Made by a program: the position numbers and the translations under genes
The notes under the pieces: model-generated
Database searches by the model: none
What the model was told of the DNA's origin: nothing
What the model saw: only the letters and a program-made list of their open reading frames with translations
Source: an uncultured Prevotella sp.
GTDB lineage: Bacteria; Bacteroidota; Bacteroidia; Bacteroidales; Bacteroidaceae
DNA: 54,088 nt
Assembly (NCBI GenBank): GCA_945787895.1
Contig: CALZJQ010000005.1
Span: forward strand, 1 to 54,088
Direction: 5' to 3'
In this document: piece by piece, positions 1-54,088 of the stretch
Position numbering within the stretch: position 1 is the first letter of the stretch
Layout: each line of letters starts with the position of its first letter

Positions 1-303
1 GGCGGTGCCCAGACTAAGGTGCTACATTTTGTCAGTGACAACTGTCGTGTGATTAAGGATAATATGTTCCCCGTGCCTCCACTCTTCAAGATGATTCACG
101 ATGAGAGCGGAACGGATTGGAAGGAAATGTATCAGGTGTTCAATATGGGTCACCGTATGGAGATATACGTTCGTCCGGAGGTTGCTGAGAAAGTGATTTC
201 CATCAGCCAGTCGTTTGGCATCGATGCTCAGGTCATCGGACGCATTGAGGAGGGTAGGAAGTCACTGACCATAAAGTCCGAATTCGGAGAGTTTGATTAT
301 TGA
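1..303 (+). CDS. purM: Phosphoribosylformylglycinamidine cyclo-ligase (AIR synthetase), 3' end only
   Basis: C-terminal 100 residues of PurM, which closes the imidazole ring of AIR in purine synthesis in the cytoplasm. The reading frame is open from base 1, so the gene starts outside the window. Visible family signatures are the segment MYQVFNMGHRMEIYV and the closing stretch around GIDAQVIGRIEEG, both typical of the AIRS C-terminal domain. The stop TGA at 301-303 is followed by inverted repeat A1. It precedes prfA on the same strand. Identification rests on the C-terminal third only. Confidence 0.85.
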   Translation, partial: GGAQTKVLHFVSDNCRVIKDNMFPVPPLFKMIHDESGTDWKEMYQVFNMGHRMEIYVRPEVAEKVISISQSFGIDAQVIGRIEEGRKSLTIKSEFGEFDY

Positions 304-320
304 TTCGCTTTGTAAGAGTC

Positions 321-510
321 GGCAAGAATCAACTGTCGCGGTTTTTTTGTTTTTTTTGTTGTTTAGTTGTCTTGTTGTTTTGTGGTTTTGTTGTTTAGTT
401 ATTTAGTTATTTAGTTATTTTGTTGTTTGTCTTTGCAAATGAGTCAATTTCTATTAACAAAACCACAAGACAACAAAACAACAAAAAAAACGTGACAGTT
501 GAATCCTGCC
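321..510. repeat. Family A inverted-repeat element (A1) with an extra outer stem
   Basis: Fills most of the purM-prfA gap. The left arm (about 341-430) is almost only G and T with 8-nt units such as GTTGTTTA. The core 431-455 contains GCAAATGAGTCAATTTCTAT. The right arm (456-490) is almost only A and C. Outside the arms, 321-349 and 482-510 form a second near-perfect inverted repeat (GGCAAGAATCAACTGTC against GACAGTTGAATCCTGCC), giving a stem of nearly 30 bp at the base. Confidence 0.85.
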
Positions 511-550
511 AAACTTAAGAGATTAAAAAATGTAACCCCACCATAACCTA

Positions 551-1660
551 ATGGAGAGTAACAATATTTTGCAAAAGCTTGACGGTCTTGAGAGCCGTTA
601 TGAGGAGGTAAGTACCCTTATCACAGACCCTTCGGTCATTGCAGACCAGCAGAGGTATGTGAAATTGACAAAAGAGTATAAGGACTTAGAGGATATAGTG
701 AAACTCCGCCAGAAGTATATCAATTGTCTCGGGCAGATATCTGAGGCAAAGGATGTGCTCATGAATGAGACAGATGCTGACATGAAGGAAATGGCTCGTG
801 AGCAACTGGCAGAGAACGAGGCACTGCAACCAAATCTTGAAGAAGAGATAAAGATAGCCCTCATTCCCAAAGACCCTGAGGATGCGAAGAACGTGCAGAT
901 GGAAATCAGGGCAGGAACAGGAGGAGACGAAGCGTGTCTTTTCGCAGGTGACCTTTTCCAGATGTACAAGAGATTTTGTGAGTCAAAGGGATGGACTCTC
1001 TCTGTCACGGATGTCAGTGAAGGCGCAGTAGGTGGATTCAAGGAGATTGACTTTGCCGTGAGCGGTGATGATGTCTATGGAGTGTTGAAATACGAATCTG
1101 GAGTACACCGCGTACAACGTGTTCCTGTCACTGAGTCAAACGGACGTATGCAGACAAGTGCCGCAACCGTTGCAGTACTGCCTGAGGCTGACCCTTTTGA
1201 GGTAAGTATCAATGAGGGAGAAATCAAATGGGATACGTTCCGCTCTTCTGGTGCCGGTGGACAGAACGTCAACAAGGTTGAGTCAGGAGTCCGTGCGAGG
1301 TATATGTGGAAAAATCCAAATACCGGCGAGACGGAAGAAATCCTCATCGAGTGTACTGAAACGCGTGACCAGCCTAAAAATAAGGAGCGCGCACTTGCTC
1401 GCCTGCGTACATATATCTACGACCGTGAGCACCAGAAATACGTCGATGACATTGCTAATCGCCGCAAGAGCCTTGTATCCACTGGTGACCGTTCGGCAAA
1501 GATACGTACATATAATTTCCCTCAGGGACGTGTCACGGATCATCGTATCGGTTACACCACTCATGACTTGAGTGGTTTTCTCGGTGGCGACATTCAGGCA
1601 ATGATTGATGCACTCACGGTGGCCGAGAACGCAGAGAGAATGAAGGAGGCTGAATTGTAG
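551..1660 (+). CDS. prfA: Peptide chain release factor 1
   Basis: Class I release factor that reads UAA/UAG in the ribosomal A site and triggers peptide release. The length of 369 residues is normal for RF1. The tripeptide anticodon region reads PVT at 192-194 (RF1-type PxT, not the SPF of RF2). The catalytic GGQ lies at 236-238 in SSGAGGQNVNKVESGVR. The ATG at 551 lacks a clear Shine-Dalgarno, as is usual in Bacteroidetes. It sits between purM and pyrF on the same strand, with repeat elements on both sides. Confidence 0.97.
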   Translation: MESNNILQKLDGLESRYEEVSTLITDPSVIADQQRYVKLTKEYKDLEDIVKLRQKYINCLGQISEAKDVLMNETDADMKEMAREQLAENEALQPNLEEEIKIALIPKDPEDAKNVQMEIRAGTGGDEACLFAGDLFQMYKRFCESKGWTLSVTDVSEGAVGGFKEIDFAVSGDDVYGVLKYESGVHRVQRVPVTESNGRMQTSAATVAVLPEADPFEVSINEGEIKWDTFRSSGAGGQNVNKVESGVRARYMWKNPNTGETEEILIECTETRDQPKNKERALARLRTYIYDREHQKYVDDIANRRKSLVSTGDRSAKIRTYNFPQGRVTDHRIGYTTHDLSGFLGGDIQAMIDALTVAENAERMKEAEL

Positions 1661-1710
1661 ATAGACATTTGCATCGTGTTTGACAAAGTTTGGGGCAGTC
1701 TTTAACATCC

Positions 1711-1811
1711 TCGGTTTTGCGGTTTTGCGGTTTTACGGAGGTTTGTAACTTCCTAAAAAACTAAAAACCTAAAAAACTAAAAACCTAAAAACCGTACACC
1801 CCTAAAACCGA
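1711..1811. repeat. Family C inverted-repeat element (C1)
   Basis: The left arm is GGTTTTGC/GGTTTTAC units of 8 nt. The core CGGAGGTTTGTAACTTCC (1736-1753) is itself a small inverted repeat. The right arm is made of AAAACCTA units, and the ends TCGG and CCGA match. Its core is the short form, lacking the AAGGCTG segment seen in other family C copies. Lies 50 nt after the prfA stop. Confidence 0.8.
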
Positions 1812-1848
1812 AAAGAAACTTCATAACCTTGAGAATTTTATTTTCTAT

Positions 1849-1995
1849 ATGGCAAAATACGCTACGATAACAAGGAAAAAGGAAGAGGCTGACGACAAAA
1901 CAGTCAATGCTACAGAGTTCATTCAACGAATGATTTCCTCCCGTCGTGTGCCCGATGAAAATATTGAGTTGCCAAGGACGGAAAGGCAGAAATGA
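1849..1995 (+). CDS. Possible small protein of 48 residues, unrecognised
   Basis: ATG at 1849, TGA at 1993-1995. The product is basic and hydrophilic (MAKYATITRKKEEADD..., ending LPRTERQK) with no signal peptide or membrane helix. It sits in the same orientation between prfA and pyrF, just after element C1. Support: start, stop and composition look like a real gene, and the frame lies outside the repeat arms. Against: it is short, has no ribosome binding site, and matches no family I know. Confidence 0.45.
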   Translation: MAKYATITRKKEEADDKTVNATEFIQRMISSRRVPDENIELPRTERQK

Positions 1996-2109
1996 CTATG
2001 GAAGATTGTCTGTTAGTTACTCTGTCAGTAACCGATTTTTGATTAGCTGACACAAAAACTGCTGACACAAGAACTGTAAACCATAATAAATAACCAAACA
2101 TCAATAAAT

Positions 2110-2934
2110 ATGAACAGAGACCAACTTGTAACGGAAATATTCAGGAAAAAGAGTTTCCTATGTGTGGGACTTGACGTGGATCTCAATAAGATTCCAGAGT
2201 TTCTACTGAAGGAAGAAGACCCTATCTTTACCTTCAACAAGGCAATTATCGATGCAACAGCACCATATTGTGTGGCATATAAGCCCAATCTCGCATTCTA
2301 CGAAGCATACGGACTCAAAGGTATTGCAGCATTTGAAAAGACAATAGCGTACCTTAAAGAGAATTATCCGGAGCAGTTTGTCATTGCTGACGCAAAGCGC
2401 GGAGACATAGGCAACACTTCAAAGATGTATGCAAAGACGTTCTTTGGAGAGTATGACGTAGATGCCCTTACTGTGGCACCATACATGGGAGAGGACTCCG
2501 TAGTGCCATTCCTTGATGGATACGATGGTAAGTGGGTCATCTTGTTGGCACTTACGAGTAACAAGGGTAGTTTCGACTTCCAGCTCACAGAAGACAACAA
2601 CGGTGAACGCTTGTTTGAGAAAGTAATCAAGAAGTCCCGGCAATGGGGTGATGATGAGAACATGATGTATGTGGTAGGAGCCACAAGAGGCGAAATGTTC
2701 ACAGATATTCGCAAGGTTGCTCCAACGAGTTTCCTTCTTGTTCCTGGTGTCGGCGCACAAGGTGGCAGCTTGCAGGACGTATGCAAGTACGGAATGACTA
2801 AGGACTGTGGGCTTATAGTCAATTCATCCCGTGGCATCATCTATGCAGACAAGACAGAAAACTTTGCCCAGGCTGCTGCGGAAAGTGCAAGGAAGTTGCA
2901 GGAAGAAATGGCTGCAGAACTGGACAAACTTTGA
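2110..2934 (+). CDS. pyrF: Orotidine 5'-phosphate decarboxylase
   Basis: Last step of UMP synthesis: decarboxylates OMP to UMP in the cytoplasm. The product has 274 residues, the length of the longer, type 2 (mycobacterial/Bacteroidetes) class. The catalytic Asp-Lys-x-x-Asp motif is in [16 protein letters not shown]-terminal [14 protein letters not shown] and C-terminal [11 protein letters not shown] / [13 protein letters not shown] form the phosphate-binding end of the barrel. The start is ATG 2110. Preceded on the same strand by prfA and the small 48-residue frame. Confidence 0.97.
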
Positions 2935-2965
2935 TTTTTCCACTTTTTTTGTGACAGGGGGGAAG

Positions 2966-3123
2966 GGCTGGTTGTTGGTTGTTGGTTTTTGGTTGGAATG
3001 TAGTTTCAGGTTGTCGGTTGTTGTTTTTTGGGGGGGCGGAATGCTTGGCAAATGGAGTTTTCTCAAGAGGTGAGACTAACCTGCCAACAATCCAAAACCA
3101 ACAACCGACAACCAGGAACTACT
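2966..3123. repeat. Family B inverted-repeat element (B1) with an extra G/T tract
   Basis: Element proper 2999-3123. The left end GTAGTTTCAGGTTGTCGG mirrors the right end CCGACAACCAGGAACTAC. The core at 3047-3085 reads CAAATGGAGTTTTCTCAAGA then GGTGAGACTAACC (forward orientation). An extra G/T tract (2966-2998, units near GGTTGTT) precedes it. Lies between pyrF and the lpxD promoter. Outside it, 2935-3379 holds only the promoter at 3259. Confidence 0.8.
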
Positions 3124-3258
3124 CAATTCAGGAGAAAAATTCATGTGAACATATCCATTTGTGAATGAAAAGTCTAAAAATATGTTCATCTTATCCAAAA
3201 ACATTTATGGAAAACGCAAATAGTTTCCAATAGTTTTCGTAGATTTCGTTTTTTTTCG

Positions 3259-3266
3259 TAATTTTG
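3259..3266 (+). promoter_or_regulatory. Bacteroidetes-type promoter -7 box for lpxD
   Basis: TAATTTTG followed by CA, matching TAnnTTTG, 114 nt upstream of the lpxD ATG. The -33 region (about 3233-3238, TTTTCG) is only a weak match. It probably drives the lipid A operon. Confidence 0.5.
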
Positions 3267-3379
3267 CAACAAAATTACCCATTATCCTGTTTCGTCCACT
3301 TTGTAATTTATGACATTCAGGTCAGTACACCCTGAGTGAAACATTGGGGAAAGCAGGTTTTCGCGAAAACAATTTATAT

Positions 3380-4429
3380 ATGGAATTTTCAGCAAAACAG
3401 ATTGCAGAACTTGTTCAAGGTCGTGTAGAAGGTGATGAGAATGTCACAGTCAGTGATTTTGCCAAAATAGAAGAAGGTAAATCGGGGGCAATCTCATTTC
3501 TTTCAAATCCCAAATACACTCATTTCATTTACAACACGGAGTCAAGTATCGTTTTGGTTGACGAGAGTGTAGTTCTTGAAAATGAAGTGAAACCTACGCT
3601 TATTCGTGTAAAGAGCGCTTATGAGGCAGTGGCAAAACTGCTCCAGTTGTATCAGTCACTGAAACCAAAAAAGAAAGGAATCGACTCCTTGGCATTCATC
3701 GACCCTACTGCAAAGGTGGGAAAGGATTGTTATATCGGACCTTTCGTGGCTATCGGGCCTGGCGTGGTAATAGGTGATGGATGCGTACTGCATCCCCATG
3801 TCACGATAGGAGAAAAAGCAACGGTAGGCAATAATACGGAAATTTACAGCAACGCAGTCGTTTATCATCATTGTAAGGTAGGAAACAACTGCATCCTTCA
3901 TGCCGGATGTGTCATCGGTGCAGATGGATTCGGCTTTGCTCCCTCTGCAAATGGTTATGACAAAATCCCGCAGATAGGAATAGTGACCATAGAAGACAAC
4001 GTGGAGATTGGGGCGAATACATGCGTGGATCGTTCAACCATGGGAAGCACATACGTCAGAAAGGGTGTCAAACTTGACAATCTCGTGCAGATAGCCCACA
4101 ACACAGACATCGGGGAGAACACCGTAATGTCTGCGCAGGTAGGAATAGCTGGCAGCACGAAGGTCGGACAATGGTGTATGTTCGGAGGTCAGGTAGGACT
4201 TGCAGGACATATTACAATAGGCGACAGGGTGCAGCTTGGAGCACAGAGCGGAGTACCGGGTAACATTAAGGATGGAGAACAGCTGATAGGCACACCTCCG
4301 ATGCCAATGAAGCAATACTTCCGCTCACAGGCAGTATTTAGACGCCTCCCAGATATGTACCGCGAGATGGAAGCGTTGAAAAAACAGATTGCCGAACTCC
4401 AAAATAAAGTAGGAGGAACTAAGGAGTAA
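3380..4429 (+). CDS. lpxD: UDP-3-O-acylglucosamine N-acyltransferase
   Basis: Adds the second 3-hydroxyacyl chain, from acyl-ACP, to UDP-3-O-acyl-glucosamine in lipid A synthesis. The 349 residues fit the family. An N-terminal uridine-binding domain (about 1-105) is followed by left-handed beta-helix hexapeptide repeats and a C-terminal helix. The catalytic His is in [15 protein letters not shown] chose ATG 3380 because the protein then begins [12 protein letters not shown] like other LpxD; an in-frame TTG at 3344 only adds 12 unrelated residues. First gene of the lpxD-lpxC/fabZ-lpxA-miaA cluster. Confidence 0.95.
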
Positions 4430-4495
4430 GGCTTTCTAAGAAAGCAACAAGAATTATTTTAACTCGACACACCAAATTATTTTACACAGAAAACA

Positions 4496-5884
4496 ATGTT
4501 AAAGCAGCAGACAATAAAGGGAAGTTTCTCGCTTTGCGGCAAAGGACTTCATACAGGTCTTAGTCTAACGGTGACTTTCAACCCGGCAGATGAGAATACA
4601 GGCTACAAGATTCAGCGGATTGATGTCGAAGGTATGCCGGTCATTGACGCTGTGGCAGAAAACGTCATAGATACTCAGAGAGGTACTGTAATAGGAAAGG
4701 GAGACGTGCGCATCTCCACCATTGAGCACGCTCTGGCAGCTCTTTACGCACTTGGCATTGATAATTGTCTCATACAGGTCAACGGACCGGAGTTCCCTAT
4801 CCTTGACGGTTCTGCCATAATGTATGTCAACAAGATAATGGAGGTTGGTATCGTTGAACAGAATGCGCCCAAAGACTACTACATCATACGTAACAAAATC
4901 GAGGTGAAGGACGACAAGACCGGTTCCTGCATCACCATTCTCCCTGATGAGCAGTTCAGTATCACGGCTATGTGTTCTTTCGAGTCAAAGTTTATCAACT
5001 CTCAGTTTGCTACCATTGACAACGTTGCAGACTTTCCAAAGGAAATAGCTCCGGCACGCACGTTCGTCTTTGTCAGGGACATCATGCCGCTTCTTCAGGC
5101 AAATCTTATAAAGGGTGGTGACCTCGACAACGCCATTGTCATATATGAAAGGGAACAGCCACAGGAGAAACTTGACGAACTGGCCGACTACCTGAAGGTG
5201 CAGAGACTGGATGCAAGCAAACTCGGATATATCCAGCACAAGCCTATCGTGTGGGAAAATGAATGCACGCGCCATAAGTTGCTTGATGTGATAGGAGACA
5301 TGGCTCTCATAGGAAAACCCATAAAGGGACGTATCGTTGCAACAAGACCGGGACATACCATCAACAACAAGTTTGCAAGGCAGATGCGTAAGGAGATAAG
5401 GAAGCATGAAGTCCAGGTTCCTATTTATGACCCCAACGCAGCTCCCGTTCTCGACATCAAGCGCATACGTGAACTCCTTCCTCACCGTTACCCCATGCAG
5501 CTCGTGGACAAAATCACTTCTATCGGTGCAACAAGTATCGTAGGCGTAAAGAATGTTACGATAAACGAGCCTTTCTTTGTCGGACATTTCCCAGAGGAAC
5601 CGGTCATGCCCGGCGTGTTGCTGATTGAAGCCATGGCACAATGTGGAGGACTCATCCTCCTCAACATAATGGAAGACCCGGAGAGATACACTGCCTATTT
5701 CATCAAGATTGACGGGGTGAAGTTCAGAAAGAAAGTCGTTCCCGGTGACACGCTGATATTCAAGGTAAATCTTCTCGGTCCTGTACGTCATGGTATTTCC
5801 ACCCTACATGGATATGCCTTTGTAGGAGATGACCTCGTATGTGAAGCCACTTACGCTTGCCAGCTCATCAAGAATAGGGAATAG
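4496..5884 (+). CDS. lpxC: Bifunctional UDP-3-O-acyl-GlcNAc deacetylase / 3-hydroxyacyl-ACP dehydratase fusion
   Basis: 462 residues. Residues 1-305 are LpxC, the zinc deacetylase committing flux to lipid A: STIEHALAAL with zinc ligand His78, then His260 and Asp264 in RHKLLDVIGD, and His287 in RPGHTIN. Residues 320-462 are FabZ: LLPHRYPMQLVD, then GHFPEEPVMPG with catalytic His364 and Glu378 in LIEAMAQCGG. FabZ dehydrates 3-hydroxyacyl-ACP, the same acyl donor used by LpxA/LpxD, so one polypeptide links lipid A and fatty acid synthesis. The fusion is known across Bacteroidetes. ATG at 4496; lies between lpxD and lpxA. Confidence 0.97.
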   Translation: MLKQQTIKGSFSLCGKGLHTGLSLTVTFNPADENTGYKIQRIDVEGMPVIDAVAENVIDTQRGTVIGKGDVRISTIEHALAALYALGIDNCLIQVNGPEFPILDGSAIMYVNKIMEVGIVEQNAPKDYYIIRNKIEVKDDKTGSCITILPDEQFSITAMCSFESKFINSQFATIDNVADFPKEIAPARTFVFVRDIMPLLQANLIKGGDLDNAIVIYEREQPQEKLDELADYLKVQRLDASKLGYIQHKPIVWENECTRHKLLDVIGDMALIGKPIKGRIVATRPGHTINNKFARQMRKEIRKHEVQVPIYDPNAAPVLDIKRIRELLPHRYPMQLVDKITSIGATSIVGVKNVTINEPFFVGHFPEEPVMPGVLLIEAMAQCGGLILLNIMEDPERYTAYFIKIDGVKFRKKVVPGDTLIFKVNLLGPVRHGISTLHGYAFVGDDLVCEATYACQLIKNRE

Positions 5885-5918
5885 CAGGTCAGGAACAGCA
5901 CGTGAGTCACTGGCTTTC

Positions 5919-6015
5919 TGTCTTTTTGTTCAGTTGTCTTGTCATTTAGTTGGTGTACTTCTCAAAGAGAATAGCTGTCAACTAAAACACTAAACAACAA
6001 GACAACAAAACCACA
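5919..6015. repeat. Family A inverted-repeat element (A2)
   Basis: The left G/T arm (TTTTTGTTCAGTTGTCTTG, 5921-5950) pairs with the right A/C arm (CACTAAACAACAAGACAAC, 5987-6005). The core 5957-5982 (CTTCTCAAAGAGAATAG) is closer to family B cores. Fills the gap between lpxC/fabZ and lpxA inside the operon, so it would be transcribed. Confidence 0.75.
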
Positions 6016-6043
6016 ATTACAGTATTTATTGAAAACCATTATT

Positions 6044-6814
6044 ATGAATCAGATTAGCCCATTAGCATTCGTACATCCAAATGCGAAATTAGGAGACAAC
6101 AATATTATCGGTCCCTTCTGCTATATTGACGCAGATGTTGTAATTGGTGACAACAATGTATTCCAAAACAGCGTGACGCTCAATCAGGGAACGCGTCTCG
6201 GGTCTGGTAATGAAATATTCCCAGGTGCAAGCATTTCTACAAAGCCGCAGGACCTGAAGTATCGGGGAGAGGCTACGCTTTGTGAAATAGGAGACAATAA
6301 TTCAATACGTGAAAACGTAACAGTCTCACGTGGAACGGCTTCCAAAGGTACGACAAAGGTGGGAAACAACAACCTTCTCATGGAGAATATGCACGTAGCG
6401 CACGATTGCGTAATCGGAAACAACTGCATAATCGGCAACTCCACAAAGTTTGCTGGAGAGGTAGTAGTGGATGACTGCGCCATTATCTCTGCTTCTGTAC
6501 TCGTGCATCAGTTCTGTCATATCGGTGGATATGTGATGGTACAGGGAGGCAGTCGTACAAGTCAGGACATTCCTCCGTACGTCATTGCAGGAAAGGAACC
6601 TATCAGATACGCAGGACTGAACCTCATAGGACTCAGGCGCAGAGGCTTTTCTGCAGAGACTATAGAGAAAATCCGTAAAGCGTACGATTTGCTCTATTCC
6701 AAAGGCATTCTTAAGGAAGGAATTGCAGAAATCAAGGCAACCATGCCTGAGACAAAGGAAATAGAGTATATTATCAGTTTTCTTGAAACTGCTCAACGTG
6801 GAATCATCCGCTGA
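6044..6814 (+). CDS. lpxA: UDP-N-acetylglucosamine acyltransferase
   Basis: First step of lipid A synthesis: transfers a 3-hydroxyacyl chain from ACP to the 3-OH of UDP-GlcNAc. The 256 residues match the family. About ten hexapeptide repeats form the beta-helix. The catalytic His is in MHVAHDCVIGNN, and the acyl-chain ruler region around GGYVMVQGGSRTSQDIPPYV is clear. ATG 6044 is chosen (MNQISPLAFVHPNAKLG); a TTG 15 nt earlier is less likely. The stop is immediately followed by miaA. Confidence 0.96.
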   Translation: MNQISPLAFVHPNAKLGDNNIIGPFCYIDADVVIGDNNVFQNSVTLNQGTRLGSGNEIFPGASISTKPQDLKYRGEATLCEIGDNNSIRENVTVSRGTASKGTTKVGNNNLLMENMHVAHDCVIGNNCIIGNSTKFAGEVVVDDCAIISASVLVHQFCHIGGYVMVQGGSRTSQDIPPYVIAGKEPIRYAGLNLIGLRRRGFSAETIEKIRKAYDLLYSKGILKEGIAEIKATMPETKEIEYIISFLETAQRGIIR

Positions 6815-7711
6815 ATGATGGACAGGCACCTTATTGTAATAACGGGACCGACAGGAGTAGGTAAGACTGAGTTGTGTCTCCAGATTGCAGAATATTATGG
6901 TATTGACATCATAAATGCTGACTCTCGCCAGATTTTTTCAGAATTACCGGTAGGTACTGCCGCTCCCTCTGCACGACAAATGCAGAGGGTGCGGCATTAT
7001 TTTGTCGGTACGAAGCATGTCGGCGACTATTACTCCGCTTCGATGTACGAGCAGGATGTCATGAGTCTCATTGACAATTCAGACGACCGGCTGTTTCTTC
7101 TTACAGGAGGTTCTATGATGTATATCGACGCAGTATGCAATGGTATAGATGATATTCCGACAATAGATGAGGATGTTAGGCGGATGATGAAACGAAGATA
7201 TGAGGAAGAAGGCTTGGACTGCCTGCTTGATGAACTCAGGACTCTTGACCCGGAACACTATGAAGTCGTTGACAAGAAGAATCCAAGAAGGGTCATTCAT
7301 GCCCTTGAGATATGCCATCAGACGGGAAAAACTTATTCTTCTTTCAGGCGGGGAGAAAAAAAAACAAGACCTTTCGGAATCATAAAGATTGGACTGTGCA
7401 GGGAGCGTGAGGAACTGTATGAACGCATAAACGGCAGGGTAATTGAAATGATTCGGGATGGACTTGAAGAAGAAGCAAGGAGAATGCTTCCCTTCAGGAA
7501 TGAGAACTCCCTCAATACTGTCGGTTATAAGGAAATGTTTCAGTATCTTGACGGCAACATTTCCCTTGATGAGGCTGTGAGGCAAATACAGAGCAACAGC
7601 CGGAGATATGCCAGAAAGCAGATGACCTGGTATAAGAGAGATGAAGAAATGAAATGGTTTCATCCCGATAATGTTAAAGAAATCATAAATTATATAGATG
7701 TGTGCGTATGA
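6815..7711 (+). CDS. miaA: tRNA dimethylallyltransferase
   Basis: Transfers a dimethylallyl group to N6 of A37 in tRNAs reading UNN codons. The P-loop GPTGVGKT is at 11-18, followed by INADSRQIF, FVGTKHVGDYYSA and GGSMMYIDAV, all MiaA signatures. The C-terminal ends with the family's RRYARKQMTWYKRDEEMKWF. 298 residues. The start ATG directly follows the lpxA TGA with no gap (ATGATG, so 6815 or 6818), so the two are probably translationally coupled. Last gene of the lipid A cluster. Confidence 0.96.
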   Translation: MMDRHLIVITGPTGVGKTELCLQIAEYYGIDIINADSRQIFSELPVGTAAPSARQMQRVRHYFVGTKHVGDYYSASMYEQDVMSLIDNSDDRLFLLTGGSMMYIDAVCNGIDDIPTIDEDVRRMMKRRYEEEGLDCLLDELRTLDPEHYEVVDKKNPRRVIHALEICHQTGKTYSSFRRGEKKTRPFGIIKIGLCREREELYERINGRVIEMIRDGLEEEARRMLPFRNENSLNTVGYKEMFQYLDGNISLDEAVRQIQSNSRRYARKQMTWYKRDEEMKWFHPDNVKEIINYIDVCV

Positions 7712-7738
7712 CAAGCAGATAATATCAATGTTTTTTAT

Positions 7739-7746
7739 TAATTTTG
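7739..7746 (+). promoter_or_regulatory. Promoter -7 box for the penicillin-binding protein gene
   Basis: TAATTTTG followed by CA matches TAnnTTTG. No good -33 TTTG at the right distance. The predicted transcription start (about 7752) coincides with the first base of element B2, so B2 would be the mRNA leader. Confidence 0.5.
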
Positions 7747-7751
7747 CATAT

Positions 7752-7884
7752 TGTAATTTCTGGTTGTAGGTTTTAGGTTGTGGGTTGTTGGTTGTTAGTC
7801 AGTTAGTCTTTCCTCTTGAGGAGGCTCCATTAGTCAGCCATTCCAGCCTACAACCTACAACCCATAATACACAACCAGTTACAC
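7752..7884. repeat. Family B inverted-repeat element (B2)
   Basis: Left end GTAATTTCTGG; the left arm has 7-nt units (GTTGTAG, GTTTTAG, GTTGTGG, GTTGTTG). The core 7796-7832 is in reverse orientation (GTCTTTCCTCTTGAGGAGGC then TCCATTAG). The right arm has units such as AACCTAC and AACCCAT and ends ACCAGTTACAC. Ends 12 nt before the ATG of the next gene. Confidence 0.85.
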
Positions 7885-7896
7885 ATAAATAAAACA

Positions 7897-10383
7897 ATGA
7901 AATACATAAAATCATTATTACGTAATATCTTCAGGATGTGTGCATCCTTCCTGAGATGGTACAAGGCTCTGTACGTGGGACGAAAATGGTATGTCAAGAC
8001 AATGGCATTTGTTTCCACGCTTGTCGTACTTTTCTTTTTGTACCTTGGAGCTGTAGATGTCAACCTCTTCTGGCTCTTTGGAAGGTCTCCGGGATGGAAG
8101 GACATCAGCGAGCACAAGACAAACGAAGCAAGTGAATTATACTCTGCTGACGGGGTGCTGCTTGGAAAATATTTCAATCAGAACCGTACTCCCGTAAAGT
8201 ATGAGGATGTAAACCCTGTTTTCTGGAAAGCACTCATTGACACGGAGGATGAGAGATATTATGACCATTGGGGAATTGACCCCCTTGGACTCCTCGGTGC
8301 GGCAAAGGATGCTGTCACAGGCAAGGGAGGACGTGGAGCTTCCACCATCACTCAGCAACTCGCCAAGAATATGTTCCGTGTACGTACAAAATACAGTACC
8401 GGTCTCATGGGAAAAATTCCCGGTGTCAAGATTCTCATCATGAAGACAAAGGAATGGATTACGGCAATAAAGTTTGAAATCTATTTCTCTTATACGAAAG
8501 GACGCAAGGAGGGCAAGAAGGAGATTCTTACTCAGTATGCCAATACCGTGGATTTCGGTCACAATGCCTATGGTATCAAAACGGCTGCAAGGACGTACTT
8601 CAACACTACTCCGGACAAACTCTCGCCAGACCAGTGCGCCATTCTTGTGGGAATGCTGAAAGCCACTACTTTTTATAATCCTATTTCCCATCCTGACAAC
8701 TGTATAAAGCGCAGGAACGTAGTCTTGGACAATATGAGGACTCATGGAGATTTGACGGAGGAGGAGTTTGCGGAATTAAAGGAAAAAAGCATTGATGTCT
8801 CTGAATTTAAGGTGGAAGAAAACTATGATGGTCAGGCAAAGTACTTCCGTGAGGCAATAGCAAAATACTTGTCTTCATGGTGTGAGGAGACAGGAAATGA
8901 CCTTTACACGTCAGGATTGAAGATTTATACCACCATTGACTCCAAGATGCAGAAATATGCCGAAGATGCCGCAATCAAGCAAATGCGTCAGGTGCAAAGA
9001 AATTTCAGGAACCATTGGGGCAACGTAAATCCCTGGCAAGACGAGAATCACAAGGAAATAGAGGGCTTCATAGAAGACATTGCGAAAAAGCAAAGTGTTT
9101 ACAAGCATCTGCAGGCTCTCTTTCCCAATCAGCCGGACTCCGTGACTTACTATCTCAACAAGCCTCATAAAGTGAAGGTCTTTGACTATGACAAGGGAGA
9201 GATTGATATGGAAATGTCAACCATGGACTCCATAAGATATATGGTACGCTTCATGCACTGTGCCTTTGTGGCTATGGAACCGGAGACGGGGCACGTCAAG
9301 GCATGGGTGGGAGACATAGACTTCAATCATTGGAAATATGATAAGGTCACTGCCCAGCGTCAGCCGGGCTCCACTTTCAAGCTCTTTGTATATACAGAGG
9401 CGATGGAGCAGGGACTTACTCCATGTGACAAACGCAGGGATGAGTATTTCTCCATGCACGTATGGGATGCCGTACAGAAGAAGGACGTGGTATGGGCTCC
9501 GACCAATGCCAACGGATATTTCTCCAATGATTCCATGCCGCTGAGGGCTGCCTTTGCCAGAAGTATCAATTCTGTTGCAGTAAGGCTCGGACAGGAGATG
9601 GGAATCAAGAATATTATTGAGACTGCCCATGCAATGGGTATCAGGAGCAAACTCGATGACGCTCCTTCTTTGGCTCTCGGTTCGAGTGACGTCAATCTTT
9701 TGGAACTTGCAAATGCTTACAGCACGGTGGCAAACAACGGAAAGGCACATTCCGAGGCTATCCTCGTGACAAAGATTCTTGACAGGGACGGTAAGGAAAT
9801 ATACGTCGCTCCTACAGAACAGAAACAGGCAATCAGTCTCAAGGCTGCTTATCTGATGCAGAAGATGCTGCAGGCTGGTATGCGGGATGCAGGCGGTACG
9901 TCACAGAGCCTATGGGGCTACGTCGGTGATTTCCGTGACACGGAATTTGGAGGAAAGACAGGAACGTCGAACAATCATTCCGATGCTTGGTTCATGGGGG
10001 TAAGCCCGCATCTCGTTGTCGGGGCATGGGTAGGAGGAGAATACCGCTGCATCCATTTCCGTACCGGAGCATTGGGACAAGGCTCGCGGACTGCACTTCC
10101 TATCTGCGGCTATTTCCTTCAGTCGGTATTGTCAGACCCCAAGTATTCAAAATACAGGGGAAAGTTCATGCGCCCCAATGGAATAGATGTTGACCTTTCC
10201 ATGTATGAATGTCAGTATGTGGGAACACGTCGGGACACGGCAGATGTAGATTCCCTCGATACGGTGGAGTCACTTATATTGATTGACGAGAACGGCAATC
10301 CCATAGATGGAGACATTCAGTCAGCTCCGATATTGGAAAAGCCGGAAGAAAAAGAAGAGGAAGTGACATTGGATAATCTATGA
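7897..10383 (+). CDS. mrcA: Class A penicillin-binding protein (glycosyltransferase and transpeptidase)
   Basis: Polymerises and crosslinks peptidoglycan at the outer face of the inner membrane. 828 residues. One membrane helix lies at about 36-52. The GT51 domain has catalytic Glu117 in TEDERYYDHWG, and GGRGASTITQQLAKNMF at 144-160. The transpeptidase domain has SxxK Ser492-Lys495 (QPGSTFKLF), SxN at 556-558 and KTGT at 687-690. All key residues are present. The acidic C-terminal tail is rich in Glu. The gene is monocistronic, with a strong hairpin 72 nt downstream. Confidence 0.95.
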   Translation: MKYIKSLLRNIFRMCASFLRWYKALYVGRKWYVKTMAFVSTLVVLFFLYLGAVDVNLFWLFGRSPGWKDISEHKTNEASELYSADGVLLGKYFNQNRTPVKYEDVNPVFWKALIDTEDERYYDHWGIDPLGLLGAAKDAVTGKGGRGASTITQQLAKNMFRVRTKYSTGLMGKIPGVKILIMKTKEWITAIKFEIYFSYTKGRKEGKKEILTQYANTVDFGHNAYGIKTAARTYFNTTPDKLSPDQCAILVGMLKATTFYNPISHPDNCIKRRNVVLDNMRTHGDLTEEEFAELKEKSIDVSEFKVEENYDGQAKYFREAIAKYLSSWCEETGNDLYTSGLKIYTTIDSKMQKYAEDAAIKQMRQVQRNFRNHWGNVNPWQDENHKEIEGFIEDIAKKQSVYKHLQALFPNQPDSVTYYLNKPHKVKVFDYDKGEIDMEMSTMDSIRYMVRFMHCAFVAMEPETGHVKAWVGDIDFNHWKYDKVTAQRQPGSTFKLFVYTEAMEQGLTPCDKRRDEYFSMHVWDAVQKKDVVWAPTNANGYFSNDSMPLRAAFARSINSVAVRLGQEMGIKNIIETAHAMGIRSKLDDAPSLALGSSDVNLLELANAYSTVANNGKAHSEAILVTKILDRDGKEIYVAPTEQKQAISLKAAYLMQKMLQAGMRDAGGTSQSLWGYVGDFRDTEFGGKTGTSNNHSDAWFMGVSPHLVVGAWVGGEYRCIHFRTGALGQGSRTALPICGYFLQSVLSDPKYSKYRGKFMRPNGIDVDLSMYECQYVGTRRDTADVDSLDTVESLILIDENGNPIDGDIQSAPILEKPEEKEEEVTLDNL

Positions 10384-10455
10384 CAGACAGGCGTGCATCG
10401 AGCTATTCAACGCAGTAGTTGAATGATGGTGAAAGTCCGCTTATATGGAAAAAAT

Positions 10456-10497
10456 AAAAACGCTTTGCTAATAGTTGGATATTAGCAAAGCGTTTTT
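10456..10497. terminator. Bidirectional intrinsic terminator between convergent genes
   Basis: Perfect 18-bp stem (10456-10473 with 10480-10497, left arm AAAAACGCTTTGCTAATA), 6-nt loop, and a T run on either strand. It separates the penicillin-binding protein gene (+) from the HAD gene (-). Its right arm overlaps the last five codons and stop of the HAD gene. Confidence 0.85.
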
Positions 10498-11216
10498 TCA
10501 TTGCTGAAAAACTCGTTTATAGCTTTTCGCACTACAAACATATCATGAAATATGATATCTGCCCCGGATTCTGACAGTACGGAATCGGGCAGGGGACCAG
10601 TATTTACTGCGATGACAAAACAGCCGGCTGCCTTTCCAGACTGTACTCCGAGAGGTGCATTCTCTACCACAATGGTTTCCGCTGGGGTGCTTCCTGCCCT
10701 CTTCATGCCAAGAAGATAAGGGTCTGGTGCTGGTTTTCCCTTATTTACGTCCTTTGCCGAGACGATGCGGGCAGTGTCGATATAGTCTCTGAAATCATTG
10801 GACAACTTCTCCAGAAGAGGCGGCTGACCACTGCCTGTCACAACACTGATGCTCAGTCCAATGTCAAGCATCGTGCGCTGAAGTTCCTTTACTCCAGGCA
10901 TTATCTCCGCTGAAGTAAGCGAATGGAATATACGGGACTTTTCCATATACATCTCCATCGCTTCACTCTCAGGTATCTCACGTCCCCATTGCTCTCTGCA
11001 CATTATTGCGATTGCCTCTACTCCGCGCATTCCTTCATAGAGATATGCTTGATGCTCGGTCATGTCAATGCCGTATTTTGCCATGGCTTTATTCCATGCA
11101 ATGGCATGGTATTTCATGCTGTCGTACAGCACTCCGTCCATGTCGAAGAGCACGGACTTGGGCTTATAAACCTCAAGTCCGTGCTCTTTCATGTATTTGC
11201 TTATTGCTTCTTTCAT
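10482..11216 (-). CDS. HAD family hydrolase, beta-phosphoglucomutase-like
   Basis: 244 residues. Motif I is LFDMDGVLYDS with nucleophile Asp25 and acid/base Asp27. Motif II is the VVTGS segment, motif III the Lys in NKGKPAPDPYL, and motif IV VVENAPLGVQSG. The cap domain after motif I is alpha-helical (subfamily IA). It hydrolyses or transfers a phosphate on a sugar or nucleotide; the exact substrate cannot be read. ATG at 11216. Starts 24 nt after the pgi stop, so it is probably cotranscribed with pgi, which hints at a sugar phosphate substrate. Its 3' end lies inside the terminator stem. Confidence 0.85.
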   Translation of the reverse strand: MKEAISKYMKEHGLEVYKPKSVLFDMDGVLYDSMKYHAIAWNKAMAKYGIDMTEHQAYLYEGMRGVEAIAIMCREQWGREIPESEAMEMYMEKSRIFHSLTSAEIMPGVKELQRTMLDIGLSISVVTGSGQPPLLEKLSNDFRDYIDTARIVSAKDVNKGKPAPDPYLLGMKRAGSTPAETIVVENAPLGVQSGKAAGCFVIAVNTGPLPDSVLSESGADIIFHDMFVVRKAINEFFSNEKTLC

Positions 11217-11240
11217 GCTTTCAATTTGTACAGCCAGATA

Positions 11241-12593
11241 TTATTCTGCCGCCAACCTTGCCTTTATCGCCTTTGTCTCTTCTTCATATCCAGGTTTTTC
11301 AAGAAGGGCGAACATATTCTTTTTGTATGCTTCTACTCCAGGCTGATTGAATGCGTTGACTCCAAGGAGCTGACCGCTTATTCCACAGGCTTTTTCAAAG
11401 AAATAGATGAGTTGTCCGTAGTTGTAGGCATCCAGTCGTTCGATAGAGATAAGGATGTTGGGTACTCCGCCGTCAACGTGGGCAAGTCTCGTACCGAGCT
11501 CTGCATTTTTGTTCACTTCGTCAATGTGCTTGCCTGCAAGGAAGTTGAGTCCGTCGAGGTTTTCCTCGTCATGTGGGAAAAGCAGACTTCTTTCCGGATT
11601 TTCTACTGAGATGCAGGTTTCAAAGATTGTGCGCTCTCCTTCTTGTATCCATTGACCCATGGAGTGGAGGTCAGTAGTGAAGTCGCATGAAGCGGGATAT
11701 ATTCCCTTGCCTTCCTTGCCTTCAGACTCTCCGAAAAGCTGTTTCCACCATTCCATGTAGTAGTGGAGCTTAGGCTGATAGTTCATCAGGATTTCAATCT
11801 TCTTTCCCTCTGCATAGAGAGCATTGCGTACGGCGGCATAGACAGCGGCAGGGTTTTCTTCAAATGGAACATCTGTTCCGCATTGCTTTTCCATGGCCTG
11901 TGCACCTGCAACGAGGGCTTCGATGTCTATTCCGGCGCAGGCAATAGGAAGCAGTCCTACGGGAGTGAGCACGGAGAAGCGTCCGCCGACGTTGTCTGGA
12001 ATAACGAAAGTCTTGTAGCCTTCCTTTTCTGCACAGGTGCGTGCGGCACCTTTCTTTGCGTCAGTAACTGCAACGATAAGATCCTTTGCTTTCTCTTTTC
12101 CAACTTGGTTTTCCAGTTGAGTCTTGAGGAGACGGAATGTGAGGGCTGTCTCAGTCGTTGTACCTGACTTGGAAATGTTTATGATAGAGAAAGTCTTGGT
12201 CTTGAGATATTCTGTCAGTTCTGCAAGGTAATCCTCACCGATATTGTTTCCTGCAAAGATGACGATAGGATTTTTCTTGTCCTGGATAAGCCACGTGAAG
12301 GAGTTGCATATACCTTCGATGACAGCACGTGGACCGAGGTATGAACCTCCGATACCTGCAACTACTACGACCTCAGAGTTTTGACGCAAAGTATCTGCTA
12401 CGGTTTTTACTTCGTTTATAAACTCTGGTGTGATGCTTGTAGGAAGGTGCAGCCATCCCAAGAAATCGCTGCCCGGGCACGTACCCTCTTCAAGAGCCTT
12501 TTGTGCTTCTTCTACCTTTGTAGCGTAAGCTGATATTGCTCCTGCTGGGAGAAACTGCTGGGCTTTTGTAATGTCAAGTGAGATACTTTTCAT
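11241..12593 (-). CDS. pgi: Glucose-6-phosphate isomerase
   Basis: Interconverts glucose 6-phosphate and fructose 6-phosphate. 450 residues, the usual length for the short bacterial class. Signatures include [61 protein letters not shown] and the C-terminal [16 protein letters not shown] with the active-site Gln and Lys. ATG 12593 is chosen; 50 further upstream residues are only a translation of the repeat element in the leader. First gene of a probable pgi-HAD operon. Confidence 0.97.
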
Positions 12594-12623
12594 AGTAGTA
12601 ATATTTTGTTGATTTGAAAAAAG

Positions 12624-12735
12624 TGCTTTGTTAGTTGTTTTGTTGTCTTGTGATTTAGTTGTATGTCTTCTCAAAAAGCGAGTCTGTCTAACCAATAACC
12701 TAAAACCTGAAACCGACAACCAGTAACTACTTACA
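12624..12735. repeat. Chimeric A/B inverted-repeat element (A3)
   Basis: The left arm is family A (GTTAGTTGTTTTGTTGTCTTG, period 8). The core 12664-12698 resembles family B (CTTCTCAAAAAGCGAGTCTG). The right arm is family B (7-nt units AACCTAA, AACCTGA, AACCGAC) with the B terminus CCAGTAACTAC. It spans the pgi leader, starting about 6 nt after the predicted -7 box on the minus strand. Confidence 0.8.
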
Positions 12736-12740
12736 CATTG

Positions 12741-12772
12741 CAAAAATACAAAGAATAATTAATATATACAAA
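12741..12772 (-). promoter_or_regulatory. Promoter for pgi
   Basis: On the minus strand the -7 box is TATTTTTG (12748-12741) and the -33 box TTTG (12772-12769), 20 nt apart, matching the TTTG-N19/20-TAnnTTTG consensus. Transcription would start near 12735, at the edge of the repeat element. Confidence 0.65.
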
Positions 12773-12802
12773 ATTTTTCTGCAAAAAAAATGGTTATGAT
12801 TA

Positions 12803-12831
12803 TTGATTGTACGACTTTTTTTGTACTTTTG
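12803..12831 (+). promoter_or_regulatory. Promoter for the small secreted protein gene
   Basis: -7 box TACTTTTG at 12824-12831 and TTG at 12803-12805, 18 nt apart. Divergent to the pgi promoter. Predicted start near 12838, just before element A4. Confidence 0.6.
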
Positions 12832-12840
12832 CAAAAAATA

Positions 12841-12957
12841 AGAAAGACTAACCTGTTGTTTGGTTGTTTAGTGGTTTTGTTAATGGTATTCGACTCCATT
12901 GCAATGTCAAACAGCTAAATGACAAGACAACAGTACAGACAACAAAAAAACAAAACA
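12841..12957. repeat. Family A element (A4) with a family B core remnant
   Basis: Begins with a fragment of the B core (AGAAAGACTAACC, 12841-12853). Then a G/T arm (GTTGTTTGGTTGTTTAGTGG), a reversed A core (TATTCGACTCCATTGC, 12888-12903) and an A/C arm (GACAAGACAACAGTACAGAC). Occupies the 5' leader of the secreted protein gene. Confidence 0.75.
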
Positions 12958-12967
12958 AACTAAAACT

Positions 12968-13399
12968 ATGAAAAAACTATTTATTGCTGTAATGACTCTA
13001 TTTATGAGCATCAGCGCAAACGCATTTGAGTTTGACGGAATCGACCTTAACGGCAATGTTGCGGATGTTACGAAGCAGGTAAGTGCCAAGGGGTATGCAT
13101 TTGACCAGGAAAGGAATGCCTTGAAGGGAAATTGTCAGGGCACGGAGATTTATCTTACCTTCAATTATGTAGATGTCACGGAGTCTGGTAAGATAGGTCA
13201 GCTCGTCGTAGATATTCCGATGGCGGAAGCTGATGCCTTGGAGGTAATATCCAAGACTTTCAATGTCATTTACCATCAGATAGGCAAATGTGACAAGGGT
13301 ATCTGTTATTCCGTGTCTGCCGATGGCACTACGGTAACCGTTTCAAAGATTTCCGGAGGCGTGCGCCTGACCTATAATACTTCTTATTACAAGAAATAA
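12968..13399 (+). CDS. Small secreted protein, unrecognised
   Basis: 143 residues. An N-terminal signal peptide (MKK then a hydrophobic stretch, cleavage probably after ANA at 17-19) predicts export to the periplasm. The mature part has three Cys (56, 108, 113), of which 108 and 113 could form a disulfide, and beta-rich alternation such as GQLVVDIP and TTVTVSKISGGVRLTY. No lipobox. It has its own promoter and lies convergent to gpsA. I recognise no family; the fold may be a small beta-sandwich or cystatin-like domain, which is only a guess. Confidence 0.8.
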   Translation: MKKLFIAVMTLFMSISANAFEFDGIDLNGNVADVTKQVSAKGYAFDQERNALKGNCQGTEIYLTFNYVDVTESGKIGQLVVDIPMAEADALEVISKTFNVIYHQIGKCDKGICYSVSADGTTVTVSKISGGVRLTYNTSYYKK

Positions 13400-13401
13400 T
13401 T

Positions 13402-13511
13402 GAGTGTTTCAGGTTGTTGGTTTTCGGTTGGTTTGCCTGTCTGATGGAGTATTCCTCAAGAGGCAAGTCTATCTTAACCAGCAACCTAAGACCGACAACC
13501 AGGAACTACTT
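13402..13511. repeat. Family B inverted-repeat element (B3)
   Basis: Forward core at 13438-13466 (GATGGAGTATTCCTCAAGAG then GCAAGTC). Left arm GTTGTTGGTTTTCGG, right arm AACCTAAGACCGACAACC, terminus CCAGGAACTACT. The element ends inside the TAA stop of gpsA (13510-13512) and begins 3 nt after the upstream gene, so it fills the whole convergent gap. Confidence 0.8.
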
Positions 13512-14505
13512 ATCTGAAGGAATCCGTGAGGAGTTTTATTTCTATTTGTGGTGAAATGCGTTCGTATAGGATATTATACACTGCATCAAGGATAGGCATG
13601 TTGACGTGCATGTGCTTGTTTATTTCCTTCATACATTTCGTGCCGAAATAACCCTCGGCAATCATTTCCATCTCCAGCTGTGCAGATTTCACGGAATAGC
13701 CCTTGCCTATCATGGTGCCGAAGGTGCGGTTGCGTGAGAAGTTGGAGTAGCACGTGACAAGGAGGTCTCCGAGGTATGCAGAGTCATCGATATGGCGTTC
13801 CTGTGGATGTACGCTGTCAAGGAAACGTCTCATCTCTTGCAGGGCGTTGCTTATCAGTACCGACTGGAAGTTGTCACCATATTTCAGTCCTGAGCATATT
13901 CCCGTAGCAATGGCATATACATTCTTCAGCACGGAAGAATACTCTATTCCCAATACGTCGCTTGACACCTTTGTCTTGATGAAACGTCCACTGATTACCT
14001 CTGCAAAGGCCTTGGCCTTGTCAGTGTCGGAGCAGGCGATGGTAAGGTATGACAGTCTTTCGAGAGCCACTTCCTCTGCATGTGACGGTCCTCCGATACA
14101 CGCAAGGTTGTCGTAAGGAATATCGAGCACGTCGTGAAAATATTCTGAGCATACGAGGTTTTCGTCCGGTACGATACCCTTTATGGCGGTAACTACGTAT
14201 TTGTCACGAATGCGGACCTTTAGTTTTTTCAGATGGTTCTTGAGATAAGGTGACGGTGTGACGAATACGAGAGTGTCGTAAGCCTGCACTATCTTGTTTA
14301 TGTCACTTGAAAAAAATATCTCGTCTATATTGAAGTGGACACTTGTCAGATAGGCTGGGTTATGTCCGAAGCGTTTGAATTCCTCTATCCTGTCGTCACG
14401 TCGTATGTACCATCCTATGTGGTGGGTGTTGGCTACAACAATCTTGGCAATAGCTGTTGCCCAGCTACCGCCGCCGATTATTGCTATTTTGCCACAGTTG
14501 AACAT
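13510..14505 (-). CDS. gpsA: Glycerol-3-phosphate dehydrogenase [NAD(P)+]
   Basis: Reduces dihydroxyacetone phosphate to sn-glycerol 3-phosphate for phospholipid synthesis. 331 residues. The N-terminal Rossmann motif is IAIIGGGSWATAIAK. The TAIKGI segment carries a catalytic Lys, then CIGGPSHAEEVA, a second active-site Lys in IEYSSVLKNVYAIATGI, and AYLGDLLVTCYSNFSRNRTFG. ATG at 14505. Lies downstream of lysS with element A5 between them. Confidence 0.96.
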   Translation of the reverse strand: MFNCGKIAIIGGGSWATAIAKIVVANTHHIGWYIRRDDRIEEFKRFGHNPAYLTSVHFNIDEIFFSSDINKIVQAYDTLVFVTPSPYLKNHLKKLKVRIRDKYVVTAIKGIVPDENLVCSEYFHDVLDIPYDNLACIGGPSHAEEVALERLSYLTIACSDTDKAKAFAEVISGRFIKTKVSSDVLGIEYSSVLKNVYAIATGICSGLKYGDNFQSVLISNALQEMRRFLDSVHPQERHIDDSAYLGDLLVTCYSNFSRNRTFGTMIGKGYSVKSAQLEMEMIAEGYFGTKCMKEINKHMHVNMPILDAVYNILYERISPQIEIKLLTDSFR

Positions 14506-14525
14506 TTTTTCTCAGTTACTTAAGT

Positions 14526-14655
14526 GTTTTTTGTTGTTTAGTTGTTTAGTTGTTTAGTTGTTTAGATGATAGCTTTTCTCATTTGTAGAGACATCCAACT
14601 AAACAACAAGACAACTAAACAACAAGACAACAAGATCAACAACCTGATACTACTT
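14526..14655. repeat. Family A inverted-repeat element (A5) with B-type end
   Basis: The left arm is four near-exact copies of GTTGTTTA (14532-14564). The core 14570-14598 is reversed (GCTTTTCTCATTTGTAGAGA). The right arm is ACAACAAGACAACTAA units, and the end is CCTGATACTACTT, the terminus typical of family B. Fills the lysS-gpsA gap, ending 4 nt from the lysS stop codon. Confidence 0.85.
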
Positions 14656-14658
14656 CAG

Positions 14659-16452
14659 TTACTCATTAGAAATGTTGGCGTTGTCGATATATTTTTGGAA
14701 CTCTTCTACCTTCGGGTTTTCAAGTCCAAGTTTATACATCTTGTTTACACCGCAGACATCCTGTTGCAGTTTCTGTGCCTTTACGTTCTTGATGTCTGCC
14801 ACGAGGTAGTAACCAGCCTTGTTGAAGAGCGGAATCCATTCTTCCTGTACTCCGAGTGATGTCCATTCTGCCGCAGTAGAGCGTGGTGCCTTCTTCTCTG
14901 GTTTCATCTGTGGGAAGAGCATTACTTCTCCTATGGCAAACTTTCCTGTCATGAGCATTACAAGACGGTCGATACCTATGCCTATGCCGAATGTAGGAGG
15001 CATTCCGTATTGAAGTGCGCGGAGGAAGTCATGGTCGATAATCATTGCTTCGTCATCACCCTTGTCAGCCAGTTTCATCTGGTCTATGAATCTTTGTTCC
15101 TGATCTATAGGGTCGTTGAGCTCAGAGTAAGCGTTTGCCAGTTCCTTTCCGTTCACCATGAGTTCGAAGCGTTCTGTCAGACCTGGCTTAGACCGGTGCA
15201 TCTTTGTCAGAGGTGACATTTCCACGGGATAGTCGGTAATGAACGTAGGCTGGATGAAAGTTCCCTCACAGGTCTCTCCGAATATTTCGTCAATGAGTTT
15301 GCCCTTACCCATGCTTTCATCCACTTCGATGCCAAGTTTCTTGGCAGTCTCCCTTATCTCTTCCTCAGTCATAGGGTAGAGGTCATAGCCTGTTTTTTCC
15401 TTGATGGCTTCGAGAATGGGAAGTCTCTTGAACGGTGCTTTGAATGAAATTGTCTTGCCGTCGATTTCCACTTCTGGCTTTCCGTTTACGGCGATACATA
15501 TCTGTTCAAGCATCTTCTCCGTGAATCCCATACCCCAGTTGAGGTCTTTGTAGCTGACATAGAGCTCCATGCAGGTAAACTCAGGGTTGTGGGTCTTGTC
15601 CATTCCCTCGTTGCGGAAATTCTTGCCCATTTCATATACGCCTTCAAAACCGCCTACTATGAGACGCTTGAGGTACAGCTCAGTAGCGATACGCATGTAC
15701 ATATCCTGATTGAGGGCATTGAAATGCGTGATGAAAGGACGGGCAGATGCTCCGCCGGCAATGTTCTGCAGGATAGGAGTGTCTACTTCCGTATATCCTG
15801 CATTGTCGAGGATAGAGCGCATCGTGCGTATGATGGTAGCCCTTTTGAGGAAAGTTTCCTTTACTCCGTCATTCACTATGAGGTCCACATAGCGTTGGCG
15901 GTAGCGCAGTTCCGGGTCGTCGAATTTGTCGTAAGCCACGCCGTCCTTATATTTCACGATAGGCAGTGGCTTGAGTGATTTGGATAGGATGGTTATCTCC
16001 TGCGCATGTACAGATATTTCTCCTGTCTTGGTGCGGAAGACATATCCTTTGACTCCGATGAAATCACCTATGTCAAGCAGTTTCTTGAACACGCTGTTGT
16101 ACAGAGTCTTGTCTTCTCCAGGGCAAATCTCGTCACGCTGTACATATACCTGGATGCGTCCCTTTGAGTCTTGCAGTTCGGCAAAGCCCGCTTTTCCCAT
16201 GATGCGTCGTCCCATCATTCTTCCTGCTATTGAGACGCAACGGCTGTTTTCAGGCGTTGCCGTTTCGTGGATGTCGTTGCCTTCCTCGTCTTTTCCTGTT
16301 ACCGGGAGTTCTACGAAGTTCTGGCGTATGTCGTCACTCCATGCGTTTACTACGTACTCTGCTGCTGGGTATGGGTCGATGCCCATGTTGCGTAATTCTT
16401 GCAGGCTGTTTCTTCTGCCTATTTCCTGTTCGCTTAGTTCTAAGATGTTCAT
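14659..16452 (-). CDS. lysS: Lysyl-tRNA synthetase, class II
   Basis: Charges tRNA-Lys. 597 residues: an OB-fold anticodon-binding domain (about 55-160), then the class II core with motif 1 around LRYRQRYVDLIVND, motif 2 at FRNEGMDKTHNPEFTCMELY, and motif 3 at FGIGIGIDRLVMLMTG. It is roughly 90 residues longer than E. coli LysS. The extra part is C-terminal after LFPQMKPEK and contains GVQEEWIPLFNKAGYY and KLQQDVCGVNKMYKL, a helical domain I associate with Bacteroidetes LysRS. ATG at 16452. A near-consensus ATATTTTG on the minus strand at 16463-16470 may be its promoter. Confidence 0.96.
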   Translation of the reverse strand: MNILELSEQEIGRRNSLQELRNMGIDPYPAAEYVVNAWSDDIRQNFVELPVTGKDEEGNDIHETATPENSRCVSIAGRMMGRRIMGKAGFAELQDSKGRIQVYVQRDEICPGEDKTLYNSVFKKLLDIGDFIGVKGYVFRTKTGEISVHAQEITILSKSLKPLPIVKYKDGVAYDKFDDPELRYRQRYVDLIVNDGVKETFLKRATIIRTMRSILDNAGYTEVDTPILQNIAGGASARPFITHFNALNQDMYMRIATELYLKRLIVGGFEGVYEMGKNFRNEGMDKTHNPEFTCMELYVSYKDLNWGMGFTEKMLEQICIAVNGKPEVEIDGKTISFKAPFKRLPILEAIKEKTGYDLYPMTEEEIRETAKKLGIEVDESMGKGKLIDEIFGETCEGTFIQPTFITDYPVEMSPLTKMHRSKPGLTERFELMVNGKELANAYSELNDPIDQEQRFIDQMKLADKGDDEAMIIDHDFLRALQYGMPPTFGIGIGIDRLVMLMTGKFAIGEVMLFPQMKPEKKAPRSTAAEWTSLGVQEEWIPLFNKAGYYLVADIKNVKAQKLQQDVCGVNKMYKLGLENPKVEEFQKYIDNANISNE

Positions 16453-16532
16453 ATAGTTATTGCAAAATATTTTTCTGTCCTTTTAATGTGTCTTCAAATT
16501 ATGTAAGGGTCAAAAGGGGAGATGTTGTCTTG

Positions 16533-17354
16533 TCATTCCGCAGGATGCTCAAATACGAATCTCGCTCCTTTTCCTGTATGCTGTTTGTCGAGGTAGATAC
16601 TTCCATCGAGTTTTTCTGCAAGTGTCCTGCAAATGTTGAGTCCAAGTCCGTAGCCTTCGACGTTGTCATTCAGTTTTGTAAACCTGCAGAAGATGTCATC
16701 GGCTTTTTCGAGAGGTATTCCCTCTCCGGTGTCAGTGACTGAGAAAGTGACCTTTCCCGGGTGTTCGTCTTTTGAGCAGTGCAGGAGTATAGAGCCTTCC
16801 TTTGTATGTTTTATCGCATTTGACAGGAGATTGATGAGAATCTGCTGCACCCTTCCCATGTCAGTGTTGATGGTGTATCCGTCATCGAAGTCAGACGTGA
16901 ATGAGAGCAGTATGCTGGCAGGCAGCTTGTACTTTATGCTTGCAATGGCTGACGTGCAGATGTTGTTGAGTGGATATTGGCTTTTGTTTATCACGTAGTT
17001 CCCGCTCTTAATTTCCGATATGTTTTGGATGTCGTCAATGATTGTGACGAGAAGGTTGGTGTTCTGCACGATATAGTCGTTGTATTCCCCTTTCTCTTCA
17101 AGGGAAATGATGTCGTCAGGCATTGCCAGGAGTTGTGCAAATCCTGTCACGGCATTGAGCGGAGTACGTATTTCGTGACTCATGTTCTGGAGATAGACGT
17201 CCTTCAGTCTGGACTCTTTCTCATATTCCCTGCATTTTTCTTTCAGGGAAGCCACTTCTTTCTCCCTGTCTTTCCGCTCTGTGATGCTCTTGCGCAGTTG
17301 CAGGGCGAGAAGGCAGCATGAGGTGACAAGTATGATGATGAACAGTAATGCCAT
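16533..17354 (-). CDS. Membrane-anchored sensor histidine kinase without a sensor domain
   Basis: 273 residues. A single N-terminal membrane helix (about 2-20) and a charged coiled coil (25-52) lead to the HisKA domain with phospho-acceptor His60 in MSHEIRTPLNAV. The HATPase domain has the N box at 177-183 (LLSNAIKHT, Asn179), G1 DTGEGIP and G2 GYGLGLNIC. No periplasmic, PAS or HAMP domain is visible, so input must come through the membrane helix, the coiled coil or a partner. It starts 4 nt after the response regulator stop, so the two form one transcription unit and probably one signalling pair. Confidence 0.93.
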   Translation of the reverse strand: MALLFIIILVTSCCLLALQLRKSITERKDREKEVASLKEKCREYEKESRLKDVYLQNMSHEIRTPLNAVTGFAQLLAMPDDIISLEEKGEYNDYIVQNTNLLVTIIDDIQNISEIKSGNYVINKSQYPLNNICTSAIASIKYKLPASILLSFTSDFDDGYTINTDMGRVQQILINLLSNAIKHTKEGSILLHCSKDEHPGKVTFSVTDTGEGIPLEKADDIFCRFTKLNDNVEGYGLGLNICRTLAEKLDGSIYLDKQHTGKGARFVFEHPAE

Positions 17355-17358
17355 AGTC

Positions 17359-17781
17359 TTACTCGTTTTCTATACCATACGTATTGTCAAGCTGCGTCTT
17401 GATGCTGTCGTGAAGACGATTGACGATGATGGGTTTTGTGATGAAATCATTGGCACCGAGATTGAATCCCTTGACTATGTCTTCATGGGAGTTGAGGGCT
17501 GAGACTATGATGATAGGCAGTTTCTTTGTCTCGTCGTTGTTGCGTAACTGCCTTATTACGTCATACCCACTGATACCGGGCATCATAAGGTCGAGGATTA
17601 TCAGTGACGGTTTCTGTTCCGCCACCATGTCGAGTGCCGTCTGTCCGTCATACGCCTTACGTATGGAGAAATGGAAGGGAGTAAGCATCTTCTCTATCAA
17701 CGTGACATTGATAGGAACGTCATCGACTATGAGTACTGACGTGTTTCCCCTGTTGGTGTGAGAGTATGGTTGCGTGTTCAT
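17359..17781 (-). CDS. Single-domain response regulator (CheY-like)
   Basis: 140 residues, only a receiver domain with a short N-terminal tail. Acidic pocket Asp20-Asp21 in LIVDDVPIN, phospho-acceptor Asp64 in IILDLMMPGISGYDV, and Lys116 in DFITKPI. No DNA-binding output domain, so the phosphorylated form must act on another protein or serve as a phosphate relay. Immediately upstream of its likely partner kinase and with its own promoter at 17804. Confidence 0.93.
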   Translation of the reverse strand: MNTQPYSHTNRGNTSVLIVDDVPINVTLIEKMLTPFHFSIRKAYDGQTALDMVAEQKPSLIILDLMMPGISGYDVIRQLRNNDETKKLPIIIVSALNSHEDIVKGFNLGANDFITKPIIVNRLHDSIKTQLDNTYGIENE

Positions 17782-17803
17782 TGGCTATTTGTGGAAATCG
17801 TTG

Positions 17804-17811
17804 CAAAGTTA
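17804..17811 (-). promoter_or_regulatory. Promoter -7 box for the response regulator-kinase operon
   Basis: TAACTTTG on the minus strand (followed by CA), 22 nt upstream of the ATG at 17781. The -33 region is weak (TTTCTG near 17836). Confidence 0.55.
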
Positions 17812-17888
17812 CGCTTTTTTTATCTATTATCACAGAAAAAGGAGGAATAATTGCTCCTGCACCGTGAATTATTTACTTTATGTTTGGC

Positions 17889-18051
17889 AAGTAGTTCCCG
17901 GTTTTTGGTTGTGGTTTTTTGGTTATGGGTGAGATAGACTCGCCTTTTGAGAATGCCTCTTTGGGAAACATTTCAACTGGAAACCAGAAACCAATAACGG
18001 TCAGCAAATGCAAACCAACCGAAAACCGGAAACCAAAAACCAGATACTAAT
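17889..18051. repeat. Family B inverted-repeat element (B4)
   Basis: Left end AAGTAGTTCCCGG, left arm GTTTTTGGTTGTGGTTTTTTGG (7-nt units), reversed core 17926-17958 (GATAGACTCGCCTTTTGAGA). A long A/C arm ends with ACCAGATACTAA. Lies between aroB, whose stop is at 18056, and the response regulator promoter. Confidence 0.8.
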
Positions 18052-18055
18052 CCAT

Positions 18056-19138
18056 TTACCCTTCCCTGAAGAAGTCGAGTGCTTCGAGTATCTCTTCCTT
18101 TGTTGCAGTCTGGTTGATGCGGATGTCTCCAATGCCGCCCATGAGGGTGAAATTGATCAGTCCTGCGACGTTCTTCTTGTCGTGCGTCATGAGCTCCAGC
18201 AGTGCGGGATAGTCATCACAGGTTATGGGCAGGGAACCGTAGTTCTCGCGGATAAACCTTACCGTCTTGTACATTGTCTCAGAAGGAAATCCGGTTTTTC
18301 TCGTTGCGAGATACAACTCCGATATGATGCCGAAAGCCACGGCGTAGCCATGCAGGATAGGCTTGCTTATCCTTTTCGTGCCATTTTCCTGTCCAGCCAT
18401 GCGCATGGCCCATGATTCAAAGGCGTGTCCGATGGTGTGACCGAGGTTCAGGGCTTTGCGGATATTGTGCTCATGAGGGTCTTCAAGCACGACTTTTTCT
18501 TTGACTGCAACGCTTTCTGCCACCATTTTCTGCAAGACTTGCAGGTCAATGTTGTCCAAGTCGAAGTTGATGAGTTCCGCCCACATACTCTGGGAGTCGC
18601 GGTTGATGATGCCATGTTTCAGCATTTCTGCATAGCCGGAGAGTATGTTTTCCCTGTCGAGAGTCTTGAGAAACTCTGTACACAGGATGACGTATTTTGA
18701 ATCGTTGAAGACTCCTATTTCGTTCTTGAGCCCTCCGAAGTTGATGCCTGTCTTTCCTCCTACCGAGGCATCCACCATGGAGAGTAGGGTAGTGGGGATG
18801 TTGATAAAGTTGATGCCTCTTTTGAAAGTGGAGGCTGCAAAACCTCCAAGGTCGGTAATCATGCCTCCGCCGAGATTGATGAGCAGGGAGTGTCGTGTGG
18901 CTCCTCCCTCCTGAAGGCATTCCCAGACATGGGCTGTGCTTTGCAGGGTCTTTGCCACGTCAGTCGCACCTATTGTTATCATCTCTGCGCCGTTGAGACA
19001 TTCGTATTCTTTTACTACAGGCCAGCAGAGTCTTAGTGTCGTGTCATCAGTAAGTACGAAGATGCGGTCGTGCTCACAGTCTGCTATGGCGGCTGCAAGT
19101 TCTGCCTTGAGGTCTTTGGATATGATTACGCGTTGCAT
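18056..19138 (-). CDS. aroB: 3-dehydroquinate synthase
   Basis: Second step of the shikimate pathway: NAD- and metal-dependent cyclisation of DAHP to 3-dehydroquinate. 360 residues. NAD-binding GGGMITDLGGFAASTFKRG, then IPTTLLSMVDASVGGKTGIN with active-site residues, and metal ligands in the ALNLGHTIGHAFE helix. ATG at 19138, directly after element C2. Its 3' end is followed by element B4 and the two-component pair on the same strand. Confidence 0.97.
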   Translation of the reverse strand: MQRVIISKDLKAELAAAIADCEHDRIFVLTDDTTLRLCWPVVKEYECLNGAEMITIGATDVAKTLQSTAHVWECLQEGGATRHSLLINLGGGMITDLGGFAASTFKRGINFINIPTTLLSMVDASVGGKTGINFGGLKNEIGVFNDSKYVILCTEFLKTLDRENILSGYAEMLKHGIINRDSQSMWAELINFDLDNIDLQVLQKMVAESVAVKEKVVLEDPHEHNIRKALNLGHTIGHAFESWAMRMAGQENGTKRISKPILHGYAVAFGIISELYLATRKTGFPSETMYKTVRFIRENYGSLPITCDDYPALLELMTHDKKNVAGLINFTLMGGIGDIRINQTATKEEILEALDFFREG

Positions 19139-19146
19139 TTTTTCTT

Positions 19147-19262
19147 TTCGGTTGTGGGGTTTTACGGTTATGGGGTTTTACGGTTGTGGGGGTTTAATGA
19201 AATATATGAATGCAGATTGTAACTTCCGCAAAACCTCAAAACCGTAAAACCTCAAAACCGAA
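19147..19262. repeat. Family C inverted-repeat element (C2)
   Basis: The left arm has GGTTTTAC and GGTTGTGG units, forward core 19208-19240 (GCAGATTGTAACTTCCGC), right arm AAAACCTC/AAAACCGT units. The matching ends are TTCGG and CCGAA. It fills essentially the whole gap between the lyase stop codon (19263-19265) and the aroB start (19138). Confidence 0.85.
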
Positions 19263-21875
19263 TCATCTAAGGATGTATTTCTTGCCGTTCTTGATATAGA
19301 TACTGCCTTGACGGGGAGCGGAAATCTCCTGACCGTTCAGGTTGTATGTCTTTCCAGATTGGCTTGAAATATGTGAAACGTGTTCGATGCCTGTAGATAT
19401 TTCCTTGTATGTGACAGTGATGTTGGTCATTATCTGCTTGTTCTTTCCGGAAGCATCTGTTTCTTTATCTACGATATTTGAGTTGTCGAAAGCAAGTCTG
19501 ATATTTTTCTTTGCTTCAAATCCGTTGAGGGTGATAGTCTTTGCTTCTTGTCTGGCTGTTCCTCCGGGGAAAGTAAACCTGTTAGCGAGTATGGAATTTG
19601 AAGCATCATCGATATATACGCCGGTCATGTAGATGGAGCGGTCGGCTATGGATGATGTATTGTTACTATAACCTGTGATTGTTATCCCGGTAATGATATA
19701 ACCGCTGTTTACCTGCAGGACAATATTGTTGTCATTATTACCGGTGCGAACCTTGATATATCCGTTGCTTTCGCTGCTGGTTATTTCTTCGAACAATCCT
19801 GTCGTGAATGACTTTTCTGTCAGCACGGCTTTGTCAGCAGGAGCCACTGTGAGTTCTTCCGTCTTCTCATTTGTGTCGGGGGTTTCCGGTTTTTCAGTCT
19901 CTCCTGTCGGACTTTCTATCCCGAGATAATAGGGGAGGTAGTATCCGAGGTGAGGAGGCTGGTTGTATGAACTGTTCTGCCATGCCACTCCCATGCGATA
20001 CACGTGATCCTCCATAAGGCAGGGCACTTTATATTTCGTAGCCTCGTTGGTGGTGTAGATAAGGAGTTTGCATGTAGGGGAAGTAGTGCTTTCCTGACTC
20101 CACATGATTATCTCTTCTCTCCAGTCGCCGAGGAAGTCTGCCTGGAGGCATGGCGTGCTCTTAGTGGTGTTGCAGGTCTGGGGTGAGCCGTATGATGAGA
20201 ATGAGATGGCTTCCTTGATGGAAGAGCTTTCGTAGTACTGTATGCGTGGTGAGCAGGTGCCTGTGTTTTTGTTATATTTTCCGTCAAATGTCTGGTCATA
20301 GGGAGAGTCGCGCCAATATATTCGGAAATTGGTGTCCGGCTTCTTTGACGCCATTAGTTCTCCCGTCACGCATGAATACATGTTGTTGTCTGCCGAGCTC
20401 CAGAACACGTAACCGTTCTTGCCAGGCATGAAGTTGGCTGCAAGTCCACGTCCGTTGTCCTCAGCACTCGTTCCTCTCACGAGTATTTCGCCTGTCGCAG
20501 CATCATGCACGTCATAGCCGTATCCTCCCACGCTTTCCTCGTGCGGCATCATTATCTCGAGTCCCGGTCTGTCTGGGCAGAGGTCTGCAAGGTGTATGGC
20601 ATCACCGTGCCCGAAGCCTGTGGAGCACAGCAGTGAGCCGTCGTGCCCGATGGTGGCTGATCCGATGACTATCTCGTCGTAACCGTCATTGTTTACGTCT
20701 CCTACAGAGATTCCGTGAACGCCTTGCCCGTAACTTGACTTGCCGGAGCCAAATGCCGTCTTGGCTTTGTTGCCGTCGTACGTGCTCCATGCTGTCTTGG
20801 AATTTCCATAGTGCAGCCATCGGGTGGACAGTTCCTTGCCGTCCCACGCCACAGCCCAGAGGAAGCATTGCTTGTAGTAACCTCTTTGCATTATGGCGCA
20901 TGGAGTCTTGTCCATTCCGTCTATGTATGCCACGGCAGCATTGTATCGCTCTCCGCGGTTGCCGTAACTGTCTCCCCACGAACTTGTATAGGCACCTGCT
21001 TTCTGCGGGAATACGGTAAGAGCGCGGTTGGGGTTGTACCACACAGTGTGCATAGCCTGTCCGGTCTCTCCGTTGAAGACGGTCAGATATTCCGATCCTG
21101 ACAGGATGTGACCTCCGGAATTACGATAGTCATTCGTATTGTCGGTGGCATTGCTGATATTTGTATCTGTGGCGGCTTTGTTCACGTACTGTCCCTTTCC
21201 GTCAATAGATCCGGGTGCGGTCTTGCATATCATCTCGGCCTTTCCGTCTCCGTCGAAGTCATAGACGAGGAACTGCGTGTAGTGTGCACCGGCACGGATG
21301 TTCTTGCCAAGGTCTATACGCCACAGGCGTGTTCCGTCAAGTTTGTAGGCATCTATATATACGTTTCCAGTATAACCATAAGAGAATGAGTTGTCCTGCG
21401 ATGTAGAGGGATCCCATTTCAGTACCAACTCGTATTCTCCATCGCCGTCAAGGTCGCCGATGCTCATGTCGTTAGGCGTATAATGGTATGACACGTTTGT
21501 CTGTCCGTTCCATTTTGCAATAGTGCCTCCTTCGGGCCGTTCCAGTGTCAGGGTCTTGTAGAAGTTGTTCCAAGTCTTGGTTTCAAACGTCTCGCCGTTG
21601 CTTGCCTCTATTCTGTAAGTGCTTGAGACGCTGCCGATAGGGTCGAGGATGTTTGTTGAAGTAGTTACGTTTGAAAAGATTTTCGTGCCGTTCCTGTAAA
21701 CGGTAAAGGAAAGGTCCTTGGGGTCGGAAGTCAGAGACCTCCATGACACGAGGACACCCTTTGACGTCTTCACGGCGACAGGGGCACGGTTGAGCTTCTC
21801 TTTTGTTTGCTGAGCTTTGATGCCTGTTGTCGTCATCAGCATCACGGCCATTGCGGATAGTAGTAGTTTTTTCAT
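19263..21875 (-). CDS. Secreted rhamnogalacturonan lyase, polysaccharide lyase family 11
   Basis: 870 residues. The signal peptide is about 1-21 (ending IKA). Residues 24-655 match PL11 (YesW/YesX-like) lyases: a fibronectin-like start (NRAPVAVKTSKGVLVSWRSL) and a beta-propeller full of calcium-binding DxDxDG loops (GDLDGDGEYELVLKWDP, YDFDGDGKAEMICKTAPG, GDVNNDGYDEIVIGS). These enzymes cut rhamnogalacturonan I of pectin by beta-elimination. A linker rich in Thr/Glu/Pro (about 655-690) leads to a beta-sandwich domain, then a short C-terminal YNLNGQEI...GSIYIKNGKKYILR, like the sorting tails of Prevotella secreted proteins. Not in a polysaccharide utilisation locus here. Confidence 0.9.
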   Translation of the reverse strand: MKKLLLSAMAVMLMTTTGIKAQQTKEKLNRAPVAVKTSKGVLVSWRSLTSDPKDLSFTVYRNGTKIFSNVTTSTNILDPIGSVSSTYRIEASNGETFETKTWNNFYKTLTLERPEGGTIAKWNGQTNVSYHYTPNDMSIGDLDGDGEYELVLKWDPSTSQDNSFSYGYTGNVYIDAYKLDGTRLWRIDLGKNIRAGAHYTQFLVYDFDGDGKAEMICKTAPGSIDGKGQYVNKAATDTNISNATDNTNDYRNSGGHILSGSEYLTVFNGETGQAMHTVWYNPNRALTVFPQKAGAYTSSWGDSYGNRGERYNAAVAYIDGMDKTPCAIMQRGYYKQCFLWAVAWDGKELSTRWLHYGNSKTAWSTYDGNKAKTAFGSGKSSYGQGVHGISVGDVNNDGYDEIVIGSATIGHDGSLLCSTGFGHGDAIHLADLCPDRPGLEIMMPHEESVGGYGYDVHDAATGEILVRGTSAEDNGRGLAANFMPGKNGYVFWSSADNNMYSCVTGELMASKKPDTNFRIYWRDSPYDQTFDGKYNKNTGTCSPRIQYYESSSIKEAISFSSYGSPQTCNTTKSTPCLQADFLGDWREEIIMWSQESTTSPTCKLLIYTTNEATKYKVPCLMEDHVYRMGVAWQNSSYNQPPHLGYYLPYYLGIESPTGETEKPETPDTNEKTEELTVAPADKAVLTEKSFTTGLFEEITSSESNGYIKVRTGNNDNNIVLQVNSGYIITGITITGYSNNTSSIADRSIYMTGVYIDDASNSILANRFTFPGGTARQEAKTITLNGFEAKKNIRLAFDNSNIVDKETDASGKNKQIMTNITVTYKEISTGIEHVSHISSQSGKTYNLNGQEISAPRQGSIYIKNGKKYILR

Positions 21876-22022
21876 GTCAGTTGTTAGCTTTTATGGTGGG
21901 TTCTGTTGATTAATCGCTCGTTGTTCATTAACGATGTGTTTATCAATTTTATAGTCCCACCGTCGTTAGAGTTGTAATGTCATGTCAAGTGTTCAAAATG
22001 GAAAATTGTTGCTATTCGCTTG

Positions 22023-22054
22023 CAAAGTTACACATAATTAATGAAATAAACAAA
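22023..22054 (-). promoter_or_regulatory. Promoter for the rhamnogalacturonan lyase gene
   Basis: Minus-strand -33 TTTG (22054-22051) and -7 TAACTTTG (22030-22023) with 20 nt between, an excellent consensus match. It predicts a leader of about 140 nt, long enough for regulatory structure. Confidence 0.7.
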
Positions 22055-22200
22055 CCTTTTGCGCTCAAAATCTCATGCGGCGGAGCAGGCGGGAAGTGAC
22101 GGGGCGTGCTCATTGCCGCTCATTGAGTCCGTCATGTGAAAAATAGGACAAAAACAAACTCTTGGATATTGCAATGTAATATCGGCGGTATTGGCACGCA

Positions 22201-22235
22201 AAAGCGCCGCTTTTACCGGGTAAAAGCGGCGCTTT
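22201..22235. terminator. Perfect 17-bp hairpin, terminator-like but without T tract
   Basis: Left arm AAAGCGCCGCTTTTACC (22201-22217), one-base centre, right arm its exact reverse complement (22219-22235). CACG and CGTG further out extend the stem past a 2-nt bulge. No T run follows on either strand, so it may be a terminator for the gph side, an mRNA-stabilising hairpin or an operator. Confidence 0.5.
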
Positions 22236-22437
22236 CGTGACGTAATGTCAATGCTGTTGTGTATAGTCTTGATTCTTAGTGATTTGCGGTTGTATTGATT
22301 GGCGGCAGGGAATAGGACAAAATCATCATTCTTTCCCTTGGCTGACTCCTTTCATGCTTGGCAATATTCCGTTAAAGTAACAATGTTTCTGTTTTTCTGT
22401 AAATGACTTGTAACAAGCACTTTATAGTTTGTGTGTT

Positions 22438-22760
22438 TATACGGTTAAGAGGCTTCTGTTTCGGTCATAAGGTTATCTGTTTCGGTTATAAGGTTTTAAG
22501 GTTATAAGGTTGTGCGGAAGTTACAATCAGCCTTGGCATACCTCTGTTTAGTTGTTTAGTTGTTTGGTTGTTTAGTTGTTTGGTTGTTTAGTTGTTTGGT
22601 GGAGTGTCTTCGCAACGGAGTCGATTTCTATCAACAAAATAACAAGACAACTAAACAACAAAACAACAAGAGTGACAAACAACAAAACAACTAAACAACA
22701 AGACAACTAAACAACAAAAGTAAACCGCAAAACCACAAAACCTCTCATAACCTCATGACC
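22438..22760. repeat. Nested element: family A (A6) inside family C (C3)
   Basis: Outer family C: left arm 22440-22509 (TTTCGGTTATAAGG units), reversed core 22510-22544 (GTGCGGAAGTTACAATCAGC then CTTGGCATACCTCTG), right arm 22719-22755 (AACCGCAAAACCACAAAACC). Inserted at 22545-22718 is a full family A copy: arm with 8-nt GTTGTTTA/GTTGTTTG units, core 22603-22635 (CGCAACGGAGTCGATTTCTA), A/C arm. The outer end (reverse complement CTCTACGGTCATGAGG) encodes the last residues and stop of gph. Confidence 0.8.
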
Positions 22761-23421
22761 GTAGAGGTTTCACAGATAAATTGATGATGTCGCTTGGCTT
22801 GTCAACAAGAATCCTTGCTCCGTGGCTTGACAGGAAATCTTTGGTCCTGAAGCCCCACAATACGGAAATGCAGGGGAGGTCGGAACTTTGCGCCGTGGCA
22901 ATGTCCACTTCGCTGTCTCCTATATACACGGCCTCTCCAGCAGATGATGAGAGTTGCTGCAAGGCCAGCGCAACCATGTCGGGATGAGGCTTTTTCCTTA
23001 TTCCCTGTGACTCGTTTTCTCCTATCGCCACGTCAATCAGGTCGGGGAAATACTTTTGGCACAGTGCTTTCGTGGCTTTGTCAAACTTGTTGCTCACTAC
23101 GGCAATCTTGCATTCTCTCTGCTTCAATGTCCTGAGCATGGGAAGGATGCCGTCATACGGTTGTGTCTTGTCCTCGTTGTGGGCGAGGTAATATTCCTGA
23201 AAGATGCTCAGGGCTCGCTGCGTGTCATCTGCAGGAGTGCCTTGCGGCACTGCCCTTTCGATAAGTCGCCTGACCCCGTTTCCTACCATTTCCCTCACTC
23301 TATCTGTAGAATGGGTGGGGTAGTGGCATTGTTCCATTGCATGATTTACGCTGGAGGAGAGGTCTTCCAGCGTATTTAGCAGTGTGCCGTCAAGGTCGAA
23401 TATGTATGTTGTTGGTTTCAT
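22753..23421 (-). CDS. gph: Phosphoglycolate phosphatase-like HAD hydrolase
   Basis: 222 residues. Motif I YIFDLDGTLLNT (Asp nucleophile and acid/base Asp), helical cap, motif II AVVSNKFDK, motif III Lys in IRKKPHPDM, motif IV YIGDSEVDIATA. The architecture matches Gph/PGPase, which removes 2-phosphoglycolate; other substrates are possible. ATG 23421 follows the clpC stop by 8 nt; a GTG at 23433 overlapping that stop is an alternative. Last gene of maf-clpC-gph. The final codons (PLRS-stop) lie in the terminus of a family C repeat. Confidence 0.85.
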   Translation of the reverse strand: MKPTTYIFDLDGTLLNTLEDLSSSVNHAMEQCHYPTHSTDRVREMVGNGVRRLIERAVPQGTPADDTQRALSIFQEYYLAHNEDKTQPYDGILPMLRTLKQRECKIAVVSNKFDKATKALCQKYFPDLIDVAIGENESQGIRKKPHPDMVALALQQLSSSAGEAVYIGDSEVDIATAQSSDLPCISVLWGFRTKDFLSSHGARILVDKPSDIINLSVKPLRS

Positions 23422-23429
23422 GAGGATAA

Positions 23430-25976
23430 TCACCCCTTTCTGTCAATCATCTCTTTGGTAATGAAGATTTCGTCGCCTTCATGCAGTTCGTTGCTCATGA
23501 TCTTTTCGCATACGGTATCTTCGATGTATGTCTGGATGGCTCTTTTCAGTGGGCGGGCTCCAAACTGCACGTCATATCCCTTCTCTGCGACAAAGGTCTT
23601 TGCGTCGTCCTCTATCCGTACCGTGTAGCCCAGAGCCTCGATGCGGCGGAGCAGGTCGGTAAGTTCTATGTCGATAATCTGCTTTATGGCTTCAAGGTCC
23701 AGTTGGTTGAACGTGATTATCTCGTCCAGTCTGTTGAGGAATTCCGGTGCAAACTGTTTGCTGAGGCTTTTCTGGATGATGGAGCGGGCATATTCCTTGT
23801 CTTTCTCGTTCATGTTGACTGACAGTCCGTTGCCTGCCGTGAAGCCTACTCCGTGAGCGAACTCCTTGAGTTGCCTCGTGCCGGCATTTGAAGTCATGAT
23901 GATTACGGTGTTGCGGAAATCCACCAGTCTTCCGTTGCCGTCGGTGAGGCGGCCTTCGTCGAGCACCTGCAGCAGCATATTGAAGACGTTGCCGTGCGCC
24001 TTCTCTATCTCGTCGAGAAGCACTATGCTGTAAGGTCTGCGCCTGACCTGCTCTGTCAGCTGTCCGCCTTCTTCATATCCTACATATCCCGGAGGAGCTC
24101 CGACAAGGCGCGAAGTGTTGAATGCCTCGGTGTATTCGCTCATGTCGATGCGTATCAGCGCATCTGCAGAGCCGAACATATGCTGTGCGAGTTTCTTTGC
24201 AAGATAGGTCTTTCCCACTCCGGTGGGTCCAAGGAACATGAAAATGCCGATGGGGTGGTTGGGGTCACGCAGTCCAAGGCTGTTCCTGCGTATAGCCCTT
24301 ACCATCTTGTCGATGGCGGAATCCTGAGCTATGACAGCGTCTTTCAGCACTTTGTCCATGTTGCGCAGTCTCTCCATGTCGCTCTCCTTCATGCGCTGCA
24401 CGGGGATGTTGGTCATCATTGCAACCACGTCTGCGACGTCTTCCTCTCCCACGGTCTTTACGTCGGAAGGTTCTTTTGCGTTCCATTCCTCTTTTGCTGC
24501 AGAAAGTCTCTCCTCCAGAACGCTCTGCTTGTCACGATACTCAGCCGCAAGTTCAAAGTTCTGTTGTTGTACAGCCTCCACTTTCTTTTCCTTTGCATCC
24601 GACAATTCTTTTTCAAGGTCGAGGATTTCCTGTGGTATGTCGATGTATTTCAGGTGCATACGTGAGCCTGCCTCATCAAGTGCATCAATCGCCTTGTCAG
24701 GGAATGAGCGGTCAGTGACATACCTTTCTGTCAGTTTAACACATGCTTTGAGCGCATCGTCAGTGAACTGCACGTGATGGTGCTCCTCGTATCTTGGCTT
24801 GATGTTCTGGAGTATCTGCAGCGTCTCGTCAGGCGTTGACGGTTTAACGATTATCTTCTGGAAGCGGCGTTCCAGGGCTCCGTCCTTTTCGATGGACTTT
24901 GAATACTCGTCGAGGGTGGTGGCTCCGATACACTGAACCTTGCCTCTTGCAAGGGCGGGCTTGAGCATGTTGGCGGCATCCATAGTCCCCCCGCCGCCTC
25001 CGGCACCTATTATGGTGTGGATTTCGTCAATGAAGACGATGATGTCCGGATTCTCTTCCAGTTCCTTTATCAAGGCCTTTATCCTTTCTTCAAACTGTCC
25101 CCTGTACTTCGTGCCTGCTACCAAGCCTGCAAGGTCTAATGAGACGAGACGTTTGCCGTACAGGATGGGAGAGACCTTGTTGCTGCAGAGCAGCTGCGCA
25201 AGACCTTCTACTATGGCGCTTTTGCCCACGCCCGGTTCGCCAATCAGTATGGGATTGTTCTTTTTGCGGCGGCAGAGTATCTCTGCAATGCGCTGTATCT
25301 CCTTCTCCCTGCCTACGCATGGGTCCAGTTTCTCCTCCGTTGCAGCCTGCGTGAGGTCAAAGGAAAAGTTGTCGATGACGGGAGTCTTCTTCGGCTTCTG
25401 ACCCGTCGTCTTCGACTTTGATGTCGTGGAGACCTCTTTTTCCTTCTCGCCGGAATCCTCTTCCTCAAAGTCGTCTTCGGTGAGGTTGAGTCCGTTGGTC
25501 AATGGCTCCATTGCGTTGTCCGACTGATATTTCTCGCTGAATGTCAGTACGTCGTCGTAATTCATGTTGTTTTCTTCCATTATATCCTTTGCTGCGCTGT
25601 TGATACCATCGTGCAGCATTGCCAGAAGCACATGCTTGACATCTACGATATGGTCGTGGCTCATGCGTGCCTCAAGGTCGGCAAGGCGCAGGATGCTGCT
25701 TGCCTGGTCGTTGAATGCCAGCTGCTGTCCGCCGTCATCGGTAATCGTTTCCTCAGCTTTGTTGTATATGTTCTCTATAGTGTCAATGAGCTGACTGGCA
25801 ATGACTTGCTCATCTACGTTGAGCGTCTTCATTGCCTCACGTGGAAAGTCGCATTTCTCCTTTATCATTGCCAGGAGAAGATGTTCCGGCCGTATGCTTC
25901 GACTGTGCATCTGAGAGGCATATTGCTTTGTCCTGCTCAGCAGCGATGTCAGTTGTTCTGAATACTTATATTTCAT
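23430..25976 (-). CDS. clpC: Clp protease ATP-binding subunit ClpC
   Basis: AAA+ unfoldase that feeds substrates to ClpP. 848 residues. Clp_N repeat domain 1-150. An acidic/Lys-rich linker with STTSKSKTTG lies at about 165-200. The first AAA+ module has Walker A GEPGVGKS at 246-253, then a middle UVR-like coiled region (NFELAAEYRDKQSVLEERL). The second module has Walker A GPTGVGKT at 583-590. ATG 25976 (MKYKYSEQ) is used; GTG 25982 would add two residues. It starts 8 nt after maf and ends 8 nt before gph, one operon. Confidence 0.96.
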   Translation of the reverse strand: MKYKYSEQLTSLLSRTKQYASQMHSRSIRPEHLLLAMIKEKCDFPREAMKTLNVDEQVIASQLIDTIENIYNKAEETITDDGGQQLAFNDQASSILRLADLEARMSHDHIVDVKHVLLAMLHDGINSAAKDIMEENNMNYDDVLTFSEKYQSDNAMEPLTNGLNLTEDDFEEEDSGEKEKEVSTTSKSKTTGQKPKKTPVIDNFSFDLTQAATEEKLDPCVGREKEIQRIAEILCRRKKNNPILIGEPGVGKSAIVEGLAQLLCSNKVSPILYGKRLVSLDLAGLVAGTKYRGQFEERIKALIKELEENPDIIVFIDEIHTIIGAGGGGGTMDAANMLKPALARGKVQCIGATTLDEYSKSIEKDGALERRFQKIIVKPSTPDETLQILQNIKPRYEEHHHVQFTDDALKACVKLTERYVTDRSFPDKAIDALDEAGSRMHLKYIDIPQEILDLEKELSDAKEKKVEAVQQQNFELAAEYRDKQSVLEERLSAAKEEWNAKEPSDVKTVGEEDVADVVAMMTNIPVQRMKESDMERLRNMDKVLKDAVIAQDSAIDKMVRAIRRNSLGLRDPNHPIGIFMFLGPTGVGKTYLAKKLAQHMFGSADALIRIDMSEYTEAFNTSRLVGAPPGYVGYEEGGQLTEQVRRRPYSIVLLDEIEKAHGNVFNMLLQVLDEGRLTDGNGRLVDFRNTVIIMTSNAGTRQLKEFAHGVGFTAGNGLSVNMNEKDKEYARSIIQKSLSKQFAPEFLNRLDEIITFNQLDLEAIKQIIDIELTDLLRRIEALGYTVRIEDDAKTFVAEKGYDVQFGARPLKRAIQTYIEDTVCEKIMSNELHEGDEIFITKEMIDRKG

Positions 25977-25984
25977 AATCACCC

Positions 25985-26596
25985 TTATTGCAAAAGGTGT
26001 GCCATCATTTTCAGTTCGTCATTAATTCGTTGGACGGGGAGTCCCATGACATTGAAATAACTGCCTTCAAGTTTTGTCACACCAATATATCCTATCCATT
26101 CCTGAATACCGTATGCTCCAGCCTTGTCAAATGGCTGGTATTTGTCAATGTAATATGTTATTTCCTCCTCTGAAAGATTTCTGAACGTGACGTCAGTCCT
26201 TACTGAAAATCCTCTCTCATCCGCTGGGGAAAGCAGGCATACTCCCGTATAGACCTGATGGGTCTTGCCGCTCAGTGTCCTCAGCATATTGGCGGCATCC
26301 TCCCTCGACGATGGTTTTCCGAGTATGACATCATCCACCACCACCACCGTGTCAGCGGTGACGACGATGGTGTCACTGCCTACCATCACCCCTTCCGGTA
26401 CGTTCCTGATGTCTTCAAACCATCTCTTGTACGGCATTGCCTTCTTCTTTGCGATGTAGCCTGCTACGTCAACGGCAGGCAATGATGCAGGATAGCTTTC
26501 GTCTATACCCTTTATCACGTGTACTTCGTATGGAATATCGAGTCCGCCAAGGAGTTCCCTCCTCCGTGGCGAATTGCTTGCTAATATCAGTCTCAT
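25985..26596 (-). CDS. maf: Maf family nucleoside triphosphate pyrophosphatase
   Basis: Hydrolyses non-canonical or dTTP/UTP-type nucleotides to monophosphates, limiting their use in DNA or RNA. 203 residues. Signature ILASNSPRRRELL at the start; GSDTIVV, ILGKPSSREDAANMLRTLSGKTHQVYTGVCL, and the late motif DKAGAYGIQEW with the conserved Glu/Gln. ATG 26596 is chosen; 54 upstream residues in frame cross the promoter and are not coding. First gene of maf-clpC-gph. Confidence 0.93.
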   Translation of the reverse strand: MRLILASNSPRRRELLGGLDIPYEVHVIKGIDESYPASLPAVDVAGYIAKKKAMPYKRWFEDIRNVPEGVMVGSDTIVVTADTVVVVDDVILGKPSSREDAANMLRTLSGKTHQVYTGVCLLSPADERGFSVRTDVTFRNLSEEEITYYIDKYQPFDKAGAYGIQEWIGYIGVTKLEGSYFNVMGLPVQRINDELKMMAHLLQ

Positions 26597-26650
26597 GTTT
26601 GTTTTCTGTGTATGCAACAATGGTTTTGCAGTTGAAAATCTTTGCATCTG

Positions 26651-26658
26651 CAAAATTA
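26651..26658 (-). promoter_or_regulatory. Promoter -7 box for maf-clpC-gph
   Basis: TAATTTTG on the minus strand followed by CA, 54 nt upstream of the maf ATG. No clear -33 element. Confidence 0.5.
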
Positions 26659-26766
26659 CACTATTATTTTGAATTACGTGCAGGATAACAGGAAAAAAAG
26701 CGCAGCCGGCAGACATTCCGGGTGAGAATCTTGCGTTTGCTCCATTAATGTCTCGCAATAATGATG

Positions 26767-26925
26767 TTTTCTCTATGGTTTTGCGGTTTCTCTACGGTTA
26801 TGTGGTTTTCTCTATGGTTATGTGGTTTTACGGTTTTACGGTTTTACGGAAGTTTGTAAAGGCTGATTGTAATTTCCGCACAACCGTATAACCCCATAAC
26901 CTTATAACCGAAACAGAAAACCTTA
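26767..26925. repeat. Family C inverted-repeat element (C4)
   Basis: Left end TTTCTCTATGG and internal TTTCTCTACGG, arm of GGTTTTACGGTTTTACGG (8-nt units). Forward core 26847-26880 (CGGAAGTTTGTAAAGGCTGA then TTGTAATTTCCG), right arm CAACCGTATAACCCCATAACC. Lies between the divergent maf and outer-membrane protein genes, outside both predicted leaders. Confidence 0.85.
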
Positions 26926-26942
26926 TGTTAATTTTACACTAA

Positions 26943-26976
26943 TTTGAAAAAATATTTACTTGCGGTATAAACTTTT
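26943..26976 (+). promoter_or_regulatory. Possible promoter for the outer-membrane barrel gene
   Basis: TTTG at 26943-26946 and, 21 nt on, TAAACTTTT at 26968-26976, an imperfect match to TAnnTTTG. It would give a leader of about 80 nt. Confidence 0.35.
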
Positions 26977-27063
26977 CTCCATCCGTCTCGTCAATAGATT
27001 GTGTGACTGCTTTTGAGGGATGTATCAATGATGAATGAAAAGAACAACAGATAAATAAAAACA

Positions 27064-30024
27064 ATGAGAAAAACTTTACTCACATTTGTCGCTGTCTTTG
27101 CCTCGGTGGTGGCAATGGCACAGAACCGGGCAATAACGGGAATGGTCCTGGATAAGGATTCAAAGGAGGCGTTGATGCAGACGACGGTTCAACTGCTGAA
27201 AACGGATAGTTCTTACGTGGCAGGAGCCGTGACTGACATGGACGGAAGGTTTACGGTCAAGGCTCCAAAGAATGGTACTTATATCCTGAAAATGACCAAC
27301 ATAGGATATAAGAACTACGTGAAGAATGTCACAGTAGCAGACAACAAGGATGTAAACCTCGGAAAGGTCAGCCTTGCCACGGATGCCGTGCTGCTGAAGG
27401 AAGTAGTGGCAAAAGGCATTGCTTCCAAGGTGACCGTAAAGGAAGACACCTTTATATATAATGCTTCTGCTTACCGCACGCCGGAAGGCTCTGTACTGGA
27501 GGAATTGGTGAAGAAGATTCCTGGTGCGGAGGTGGATGACGATGGCAACGTGACCATCAACGGCAAGTCGGTGAAGAAAATCAAGGTGGATGGCAAGGAA
27601 TTTATGTCAGGCGATACGAAGACGGCTCTGAAAAACCTTCCTACCTCCATCGTGGACAAGATACGTGCTTACGACGAGAAAAGCGACCTCGCCCGTGTCA
27701 CCGGCATTGACGACGGTGAGGAAACCACCGTGCTTGATTTCGGTATCAAGCCCGGAATGAACAAGGGCTACCTGATGAACCTCAACGTAGGTGCAGGTAC
27801 AGAAGACCGTTACTCAGAGCAGCTGATGAGCATGTACTCCAAGGATGGTTTCCGTATCATAGGTTTTGCCGGTGCCAACAATATCAACGACCAGGGATTT
27901 CCCGGAGGTGGCAGACGTGGAGGCTGGGGCAACAGGAATGGTCTCAACGCAGCCAAGAACGGCGCCCTCAACATGAACTATGAGAATGACAAGCTCTTGC
28001 TCGATATGGGTGTCATGTGGAATCATTCTGACGGCGATGTCTTCAGCAAGTCTTCTTCAGAGAACTTCGTGGCTACGACGGGGTCTTTCTCCAACAGCAT
28101 CTCAAAGAATTATTCACGTTCAAACTCATGGAGGATGAATGGAAGGTTGGAGTGGAAGCCTGACACGCTGACCAATATCATGTTCCGCCCGTCATACAGC
28201 TATTCCACTAACGACGGAAGGTCAAGCAGTCTCTCAGGCACGTACAACCTCGACCCATATCTCTTCGTGGACGACCCTCTCGCCGACGACAAGGTGGACG
28301 AGATATACAATGACGGTGACCGCATCAACGTCAATGGAAGGACCAACCGTTCCCTGTCCTACAGCATGTCAAAGAACGGAAACGGCATGCTTCAGATAAA
28401 CAGGAAGCTGAACCCATACGGAAGAAACGTCACGCTGCGTGTCGATGCAGGCTTCTCCGAGGGCGAGAGCAACAGCCTCAGTGCCGCCGACGTACACCTG
28501 TATCAGATGCAGACAGCTGCCGGACTGGACTCTACCTACCAGACCAACAGGTACAACGTGGCACCGACGAAGAGCCATAACTATACGTTGCAGGCCACAT
28601 ACTCTGAGCCGATAGCAAGGGCTACGTTCCTGCAGTTCCGCTATCAGTATCAGTACAATTACAGCAAGAGCGACCGCAATACGTTCGACTTCAGCAGTCT
28701 GGGCAACCTTACCGACCAGGAAATGGTATATCGAGGATGGCAGGAGTTCCTTCATGACAACGGCGTGACTCCCATTGACAACTATCTCGACAAGGACCTG
28801 AGCCGCTTCTCGGAATACACCACATACACCCACGTGGCAGAGCTCATGCTACGCATCATACGGGAGAAGTACAACTTCAACGTAGGCGTGCAGGTGCAGC
28901 CTCAGAAGACCCACTTCATACAGGACTATCAGGGCGTGGCCGCCGACACCACCAGAAGTGTGACCAACTTCACCCCGACAATGGAGTTCCGTTATAAGAT
29001 ATCCAAGGTGAGCCAGCTGCGCATCAACTACCGTGCCAACACTTCTCAGCCAAGCATCTCCCAGCTCCTTGACATCACGGACAACTCCGACCCTCTCAAC
29101 ATCTCACAGGGCAACCCGGGACTGAAGCCTGCCTTTACCAACAATTTCCGTCTCTTCTATAATGGCTATCGCCAGCATAGGATGCAGTCGTGGATGGTAC
29201 ACATGAATTTCAGTACCACGCGCAACAGCATCTCAAACATGGTGACCTACGACGAGATAACGGGCGGAAGGATAACGCGTCCGGAAAACATCAACGGCAA
29301 ATGGAATGCAGGAGGTTCGTTTATGTTCAACACCTCCATAGATACCCTTGGCAACTGGAACGTAAACACGATGACCAACATCAGCCACAGCCATGACGTA
29401 GGCTATCTGACGCTGAGCAACGCAGTCGGTCCGCAGAAGAACTATACCAACAATACGAGCATCGGCGAGCGCCTGTCGTTCAGCTACCGCAACGATTGGC
29501 TGGAGGTAGAGCCGAACGGCAGCTTCACCTACACTCATGCACGCAACAAGCTCCAGAGCGCAAGCGACCTCGATACATGGCAGTTCAGCTACGGCATGAA
29601 CATCACGCTAAGGGCTCCCTGGGGTACGGAACTCACTACCAACCTCAGCAACAACTCGCGCCGCGGATATAATGACGCTTCCATGAACAACGATGAGTTT
29701 GTCTGGAATGCGCAGATAAGCCAGAGCTTCCTGCGCGGACGTCCACTCTCCGTATCATTGCAGTTCTATGACATCCTGCAGAACCAGAGCAATTTCTCCC
29801 GCACGGTCAACGCCTACTCCCGCAACGACACATGGTACAACAGCATCAACTCATACGCCATGCTGAAAGTCACCTACCGTCTCAACGTCTTTGGAGGCAA
29901 GGAGGCCCGCAAGGGTCAGCGTGAGGGCGGCTTCGACGGTCCTCCGGGAATGGGACCTGGAATGCGCGGAATGGGCGGCATGGGTCCTGGAATGCGCGGA
30001 ATGGGCGGTGGCGGTCACTTCTAA
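27064..30024 (+). CDS. Outer-membrane beta-barrel protein, TonB-receptor-like
   Basis: 986 residues. Signal peptide 1-19. A carboxypeptidase-regulatory-like beta-sandwich (about 22-105, ITGMVLDKDSKEALMQTTVQLL) and a plug-like region (110-230, LEELVKKIPGAEVDDDGNVTINGKSVKKIKVDGKEF split by gaps) are followed by a long barrel of the OMP_b-brl_3 type. No SusD partner follows, so a glycan importer of the SusC type is unlikely. The extreme C-terminus is a repeated Gly/Met/Pro tail (GPGMRGMGGM twice, then GGGGHF) instead of the aromatic last strand. Starts the unit with the PAP2 gene 12 nt downstream. Substrate unknown. Confidence 0.88.
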   Translation: MRKTLLTFVAVFASVVAMAQNRAITGMVLDKDSKEALMQTTVQLLKTDSSYVAGAVTDMDGRFTVKAPKNGTYILKMTNIGYKNYVKNVTVADNKDVNLGKVSLATDAVLLKEVVAKGIASKVTVKEDTFIYNASAYRTPEGSVLEELVKKIPGAEVDDDGNVTINGKSVKKIKVDGKEFMSGDTKTALKNLPTSIVDKIRAYDEKSDLARVTGIDDGEETTVLDFGIKPGMNKGYLMNLNVGAGTEDRYSEQLMSMYSKDGFRIIGFAGANNINDQGFPGGGRRGGWGNRNGLNAAKNGALNMNYENDKLLLDMGVMWNHSDGDVFSKSSSENFVATTGSFSNSISKNYSRSNSWRMNGRLEWKPDTLTNIMFRPSYSYSTNDGRSSSLSGTYNLDPYLFVDDPLADDKVDEIYNDGDRINVNGRTNRSLSYSMSKNGNGMLQINRKLNPYGRNVTLRVDAGFSEGESNSLSAADVHLYQMQTAAGLDSTYQTNRYNVAPTKSHNYTLQATYSEPIARATFLQFRYQYQYNYSKSDRNTFDFSSLGNLTDQEMVYRGWQEFLHDNGVTPIDNYLDKDLSRFSEYTTYTHVAELMLRIIREKYNFNVGVQVQPQKTHFIQDYQGVAADTTRSVTNFTPTMEFRYKISKVSQLRINYRANTSQPSISQLLDITDNSDPLNISQGNPGLKPAFTNNFRLFYNGYRQHRMQSWMVHMNFSTTRNSISNMVTYDEITGGRITRPENINGKWNAGGSFMFNTSIDTLGNWNVNTMTNISHSHDVGYLTLSNAVGPQKNYTNNTSIGERLSFSYRNDWLEVEPNGSFTYTHARNKLQSASDLDTWQFSYGMNITLRAPWGTELTTNLSNNSRRGYNDASMNNDEFVWNAQISQSFLRGRPLSVSLQFYDILQNQSNFSRTVNAYSRNDTWYNSINSYAMLKVTYRLNVFGGKEARKGQREGGFDGPPGMGPGMRGMGGMGPGMRGMGGGGHF

Positions 30025-30036
30025 TCATCACTGCGG

Positions 30037-30633
30037 ATGAAACAACTTTTCATATCAATAATGGTACTCTCATCCTCCATCAGCGCCCGTGCGCAGGTGG
30101 AGGATTATCTGCAATATGCCCCCTTGGCCGCATACGTCGCCCTTAATGCCTGCAACGCCCTGGCGAAGAATGCGCCGCAGGACAGGATATTCACTCTTGC
30201 CGCATCGGTACTTGCCACTTATGGCACTACCGGCTCGCTGAAACACATTGTCAGCGAGCGCCGCCCCGACGGTCGTGACAACAGGTCGTTCCCGTCAGGT
30301 CATGCGGCACGCTCGTTCATGGCGGCCAATATGTTAAGGCATGAGTTCGGACATATCTCCCCTTGGATAAGTATTGCAGGCTATTCCTGTGCCGTCGTCA
30401 CATCTGCGCTGAGGGTCACAGGTGACTATCATTATGCGCATGATGTGCTTGCAGGCGCGGCAATCGGCATTCTCTCTGCCGAACTCTCTTATGCCGTCCT
30501 TCCTGTATGGAATAGATGGAGGGCGAGGAGAAGGGAGAAAAGCACTGGGAGGGGGAAAGATGACATCCAACTGGTTGTCCTCCCTTCAGTGGTCTGCGGC
30601 GGAGCGTCAGTGAATGGGGTGATAGAATTTTAG
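30037..30633 (+). CDS. PAP2-superfamily phosphatase, exported
   Basis: 198 residues. Signal-like N-terminus (MKQLF... ending ARA). The three acid phosphatase/lipid phosphatase motifs are present: KHIVSERRPDG, SFPSGHAAR, and SALRVTGDYHYAHDVLAG with the catalytic His and Asp. Possible roles are dephosphorylation of lipid A, undecaprenyl pyrophosphate or another periplasmic phosphate ester; the sequence does not decide. The C-terminus after the last membrane segment is basic and then Ser/Gly/Val-rich, perhaps poorly conserved. Coupled to the outer-membrane barrel gene. Confidence 0.85.
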   Translation: MKQLFISIMVLSSSISARAQVEDYLQYAPLAAYVALNACNALAKNAPQDRIFTLAASVLATYGTTGSLKHIVSERRPDGRDNRSFPSGHAARSFMAANMLRHEFGHISPWISIAGYSCAVVTSALRVTGDYHYAHDVLAGAAIGILSAELSYAVLPVWNRWRARRREKSTGRGKDDIQLVVLPSVVCGGASVNGVIEF

Positions 30634-30719
30634 TCGCTTACTGGTTTAAGCCTTTGCCTCGGGTAGCCTGGTGTCCCCAGACATAATGCCGTAAAGACAA
30701 CCACACAGGATAAAATGCC

Positions 30720-30776
30720 GGAATTGTCTTCAGTCTAAAACGACAATTATGACAATTCGGACAATTCCTTTTCTTT
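30720..30776 (+). terminator. Possible terminator with three alternative 3' arms
   Basis: GGAATTGTC at 30720-30728 can pair with GACAATT at 30742-30748 or 30751-30757, or perfectly with GACAATTCC at 30760-30768, which is followed by TTTTCTTT. Lies 86 nt after the PAP2 stop. Confidence 0.4.
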
Positions 30777-30805
30777 GAAATACACTCAGGAATCAAGGAT
30801 AAAAT

Positions 30806-30991
30806 AAGGTTATGCGGTTGTGCGGAAGTTACAATCAGCCTTGACATACCTCCGTAGAACCGTTGGTTCGGTTGTGCGGTTATGAGGTTTTACGGTTGTG
30901 CGGAAGTTACAAACAGCCTCTTCCAATCTCCGAATAACCTTAAAACCGTAAAACTACATAACCGTAGAGAAATCTTAAGACCTTAAAACTG
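30806..30991. repeat. Double family C inverted-repeat element (C5)
   Basis: Two reversed family C cores: 30818-30853 (GTGCGGAAGTTACAATCAGC then CTTGACATACCTCCG) and 30898-30932 (GTGCGGAAGTTACAAACAGC then CTCTTCCAATCTCCG). They are separated by a G/T arm and followed by an A/C arm ending AACCGTAGAGAAA, the family C terminus. Confidence 0.85.
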
Positions 30992-31041
30992 AAGAAGTTG
31001 AAGCCTGAGAAACTTGACAAAGTTTTCATGTGCTGCTATCC

Positions 31042-31119
31042 TCACCTGTCAATCCACTCTTTAAGCCGCTGGGCTTTTTCTTTGTTGACTGTTATTCTTG
31101 TATCGGGATAGCCTTTCAT
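31042..31119 (-). other. Possible short or decayed gene of 25 codons
   Basis: ATG at 31119, TGA at 31044-31042. The translation (MKGYPDTRITVN then KEKAQRLKEWIDR) looks protein-like, and the frame is open a little further upstream (EQGKLVIR) without a start. An ATG in another frame at 31145 would join it after a one-base shift. Two minus-strand promoter-like boxes lie just upstream (31154-31161 TAGTTTTG, 31174-31181 TACTTTTG). It may be a frameshifted remnant. Confidence 0.25.
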
Positions 31120-31324
31120 GCGTATGACGAGTTTTCCTTGTTCATATCATCTGCAAAACTACATGTTTTTCTGCAAAAGTACTACATTTATCAATATTTT
31201 ATAACAATATTACACCGAAACAGACAAAAAGACAGTTGAAACGAACGAAACAGCGTTTCAGAAGCGATTATCGCCGTTTCTGATAGGCCGCGCGGATAAA
31301 GGTATAAATAAATGTGCAAAAAAG

Positions 31325-31355
31325 TTTGTAAGTTTGAAAAAAATGGTTAACTTTG
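31325..31355 (+). promoter_or_regulatory. Promoter for nagB
   Basis: TTTG at 31325-31328 and TAACTTTG at 31348-31355 with 19 nt between, a consensus match. Predicts a leader of about 165 nt before the nagB ATG. Confidence 0.7.
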
Positions 31356-31524
31356 TATCGCAAATGACTTGAAAAGACGCGAAGATATGGACAGTGACGG
31401 TTTTCATGAGACAACGAGGAACTGCTCATCACGTACATAATAAAACAAAAGCTCCGGAAACCCCCTCATTTTTCTTTTTAGTGGCAGGTCTGGAGAAATA
31501 CAAACAACCAATAACAAAAAAAGT

Positions 31525-32316
31525 ATGCGAGTAATCATCGAACCCGACTACGAGAGTATGTCAAAATGGGCTGCCAACTACGTAGCCAAAAGAATCAAGG
31601 AAGCTAATCCTACACCTGAGAAACCATTTAAGTTGGGATGCCCCACGGGTTCTTCTCCCCTTGGTTTATATAAAGAATTGATAAAGAAATACGAGAACGG
31701 CGAGCTGTCGTTCCAGAATGTGGTGACATTCAACATGGATGAATATGTCAACCTCCCGGAGGACCACCCTGAGTCATACCACTCGTTCATGTGGAACAAT
31801 TTCTTCTCACACATCGACATCCGTCCCGAGAACGTGCATATCCTCAACGGCAATGCTGAAGACCTCGTGGCAGAGTGTGAGGCCTACGAGGCTGCCATAG
31901 AGGCTGCCGGAGGCATTGACCTCTTCATGGGCGGTGTAGGACCTGACGGTCACCTTGCCTTCAACGAGCCAGGTTCTTCTCTCGGTTCCAAGACCCGCAT
32001 CAAGACTCTCACCACTGACACAATCATTGCAAACAGCCGTTTCTTCGACGGTGACTTGACGAAAGTGCCTACACAGGCTCTAACCGTGGGCATAGGCACT
32101 GTGATGGCTGCCAAGGAGGTGCTCATCGTATGCAATGGACACCACAAGGCGCGTGCCTTGAAGCATCTTGTGGATGGCTACGTCTCTCATATGTGGACTT
32201 CTTCCATGCTTCAGATGCACCCCCACTCTATTGTGGTCTGTGATGAGCACGCCTGCGACGAGCTCACTGTCGGCACTTACAAGTATTATCTGGACAAGGA
32301 GCGCGGCAATCTTTAA
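31525..32316 (+). CDS. nagB: Glucosamine-6-phosphate deaminase
   Basis: Converts glucosamine 6-phosphate to fructose 6-phosphate and ammonia, the entry of amino sugars into glycolysis. 263 residues. Signatures GCPTGSSPLGLYKELI, VVTFNMDEYVNL with the catalytic Asp, GGVGPDGHLAFNEPGSSL, and MHPHSIVVCDEHA. ATG at 31525. Monocistronic, with its own promoter and a long hairpin 84 nt downstream. Confidence 0.96.
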   Translation: MRVIIEPDYESMSKWAANYVAKRIKEANPTPEKPFKLGCPTGSSPLGLYKELIKKYENGELSFQNVVTFNMDEYVNLPEDHPESYHSFMWNNFFSHIDIRPENVHILNGNAEDLVAECEAYEAAIEAAGGIDLFMGGVGPDGHLAFNEPGSSLGSKTRIKTLTTDTIIANSRFFDGDLTKVPTQALTVGIGTVMAAKEVLIVCNGHHKARALKHLVDGYVSHMWTSSMLQMHPHSIVVCDEHACDELTVGTYKYYLDKERGNL

Positions 32317-32399
32317 CGCAAATCGGTCATTAGAGCCTAAACAGATTTGGGTTTAGTTTTCTCCTTAGGTAGGGTCAGGCTGGTAGTGTAATAAAAAAT

Positions 32400-32468
32400 A
32401 GGGTGTCCAGTCAGTTGTGTTGTTTTTTATGTATTTTCTACATAACAACACAACTGACTGGACACCCT
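32400..32468. terminator. Perfect 25-bp hairpin between convergent nagB and folD
   Basis: Left arm 32400-32424 (starts AGGGTGTCCAGTCAGTTGTG) is the exact reverse complement of 32444-32468; inside, ATGTA and TACAT continue the stem past a 4-nt bulge. No T tract follows. Likely a bidirectional transcript end, but its perfection and length also suit a small mobile element. Confidence 0.6.
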
Positions 32469-32503
32469 GCTTCAGAACTGACGACTCATGAATAACCGAA
32501 GGG

Positions 32504-33385
32504 TTATGACAGGAGTCCTTTTCCAGCCTGGAGGGTGTTCTTCATAAGCGAACAGATGGTCATAGGACCTACGCCGCCAGGCACTGGAGTGATATAGGAA
32601 CAGAGAGGAGCTACCTCGTCAAACTTCACGTCGCCATTGAGACGGAAACCACTCTTGCGTGTAGCATCAGGAACGCGGGTAGTACCCACGTCGATGATTA
32701 CCGCTCCCTTCTTCACCATGTCAGCAGTGACAAAGTCGGGCCGTCCTATGGCAGCTATGATGATGTCCGCCTCCTGACATTCTTTCTTCAGGTTGGCGGA
32801 ATGGGAGTGGCATACAGTCACCGTAGCGTCGCCATACTGCTTCTGCATCATCAGTTGAGCCATTGGCTTACCTACAATGTTAGAACGTCCGAGAACGACA
32901 CATTTCTTTCCGGAAGTCTCTATGCCGTAACGCTGGAGGAGGGTTATGATACCGAGCGGTGTGGCAGAGATGAAGCATGGCAGTCCAATGGCCATCCTTC
33001 CCACGTTGATGGGATGGAAACCGTCCACGTCCTTGCGGTAGTCTATCGCTTCAATAATCTTCTGTTCGTCGATATGTTTTGGCAATGGCAGCTGTACGAT
33101 AAATCCGTCAACGTCAGGGTCTGCATTGAGTCTTGCCACGCAGGCGAGCAGTTCTTCCTCCGTTATGTCGTCCTCATAGCGTATGAGTGTGGATTTGAAT
33201 CCGCAGGCTTCGCACGCGAGCACCTTGTTCTTAACGTAGGTCTCTGACCCTCCATCGTGACCTACCAACACTGCGGCGAGGTGAGGTTGTTTTCCTCCCT
33301 CAGCCATTATTTTCTTTACTTCTTCAGCTATTTCAGCCTTTATTGCTGTCGCTGTTGCCTTTCCGTCAATAATCTTATATTCCAT
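32504..33385 (-). CDS. folD: Methylenetetrahydrofolate dehydrogenase / cyclohydrolase
   Basis: Bifunctional enzyme interconverting 5,10-methylene-THF and 10-formyl-THF. 293 residues. The active-site Lys is in [16 protein letters not shown]; also [26 protein letters not shown], the nucleotide-binding [15 protein letters not shown], and the C-terminal [22 protein letters not shown] at 33385. Downstream of ffh on the same strand, separated by a composite repeat; no own promoter recognised. Confidence 0.97.
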
Positions 33386-33420
33386 AGTTTTATTTTTGTG
33401 TCGCAGGCTTCAATTTGTTC

Positions 33421-33661
33421 GGTGTTTTGTTATTTTGTTGTCTTGTTGTTTAGTTGTAGTATCAGGTTTTTGGTTGTTAGTTTTTGGTTGTTGGTTAGTT
33501 AGTCTTTTCATTTGAGAAACCTCCATTAGAAAAACAAATCAACCAACAACCTACAACCCACAACCAAAAACCAGGTACTACAACAAGACAACTAAGCAAC
33601 AAATATCAAATGTAGATTTGCCGAAGCTAGATTGTCACTTCCGCATAACCGTACAACCTAT
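33421..33661. repeat. Composite element: family B (B5) nested in family A (A7), plus partial family C (C6)
   Basis: A-type left arm 33421-33455 (TTTTGTTGTCTTGTTGTTTA). Inserted B copy 33456-33581 with ends GTAGTATCAGG and CCAGGTACTAC and reversed core 33500-33533 (AGTCTTTTCATTTGAGAAAC then CTCCATTAG). A-type right arm 33582-33603 (AACAAGACAACTAAGCAACA). A C core and right arm follow at 33611-33660 (GCTAGATTGTCACTTCCGCA). Fills the ffh-folD gap. Confidence 0.85.
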
Positions 33662-33727
33662 AATGAAAATCATGATTGCAAAAATTGCGTTCTTGACAAC
33701 AAGAAGCAAGAGGAAGGAGACGGGAGA

Positions 33728-35083
33728 TTACCTGAAAGGATTGCCACCGCGCATAGCCTTCATGGCATTAGCCATCTGAGCCATCTTGCTCGAACCCATG
33801 CCGCTGACCATCTTCATCATCTTGCGAGTCTGGTCAAACTGCTTGATGAGTTTGTTGACCTCCTGGATGTTAGTACCCGAACCCTTTGCAATACGCATAC
33901 GGCGTGACTGATTGAGTATCTCGGGATGCTGACGCTCCTTAGGAGTCATGGAATAGATGATGGCCTCGATATTCTTAAAAGGCTCATCGCCAATCTCCAC
34001 ATCTTTTATAGCCTTGCCCACGCCAGGAATCATGGAAGCCAAGTCCTTGATATTACCCATCTTCTTTATCTGCTGTATCTGTCCGAGGAAGTCGTTGAAG
34101 TCAAACTGGTTTTTCTTGATTTTTTTCTCCAAACGCTTTGCTTCCTCAAGGTCAAACTGCTCCTGGGCACGTTCTACGAGAGAGACGACGTCACCCATGC
34201 CAAGGATGCGGTCTGCCATACGTTCCGGATGGAACACGTCGAGAGCCTCCATCTTCTCTCCCGTACCTATAAACTTGATAGGCTTTGTCACGACAGAACG
34301 AATACTGAGGGCTGCACCGCCACGAGAGTCACCATCGAGTTTGGTAAGTATGACACCATCTATCTCAAGACGTTCGTTGAACACCTTTGCTGTATTCACA
34401 GCGTCCTGACCTGTCATGGCATCGACAACGAGAAGCGTCTCATCAGGACTTACCGCCTTCTTGATATTCTCAATCTGCACCATTAGCTCCTCGTCGATAC
34501 TCTGACGACCCGCAGTATCGACAATGACGGTATCATACCCCTTAGCCTTTGCTTCACGTATAGCATTCTGTGCTACGGCTATAGGGTCAGTAGCACCCTG
34601 TTCGAGATATATTGGCACATCCACTTGCTCGGCAAGTACGCGCAACTGTTCCATGGCGGCAGGGCGGAACGTATCGCAGGCAGCAAGGAGAGGCTTGCGG
34701 TTTTTCTTCGCCTTGAGCATGAGAGCTAATTTTCCGGACATCGTCGTCTTACCAGCACCATTGAGACCTGCCATGAGAATGACGGCAGGACGCTGGGTAA
34801 GAGAGAGTTCGGTAGCCTCACCTCCCATAAGTTCTGCCAGTTCGTCATGAACCAGTTTCACCATCAGCTGTCCCGGTTTGATGGCAGTAAGCACATTCAT
34901 GCCGAGAGCCTTCTTCTTCACCTGGTCGGTGAATGTCTTGGCAACCTTATAATTGACGTCGGCATCGAGCAATGCACGGCGTACGTCCTTCAACGTTTCG
35001 GCAACATTTATCTCGGTGATTTTTCCTTCACCCTTGAGTATCTTAAACGAGCGTTCAAGTCTGTCACTAAGATTTTCAAACAT
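33728..35083 (-). CDS. ffh: Signal recognition particle GTPase Ffh
   Basis: Targets membrane proteins cotranslationally together with SRP RNA and FtsY. 451 residues. Helical N domain 1-85; G domain with GLNGAGKT at 106-113, the DTAGRQ and TKLDGDSRGGAA motifs; C-terminal M domain rich in Met, with the SRP RNA-binding RRMRIAKGSGTNIQEVN. ATG at 35083. Its promoter lies 109 nt upstream and the leader carries a degenerate repeat. Confidence 0.97.
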   Translation of the reverse strand: MFENLSDRLERSFKILKGEGKITEINVAETLKDVRRALLDADVNYKVAKTFTDQVKKKALGMNVLTAIKPGQLMVKLVHDELAELMGGEATELSLTQRPAVILMAGLNGAGKTTMSGKLALMLKAKKNRKPLLAACDTFRPAAMEQLRVLAEQVDVPIYLEQGATDPIAVAQNAIREAKAKGYDTVIVDTAGRQSIDEELMVQIENIKKAVSPDETLLVVDAMTGQDAVNTAKVFNERLEIDGVILTKLDGDSRGGAALSIRSVVTKPIKFIGTGEKMEALDVFHPERMADRILGMGDVVSLVERAQEQFDLEEAKRLEKKIKKNQFDFNDFLGQIQQIKKMGNIKDLASMIPGVGKAIKDVEIGDEPFKNIEAIIYSMTPKERQHPEILNQSRRMRIAKGSGTNIQEVNKLIKQFDQTRKMMKMVSGMGSSKMAQMANAMKAMRGGNPFR

Positions 35084-35092
35084 TTTTTTTGT

Positions 35093-35186
35093 TATGGTTT
35101 TGGGTTTTGGTTAACTTTTGATAATGTGATTATGGGTTGTTGGATGTGGCTTTTTGTTTTTTGGCTCTTCCACTTTTACCCTAACA
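35093..35186. repeat. Degenerate family B element (B6) in the ffh leader
   Basis: The left arm is still clear (GGTTTTGGGTTTTGGTTAAC, 7-nt units), the central part lacks the usual core, and the right arm is reduced to TACCCTAAC. Begins just after the predicted ffh transcription start. Confidence 0.5.
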
Positions 35187-35191
35187 AAGTG

Positions 35192-35199
35192 CAAAATTA
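35192..35199 (-). promoter_or_regulatory. Promoter -7 box for ffh
   Basis: TAATTTTG followed by CA on the minus strand, 109 nt upstream of the ffh ATG. The -33 region is not clear. Confidence 0.5.
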
Positions 35200-35314
35200 A
35201 TAAAAAACAGCCATATTGTAGCATAAAGAGCAAAGTATTTAATATTTATTTACATAATGGAAAGATGTGAAATCAAAAAATCGGTTTATTGTTTTATAAA
35301 CAAAAAAAAATGTG

Positions 35315-35322
35315 TACCTTTG
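35315..35322 (+). promoter_or_regulatory. Promoter -7 box for valS
   Basis: TACCTTTG followed by CA, 55 nt upstream of the valS ATG. TTTT at 35292-35295 stands 19 nt upstream as a possible -33 element. Confidence 0.6.
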
Positions 35323-35377
35323 CAGGAAATTTTCCTAATGTTCACCGAAAAGAGAAATAAAACAAACATATACATAA

Positions 35378-38077
35378 ATGGAATTAGCAAGTAAGTATGC
35401 TCCACATGATGTGGAAGCGAAATGGTATCAGTACTGGATTGACAACAAACTCTTCAGCAGCAAACCCGACGGTAGAGAACCCTACACTATTGTTATCCCG
35501 CCACCCAACGTCACCGGTGTGCTACACATGGGACACATGCTCAACAATACTATTCAGGACATCCTTGTTCGCAAGGCAAGACTTGACGGCAAGAATGCCT
35601 GCTGGGTGCCCGGCACTGACCATGCTTCCATAGCCACCGAGGCAAAGGTGGTCAACAAACTTGCACAGCAGGGCATCAGGAAGCGTGACCTCACCCGTGA
35701 GCAATTCCTCAAGCACGCCTGGGACTGGACGGAAGAGCACGGAGGCATCATCCTCAAGCAGCTCCGTAAGCTCGGCGCATCCTGCGACTGGGACCGCACT
35801 GCCTTCACGATGGACGAGAAGCGTTCAGAGTCTGTCATCAAGGTCTTTGTGGACCTTTACGAGAAAGGTCTTATCTACCGCGGACTGCGCATGGTAAACT
35901 GGGATCCAAAGGCTCAGACCGTGCTCTCCACAGAGGAGGTGATATACCGTGAAGAGAAATCAAAGCTCTACCACCTGAAGTACTACGTGGCTGATGCTGA
36001 CGTGAACCCCGTACAACTGACGGGCGAAGAGGGTGAAGTGTTCCACAAGGACGACAAGGGATATTATGCCGTCGTAGCGACCACCCGTCCAGAGACCATC
36101 ATGGGCGACACCGCCATGTGTATCAATCCGAAAGACCCGAAAAACCATTGGCTCCGCGGCCACAAGGTCATCGTGCCTGCCGTAGGACGCGTCATCCCTG
36201 TCATCGAGGACAGATACGTGGATATTGAGTTTGGTACAGGCTGTCTGAAGGTCACTCCCGCCCACGACACCAACGACTATATGCTCGGCAAGACACACAA
36301 CCTTGAGACCATTGACATCTTCAACCCTGACGGCACCATCAGCGAAGCGGCAGGTATGTATGTCGGCATGGACCGCATGGAGTGCAGGAAGCAGATAGCC
36401 CTCGACCTCGAAAGCGCAGGTCTCATGGACCATGTAGAGGATTACGACAACAAGGTTGGCTACTCCGAGAGAAACCAGGACACAGCAGTAGAGCCGCGCC
36501 TCTGCAAGCAGTGGTTCCTCTCCATGAAGCACATGGCTGACATCGCCCTGCCTCCCGTGCTCAACGGCGAACTGAAATTCTATCCTACAAAGTACGTCAC
36601 CACGTACAAAAACTGGCTCGAGAACATACAGGACTGGTGTATCTCACGCCAACTGTGGTGGGGACACCGCATTCCTGCCTACTTCCTTCCCGACAGTGCT
36701 GACGGAGAAGAGAGGTTTGTAGTTGCGCTTACCGAAGAGGAAGCCCTCGCAAAGGCAAAGGAAATAGACCCGGAAATCACTATCGGCCAGCTGAGACGCG
36801 ACGAAGATGCCCTCGACACGTGGTTCTCTTCATGGCTCTGGCCTATCTCCCTCTTTGACGGCATCAACAACCCCGGCAACGAGGAGATACGGTACTACTA
36901 CCCAACTTCCGACCTTGTCACCGGTCCTGACATCATTTTCTTCTGGGTAGCACGCATGATAATGGCGGGATGCGAATACATGAAGGACATTCCTTTCCGC
37001 AACGTCTATTTCACCGGCATCGTGCGCGACAAGCTCGGACGCAAGATGAGCAAGTCGCTCGGCAACTCTCCCGACCCGTTAGATCTGATAGAGAAATATG
37101 GTGCTGACGGCGTACGCATGGGCATGATGCTCTCTGCTCCTGCAGGCAACGACATTCTCTTCGACGAATCTCTCTGCCAGCAGGGCATGGGATTCTGCAA
37201 CAAGATATGGAACGCATTCCGTCTGGTGAACGGATGGGAGACAGCAGACATAGAGCAGCCGCAGGCAAGCAAGATAGCCACGGAATGGTTTGAAGCCAAG
37301 ATGAAAGCTGCTTATGCTGAAATCAACGACCTCTACAGCAAGTATCGTCTCAACGAGGCTCTGATGACTGTGTTCAAGCTCTTCACTGACGAGTTCTCCG
37401 GATGGTATCTCGAAATGATAAAGCCAGCATACCAGAAGCCTATAGACAAGCAGACATACGACACCACGCTGCAATTCTTCGACTATCTCATGCGTATCAT
37501 ACATCCATTCATGCCTTTCATCACAGAGGAGATATGGCAGCACATCTATGAACGCAAGGATGGAGAAAGCATCATGGTAAGCACAGTCAAGTTTGATGCA
37601 CTCACGGAAGCAGAAGAGAAGCTCATCGCCGACATCGAAACTGTGAAGAATATCGTTGCCGGCGTGCGCACCGTACGCAACCAGAAGAACATTGCTCCTA
37701 AGGAAGTGCTCGCCCTGAAGGCTGTAGGAGCCAACACCTACGAAGCATACGACAGCGTGGTATGCAAGATGGCTAACCTCGAAAGCATCGAGCTCGTGGC
37801 AGAGAAGACGGCTGATGCCAGTGCGTTCATGGTAGGAACGTCCGAGTATGCCGTGCCTCTCGGCAACCTTATCGACGTAGAGGCAGAGATAGAGAAACTG
37901 GAGGCGCAGCTGAAACATCTGCAGGGTTTCCTCATCGGTGTACGCAAGAAGTTGGGCAATGAGCGTTTCGTACAGAATGCCAAGCCGGAGATCGTCGATC
38001 TTGAGCGCAAAAAGGAGCAGGATTCTCTCGACAAAATTGCAGCCATTGAGGCTTCACTTGCAGAATTGAGAAAATAA
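35378..38077 (+). CDS. valS: Valyl-tRNA synthetase
   Basis: Class I synthetase with editing domain. 899 residues. HIGH motif as HMGH at 50-53 ([13 protein letters not shown]), KMSKS at 556-560. The CP1 editing domain contains [15 protein letters not shown] and [11 protein letters not shown]-terminal coiled-coil arm (about 825-899, [17 protein letters not shown]) is the ValRS tRNA-binding arm. ATG at 35378. The membrane protein gene follows after 5 nt, so they share a transcript. Confidence 0.97.
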
Positions 38078-38082
38078 TCATC

Positions 38083-39072
38083 ATGCAGACCCACATCGAA
38101 ACGATTTATTCCCTACGGAGCAACATCGACTGCATACGCAGGGGAATAGGATATATCATCTACCGTCCATGGCTCACCACGAAAGTGATGGGACCGTGGG
38201 CTGTGCTCATCGCCTGCCTGTATGTCGTGTACAGATGGATGCTGGCAAAGGCTAACATCAATGCCTTGCCGACGGGAGTGTATGACATGAATGACATTGT
38301 CATGGTAGCAGTGGTTTATCCCCTGTTATGCTTTGTAACCCAACTGTTTACAGCCAGACTGTTCATCCTGTTCCGCAGGACCGAGGCTATGCTGGAACGC
38401 AAGGCTTTGGAAGAAGAAATCAACCAAGGCAAGGACGTGACCCTGCCGGAGCTGGAGACTCCTACCAAGAAAGACAAGATAAAGGAGATTGTCAGCGTCA
38501 CTGCCTCCACACTGCCGTACACCTTATGGCTGTATATCTTGGAATGTCCTTTCCTCGGTATCTCCGAATTGCTCTACGGACTCATCATGTCACAACCTAC
38601 AATGACACGCCAGTGCATGGTGGGAACAGCATTCCTTGCAGGTCTCTGCCTGCTTGCCTTCATCCTTACCACCCTCGTATATCCCATGTACAACAGGGCA
38701 ATAACGGTAAGGAACAAGCAGAAGGCCTCAGAAAGGGAGACATTCAAGAAGGGAATCAAGATAGGTTTCAGGCACAAGGGAAAGACATTTATGGTGATGA
38801 CCCTGTCTGCCATAATAGCAGTTATTCTCTGTATCGTACCTGTCCTGCCACTCGTCATTTCAGAGAATGCAGTGAGCAACAGCTTCATTTCCATGCTGAT
38901 ACACAATGACGACTCTGCCATTCCTGCCTCTGGTATGTGGCTGATGTTCGCAGTTGACACCATTTCTCTCACAGCAGCCATCATTATCAGCATCATACCT
39001 TACTCCTGCCTGCTCTATCTCTATGGCACCGTAAACGTGCATGAGAGAGAGAAGGATGGAGTTGTTGTTTAG
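38083..39072 (+). CDS. Integral membrane protein, unrecognised
   Basis: 329 residues with about six membrane segments (roughly 37-55, 70-95, 140-160, 178-200, 230-256, 285-312) and a charged cytoplasmic stretch around 100-130 ([26 protein letters not shown]). No catalytic motif seen. Starts 5 nt after valS, so it is cotranscribed, but the link may be positional. Its last residues and stop (GVVV, TAG at 39070-39072) are read from the start of repeat element A8, so the natural C-terminus was probably extended or replaced by the repeat. Confidence 0.75.
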
Positions 39073-39244
39073 TGGTTTGGTGGTTTTGTTCTTTAGTTGT
39101 TTAGTTGTTTGGTGGTTTTGTTGTTTGGTACACAATGGAATCGAATTCTATCAACAAACAACTACACAAACAACTACACAAACAACTAAACAACCAAACC
39201 ACCAAACAACAAAACAACTAAACAACCAAACAACAAACCAAGCA
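39061..39244. repeat. Family A inverted-repeat element (A8)
   Basis: G/T left arm 39061-39128 (GTTTAGTTGTTTAGTTGTTT), core 39130-39155 (CACAATGGAATCGAATTCTA), long A/C right arm to 39236 (AACAACTACACAAACAACTA...). It carries the stop codon of the upstream gene and ends at the hisB ATG. In one frame it is fully open and falsely extends hisB by 68 residues. Confidence 0.9.
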
Positions 39245-40315
39245 ATGAAGAAGATATTATTCATAGACCGTGACGGAACGCTCATACGTGAGCCGGAAGA
39301 CGAACAGATAGACTCTTTCGAGAAACTGGTATTCGTAGATGGGGTGTTTCGCAACCTCAGTTTCATCAGAAAAAACCTTGACTTTGAATTTGTAATGGTC
39401 AGCAATCAGGACGGTCTCGGCACGGACTCTTTCCCCGAAGACACCTTCTGGCCTGTACACAACTTCATACTTCAGACTCTGAAAGGAGAGGGAATAGAGT
39501 TTGACAGACAGTTCATCGACCCGCATTTCCCAGAAGACAACCATCCTAACCGCAAGCCTGGAACGGGAATGCTCACCGAATACATTGAAAATCCGGAGTA
39601 TGACCTCGCAGGTTCATACGTCATTGGTGACCGTGAGAGCGATGCACAACTGGCAGAAAACCTCGGATGCAAGTCACTCATCCTCGGCCGAGACGGAATG
39701 AACTGGGACAAGATTGCCGAGATATTGTTTGCCGGTGAGCGTATCGTGGAAATGACAAGGACGACACATGAGACTGACATTACCGTAAGAATCAACCTCG
39801 ACGGCACAGGAAAATGTGACATACAGACGGGACTTGGGTTCTTCGACCACATGCTGGAGCAGATAGGACGCCACGGAATGATGGATCTGTACGTCAGATG
39901 CAACGGCGACCTGCACGTAGATGAGCATCATACTATCGAAGATACAGGCATCGTACTCGGTGAATGTCTCCTTAAAGCTCTCGGCGACAAGAGAGGTATC
40001 GAGCGGTATGGTTACACGCTTCCTATGGACGACTGCCTGTGTCAAGTAGCTCTCGACTTTGGCGGAAGACCTTGGTTAGTATGGGATGCAGAGTTTAAGC
40101 GCGAAAAAATAGGCGAAATGCCTACTGAGATGTTCCCGCATTTCTTCAAGAGTGTCAGCGATGCTTCAAGAATGAACCTCAACATCAAGGCCGAAGGCAC
40201 TAACGAACACCATAAGATAGAGGGTATCTTCAAGGCTTTCGCCCGCTCTGTACGCATGGCAGTGAAGCGTGACATATACCACTATCAACTGCCCTCTACC
40301 AAAGGCGCACTGTAA
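39245..40315 (+). CDS. hisB: Bifunctional histidinol-phosphatase / imidazoleglycerol-phosphate dehydratase
   Basis: Two steps of histidine synthesis in one chain of 356 residues. The N-terminal HAD phosphatase (1-165) has FIDRDGT with Asp8 and Asp10 and a Cys/His-type zinc loop replaced by [16 protein letters not shown]. The C-terminal dehydratase (170-356) has the metal-binding [13 protein letters not shown] and the later [13 protein letters not shown] 39245 ([12 protein letters not shown]) is chosen over a longer frame through the repeat. No other his gene is near. Confidence 0.95.
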
Positions 40316-40375
40316 GAAGAATCATGGAAACGGCACGGAGAAATGAAAAATCCTTGAAAAAAAACTCTTTTAAGA

Positions 40376-40405
40376 TTGCTTTCTCATTCATTTTTATTAC
40401 CTTTG
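40376..40405 (+). promoter_or_regulatory. Promoter for the tagaturonate reductase gene
   Basis: TTG at 40376-40378 and TACCTTTG at 40398-40405, 19 nt apart, followed by CA. Lies 45 nt before the ATG. Confidence 0.65.
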
Positions 40406-40449
40406 CACGCAGAACAACATATTCTTTTAATACTTAACATAACTAACAA

Positions 40450-41934
40450 ATGACAAAATTACCTGCTTTAAGCAAGCGCACGGCACCTAAGAGTGCTATG
40501 CCTGAGAAGATTATCCAGTTTGGTGAAGGAAACTTCCTTCGTGCTTTCGTTGACTGGATTGTATGGAACATGAATGCAAAGACCAACTTCAACGGCTCTG
40601 TCGTTGTCGTTCAGCCTATCGACAAAGGTATGGTACAGTGGTTGAATGGTCAGGACTGCCTCTATCACGTAAACCTTCAGGGCCGTCAGAACGGTGAGCC
40701 TGTCAACCAACTCGACCGTATCGACGTTATCTCGCGCGGCATAGACCCATACGCACAGCACTGGGCTTACCAGGCTCTCGCCGAACAGCCAGAGATACGT
40801 TTCGTGATTTCCAACACCACAGAGGCAGGCATCGCTTTTGATCCTGCTTGCAAACTCACTGATGCACCTGCTTCCTCTTACCCAGGAAAGCTGACACAGT
40901 TGCTCTGGAATCGTTTCAATGCCTTTGACGGAGATCCTACCAAAGGTCTTATCATCATGCCCTGCGAGCTTATCTTCCTCAACGGTCATCACCTGAAGGA
41001 TTGCATCCGCAAGTATATTGAGCTTTGGACTCCTGACTTTGGCGAGAAGGCACAGGCTTTCTCCGAGTGGTTTGAGAAGTACAACTACGTGTGCGCTACA
41101 CTCGTTGACCGTATCGTACCGGGCTTCCCACGCAAGGACATCGTAGAGATACAGAACAAGATAGGATACAAGGACAACCTCGTAGTACAGGCAGAGATAT
41201 TCCACCTTTGGGTAATCGAGCGTCCTGAGAATATGACATGCGAAGAACTGCGCAAGGAATTCCCTGCCGACCAGGCTGGTCTCCACGTACTCATCGCTGA
41301 GTCAGAGGCTCCATACCACGAGCGTAAGGTGACTCTCCTCAATGGTCCGCACACCGTTCTCTCCCCTGTCGCATACCTTTCAGGTATCAATATCGTACGT
41401 GACGCACTACATGACCCTGTAGTAGGTCCGTACATCAAGAAAGTACAGTATGACGAACTCATGCAGACCCTCAACCTCCCAATGGAAGAACTGCAGAAAT
41501 TTGCTGCTGACGTACTTGAGAGATTCGACAATCCGTACGTTGACCATCAGGTTACTTCTATCATGCTCAACTCATTCCCTAAATTCCAGGCTCGTGACCT
41601 TCCTGGAGTTAAGGTATATCTTGAGCGTAAGGGCGAATTGCCAAAGGGTCTCGTTCTCGGTCTTGCTGCCATCATCACATATTATAAGGGTGGCACTCGT
41701 GCTGACGGTGCTCCTATCCAGCCTAATGACGACCAGAAGATTATGGACCTCCTCACAGAGCTTTGGGCTACCGGCGACACCCGCAAGGTGGCAGAAGGCG
41801 TACTCGCAGCCGACTGGATTTGGGGTGAGCATGGCAACCTCAACACAATCCCGGGACTTACCGACATGGTAGAGGGATTCCTCAATGATATTGCTGACAA
41901 GGGTATGATAGAGACTGTAAAGTCTATTCTCTAA
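40450..41934 (+). CDS. uxaB: Tagaturonate reductase (altronate oxidoreductase)
   Basis: 494 residues of the mannitol dehydrogenase family: N-terminal IIQFGEGNFLRAFVDWIV (NAD binding), middle FVISNTTEAGI and MPCELIFLNGHHLKDCI, then catalytic-domain ATLVDRIVPGFPR and VTLLNGPHTVLSPVAYLSG with the family Lys/Asn/His residues. It reduces tagaturonate to altronate in galacturonate breakdown; fructuronate reductase is a less likely alternative. The rest of the uronate pathway is not in the window, but the pectin lyase at 19263-21875 would supply related sugars. Codon use looks like that of highly expressed genes. Confidence 0.85.
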   Translation: MTKLPALSKRTAPKSAMPEKIIQFGEGNFLRAFVDWIVWNMNAKTNFNGSVVVVQPIDKGMVQWLNGQDCLYHVNLQGRQNGEPVNQLDRIDVISRGIDPYAQHWAYQALAEQPEIRFVISNTTEAGIAFDPACKLTDAPASSYPGKLTQLLWNRFNAFDGDPTKGLIIMPCELIFLNGHHLKDCIRKYIELWTPDFGEKAQAFSEWFEKYNYVCATLVDRIVPGFPRKDIVEIQNKIGYKDNLVVQAEIFHLWVIERPENMTCEELRKEFPADQAGLHVLIAESEAPYHERKVTLLNGPHTVLSPVAYLSGINIVRDALHDPVVGPYIKKVQYDELMQTLNLPMEELQKFAADVLERFDNPYVDHQVTSIMLNSFPKFQARDLPGVKVYLERKGELPKGLVLGLAAIITYYKGGTRADGAPIQPNDDQKIMDLLTELWATGDTRKVAEGVLAADWIWGEHGNLNTIPGLTDMVEGFLNDIADKGMIETVKSIL

Positions 41935-41984
41935 AAGCAGAATCACACCCAATGCGTTTATAACTCAAAACAATTATCATTATT

Positions 41985-42731
41985 TTGGAATCTGAAAATC
42001 ATCAGATATTAAGGCTTTTAGCCGATAAATACGAAAGAAAAGAGTTCCTTGACGGAGACCCCAGTTGGTTCATGCACCAAGTGGAGGATGCTTCCGACAA
42101 GGAACTCCTTGCATTTATTGCTTCTGCCCTCAGCTACGGCAGCAGAAAGCAGTTCATGCCAAAGATACAGTTTATCTTGGACTGTTCAAAAGGGAAGGTA
42201 ACTGAATGGCTGAAAAATGGAGATTTCTACTCCACCGTTCCACCATCACCTGACTGTTATTACCGTCTCTACACCTGCGCAATGATGAACGCTTTCCTCA
42301 AAGCATTGGCTACAATGGTCGGGGAATACGGCTCTATGCGGCAGTTTGTAGAGAATATAGGTTCAGACAATGCCCTCGATGTAGTCAAGGCCATCACAGC
42401 GTGGTTTGCCTCTCATGGAAGCCACGGGATAATACCAAAGGATGCGAAGTCCTCCTGCAAGAGAATCTGTATGTTCCTACGCTGGATGGTAAGAAAAGAT
42501 TCCCCCGTGGATATTGGGCTTTGGAGCGACTTTATCGACAGAAAGTCTCTCATCATGCCATTGGACACCCACGTCCTGCAACAGGCTTTGCGCCTGAAGA
42601 TGATTCAGTCAAAATCCGCTTCAATGGCTGCTGCACTGAAACTGACTGACAAGATGCGTGAGATATGGCAGGACGACCCACTCAAAGGAGACTTCGCATT
42701 GTTTGGCTATGGGGTAAATCAGGGATTATAG
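41985..42731 (+). CDS. TIGR02757 (DUF2400) family protein
   Basis: 248 residues. Recognised from [60 protein letters not shown] and [16 protein letters not shown], ending [15 protein letters not shown]. Its end resembles helix-hairpin-helix DNA glycosylases, but the function is unknown. No ATG precedes the conserved N-terminus; translation most likely starts at TTG 41985, 50 nt after uxaB. The stop codon overlaps the 3' end of queF on the other strand. Confidence 0.85.
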
Positions 42732-43184
42732 TCCATGATTCATAAAACGATGCTCTGCGAGCTTCTCGTATTTTGTACCAGGGCGACCATAATTGGCGAA
42801 TGGATAAATGCTGATACCTCCTCTTGGAGTGAATATGCCTGTCACCTCTATATACTTGGGATTCATGAGCCTTATAAGGTCTTTCATGATGATATTGACA
42901 CAATCCTCATGAAAATCTCCATGATTTCTAAAGCTGAACAGGTAGAGTTTCAGGCTTTTACTCTCTACCATCCGTACATCAGGTACATATTGTATTCTGA
43001 TTTCTGCAAAGTCAGGCTGTCCCGTTATCGGGCATAATGAGGTGAACTCGGGACAGTTGAACTGTACCCAGTAGTCGTTTTCAGGGTGTTTATTCTCAAA
43101 GCTTTCAAGCACCTCGGGAGCATAATCCTGGCAATACTCCGTCTTTTTGCCCAGTGCATTAAGGTTGTCTGATTCTCTATTCAT
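42726..43184 (-). CDS. queF: NADPH-dependent 7-cyano-7-deazaguanine reductase
   Basis: Reduces preQ0 to preQ1 in queuosine synthesis. 152 residues, the short unimodular QueF. The active-site Cys51 and Asp58 are in [13 protein letters not shown], with the NADPH-binding [16 protein letters not shown] and the substrate segment HEDCVN. ATG at 43184. 89 nt downstream of the queuosine-precursor transporter on the same strand, so probably under the same preQ1 riboswitch-controlled transcript. Confidence 0.96.
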
Positions 43185-43273
43185 GATAATAATGGAGTTT
43201 TGTTTTCTCTTTCAGGTGTGGAACAATGTATATCGAGACTCACGATATTGAGTGGACAATAAAGAGAAACCAC

Positions 43274-43969
43274 TCAGATATTGAACATCTTGAAAATGTT
43301 GTATGACACTAAATCATTATCATATACATCTTCATTCTCATATTTCTTCACGGCCTTTACGATGCGTATAGTAAGGGGCAGAGCCACTATCTCATAGACC
43401 GTCTTGAGGATAACCTGATAAAGCATCAGCCAAGGAAGTTCTTCCATCGGCACTATACCTCCGAGAGCGAGCGGGAAAAATATAAGAGAGTCAGCACTTT
43501 CACCGAAGACAGTACTCAATATCGCACGCAAAGAGAAATGCTTTCCCTTATTGACAATCTTCATCCTGCTCATAACATAAGCATTGATAAAGGAGCCAAT
43601 GACGAATGCCACGAATGACGCGGCTGCAATACGGGGCGCAAGTCCGAAAATCTGATGGAATCCTTCATCGTTGTTCCAGTACTCAGCCCCCGGCAACCAG
43701 TCGCACAAAGCTCCCACTGCCACAAAGAAGAAATTCATCAGGAAGCCAAGCCAGATGATGAACCTTGTTTTTCTGAAGCCCCATACCTCAGAGACAACGT
43801 CGTTGATAATGTAAGAAATCGGGAAAACGAGGACTCCGCCAGTCTGGCTATGTCCGAAAAAAGAAAGTTGCTTTGTCTCAAAAATGTTTGACGCAATGAG
43901 GCAAACACAAAAAAGTACGCCGAAAAGCATAAACAGCATACTTACGTGACTGTTGTTTTTGTTATTCAT
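43274..43969 (-). CDS. Queuosine precursor transporter (YhhQ/VUT family)
   Basis: 231 residues, about six membrane segments. Typical YhhQ features: CLIASNIFETK, VFPISYIINDVVSEVWGFRKTR, the amphipathic AASFVAFVIGSFINAYVMSRMK, and FGESADSLIFFPLALGG. E. coli YhhQ imports preQ0/preQ1. ATG 43969 stands 2 nt after a preQ1-I-like aptamer in tandem with an identical second copy. Upstream is the Na/Ca antiporter, downstream queF; together with the riboswitch this forms a queuosine salvage unit. Confidence 0.93.
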   Translation of the reverse strand: MNNKNNSHVSMLFMLFGVLFCVCLIASNIFETKQLSFFGHSQTGGVLVFPISYIINDVVSEVWGFRKTRFIIWLGFLMNFFFVAVGALCDWLPGAEYWNNDEGFHQIFGLAPRIAAASFVAFVIGSFINAYVMSRMKIVNKGKHFSLRAILSTVFGESADSLIFFPLALGGIVPMEELPWLMLYQVILKTVYEIVALPLTIRIVKAVKKYENEDVYDNDLVSYNIFKMFNI

Positions 43970-43971
43970 AT

Positions 43972-44039
43972 TTCTTGTTTTTTAAGAGGTTACAAGCACT
44001 CTGTCAATTCTTGTTTTTTAAGAGGTTACAAGCACTCTT
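43972..44039 (-). promoter_or_regulatory. Tandem preQ1-I riboswitch aptamers
   Basis: On the minus strand two identical 31-nt copies (44038-44008 and 44002-43972) lie 36 nt apart, separated by TTGAC. Each reads AGAG, loop TGCTTGTAAC, CTCT, T and A6, CAAGAA. AGAG pairs with CTCT (P1), and CTTGT of the 10-nt loop pairs with ACAAG of the A-rich tail (P2): the H-type pseudoknot of class I preQ1 aptamers, very close to the Thermoanaerobacter tengcongensis example. The distal copy can add an A-T pair to P1 (44039 with 44020). The tail of the proximal copy lies 4 nt before the ATG at 43969, so ligand binding should block translation start. The distal copy begins 10 nt after the antiporter stop. Confidence 0.85.
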
Positions 44040-44048
44040 ACGATGACC

Positions 44049-44975
44049 TTAAACATTATAGAGCAGAAAAGCCATATAGCCGACAAATAGTCCTGTCATC
44101 AGAAAGCCTTCCCATCGCTCCACCTTGTATTTCGTATAGGAGAAAAACCAGAGAAGGGAGATACTACCCATCATGACGGCGAAGTCAATGGTGGAAAGCC
44201 CATTGATAGTCATCGGACAAATAAGGCCTGTGATACCGATAATGAAAAGTATGTTATATACACATGACCCGATAACGTTACCCATAGCAATGGCAGACTG
44301 TCCCTTTTTCGCAGCTATTACGCTGGTGGCAAGTTCTGGAAGAGATGTTCCTCCAGCAACTATAGTGAGTCCTATGACAGCTTCACTGAGTCCAAGAATT
44401 GCAGCTAATTCAGTGGCATTGCTTACGAAGCATTCACTTCCGATGACAAGACCCGCCAATCCTACTACAAGTCTTCCTATAGCTCCAAAGAGAGAATACG
44501 ATTTTCTTTCTACTTCCATATTCTCATCCTTAGAAGCGGTGCGGACAGAAAAAACGACATACAATATCAACAGCAGGATAAAGAACAGACCCGTCCATCT
44601 GTTTATCTCTCCGATAACTCCGAAAAAGAGGAGCACAAGCGAAGCAACAGTAGCGACAGGAATATCCCTCCGCACTGTAGAACGTGAGATAATCATCGGC
44701 GAAACGACAGCAGCCACACCGGTAATAAGAAGAACATTAAAGATATTACTGCCCACCACATTTGCCACAGCAAGGTCAGTAGTGCCCTGAAGAGCGGACG
44801 TTACGCTGACAAAGAACTCCGGCATGGATGTTCCGAGAGCCACTACCGTAAGTCCTATGACCATCTCAGGCATATTCATACGCTGCGCTAAAGAGACTGC
44901 TCCGTCAGTAAGGAAATCAGCACCCTTCAGCACAATGTATATTCCTAATACTATGAATAGTATATCTATCAGCAT
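44049..44975 (-). CDS. Calcium/sodium antiporter (CaCA family, YrbG-like)
   Basis: 308 residues, about ten membrane segments. The two inverted alpha-repeats that bind cations are clear: VVALGTSMPEFFVSVTSA with NVVGSNIFNVLLI, and VAGGTSLPELATSVIAA with NVIGSCVYNILFI. Uses the Na or H gradient to move Ca across the inner membrane; ion choice cannot be read. ATG at 44975. Upstream of the preQ1-controlled transporter on the same strand, no functional link known. Confidence 0.92.
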   Translation of the reverse strand: MLIDILFIVLGIYIVLKGADFLTDGAVSLAQRMNMPEMVIGLTVVALGTSMPEFFVSVTSALQGTTDLAVANVVGSNIFNVLLITGVAAVVSPMIISRSTVRRDIPVATVASLVLLFFGVIGEINRWTGLFFILLLILYVVFSVRTASKDENMEVERKSYSLFGAIGRLVVGLAGLVIGSECFVSNATELAAILGLSEAVIGLTIVAGGTSLPELATSVIAAKKGQSAIAMGNVIGSCVYNILFIIGITGLICPMTINGLSTIDFAVMMGSISLLWFFSYTKYKVERWEGFLMTGLFVGYMAFLLYNV

Positions 44976-44984
44976 TTAAGTAGG

Positions 44985-45142
44985 GGGGGATTGTCTTGTT
45001 TGTCTTGTTGTCTTGTTGTCTTGTTGTTTGGTTGTTTGTCAGTCTTGTTGTTTTGTTGTTTTGTTGTTTTGTTGTTTGTCTGCGCAATGGAGACGGATGC
45101 ATCCCACCAAACAACTAAACAACCAAACAACTAAACAACAAA
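44985..45142. repeat. Family A inverted-repeat element (A9)
   Basis: Long G/T arm 44990-45078 made of GTTGTCTT and GTTGTTTT units of 8 nt. Core 45080-45108 (GCGCAATGGAGACGGATGCA). Shorter A/C arm 45109-45142 (CAAACAACTAAACAACC). The left arm is more than twice the right. Fills the gap between DUF5606 and the antiporter gene. Confidence 0.85.
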
Positions 45143-45145
45143 TAC

Positions 45146-45583
45146 TTATTTCCTGTCATCAACATTGTCACCTTCAGTAGGCGACATAGACTCCTCAAAG
45201 TCTGTAATACCAGCCTTTATGAGGATGTTATACCACTGTATCAGTTTCTTAATGTCACTTGTATGTACACGTTCACGGTCGAAGTTTGGAAGGATAGTAG
45301 AGAAATACTCCTGCAGTTCTTCTCCGCTTGCCTTTTTGTAATTGACGGAAGCCTCTTTCCCTTCTTCCTTGTCACGAAGAGAAGCGAGGATAGTCATGAG
45401 AGGCACGTCGTCCTCATAGGTGTACATTGCGATGTCGGCGAGAGAAGTAACCCTGTCAGAAGCAAAGGCTGGCATACGCTTATGAGTCTCGTCAAGAGTC
45501 TCTACTATCAGGCTTGCCTTTGCACGAGAAACGAGTTTGTAAAGTCCGGGTTTGCCAGAAATGGCAAGGATTGTCTGTTGCAT
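45146..45583 (-). CDS. DUF5606 family protein
   Basis: 145 residues, no signal peptide or membrane helix. Recognised by its N-terminal ILAISGKPGLYKLVSRAKASLIVETLDE (a small SH3-like barrel start, given in two parts: ILAISGKPGLYKL and VSRAKASLIVETL) and the middle TSLADIAMYTYEDDVPLM, followed by a helical part around EELQEYFSTILPNFDRERVHTSDIKKLIQWYN. Conserved next to coaE in Bacteroidetes; role unknown. The acidic end SMSPTEGDNVDDRK may vary. Confidence 0.85.
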   Translation of the reverse strand: MQQTILAISGKPGLYKLVSRAKASLIVETLDETHKRMPAFASDRVTSLADIAMYTYEDDVPLMTILASLRDKEEGKEASVNYKKASGEELQEYFSTILPNFDRERVHTSDIKKLIQWYNILIKAGITDFEESMSPTEGDNVDDRK

Positions 45584-45688
45584 TTCTTTTTTTGAATTTA
45601 TTTATAAATATATTATTATACGATGGTTTATTTGTAATAATGAGCCTTCACACTGTCTTTATGCCCTTCATGAGGCATTTTCGCAGAG

Positions 45689-46246
45689 TCACTGCAAGGA
45701 TTTGAGAAGCATATCGACCTGTTCTTCCAAGGGAGAGGTGCCGTCGTTGACTATGACAAAGTCTGACATTTCCTCCTTTCTTTCCTGCTTCATCTGAGTA
45801 TCAATCCATTGCCTTGCCCTTTCCTCTGTCACTTTGTCACGCTGCACAATCCTTTCTATCCTTACCTTTTCAGGCGCAGAGACACAGACTGTGACATCGA
45901 CAGAGTACTGGAGGTTGGCTTCAAAGAGTATTGCGCTCTCCATCCATTGCAGTCCGGAATCGTGAAAGTCACGTATCACTGCCGGATGCACGATGGCATT
46001 GACGGCATTTTTGTTCTCTTCGGAGTCGAGCAGGAACTGTGATATTACAGGTTTGTTGAGTTGTACGCCTGAATACGCATCCGCACCAATGAGCTTGATG
46101 AGGGAATCCCTTACAATCCTGTCGGAGAGCATAAGCCGCTTGGCATTATCATCACAGTCATATACTTTTATTCCCCTGAGGGCGAGAAGACGTGACAGGA
46201 ATGATTTTCCAGTGCCAATACCTCCTGTAATGCCAATCCTTTTCAC
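45689..46246 (-). CDS. coaE: Dephospho-CoA kinase
   Basis: Last step of coenzyme A synthesis. 185 residues. P-loop GGIGTGKS at 8-15, the DCDDNAKRL substrate segment, and the lid helix RIERIVQRDKVTEERARQWI. The start codon is GTG (46246), 3 nt after the stop of the YbbR-like gene, giving tight coupling. Part of nusB-yajC-ybbR-coaE-DUF5606. Confidence 0.95.
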   Translation of the reverse strand: MKRIGITGGIGTGKSFLSRLLALRGIKVYDCDDNAKRLMLSDRIVRDSLIKLIGADAYSGVQLNKPVISQFLLDSEENKNAVNAIVHPAVIRDFHDSGLQWMESAILFEANLQYSVDVTVCVSAPEKVRIERIVQRDKVTEERARQWIDTQMKQERKEEMSDFVIVNDGTSPLEEQVDMLLKSLQ

Positions 46247-46249
46247 GGG

Positions 46250-47227
46250 TCATTCCTCCTTTTCTATCAGATATTCCACTTGCTTTACTTTTAGTGAAGC
46301 ACTTATGACATAATCAGGAACCGTTCTCAGATTGAGGGTACATTTCTCATTGGGATTAGTCGGAAGTTCCTTGTAATCCACCTCTACGACGAAATGGTCA
46401 GGATTGAGGTTCTGGAATTGCGCTTTACCTACGACGACTCTCAGAGGTACTCTGGCGGGAAAAGGCTTAAAGACGAGATGCTCAGGCATATTCACTGCCC
46501 TTACAGGTATCAGCATTTCCGTCTCTACCATTTTGTCGGCATAGAATTTCACCTTTACCTTGTCAGGTTCCATCTTTACTCCCGGCATCTTTTTCACTTT
46601 GACAATGCGTGAGACAGTATCCTTGAAATCTACGATGTTGAGCACTTCTGTAAAGACCTCCTCAATGCTGTCCAGCTTTTCCTTGGAAGAAAATATCTTG
46701 ACATTTTCTGGAACAATCTCCGTGCGGGCGATATAATAGTCATCATACGCCTTCACCTCTCCGTCAATGACTACGGGAACCATCTTTGCCAAACCGTAAT
46801 TGTAAGAGAAATCCCATTTCTCCGCCTTTACGGAAACAACCTTGGTACTTCCAAAAAGTTTTCCATAAAGCTGTTTGACCAGTTCTCCCTGCAATAGGAT
46901 ACCCTTGTCATTCTTCTTGGAACAATTATTGAAATTGATGACGACAGGTTTGACACCCTCTCCGTAAATATAGCTCATGAGTACATATCCCTTGTCTTTC
47001 AGCACCGCCCTGACAGTGTCGGGAAGAGGATCTGTAATAACCACGTTATCAGGCACGCCAATCATCTGCAACGGTACGTTCACCTCTTTCTCGTAAGTCT
47101 CGTTTAGAGTAATCATGCACCAGAAGCCTGCACTCACAGCGAGGAAAAAGAGGAAAATCAGAAACTCCTTGTTTATCAGACCGAAAAAGAGTTTTCTGAG
47201 CATCGTGTCAGCGTGTTTCCAACCCAT
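46250..47227 (-). CDS. YbbR-like domain protein, membrane-anchored
   Basis: 325 residues. One N-terminal membrane helix (about 21-40, FLIFLFFLAVSAGFWCMITL) followed by beta-rich repeats of the YbbR type (NVPLQMIGVPDNVVITD, VPVVIDGEVKAYDDYYIA, KMVPV). In Firmicutes YbbR/CdaR regulates the diadenylate cyclase; in Bacteroidetes the same fold occurs between yajC and coaE, and I cannot assign a partner. ATG at 47227, 8 nt after the yajC stop. Confidence 0.85.
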   Translation of the reverse strand: MGWKHADTMLRKLFFGLINKEFLIFLFFLAVSAGFWCMITLNETYEKEVNVPLQMIGVPDNVVITDPLPDTVRAVLKDKGYVLMSYIYGEGVKPVVINFNNCSKKNDKGILLQGELVKQLYGKLFGSTKVVSVKAEKWDFSYNYGLAKMVPVVIDGEVKAYDDYYIARTEIVPENVKIFSSKEKLDSIEEVFTEVLNIVDFKDTVSRIVKVKKMPGVKMEPDKVKVKFYADKMVETEMLIPVRAVNMPEHLVFKPFPARVPLRVVVGKAQFQNLNPDHFVVEVDYKELPTNPNEKCTLNLRTVPDYVISASLKVKQVEYLIEKEE

Positions 47228-47235
47228 CGTCCGGC

Positions 47236-47553
47236 TTATTTTGTCAACTGGGCACCTGTAGCGTCAGCGAAAACATAGGAGCGGTCACATGATACCACTA
47301 CGCCGCGGGCTACTTCTATCTCAACACAGTTTTTCTCCAAATCCACCTTTTTCACCGTGCCGTACAATCCTCCTCCGGTCATTACCTTTGTTCCCTCTGT
47401 GAGAGAGTTTTGGAAATTGCGTATTTCCTTTTGCTTCTTCTGCTGAGGACGAATCATAAAGAACCACATGATGGCGAAAATTACCACCATCATGATAATC
47501 ATAGAATAGCCACCTCCCTGCTGGGTCTGTGCTGCAAGAATAATTGAATTCAT
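47236..47553 (-). CDS. yajC: Preprotein translocase subunit YajC
   Basis: Small inner-membrane partner of SecDF. 105 residues. Single membrane helix about 17-34 ending in FMIRPQQKKQKE, then the soluble domain LTEGTKVMTGGGLYGTVKKVD, all standard. ATG 47553 is used; an in-frame TTG at 47589 adds 12 residues. Downstream of nusB with element B7 between them. Confidence 0.95.
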   Translation of the reverse strand: MNSIILAAQTQQGGGYSMIIMMVVIFAIMWFFMIRPQQKKQKEIRNFQNSLTEGTKVMTGGGLYGTVKKVDLEKNCVEIEVARGVVVSCDRSYVFADATGAQLTK

Positions 47554-47593
47554 AGTTTTTATGTTGATAATGTTACTTAAGTTTCGCAAGCTT

Positions 47594-47719
47594 CAACTTC
47601 TGGCTTTAGTTTTGGGTTTTTGGTTTTGGGTTTTTGGTTAATTAGTCTTTCCTCTTGAGAAAGCTCCATTAGAAAAGCTAACCAACCCAAAACTCACACA
47701 ACCCACAACCAGGAAACTG
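47594..47719. repeat. Family B inverted-repeat element (B7)
   Basis: The left arm is clean 7-nt repeats (GTTTTGG, GTTTTTG alternating). Reversed core 47642-47674 (TTAGTCTTTCCTCTTGAGAA then AGCTCCATTAG). Right arm AACCAACCCAAAACTCACAC, terminus CCAGGAAACTG. Inside the core, CTTTC and GAAAG form an apical hairpin. Lies between nusB and yajC. Confidence 0.85.
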
Positions 47720-47808
47720 AGCAAGTCAGAGTCTTGCGAAAGTAGAATAAATATTAATAATGTGCAGAATCATTACTGTAATGAGAGAGACACTTCCCGA
47801 CGGCGGCC

Positions 47809-48747
47809 TCAGTCATTACTTCCCATCACCTTCATCATCTTTCCCGATTCAATGAGATGCCGTGCAATGGCATCAAGCATACCGTTGATGTATCCGCCGC
47901 TTCTCGGCGTAGAATAGACTTTGGCAAGATTGACATACTCATTTATCGTCACATTGACCGGAATATTCGGGAAATTAAGCATCTCTGCAATGGCGAGCTG
48001 CATGATGACCACATCCATATAGGCGAGCCGTGAGAAGTCCCAGTTGAGCGAAGCCTCACTCATATATTTCTGATATTGGTCAGCGTTGAGGACACAGGCT
48101 CGGAAGAGCTTGCGTGCAAATTCCCTGTCTTCCTCATCCTTGTATTCCGGAAGAAGAGGTTCCTTTTCCGAAGACATCTCTGTAAACCTCTTGATAGTCT
48201 TCAGCACGAACGTATCTACCACGTCCTTGTCATCATTCCAGTAAAGGCTTATCTCCTCGAGCACGGCATCAAGGTCATCATTGTTCTGGATAAACAGACG
48301 ATAGAGCCTGCGCCATAGTTCCCTGTCAGCATCATAGCTGTCATCTTCGCTTGCCATATACTCTTGATAAACCTCGCTCTGTTCTATCTGCAAATACATT
48401 TTGCGCACGAACTCGGCATTGTCCTCCCAGATGTTCTTCTGCGACTCGATGAAGGCAGACAGCATATTGTTCATCATCAACTGAATCGCAAACTTGTTGT
48501 CCACGAACTTGGAAGAAGGCAGCTCCGTCCCTTCTCTCTGAGCACGTGCACAACTGACGTCATACTGCTTTTTCGCCATTCGGGTAATGGCAACTATGAG
48601 TTGTAGGAGATAATTATAGAGGTGATAAGATTTTGACAAACTGAAAACAAGCTCCTTTTCCGCCTTGTCAATATTGTGATTACCATTTTGGAAGTAAGCA
48701 TAAGTCAGCTGCACTTCCTTAATTCTGATAAGTTCTCTATTAATCAT
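47809..48747 (-). CDS. nusB: Transcription antitermination protein NusB (long Bacteroidetes form)
   Basis: 312 residues, about twice the E. coli protein. The C-terminal part (about 210-312) is the helical NusB domain (REFARKLFRACVLNADQYQKY, FSRLAYMDVVIMQLAIAEML, PVNVTINEYVNLAKVYSTPRSGGYINGMLDAI). The N-terminal half (RELIRIKEVQLTYAYFQ) is a second, diverged helical copy, a known feature in this phylum. Acts with NusA/E/G on rRNA transcription. ATG at 48747, own promoter at 48819. Confidence 0.93.
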   Translation of the reverse strand: MINRELIRIKEVQLTYAYFQNGNHNIDKAEKELVFSLSKSYHLYNYLLQLIVAITRMAKKQYDVSCARAQREGTELPSSKFVDNKFAIQLMMNNMLSAFIESQKNIWEDNAEFVRKMYLQIEQSEVYQEYMASEDDSYDADRELWRRLYRLFIQNNDDLDAVLEEISLYWNDDKDVVDTFVLKTIKRFTEMSSEKEPLLPEYKDEEDREFARKLFRACVLNADQYQKYMSEASLNWDFSRLAYMDVVIMQLAIAEMLNFPNIPVNVTINEYVNLAKVYSTPRSGGYINGMLDAIARHLIESGKMMKVMGSND

Positions 48748-48818
48748 GGGTTTCGTTAGTGTGTTAAATTAGCGATTGTTCCATTAGCTGTACCTGCGCC
48801 TCAGGCCGACAATCGATG

Positions 48819-48850
48819 CAAAGGTATCAAAATATCCCGTAATACGCAAA
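48819..48850 (-). promoter_or_regulatory. Promoter for nusB
   Basis: Minus-strand -33 TTTG (48850-48847) and -7 TACCTTTG (48826-48819), 20 nt apart; consensus match, divergent to the rplY promoter. Confidence 0.7.
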
Positions 48851-48897
48851 TAATCTTCATGATTTTAATCATTTTTTTGCAGTTTTTGCCTGCAATC

Positions 48898-48929
48898 TTT
48901 GTCTATATCAATAAAAATATGTACCTTTG
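48898..48929 (+). promoter_or_regulatory. Promoter for rplY
   Basis: -33 TTTG at 48898-48901 and -7 TACCTTTG at 48922-48929, 20 nt apart; the best promoter match in the window. Predicts a 5' leader of about 95 nt. Confidence 0.75.
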
Positions 48930-48944
48930 CACCGCTTTTTTGAG

Positions 48945-48973
48945 CACATCCCCTATTGAGGAGACTCAGTGTG
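48945..48973 (+). promoter_or_regulatory. Possible structured leader of rplY
   Basis: TGAG-GAGA-CTCA forms a 4-bp hairpin with a GNRA loop (48957-48968) inside an outer CACA/TGTG pairing (48945-48948 with 48970-48973) and an asymmetric internal loop. L25 genes in other bacteria have autoregulatory leaders that mimic 5S rRNA; whether this does is unproven. Confidence 0.3.
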
Positions 48974-49030
48974 ATGGCGAATTAAGCAATGACACTTATC
49001 GTTTAACAACTTAATTTAGAGTAACACATC

Positions 49031-49627
49031 ATGTTAGAAATTACCGTAAAAGGTCAGAAGAGAACTGACTTGGGCAAGAAAGCATCCAAGCTGATGCGTA
49101 AGGAGGGACTTATCCCATGTAACCTCTATGGAGAGAAGAAAGGCGAGAACGGTCTTCCTGTAGCTGAGCAGTTCACAGTTTCATTCTCAGAGCTCCGCAA
49201 GGCTGTTTACACTCCAAACATCTACATCATCAACCTTGACATCGACGGTGAGCAGCATCAGACAATCCTGAAGGAGATACAGTTCCACCCTGTAACTGAC
49301 GCTATCCTTCACGTTGACTTCTTCGAGGTAACTCCTGAGAAGCCTATCACAGTAGGCATCCCTGTAAACCTCGTGGGTCACGCAGCCGGTGTACGTGCAG
49401 GTGGCCGCCTTGCACTCTCTATCCGTCAGATTAAGGTTACAGCTCCTTATGGCCGCATTCCTGAGAAGCTCGACATTGACGTTACAAGTCTTGAGATTGG
49501 CAAGTCAATCAAGGTTGGTTCGCTCCACTTTGAGGGTCTTGAGATTGCTACAAGCAAGGAGGTTGTCGTTTGCTCTGTCAAGATGACTCGTGCAGCAGCC
49601 GCAGCAGCCGCAGCAGCTGAAAAGTAA
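49031..49627 (+). CDS. rplY: 50S ribosomal protein L25/Ctc
   Basis: Binds 5S rRNA. 198 residues: the L25 barrel (1-95, ITVKGQKRTDLGKKASKLMRKEG), then the Ctc/TL5 beta domain (FEVTPEKPITVGIPVNLVGHAAGVRAGGRLALSIRQIKV). The C-terminus is RAAAAAAAAAEK, coded by repeats of GCAGCC/GCAGCA, a low-complexity tail. ATG at 49031. Strong promoter; pth follows on the same strand, as in many bacteria. Confidence 0.97.
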   Translation: MLEITVKGQKRTDLGKKASKLMRKEGLIPCNLYGEKKGENGLPVAEQFTVSFSELRKAVYTPNIYIINLDIDGEQHQTILKEIQFHPVTDAILHVDFFEVTPEKPITVGIPVNLVGHAAGVRAGGRLALSIRQIKVTAPYGRIPEKLDIDVTSLEIGKSIKVGSLHFEGLEIATSKEVVVCSVKMTRAAAAAAAAAEK

Positions 49628-49744
49628 TCGCTCTCTTTTGACACTCAATAAAAAAAGCCTTATCGGACGCTCTTGGTTCTTCCTTGGGCGTCCGAAATCG
49701 TAATGGGCGGGCTGGAATTATCGTCACACGCACAAGGAAAAAGA

Positions 49745-50308
49745 ATGGAAAAATATTTAATAGTAGGACTTGGCAATCCAGGGCCTGAATATCATGAGAC
49801 GAGACACAATGCAGGCTGGATGGTCGCAGACAGTTTCGTAAGGGAACAGAATGCCGAATTTGCAGAAAAACGATACGGATACGTAGCAGAGACGAGCATA
49901 AAGGGACGTAAACTCTTTGTACTCAAGCCGACGACATACATGAATCTCAGTGGCAACGCCGTGAGATACTGGCTTGAGAAGGAAAACATCCCCAACGAGC
50001 ATCTGCTTGTGGTAGTAGATGACCTTGCCCTGCCTCTTGGAAAGATGCGCCTCAGGGCGTCGGGCAGCAATGGAGGACACAACGGTCTGGGACATATCCA
50101 GCAGCTGATAGGTCAGAATTATTCCCGCCTCCGTATCGGCATAGGCAGCGAGTTCGGACTAGGACAGCAGATTGACTGGGTGCTGGGTAAGTTCAGTGAA
50201 GAAGACAAGGAAGCCTTACGGCCTTGCATAGACACTGCCAGGGACATAATCAAGAGCTTCGTGCTTGCCGGTGTCAACGTCACCATGAACCAGTTCAACA
50301 AGAAGTAG
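49745..50308 (+). CDS. pth: Peptidyl-tRNA hydrolase
   Basis: Releases tRNA from stalled peptidyl-tRNA. 187 residues. [22 protein letters not shown] carries Asn and the catalytic His; then [43 protein letters not shown] with the Asp and Asn of the active site. ATG 49745 ([10 protein letters not shown]) chosen over a GTG- or TTG-started extension. A short CGGACGC/GCGTCCG hairpin (49664-49694) lies between rplY and pth. Confidence 0.96.
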
Positions 50309-50346
50309 TCATTCCCTCATGTCTCTTTGTCTTGTCGGAAGTATAT

Positions 50347-50509
50347 GGTTGTAGTACCTGGTTTTTGGTTTTTGGTTGATTTGCTTTTCTAATGGAGGTT
50401 TCTCAAATGAAAAGACTAACTAACCAAAAAACTGGTACTACAACCAAACAACCAAACAACCAAACAACCAAACAACTAAACAACTAAACAACAAGAGTGG
50501 CAAACAACA
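50347..50509. repeat. Family B element (B8) joined to a family A right arm
   Basis: B copy 50347-50455 with the cleanest ends: GGTTGTAGTACC and GGTACTACAACC are exact reverse complements. Forward core 50387-50420 (TTTTCTAATGGAGGTTTCTC then AAATGAAAAGACTAAC). It is followed by an A-type right arm (50455-50509, AACAACCAAACAACC units) with no left partner. The arm ends in ACAAGAGTGGCAAACAAC, which contains the GTG start of the next gene. Confidence 0.85.
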
Positions 50510-50946
50510 ACAATTCAGACGAAAGGAACTCCGCACGTATAGACAAATGGCTCTGGGCTGTACGGATATTCAAGACACGCAGCATCGCAGCTGATGCCTG
50601 CAAGAATGGCAGAGTTACCAAGAACGGTGTGAGCATAAAGCCGAGCCACGTAGTAAAAGCCGGGGAAACGGTCAGCGTAAAAAAGCCTCCCATCACCTAT
50701 TCTTTCAAGATACTGAAGGCAATAGAAAACCGTGTGGGAGCAAAACTCTTGCCCGAAATATACGAAAACGTCACTGAAGCCAAACAATACGAACTTCTTG
50801 AGATGTCACGTATAAGCGGTTTCGTTGATAGGGCAAGGGGAACAGGCAGACCTACCAAGAAGGACCGCAGGGCTATGGATGCCTTCATCGACCCGGCTGT
50901 CTTCGGCTTTGACGATGAGGACGACCTTGACTTGGAGGAGGATTAG
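50497..50946 (+). CDS. S4-domain RNA-binding protein, Hsp15-like
   Basis: 149 residues. The S4 domain at 14-75 (RIDKWLWAVRIFKTRSIAADACKNGRV, NGVSIKPSHVVKAGETV) matches heat shock protein 15, which binds free 50S subunits carrying nascent chains. The C-terminus is acidic (FDDEDDLDLEED). The start is GTG 50497; the first residues (ANNNNSDERN) are coded by the edge of a repeat arm. The stop overlaps the protease gene on the other strand by 4 nt. Confidence 0.88.
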   Translation: MANNNNSDERNSARIDKWLWAVRIFKTRSIAADACKNGRVTKNGVSIKPSHVVKAGETVSVKKPPITYSFKILKAIENRVGAKLLPEIYENVTEAKQYELLEMSRISGFVDRARGTGRPTKKDRRAMDAFIDPAVFGFDDEDDLDLEED

Positions 50947-53075
50947 GGTTGTGAGAAGTTTCTGACCACCTTTCTTACGACACCACGTTCATCAACGGCA
51001 AAGAAAATTCCACGAAGCCCTTCAACGGAACGGATCCTTCTGCCGTTGATGTCGTAATAATATTTCACCTTTCCCGAACGGACATCCTCTCTCAACGCCA
51101 CATCCGTGATACCACAATACTCCGAAAGCACATAGTCAAGACCGGCCTTGGCATCTATCTCTCCCCATCCATAATCATTGTTTGGATAATCCATGCCCGG
51201 CTTTCTTTGTGACGTATTCTGGATGACCTGAAGTACCTGCTCAGGTGTCAGCGTAGGACAAGCATCCAACCACAAGGCGATGACACCAGTGACGACGGGG
51301 GTTGACATTGAGGTTCCCGTCAGTGCCGTCCAAGCATAGGTACGACCTTCATAGACAAATCGTTCCACATCAACGTCTGCATGGCTTTCCGGGAATTTCT
51401 CCAAATAGAAAGAACTGTTTGCAGATACTATATTCTCTCCCGGGGCTACTACATCAGGCTTGATGAAACCCTGTATCGTAGGTCCCATGCTGCTGAAGTC
51501 CGACTTTTCCCCTTCCACATCGGTCCTGAAACTGATGGCTTTCCCTTCGTGATTGAGCAACGTGCGGGTATATGTTGTCGAGCCTACACAAATTACATTC
51601 TTTGAAGCACCGGGAAACAGTATCAGATGACCTGTCTCAGCCGTCTTGGAATCGGCGCACAGCGTCTTGTTGGCCTTTAGCTCCCCACGCACGGAATAGA
51701 CATCTATCTCCGTCTCCTTGCCATTCAGCGTCAGCAGGACATGGGGCTCAGCGCCTATGGAGCCTTCACCTAATCTGGTAAGGTAAAACTCCGCCCCCCA
51801 CTCGTCGGCATCCAGTCCGGAAGGATATACGCAATACAGCACCTGAAACCTCGTGCCCTTCACTTCAATGGTGTCAACTACAATGCTGTCTTCCGCATTG
51901 AGTACATTGTCGAAGTCGTAAGTCATCGTCACCCTGTCTCCATTGTAATAGATAAAATCGAGCGACAGCCGAAACCTGGCGTCAGCCCTGAGGAACATCG
52001 TCTCTTCTCCCCACCACGAATGTATGAAAGTAGATAGATGGTCTTCACCCTTGTTTTTGCGAAGATACGTCCTGCTTCTGCCATCGTTGCCAGCCGAAGC
52101 GCATATTATCCTTCCCGGGCCAAGGAGTTTCTCCACGGCCTCGTAGTACATTGTCTCTCCATAGAAATCCTCATATCTGCCCTCGCTGAAATTTATCACG
52201 CACGGCTTTCCCTGCCTGTCTGCATAGTCAAAGATATACTTGAAGCCGAGAATATCCATTGCATCGGAATACAGCAGCCTGTCTTCTTCGTCAACGACAT
52301 CCTTGTTGTCTCCACTGTAGTTGCACACGAGACAAATGTCTGCATCCGGGGCTATTCCCCTGTAGCGGCTGCACGTCCTGCCGTCCCATCCGCTTCCTGC
52401 CGCAATGGCAGAGGTGTGGGTGCCGTGAACCCCCAAAAGACAGTCCCTTGTATGCTGCAGGGCGAGTATGTCCTCCTGCCCTAGATATTGCCTTCCCACA
52501 GGCAACGGGCTGTCTTCGCTGTCCTTCTCAGCCAACTGGTCCCACAATGCCTTGATGCGGCAGCTCTTGCCGTCAGTCGTCCTGAAGGTGGGATGGGTGA
52601 GGTCAAAACATATATCCTGCACTCCTACAATGACATTCCTTCCCGTATATCCCCCTGCATTCGTCAAGCCGTTCTCCCCCCTGCCCTCATGTACCTTGTC
52701 TGCCCTGACTACGTATCCTGTAGTATCCATTGTGACTTTGCATGGACTGCCTGCCTCTATCCTTTTTATCTCTGGCAGGAGAGAGAGTGCTGACAATTTG
52801 GAAAGAGGTATTCTTGCGATGTGGATATCGTCAAGGGACTCAAGCACCCTGCACCCCTCGCTCTCCAGCACATCGGTGTCACCGCACCTTACAAATGCCA
52901 CGACACACTTTCCGCTCCCCTTTCCTTCATTAAGTTCCTTGGCTTTCGAGACATTCCGTGCCTGTCCTATCGCCATCCTTCTCAGTGACGGCGACAGCTT
53001 TGAGTAATCAGCCTTTTGTGAAAAGACGGGAATGGCGTTGAGCAGGAGAATCAGTGCAATCGATACGACTTTCAT
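50943..53075 (-). CDS. Secreted subtilisin-like serine protease (S8 family)
   Basis: 710 residues. Signal peptide 1-19 (ends PVFS). Propeptide-like region to about 120. Catalytic Asp154 (VGVQDICFDLTHPTF), His217 (GVHGTHTSAIAAG), oxyanion Asn330 (CASAGNDG) and Ser589 (GTSMSTPVVTGV). A long insertion (about 340-500), beta-rich, separates Asn and Ser. The C-terminal 50 residues (VKYYYDINGRRIRSVEGLRGIFFAVDE) resemble Prevotella C-terminal sorting tails (YDxxGRxV then Gly-Ile-x-hydrophobic). Predicted to act outside the cell or at its surface; substrate unknown. Confidence 0.92.
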   Translation of the reverse strand: MKVVSIALILLLNAIPVFSQKADYSKLSPSLRRMAIGQARNVSKAKELNEGKGSGKCVVAFVRCGDTDVLESEGCRVLESLDDIHIARIPLSKLSALSLLPEIKRIEAGSPCKVTMDTTGYVVRADKVHEGRGENGLTNAGGYTGRNVIVGVQDICFDLTHPTFRTTDGKSCRIKALWDQLAEKDSEDSPLPVGRQYLGQEDILALQHTRDCLLGVHGTHTSAIAAGSGWDGRTCSRYRGIAPDADICLVCNYSGDNKDVVDEEDRLLYSDAMDILGFKYIFDYADRQGKPCVINFSEGRYEDFYGETMYYEAVEKLLGPGRIICASAGNDGRSRTYLRKNKGEDHLSTFIHSWWGEETMFLRADARFRLSLDFIYYNGDRVTMTYDFDNVLNAEDSIVVDTIEVKGTRFQVLYCVYPSGLDADEWGAEFYLTRLGEGSIGAEPHVLLTLNGKETEIDVYSVRGELKANKTLCADSKTAETGHLILFPGASKNVICVGSTTYTRTLLNHEGKAISFRTDVEGEKSDFSSMGPTIQGFIKPDVVAPGENIVSANSSFYLEKFPESHADVDVERFVYEGRTYAWTALTGTSMSTPVVTGVIALWLDACPTLTPEQVLQVIQNTSQRKPGMDYPNNDYGWGEIDAKAGLDYVLSEYCGITDVALREDVRSGKVKYYYDINGRRIRSVEGLRGIFFAVDERGVVRKVVRNFSQP

Positions 53076-53079
53076 AATA

Positions 53080-53286
53080 TGTTGTTTGGTTGTTTTCTCT
53101 ATGGTTTTACGGTTTTGTGGTTTTATGTTTATTCGGAGGTTTGAAGAGGCTGTTTGTAACTTCCGTAAAACCTTTTAACCTTATAACCGTCGTTTGGTTG
53201 TTTGTTGTCTTGTTATTTAGTTGATTGCCGTCGCAATGGAGTCGATTTCTATCAACCAAACAACCAAACAACCAAACAACAAGACA
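53080..53286. repeat. Composite element: family C (C7) inside the left arm of family A (A11)
   Basis: A-type left arm starts at 53080 (GTTGTTTGGTTGT). It is interrupted by a C copy (53092-53190) with left end TTTCTCTATGG, forward core 53133-53166 (CGGAGGTTTGAAGAGGCTGT then TTGTAACTTCCG) and arm AAAACCTTTTAACC. It resumes (TTTGGTTGTTTGTTGTCTTG), then A core 53228-53255 (GTCGCAATGGAGTCGATTTC) and A/C arm to 53286. Fills the gap between the protease and the hemolysin III-like gene. Confidence 0.85.
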
Positions 53287-53289
53287 GAC

Positions 53290-53919
53290 CTATGCCAGGA
53301 GAATGGAAATGACGGCACCCCAATGAGCCATCGCACCGAGCAATACGAAGACATGCCAGACGGCATGGAAATGCTTCCGAGAGTCATGTGCGAAGAAATA
53401 TGTGCCTGACGTGTAGAATATTCCTTCAAGGAAAAGCAGCATCAGGGAAAGACTGGATAGCCTCTCCACCACCTCGGGCATGATAAAGAGCACGCTCCAT
53501 CCCATGCTGAGGTAGAGGGCGAGCGACAGTCTCGGATATTTCCCAAAGGCAAAGACCTTGTAAAACACCCCGCCCACTACTGCTGCCCACTGTAGTCCGA
53601 AGACCAACCATCCCAGCCATCCGCCTACCACGCCGATGCAAATCGGGGTATAGGAACAGGCTATCATGACGTATATGCTGATATGGTCAAGCTTCCTCAT
53701 CACCTTCTTTGCCATGCCTGGGTGAAACCAGTGGTACATCGTGCTGGCAAGGAACATGAGGAACATTCCCGAAACAAAGAAGATGACGCCGAAGGCCATC
53801 TGCCATCCCATCTCCACTGCCGGCCATACGAGCCATATTGATGAGAGTGCAAATACCGCCCCGAAGAAATGCGTCCACGTATTCCCCAGCTCTGCCTGCA
53901 ACGGTAATAATTTACTCAT
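53290..53919 (-). CDS. Hemolysin III family membrane protein (PAQR-like)
   Basis: 209 residues, seven membrane segments. Family signatures: GNTWTHFFGAVFALSS with the first His, STMYHWF, RKLDHISIYVMIACSYTPI, and the C-terminal HFHAVWHVFVLLGAMAHW, giving the metal-binding Ser/Asp/His set of the PAQR/CREST superfamily. Function in bacteria is not settled; hemolysis is only a historical name. ATG 53919 chosen; the longer TTG-started frame runs through the promoter. Confidence 0.9.
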   Translation of the reverse strand: MSKLLPLQAELGNTWTHFFGAVFALSSIWLVWPAVEMGWQMAFGVIFFVSGMFLMFLASTMYHWFHPGMAKKVMRKLDHISIYVMIACSYTPICIGVVGGWLGWLVFGLQWAAVVGGVFYKVFAFGKYPRLSLALYLSMGWSVLFIMPEVVERLSSLSLMLLFLEGIFYTSGTYFFAHDSRKHFHAVWHVFVLLGAMAHWGAVISILLA

Positions 53920-53967
53920 AGATTCTCCAGTCCTTTCTCTTACTTTCCATTTTTTTAAAACTTTCTG

Positions 53968-53975
53968 CAAAGGTA
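53968..53975 (-). promoter_or_regulatory. Promoter -7 box for the hemolysin III-like gene
   Basis: TACCTTTG followed by CA on the minus strand, 49 nt before the ATG. The -33 region has only GTTG near 53998. The remaining 54000-54088 shows nothing I can assign. Confidence 0.55.
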
Positions 53976-54088
53976 CTAAAGTAATCGCTAACGAGGCAAC
54001 ATATTAATAAATAATAACAATTTTTGGAGATTTAAGGGCGCAGGTGAAAAGTTCCGTGGCAAGCAGAGGGTAGCCTAACCGAAGATGG

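What the first reader, a model, noticed from the sequence alone, without database searches (positions are those of the whole stretch)
321..53286. Twenty-one intergenic arm-core-arm inverted repeats of three related families
Each repeat is a G/T-only arm, a conserved asymmetric core of 20-35 nt, and an A/C-only arm complementary to the first. Family A has 8-nt GTTGTTTA units and core GCAATGGAGTCGATTTCTAT. Family B has 7-nt GTTKTKG units and core CTAATGGAG..TTTCTCAAGAGG. Family C has 8-nt GGTTTTAC units and core CGGAGGT..AAGGCTG..TTGTAACTTCCG. Loci (approximate starts): 321, 1711, 2966, 5919, 7752, 12624, 12841, 13402, 14526, 17889, 19147, 22438, 26767, 30806, 33421, 35093, 39061, 44985, 47594, 50347, 53080. 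Cores occur in both orientations. That is about one per 2.6 kb, in most sizeable gaps and never wholly inside a gene. I know of no named family that fits; possible roles are transcript ends, mRNA leaders, or a MITE/REP-like element moved in trans. No candidate transposase is in the window.
Basis: partly seen in the sequence, partly recalled or inferred. Interest (0 to 1): 0.9.

Follow-up and report, generated by a model that had tools for sequence, protein, structure and literature searches.

The report
Foldback mobile repeats fill bacterial gaps
The gaps between genes in this Prevotella-like genome carry hundreds of short hairpin-shaped repeats; a part of them end in the recognition sequence of a known jumping-gene family (IS4, ISPepr1 type), so they are best read as small passenger elements that spread through this lineage and now sit around, and sometimes seem to end, its genes.

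Summary
The repeats are real: 20 of the 21 listed loci have a G/T arm, core and A/C arm (35093 lacks the A/C arm). 1.19 Mb of the genome holds 191 such pairs (180 after merging), against 18 in reversed order; none of the 180 cores lies in a called gene. Core orientation shows no significant bias against transcription, and arms hardly match their own partners, so they are not strand-specific terminators. In four of five orthologous gaps compared, relatives have medians of 12-54 nt without the element.
Insertion sequences with these ends (1559-1587 bp, IS4-family transposase) occur in related genomes and fit the published traits of the ISPepr1 subgroup. The end motif occurs in 134 of 399 family genomes; where read, interiors differ.
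Best reading: foldback MITEs of ISPepr1-type IS with arms of degenerate 7-8-nt units. Most A and B elements show no frame and this assembly has no matching transposase, so their route is open. Genes followed by an element end in TAG in 57 of 120 cases, against 149 of 686 others.

The parts
340..491 (+). A element (G/T arm 340-435, core 434-458, A/C arm 456-491)
497..519 (-). degenerate outer-frame (TIR-side) end beside the A element at 340
   Evidence: frame PWM 21.9 on the right side; place read
1713..1819 (+). C element with shortened core (TTGTAACTTCCT at 1743-1754)
   Evidence: core accepted by eye
2946..3114 (+). B element, core 3049-3084
5911..6016 (.). arm-core-arm element with divergent A-like core between lpxC-fabZ and lpxA; gap median 12 nt in 76 relatives
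   Evidence: core accepted by eye
7761..7877 (-). B element, core 7798-7833, between miaA and pbp1A
12623..12752 (+). chimeric element: A-type left arm, A-like core 12665-12688, B-type right arm; no net hairpin
   Evidence: core pattern copied from this locus
12854..12977 (-). A element, core 12879-12903; A/C arm reaches the start codon at 12968
13400..13501 (+). B element, core about 13441-13463 (by eye)
14524..14644 (-). A element; hairpin z -9.5
17900..18042 (-). B element with long core region
   Evidence: classed B; one search matched only an A-variant pattern
19138..19259 (+). C element, core 19197-19228
22515..22546 (-). C core beside the A element
22545..22698 (+). A element, core 22611-22635; hairpin z -7.0
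26765..26922 (+). C element, core 26847-26878; hairpin z -4.9
30823..30963 (-). two C elements (core ends at 30823 and 30901)
33399..33416 (+). degenerate left frame end before the element at 33414
   Evidence: PWM 21.0
33414..33610 (-). B element (core 33494-33529) whose arms continue outward as A-type units
39057..39245 (+). A element; the called gene 38083-39072 ends on a TAG inside the G/T arm
44983..45142 (+). A element, core 45083-45107
47576..47747 (+). complete framed B element: left TIR CTTAAGTTTCGCAAG, right TIR ..CTTGCGAAAGTAGAA; no intact target duplication; hairpin z -2.8 for 47601-47711
50327..50513 (+). B element (core 50389-50424) followed by an A-type A/C array running to the start codon at 50497
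53080..53290 (+). C element (core 53134-53165) followed by A element (core 53232-53256)

Best explanation
These are non-autonomous transposable elements (MITEs) of foldback type. Shown: a part of the copies end in 15-bp terminal inverted repeats (YTCAASTTTCGCAAG), more than half of the complete ones flanked by short A+T-rich target duplications that fit 7-8 bp; the same ends flank IS4-family insertion sequences of ISPepr1 type in related genomes; between the ends lie two inverted arms of degenerate 7-8-nt units around a short asymmetric core; in four of five orthologous gaps relatives have short gaps without the element. Inferred: an ISPepr1-type transposase, not found in this assembly, moved them in trans by cut-and-paste into A+T-rich sites near gene ends; the arms then grew and shrank independently by slippage; selection removed copies that broke genes. 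Also inferred: copies at 3' ends of genes are tolerated because the arms offer stop codons (the TAG of the 8-nt unit comes up in every frame), and because the A/C arm gives the next gene a weakly structured leader. For A and B copies without a frame, descent from framed copies by loss of the ends is assumed, not shown.
For: Frame shared by C, A and B; CAASTTTCGCARGNYT at up to 1 mismatch has 78 places in the genome, 1 in the reversed control. Target duplications: score >=6 in 12 of 21 complete framed copies, against 2.0% of permuted pairs; exact direct repeats of 7-10 nt in 8 of 17 complete elements from other genomes (no permutation run there). TIR motif in 134 of 399 family genomes, 20 of 30 genera, up to 46 per genome, at most 1 per genome in the reversed control. 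Of 10 loci with such a transposase, 6 have both TIRs within 1 mismatch each at 1559-1587 bp, and 3 of these 6 have exact 7-bp duplications. Transposase: NCBIfam IS4_4 392.8 bits against cut-off 250, Pfam DDE_5 and DDE_Tnp_1; YREK signature YAQRWSLEVVFKDSK read from the translation. A 142-bp MITE in G634 keeps the last 22 codons of it, 82% identical. Published ISPepr1 traits (1500-1600 bp, ends YT-AA-YTT---A, YREK, 7-8 bp duplications, AT-rich targets; PMC2266710, passages) fit. Orthologous gaps without the element. No significant core orientation bias: 43 to 33 with cores of up to 3 mismatches, 52 to 53 with up to 5. Arms not partner-matched in A and C. Stop codon use.
Against: Only 8 of 70 A, 7 of 44 B, 4 of 18 C and 2 of 48 unclassed elements show a frame end above the 99% null; of 51 C cores, 11 have both ends and 10 one. 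Over all 180 elements, direct repeats at the arm ends do not exceed permuted pairs. No matching transposase in this genome, although the assembly is only 88.9% complete. Nine of 21 complete framed copies, including the one in the window, show no convincing duplication. Of the 10 IS loci, 4 lack a clean pair of these ends: one has other ends, one no pair, one a weak pair, one is split by an insertion; 3 of the 6 clean ones show only 2-3 matching bases as duplication. 0 of 180 cores in genes asks for strong selection or unusual targeting. No same-species genome was available to see a clean filled and empty site. The ISPepr1 label is my inference from published traits; the NCBI model says only IS4.
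Confidence: 0.7

Rival explanations
1. The arm-core-arm unit of families A and B is a separate mobile or recombination-driven repeat that only sometimes got trapped inside ISPepr1 frames. It would spread without a target duplication, for example by a single-strand transposase or by recombination with pre-existing A/C arrays.
For: Most A and B elements have no detectable frame end, and over all elements there is no excess of direct repeats. B has its own outer ends AGTANCTGGTT/AACCAGNTACT (left in 24, right in 18, both in 12 of 44; with the pattern reversed 0, 2 and 0; in A elements 6, 11 and 3 of 70). Arms and cores combine freely: B inside A-type arrays at 33421 and 50347, chimera at 12624. 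Unpaired A/C arrays point at start codons in other genomes (38 of 49).
Against: A, B and C all occur inside the same frame. The only Y1/RAYT-like gene has no cores around it. No mechanism was seen acting.
Confidence: 0.35
2. Bidirectional transcription terminators or other RNA hairpins under selection.
For: Strong predicted hairpins (z -7.0, -2.8, -4.9, -9.5 for four of the five window elements tested); in 141 co-directional gaps elements begin a median 7 nt after the upstream stop codon. Arms in B match their own partner slightly better than others.
Against: Present in 17 of 69 divergent gaps but only 11 of 64 convergent and 137 of 491 co-directional gaps of at least 60 nt; sits inside the conserved lpxC-lpxA gene run; no significant core orientation bias; arm lengths uncorrelated, pairing not partner-specific in A and C; the chimera at 12624 has no hairpin.
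Confidence: 0.08
3. REP/BIME-type palindromes moved by a RAYT transposase.
For: Palindromic, intergenic, high copy number; one weak RAYT-like gene (REP_Tyr_transpos 32.4 bits against cut-off 80; Y1_Tnp below cut-off).
Against: The gene lies beside a different repeat and no GT/AC core flanks it in the 2.1 kb read. Framed copies make target duplications, which Y1 enzymes do not (recalled).
Confidence: 0.07
4. Slippage-grown octamer arrays selected as translation leaders (A/C strand before a start codon); the inverted partner is incidental.
For: Unpaired A/C arrays point to a start rather than a stop codon in 86 of 129 cases in this genome, 38 of 49 in other Prevotella-genus stretches and 16 of 20 in named relatives. 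TAACTGA heptamer arrays before start codons are known in Beggiatoaceae (PMC4679880, abstract and section 12).
Against: Does not explain the conserved cores, paired arms, frame, target duplications or the gaps without element in relatives. The other-genome stretches were chosen because they hold arrays.
Confidence: 0.2

Closest known systems
IS4 family, ISPepr1 subgroup (PMC2266710, passages read)
   Same: Ends YT-AA-YTT---A, 7-8 bp A+T-rich target duplications; full-length relatives of 1559-1587 bp with a YREK transposase
   Different: The window elements are about 100-270 bp, non-coding, with long foldback arms and a core that the IS lacks; no transposase found in this genome
BrickBuilt MITE of Porphyromonas gingivalis (PMC4596501, abstract, section 5, passages)
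   Same: Bacteroidales MITE with a tandem-repeat interior and leader/tail ends, always intergenic
   Different: 23-nt direct repeats, not inverted arms; 19 copies; IS5-type TIRs
Foldback transposons (FB, Galileo; search listing and recalled)
   Same: Long inverted repeats built of short degenerate subrepeats around a middle
   Different: Eukaryotic, kilobase-sized, moved by P- or Mutator-type transposases
PINSR of Prevotella intermedia (PMC4755523, abstract and passages)
   Same: Lineage-restricted intergenic repeat, 177-184 copies per genome
   Different: 188 bp, reported without TIRs; its consensus is in a figure that is not held, so sequences could not be compared
TAACTGA heptamer arrays (PMC4679880, abstract and section 12) and cyanobacterial STRR heptamers (recalled)
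   Same: Short repeat arrays in gaps, often just before start codons
   Different: Direct arrays; no conserved cores or TIRs that I know of
REP/BIME elements with RAYT (recalled; PMC3733652 and PMC2817692 seen in search listings)
   Same: Intergenic palindromes in high copy number
   Different: 20-40 bp, tagged ends, single-strand transposase

Membership tests
ISPepr1-type MITE (framed copies) | Terminal inverted repeats matching YT-AA-YTT---A | tested here: met
   YTCAASTTTCGCAAG in framed copies; subgroup consensus from PMC2266710
ISPepr1-type MITE (framed copies) | 7-8 bp A+T-rich target duplications | tested here: met
   12 of 21 complete copies against 2.0% of permuted pairs, 9 of 21 not convincing; 8 of 17 complete elements from other genomes have exact repeats of 7-10 nt
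ISPepr1-type MITE (framed copies) | Parent IS of 1500-1600 bp with YREK transposase and the same ends | tested here: met
   6 of 10 IS loci: 1559-1587 bp with both TIRs within 1 mismatch; IS4_4 model; YREK in the translation
ISPepr1-type MITE (framed copies) | Parent transposase in the same genome | tested here: not met
   No match in G000; the assembly is 88.9% complete, so absence is not proven. A MITE does not need a resident parent
ISPepr1-type MITE (framed copies) | Mobilised by the transposase in trans | not testable with these tools
   needs a transposition assay
ISPepr1-type MITE (A and B copies as a whole) | TIRs present | tested here: not met
   frame end in 8 of 70 A and 7 of 44 B
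ISPepr1-type MITE (A and B copies as a whole) | Target duplication | tested here: not met
   no excess over permuted pairs over all 180 elements
REP/RAYT | RAYT gene flanked by the repeats | tested here: not met
Intrinsic terminator | Strand-specific, enriched at convergent ends | tested here: not met
BrickBuilt | 23-nt direct repeats with IS5-type TIR | tested here: not met
   periods 7-8 or their doubles in 262 of 285 arms (only periods 4-20 were scored); different TIR
PINSR | Matches the 188-bp consensus | not tested
   consensus only in a figure
Foldback transposon | Inverted arms of short subrepeats | tested here: met
   an architectural likeness, not descent
Rfam RNA family | Match to a curated family | tested here: not met
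   0 matches in the window at gathering cut-offs

The most novel reading that the evidence does not exclude
The arms are an evolved 'safe landing' module. On either strand the G/T arm comes first and offers stop codons in every frame to the gene it lands behind, while the A/C arm becomes a weakly structured leader for the gene in front. This would let foldback elements settle by the hundred in short operon gaps without harming their neighbours, and in A and B the module now spreads on its own, without the ISPepr1 ends.
Probability: 0.22. Interest if true: 0.8.

Novelty: new variant of a known kind. Interest (0 to 1): 0.58.

Why it matters
It gives a candidate transposase family to a class of unexplained hairpin repeats: the end motif occurs in 20 of 30 genera of the family sampled, and in the loci read from other genomes the same ends frame differing interiors, many of them foldback arrays. 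It shows a prokaryotic genome in which such elements make up about 2% of the 1.19 Mb examined, lie in 137 of 491 co-directional gaps of at least 60 nt, and seem to have changed how neighbouring genes end. It makes testable how degenerate 7-8-nt arrays arise and spread, a question also open for Beggiatoaceae heptamers.

Tried and rejected
RAYT/Y1 transposase as mover: one weak hit, not flanked by the cores. DDE_Tnp_1, IS1595 and ISL3 transposases in this genome: none. Viral carriage of the A and C cores: the 4 and 6 hits show no arms around the match and read as chance. Rfam: nothing. tRNA: none in the window. Partner-matched arms (which would show palindrome copying or selection on pairing): own arm best in 0 of 52 A, 5 of 32 B and 1 of 17 C; median ranks 24.5, 12 and 9. 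A general strand polarity of the arms (G on the 5' side) in other genomes' elements: not significant, 29 against 20. Target duplications over all elements: not above permutation. Solo palindromes of the frame end as ancestors: 17 matches, nearly all of them frame ends already known.

Limits of counts. One search's 191 pairs became 180 after merging nested G/T segments. Eight elements at stretch edges were dropped from gap-context counts. Family labels allow up to 5 mismatches, a level that 29 of 400 random windows reach by chance (3 more matched better), so some labels are wrong; orientation was therefore recounted more strictly (20:17, 34:27 and 43:33 at up to 1, 2 and 3 mismatches). The arm-matching test used 52 A, 32 B and 17 C of the 180. 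One search kept 36 to 78 of the 80 relative loci per gap, by synteny and coverage. Gene calls are my own hexamer-based ones. About 1.13 Mb besides the window was read, of 2.76 Mb. The null came from random genome windows, which include real elements. The 399- and 398-genome counts include this genome.

Full report
Where it is. The window is a whole contig (C5) of an 88.9%-complete, 2.76-Mb assembly in 198 contigs. It belongs to a large genus; the nearest named relatives found by the LpxA protein are Candidatus Prevotella equi (86% identity) and Palleniella species (84-85%).

The observation. Twenty of the 21 listed loci show a G/T arm, core and A/C arm; 35093 does not. Core motifs exceed shuffled sequence. 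In 1,186,363 bases of the same genome, G/T-rich segments followed by A/C-rich ones number 191 (180 after merging) against 18 in the opposite order. They cover 1.9% of this DNA, with a median span of 124 nt. Arm period is 8/16 nt in 178 and 7/14 in 84 of 285 arms. Predicted hairpins are strong in four of five window elements tested and absent in the chimera at 12624.

What they are not. No core midpoint of 180 lies in a called gene. Elements sit in 137 of 491 co-directional, 17 of 69 divergent and 11 of 64 convergent gaps of at least 60 nt. Core orientation against co-directional genes is 52 same to 53 opposite with cores of up to 5 mismatches and 43 to 33, 34 to 27 and 20 to 17 with up to 3, 2 and 1: no significant bias. 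This is not the pattern of terminators or of a strand-specific RNA. Arms are no more complementary to their own partner than to arms of other elements in A (0.610 against 0.604) and C (0.435 against 0.444), slightly more in B (0.583 against 0.531), and arm lengths are uncorrelated. So pairing is mostly a by-product of a shared unit.

They were inserted in this lineage. In 80 loci of named relatives (1.46 Mb) there are 7 G/T-A/C pairs, none of these families. Four orthologous gaps have medians of 12 (lpxC-lpxA), 31 (miaA-pbp1A), 38 (to prfA) and 54 nt (prfA-pyrF), against 159, 185, 247 and 449 here (the last includes a small reading frame); the fifth, pyrF-lpxD, is longer in relatives (median 1300) than here (445). 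The C core TTGTAACTTCCG occurs 49 times here and 0-1 times in each of 59 sampled congeners. The A-arm pattern occurs 991 times here (75 in the reversed control), with fewer copies in a few congeners, most in G344 (125), G249 (55) and G021 (37); 29 of 398 genomes, this one included, have any.

The missed frame. Merged repeated 12-mers showed conserved outer ends. Left end: CTCAAGTTTCGCAAG-CTTCAACTTCTTCGG. Right end: GAAACTGAGCAAGTCACAGA-CTTGCGAAAGTTGAA. They surround C elements and some A and B elements, including 47576-47747 in the window. Of 21 complete framed copies, 12 have direct-repeat scores of at least 6 at the ends, against 2.0% of permuted pairs; the best ones fit 8 bp, A+T-rich; the other 9, the window's copy among them, do not convince. 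A frame end is detectable in 8 of 70 A, 7 of 44 B, 4 of 18 C and 2 of 48 unclassed elements. Of 51 C cores found by motif, 11 have both ends and 10 one.

The frame elsewhere. CAAGTTTCGCAAGCTTCAACTT (2 mismatches) occurs in 5 of 398 congeners, counting this genome. There it holds other interiors: GAGTAATGA units and ACTACAGAGTACAGG units (G136), GTTGACAAG units (G257), a C-like interior (G216); two of the eight loci (L245, L253) have no such long arms. The bare TIR YTCAASTTTCGCAAG occurs in 134 of 399 genomes of the family, 20 of 30 genera, up to 46 copies, at most 1 per genome in the reversed control; only some of these were read. Of 17 complete elements from other genomes, 8 have an exact direct repeat of 7-10 nt, such as TTAACTCA, TAATTATA, AAATATAA and ATCGCTTA.

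The parent. Among these loci are insertion sequences coding for a 483-aa transposase that scores 392.8 bits against NCBIfam IS4_4 (cut-off 250) and hits Pfam DDE_5 and DDE_Tnp_1. It carries the Y-x2-R-x3-E-x6-K signature (read). Of 10 loci with this transposase or its relatives, 6 have both TIRs within one mismatch each, 1559-1587 bp apart; 3 of these 6 have exact 7-bp duplications and 3 only 2-3 matching bases. Of the other 4, one has different ends, one no pair, one a weak pair, and one (G759) both ends 2.6 kb apart around an inserted element. The ISPepr1 subgroup of IS4 is described in PMC2266710 by 1500-1600 bp, ends YT-AA-YTT---A, the YREK motif, 7-8 bp duplications and AT-rich targets (passages); all fit, and the label is my inference from them. 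A 142-bp element in G634 still carries the last 22 codons of this transposase at 82% identity, which shows how such MITEs can arise. IS4_4 matches occur in 88 of 201 family genomes at E 0.001, in 11 above the cut-off, in this genome none. Of 22 genomes searched with the protein, 9 match, some weakly, among them G257, which shares the frame.

Effect on genes. Genes followed by an element end in TAG in 57 of 120 cases, against 149 of 686 others (Fisher p 1.4e-8). Counted by core position instead of arm edge, so that arm delimitation cannot bias it, the figures are 63 of 132 against 140 of 652 (p 3.3e-9). The nine bases before the stop are almost pure G/T in 13 of 121 against 12 of 684: some genes now seem to end inside an arm, as the called gene at 38083-39072 does. 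Unpaired A/C arrays point at a start rather than a stop codon in 86 of 129 cases here and 38 of 49 in sampled congeners.

How sure. That framed copies are ISPepr1-type MITEs is well supported. That all A, B and C elements descend from such copies is an inference: most A and B show no such ends, and over all 180 elements direct repeats are not above chance. The frame is shared by all three families, which favours common descent. Free mixing of arms and cores (33421, 50347, 12624) and B's own ends (24 left, 18 right of 44; 0 and 2 with the reversed pattern) favour recombination or a second route. The core's role is unknown; its unbiased orientation argues for a DNA role or none.

Known or new. 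My searches listed no description of foldback MITEs with 7-8-nt arms or of ISPepr1 MITEs in Bacteroidaceae. The nearest printed cases seen are BrickBuilt (IS5-type, 23-nt direct repeats) and PINSR (188 bp, no TIR). I call it a new variant of a known kind.

Noticed in passing
G000 at large, e.g. L033:8900, L044:18860, L054:12765: A palindrome GGTATTCTTCGACCTGGTCGAAGAATACC recurs (67 strand matches of its middle with up to 1 mismatch in 1.19 Mb, about half as many sites), sometimes inside or beside the G/T-A/C elements.
   Followed up: no
L091, and L031:7718, L049:14732, L078:2034 and others: A second repeat with ends GGTGGGTTCTATTAATTC / GAATTAATAGAACCCACC (20 matches with up to 2 mismatches to GTGGGAATTAATAGAACCCA); one end lies directly before the only RAYT-like gene found.
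   Followed up: partly
L061:5859, L069:16844, L089:10856 and others: Palindromes built of CAAAAGCGTTGATATTACC followed by GAATAGGACAAAATGA-like ends, a further intergenic repeat family.
   Followed up: no
L073:9897, L089:4057-4685, L090:5333: A ~225-nt repeat CCAACGGTTTTTATTG..GTTAACTGGACACCCTA abuts A/C arms of A, B and C type, and a second inverted-repeat frame GAAGAAAACA/TGTTTTCTTC surrounds some B elements.
   Followed up: no
L180, L183, L195, L212 (other Prevotella-genus genomes): Unpaired A/C octamer arrays lie directly before start codons in several congeners.
   Followed up: partly
window 12623-12752: Chimeric element with an A-type left arm and a B-type right arm, which does not fold.
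   Followed up: partly
L278 and L292 (closed genome G759): An IS982-like transposase reading frame seems to be inserted between the TIR and the transposase gene of an ISPepr1-type IS (the name is recalled, not searched).
   Followed up: no
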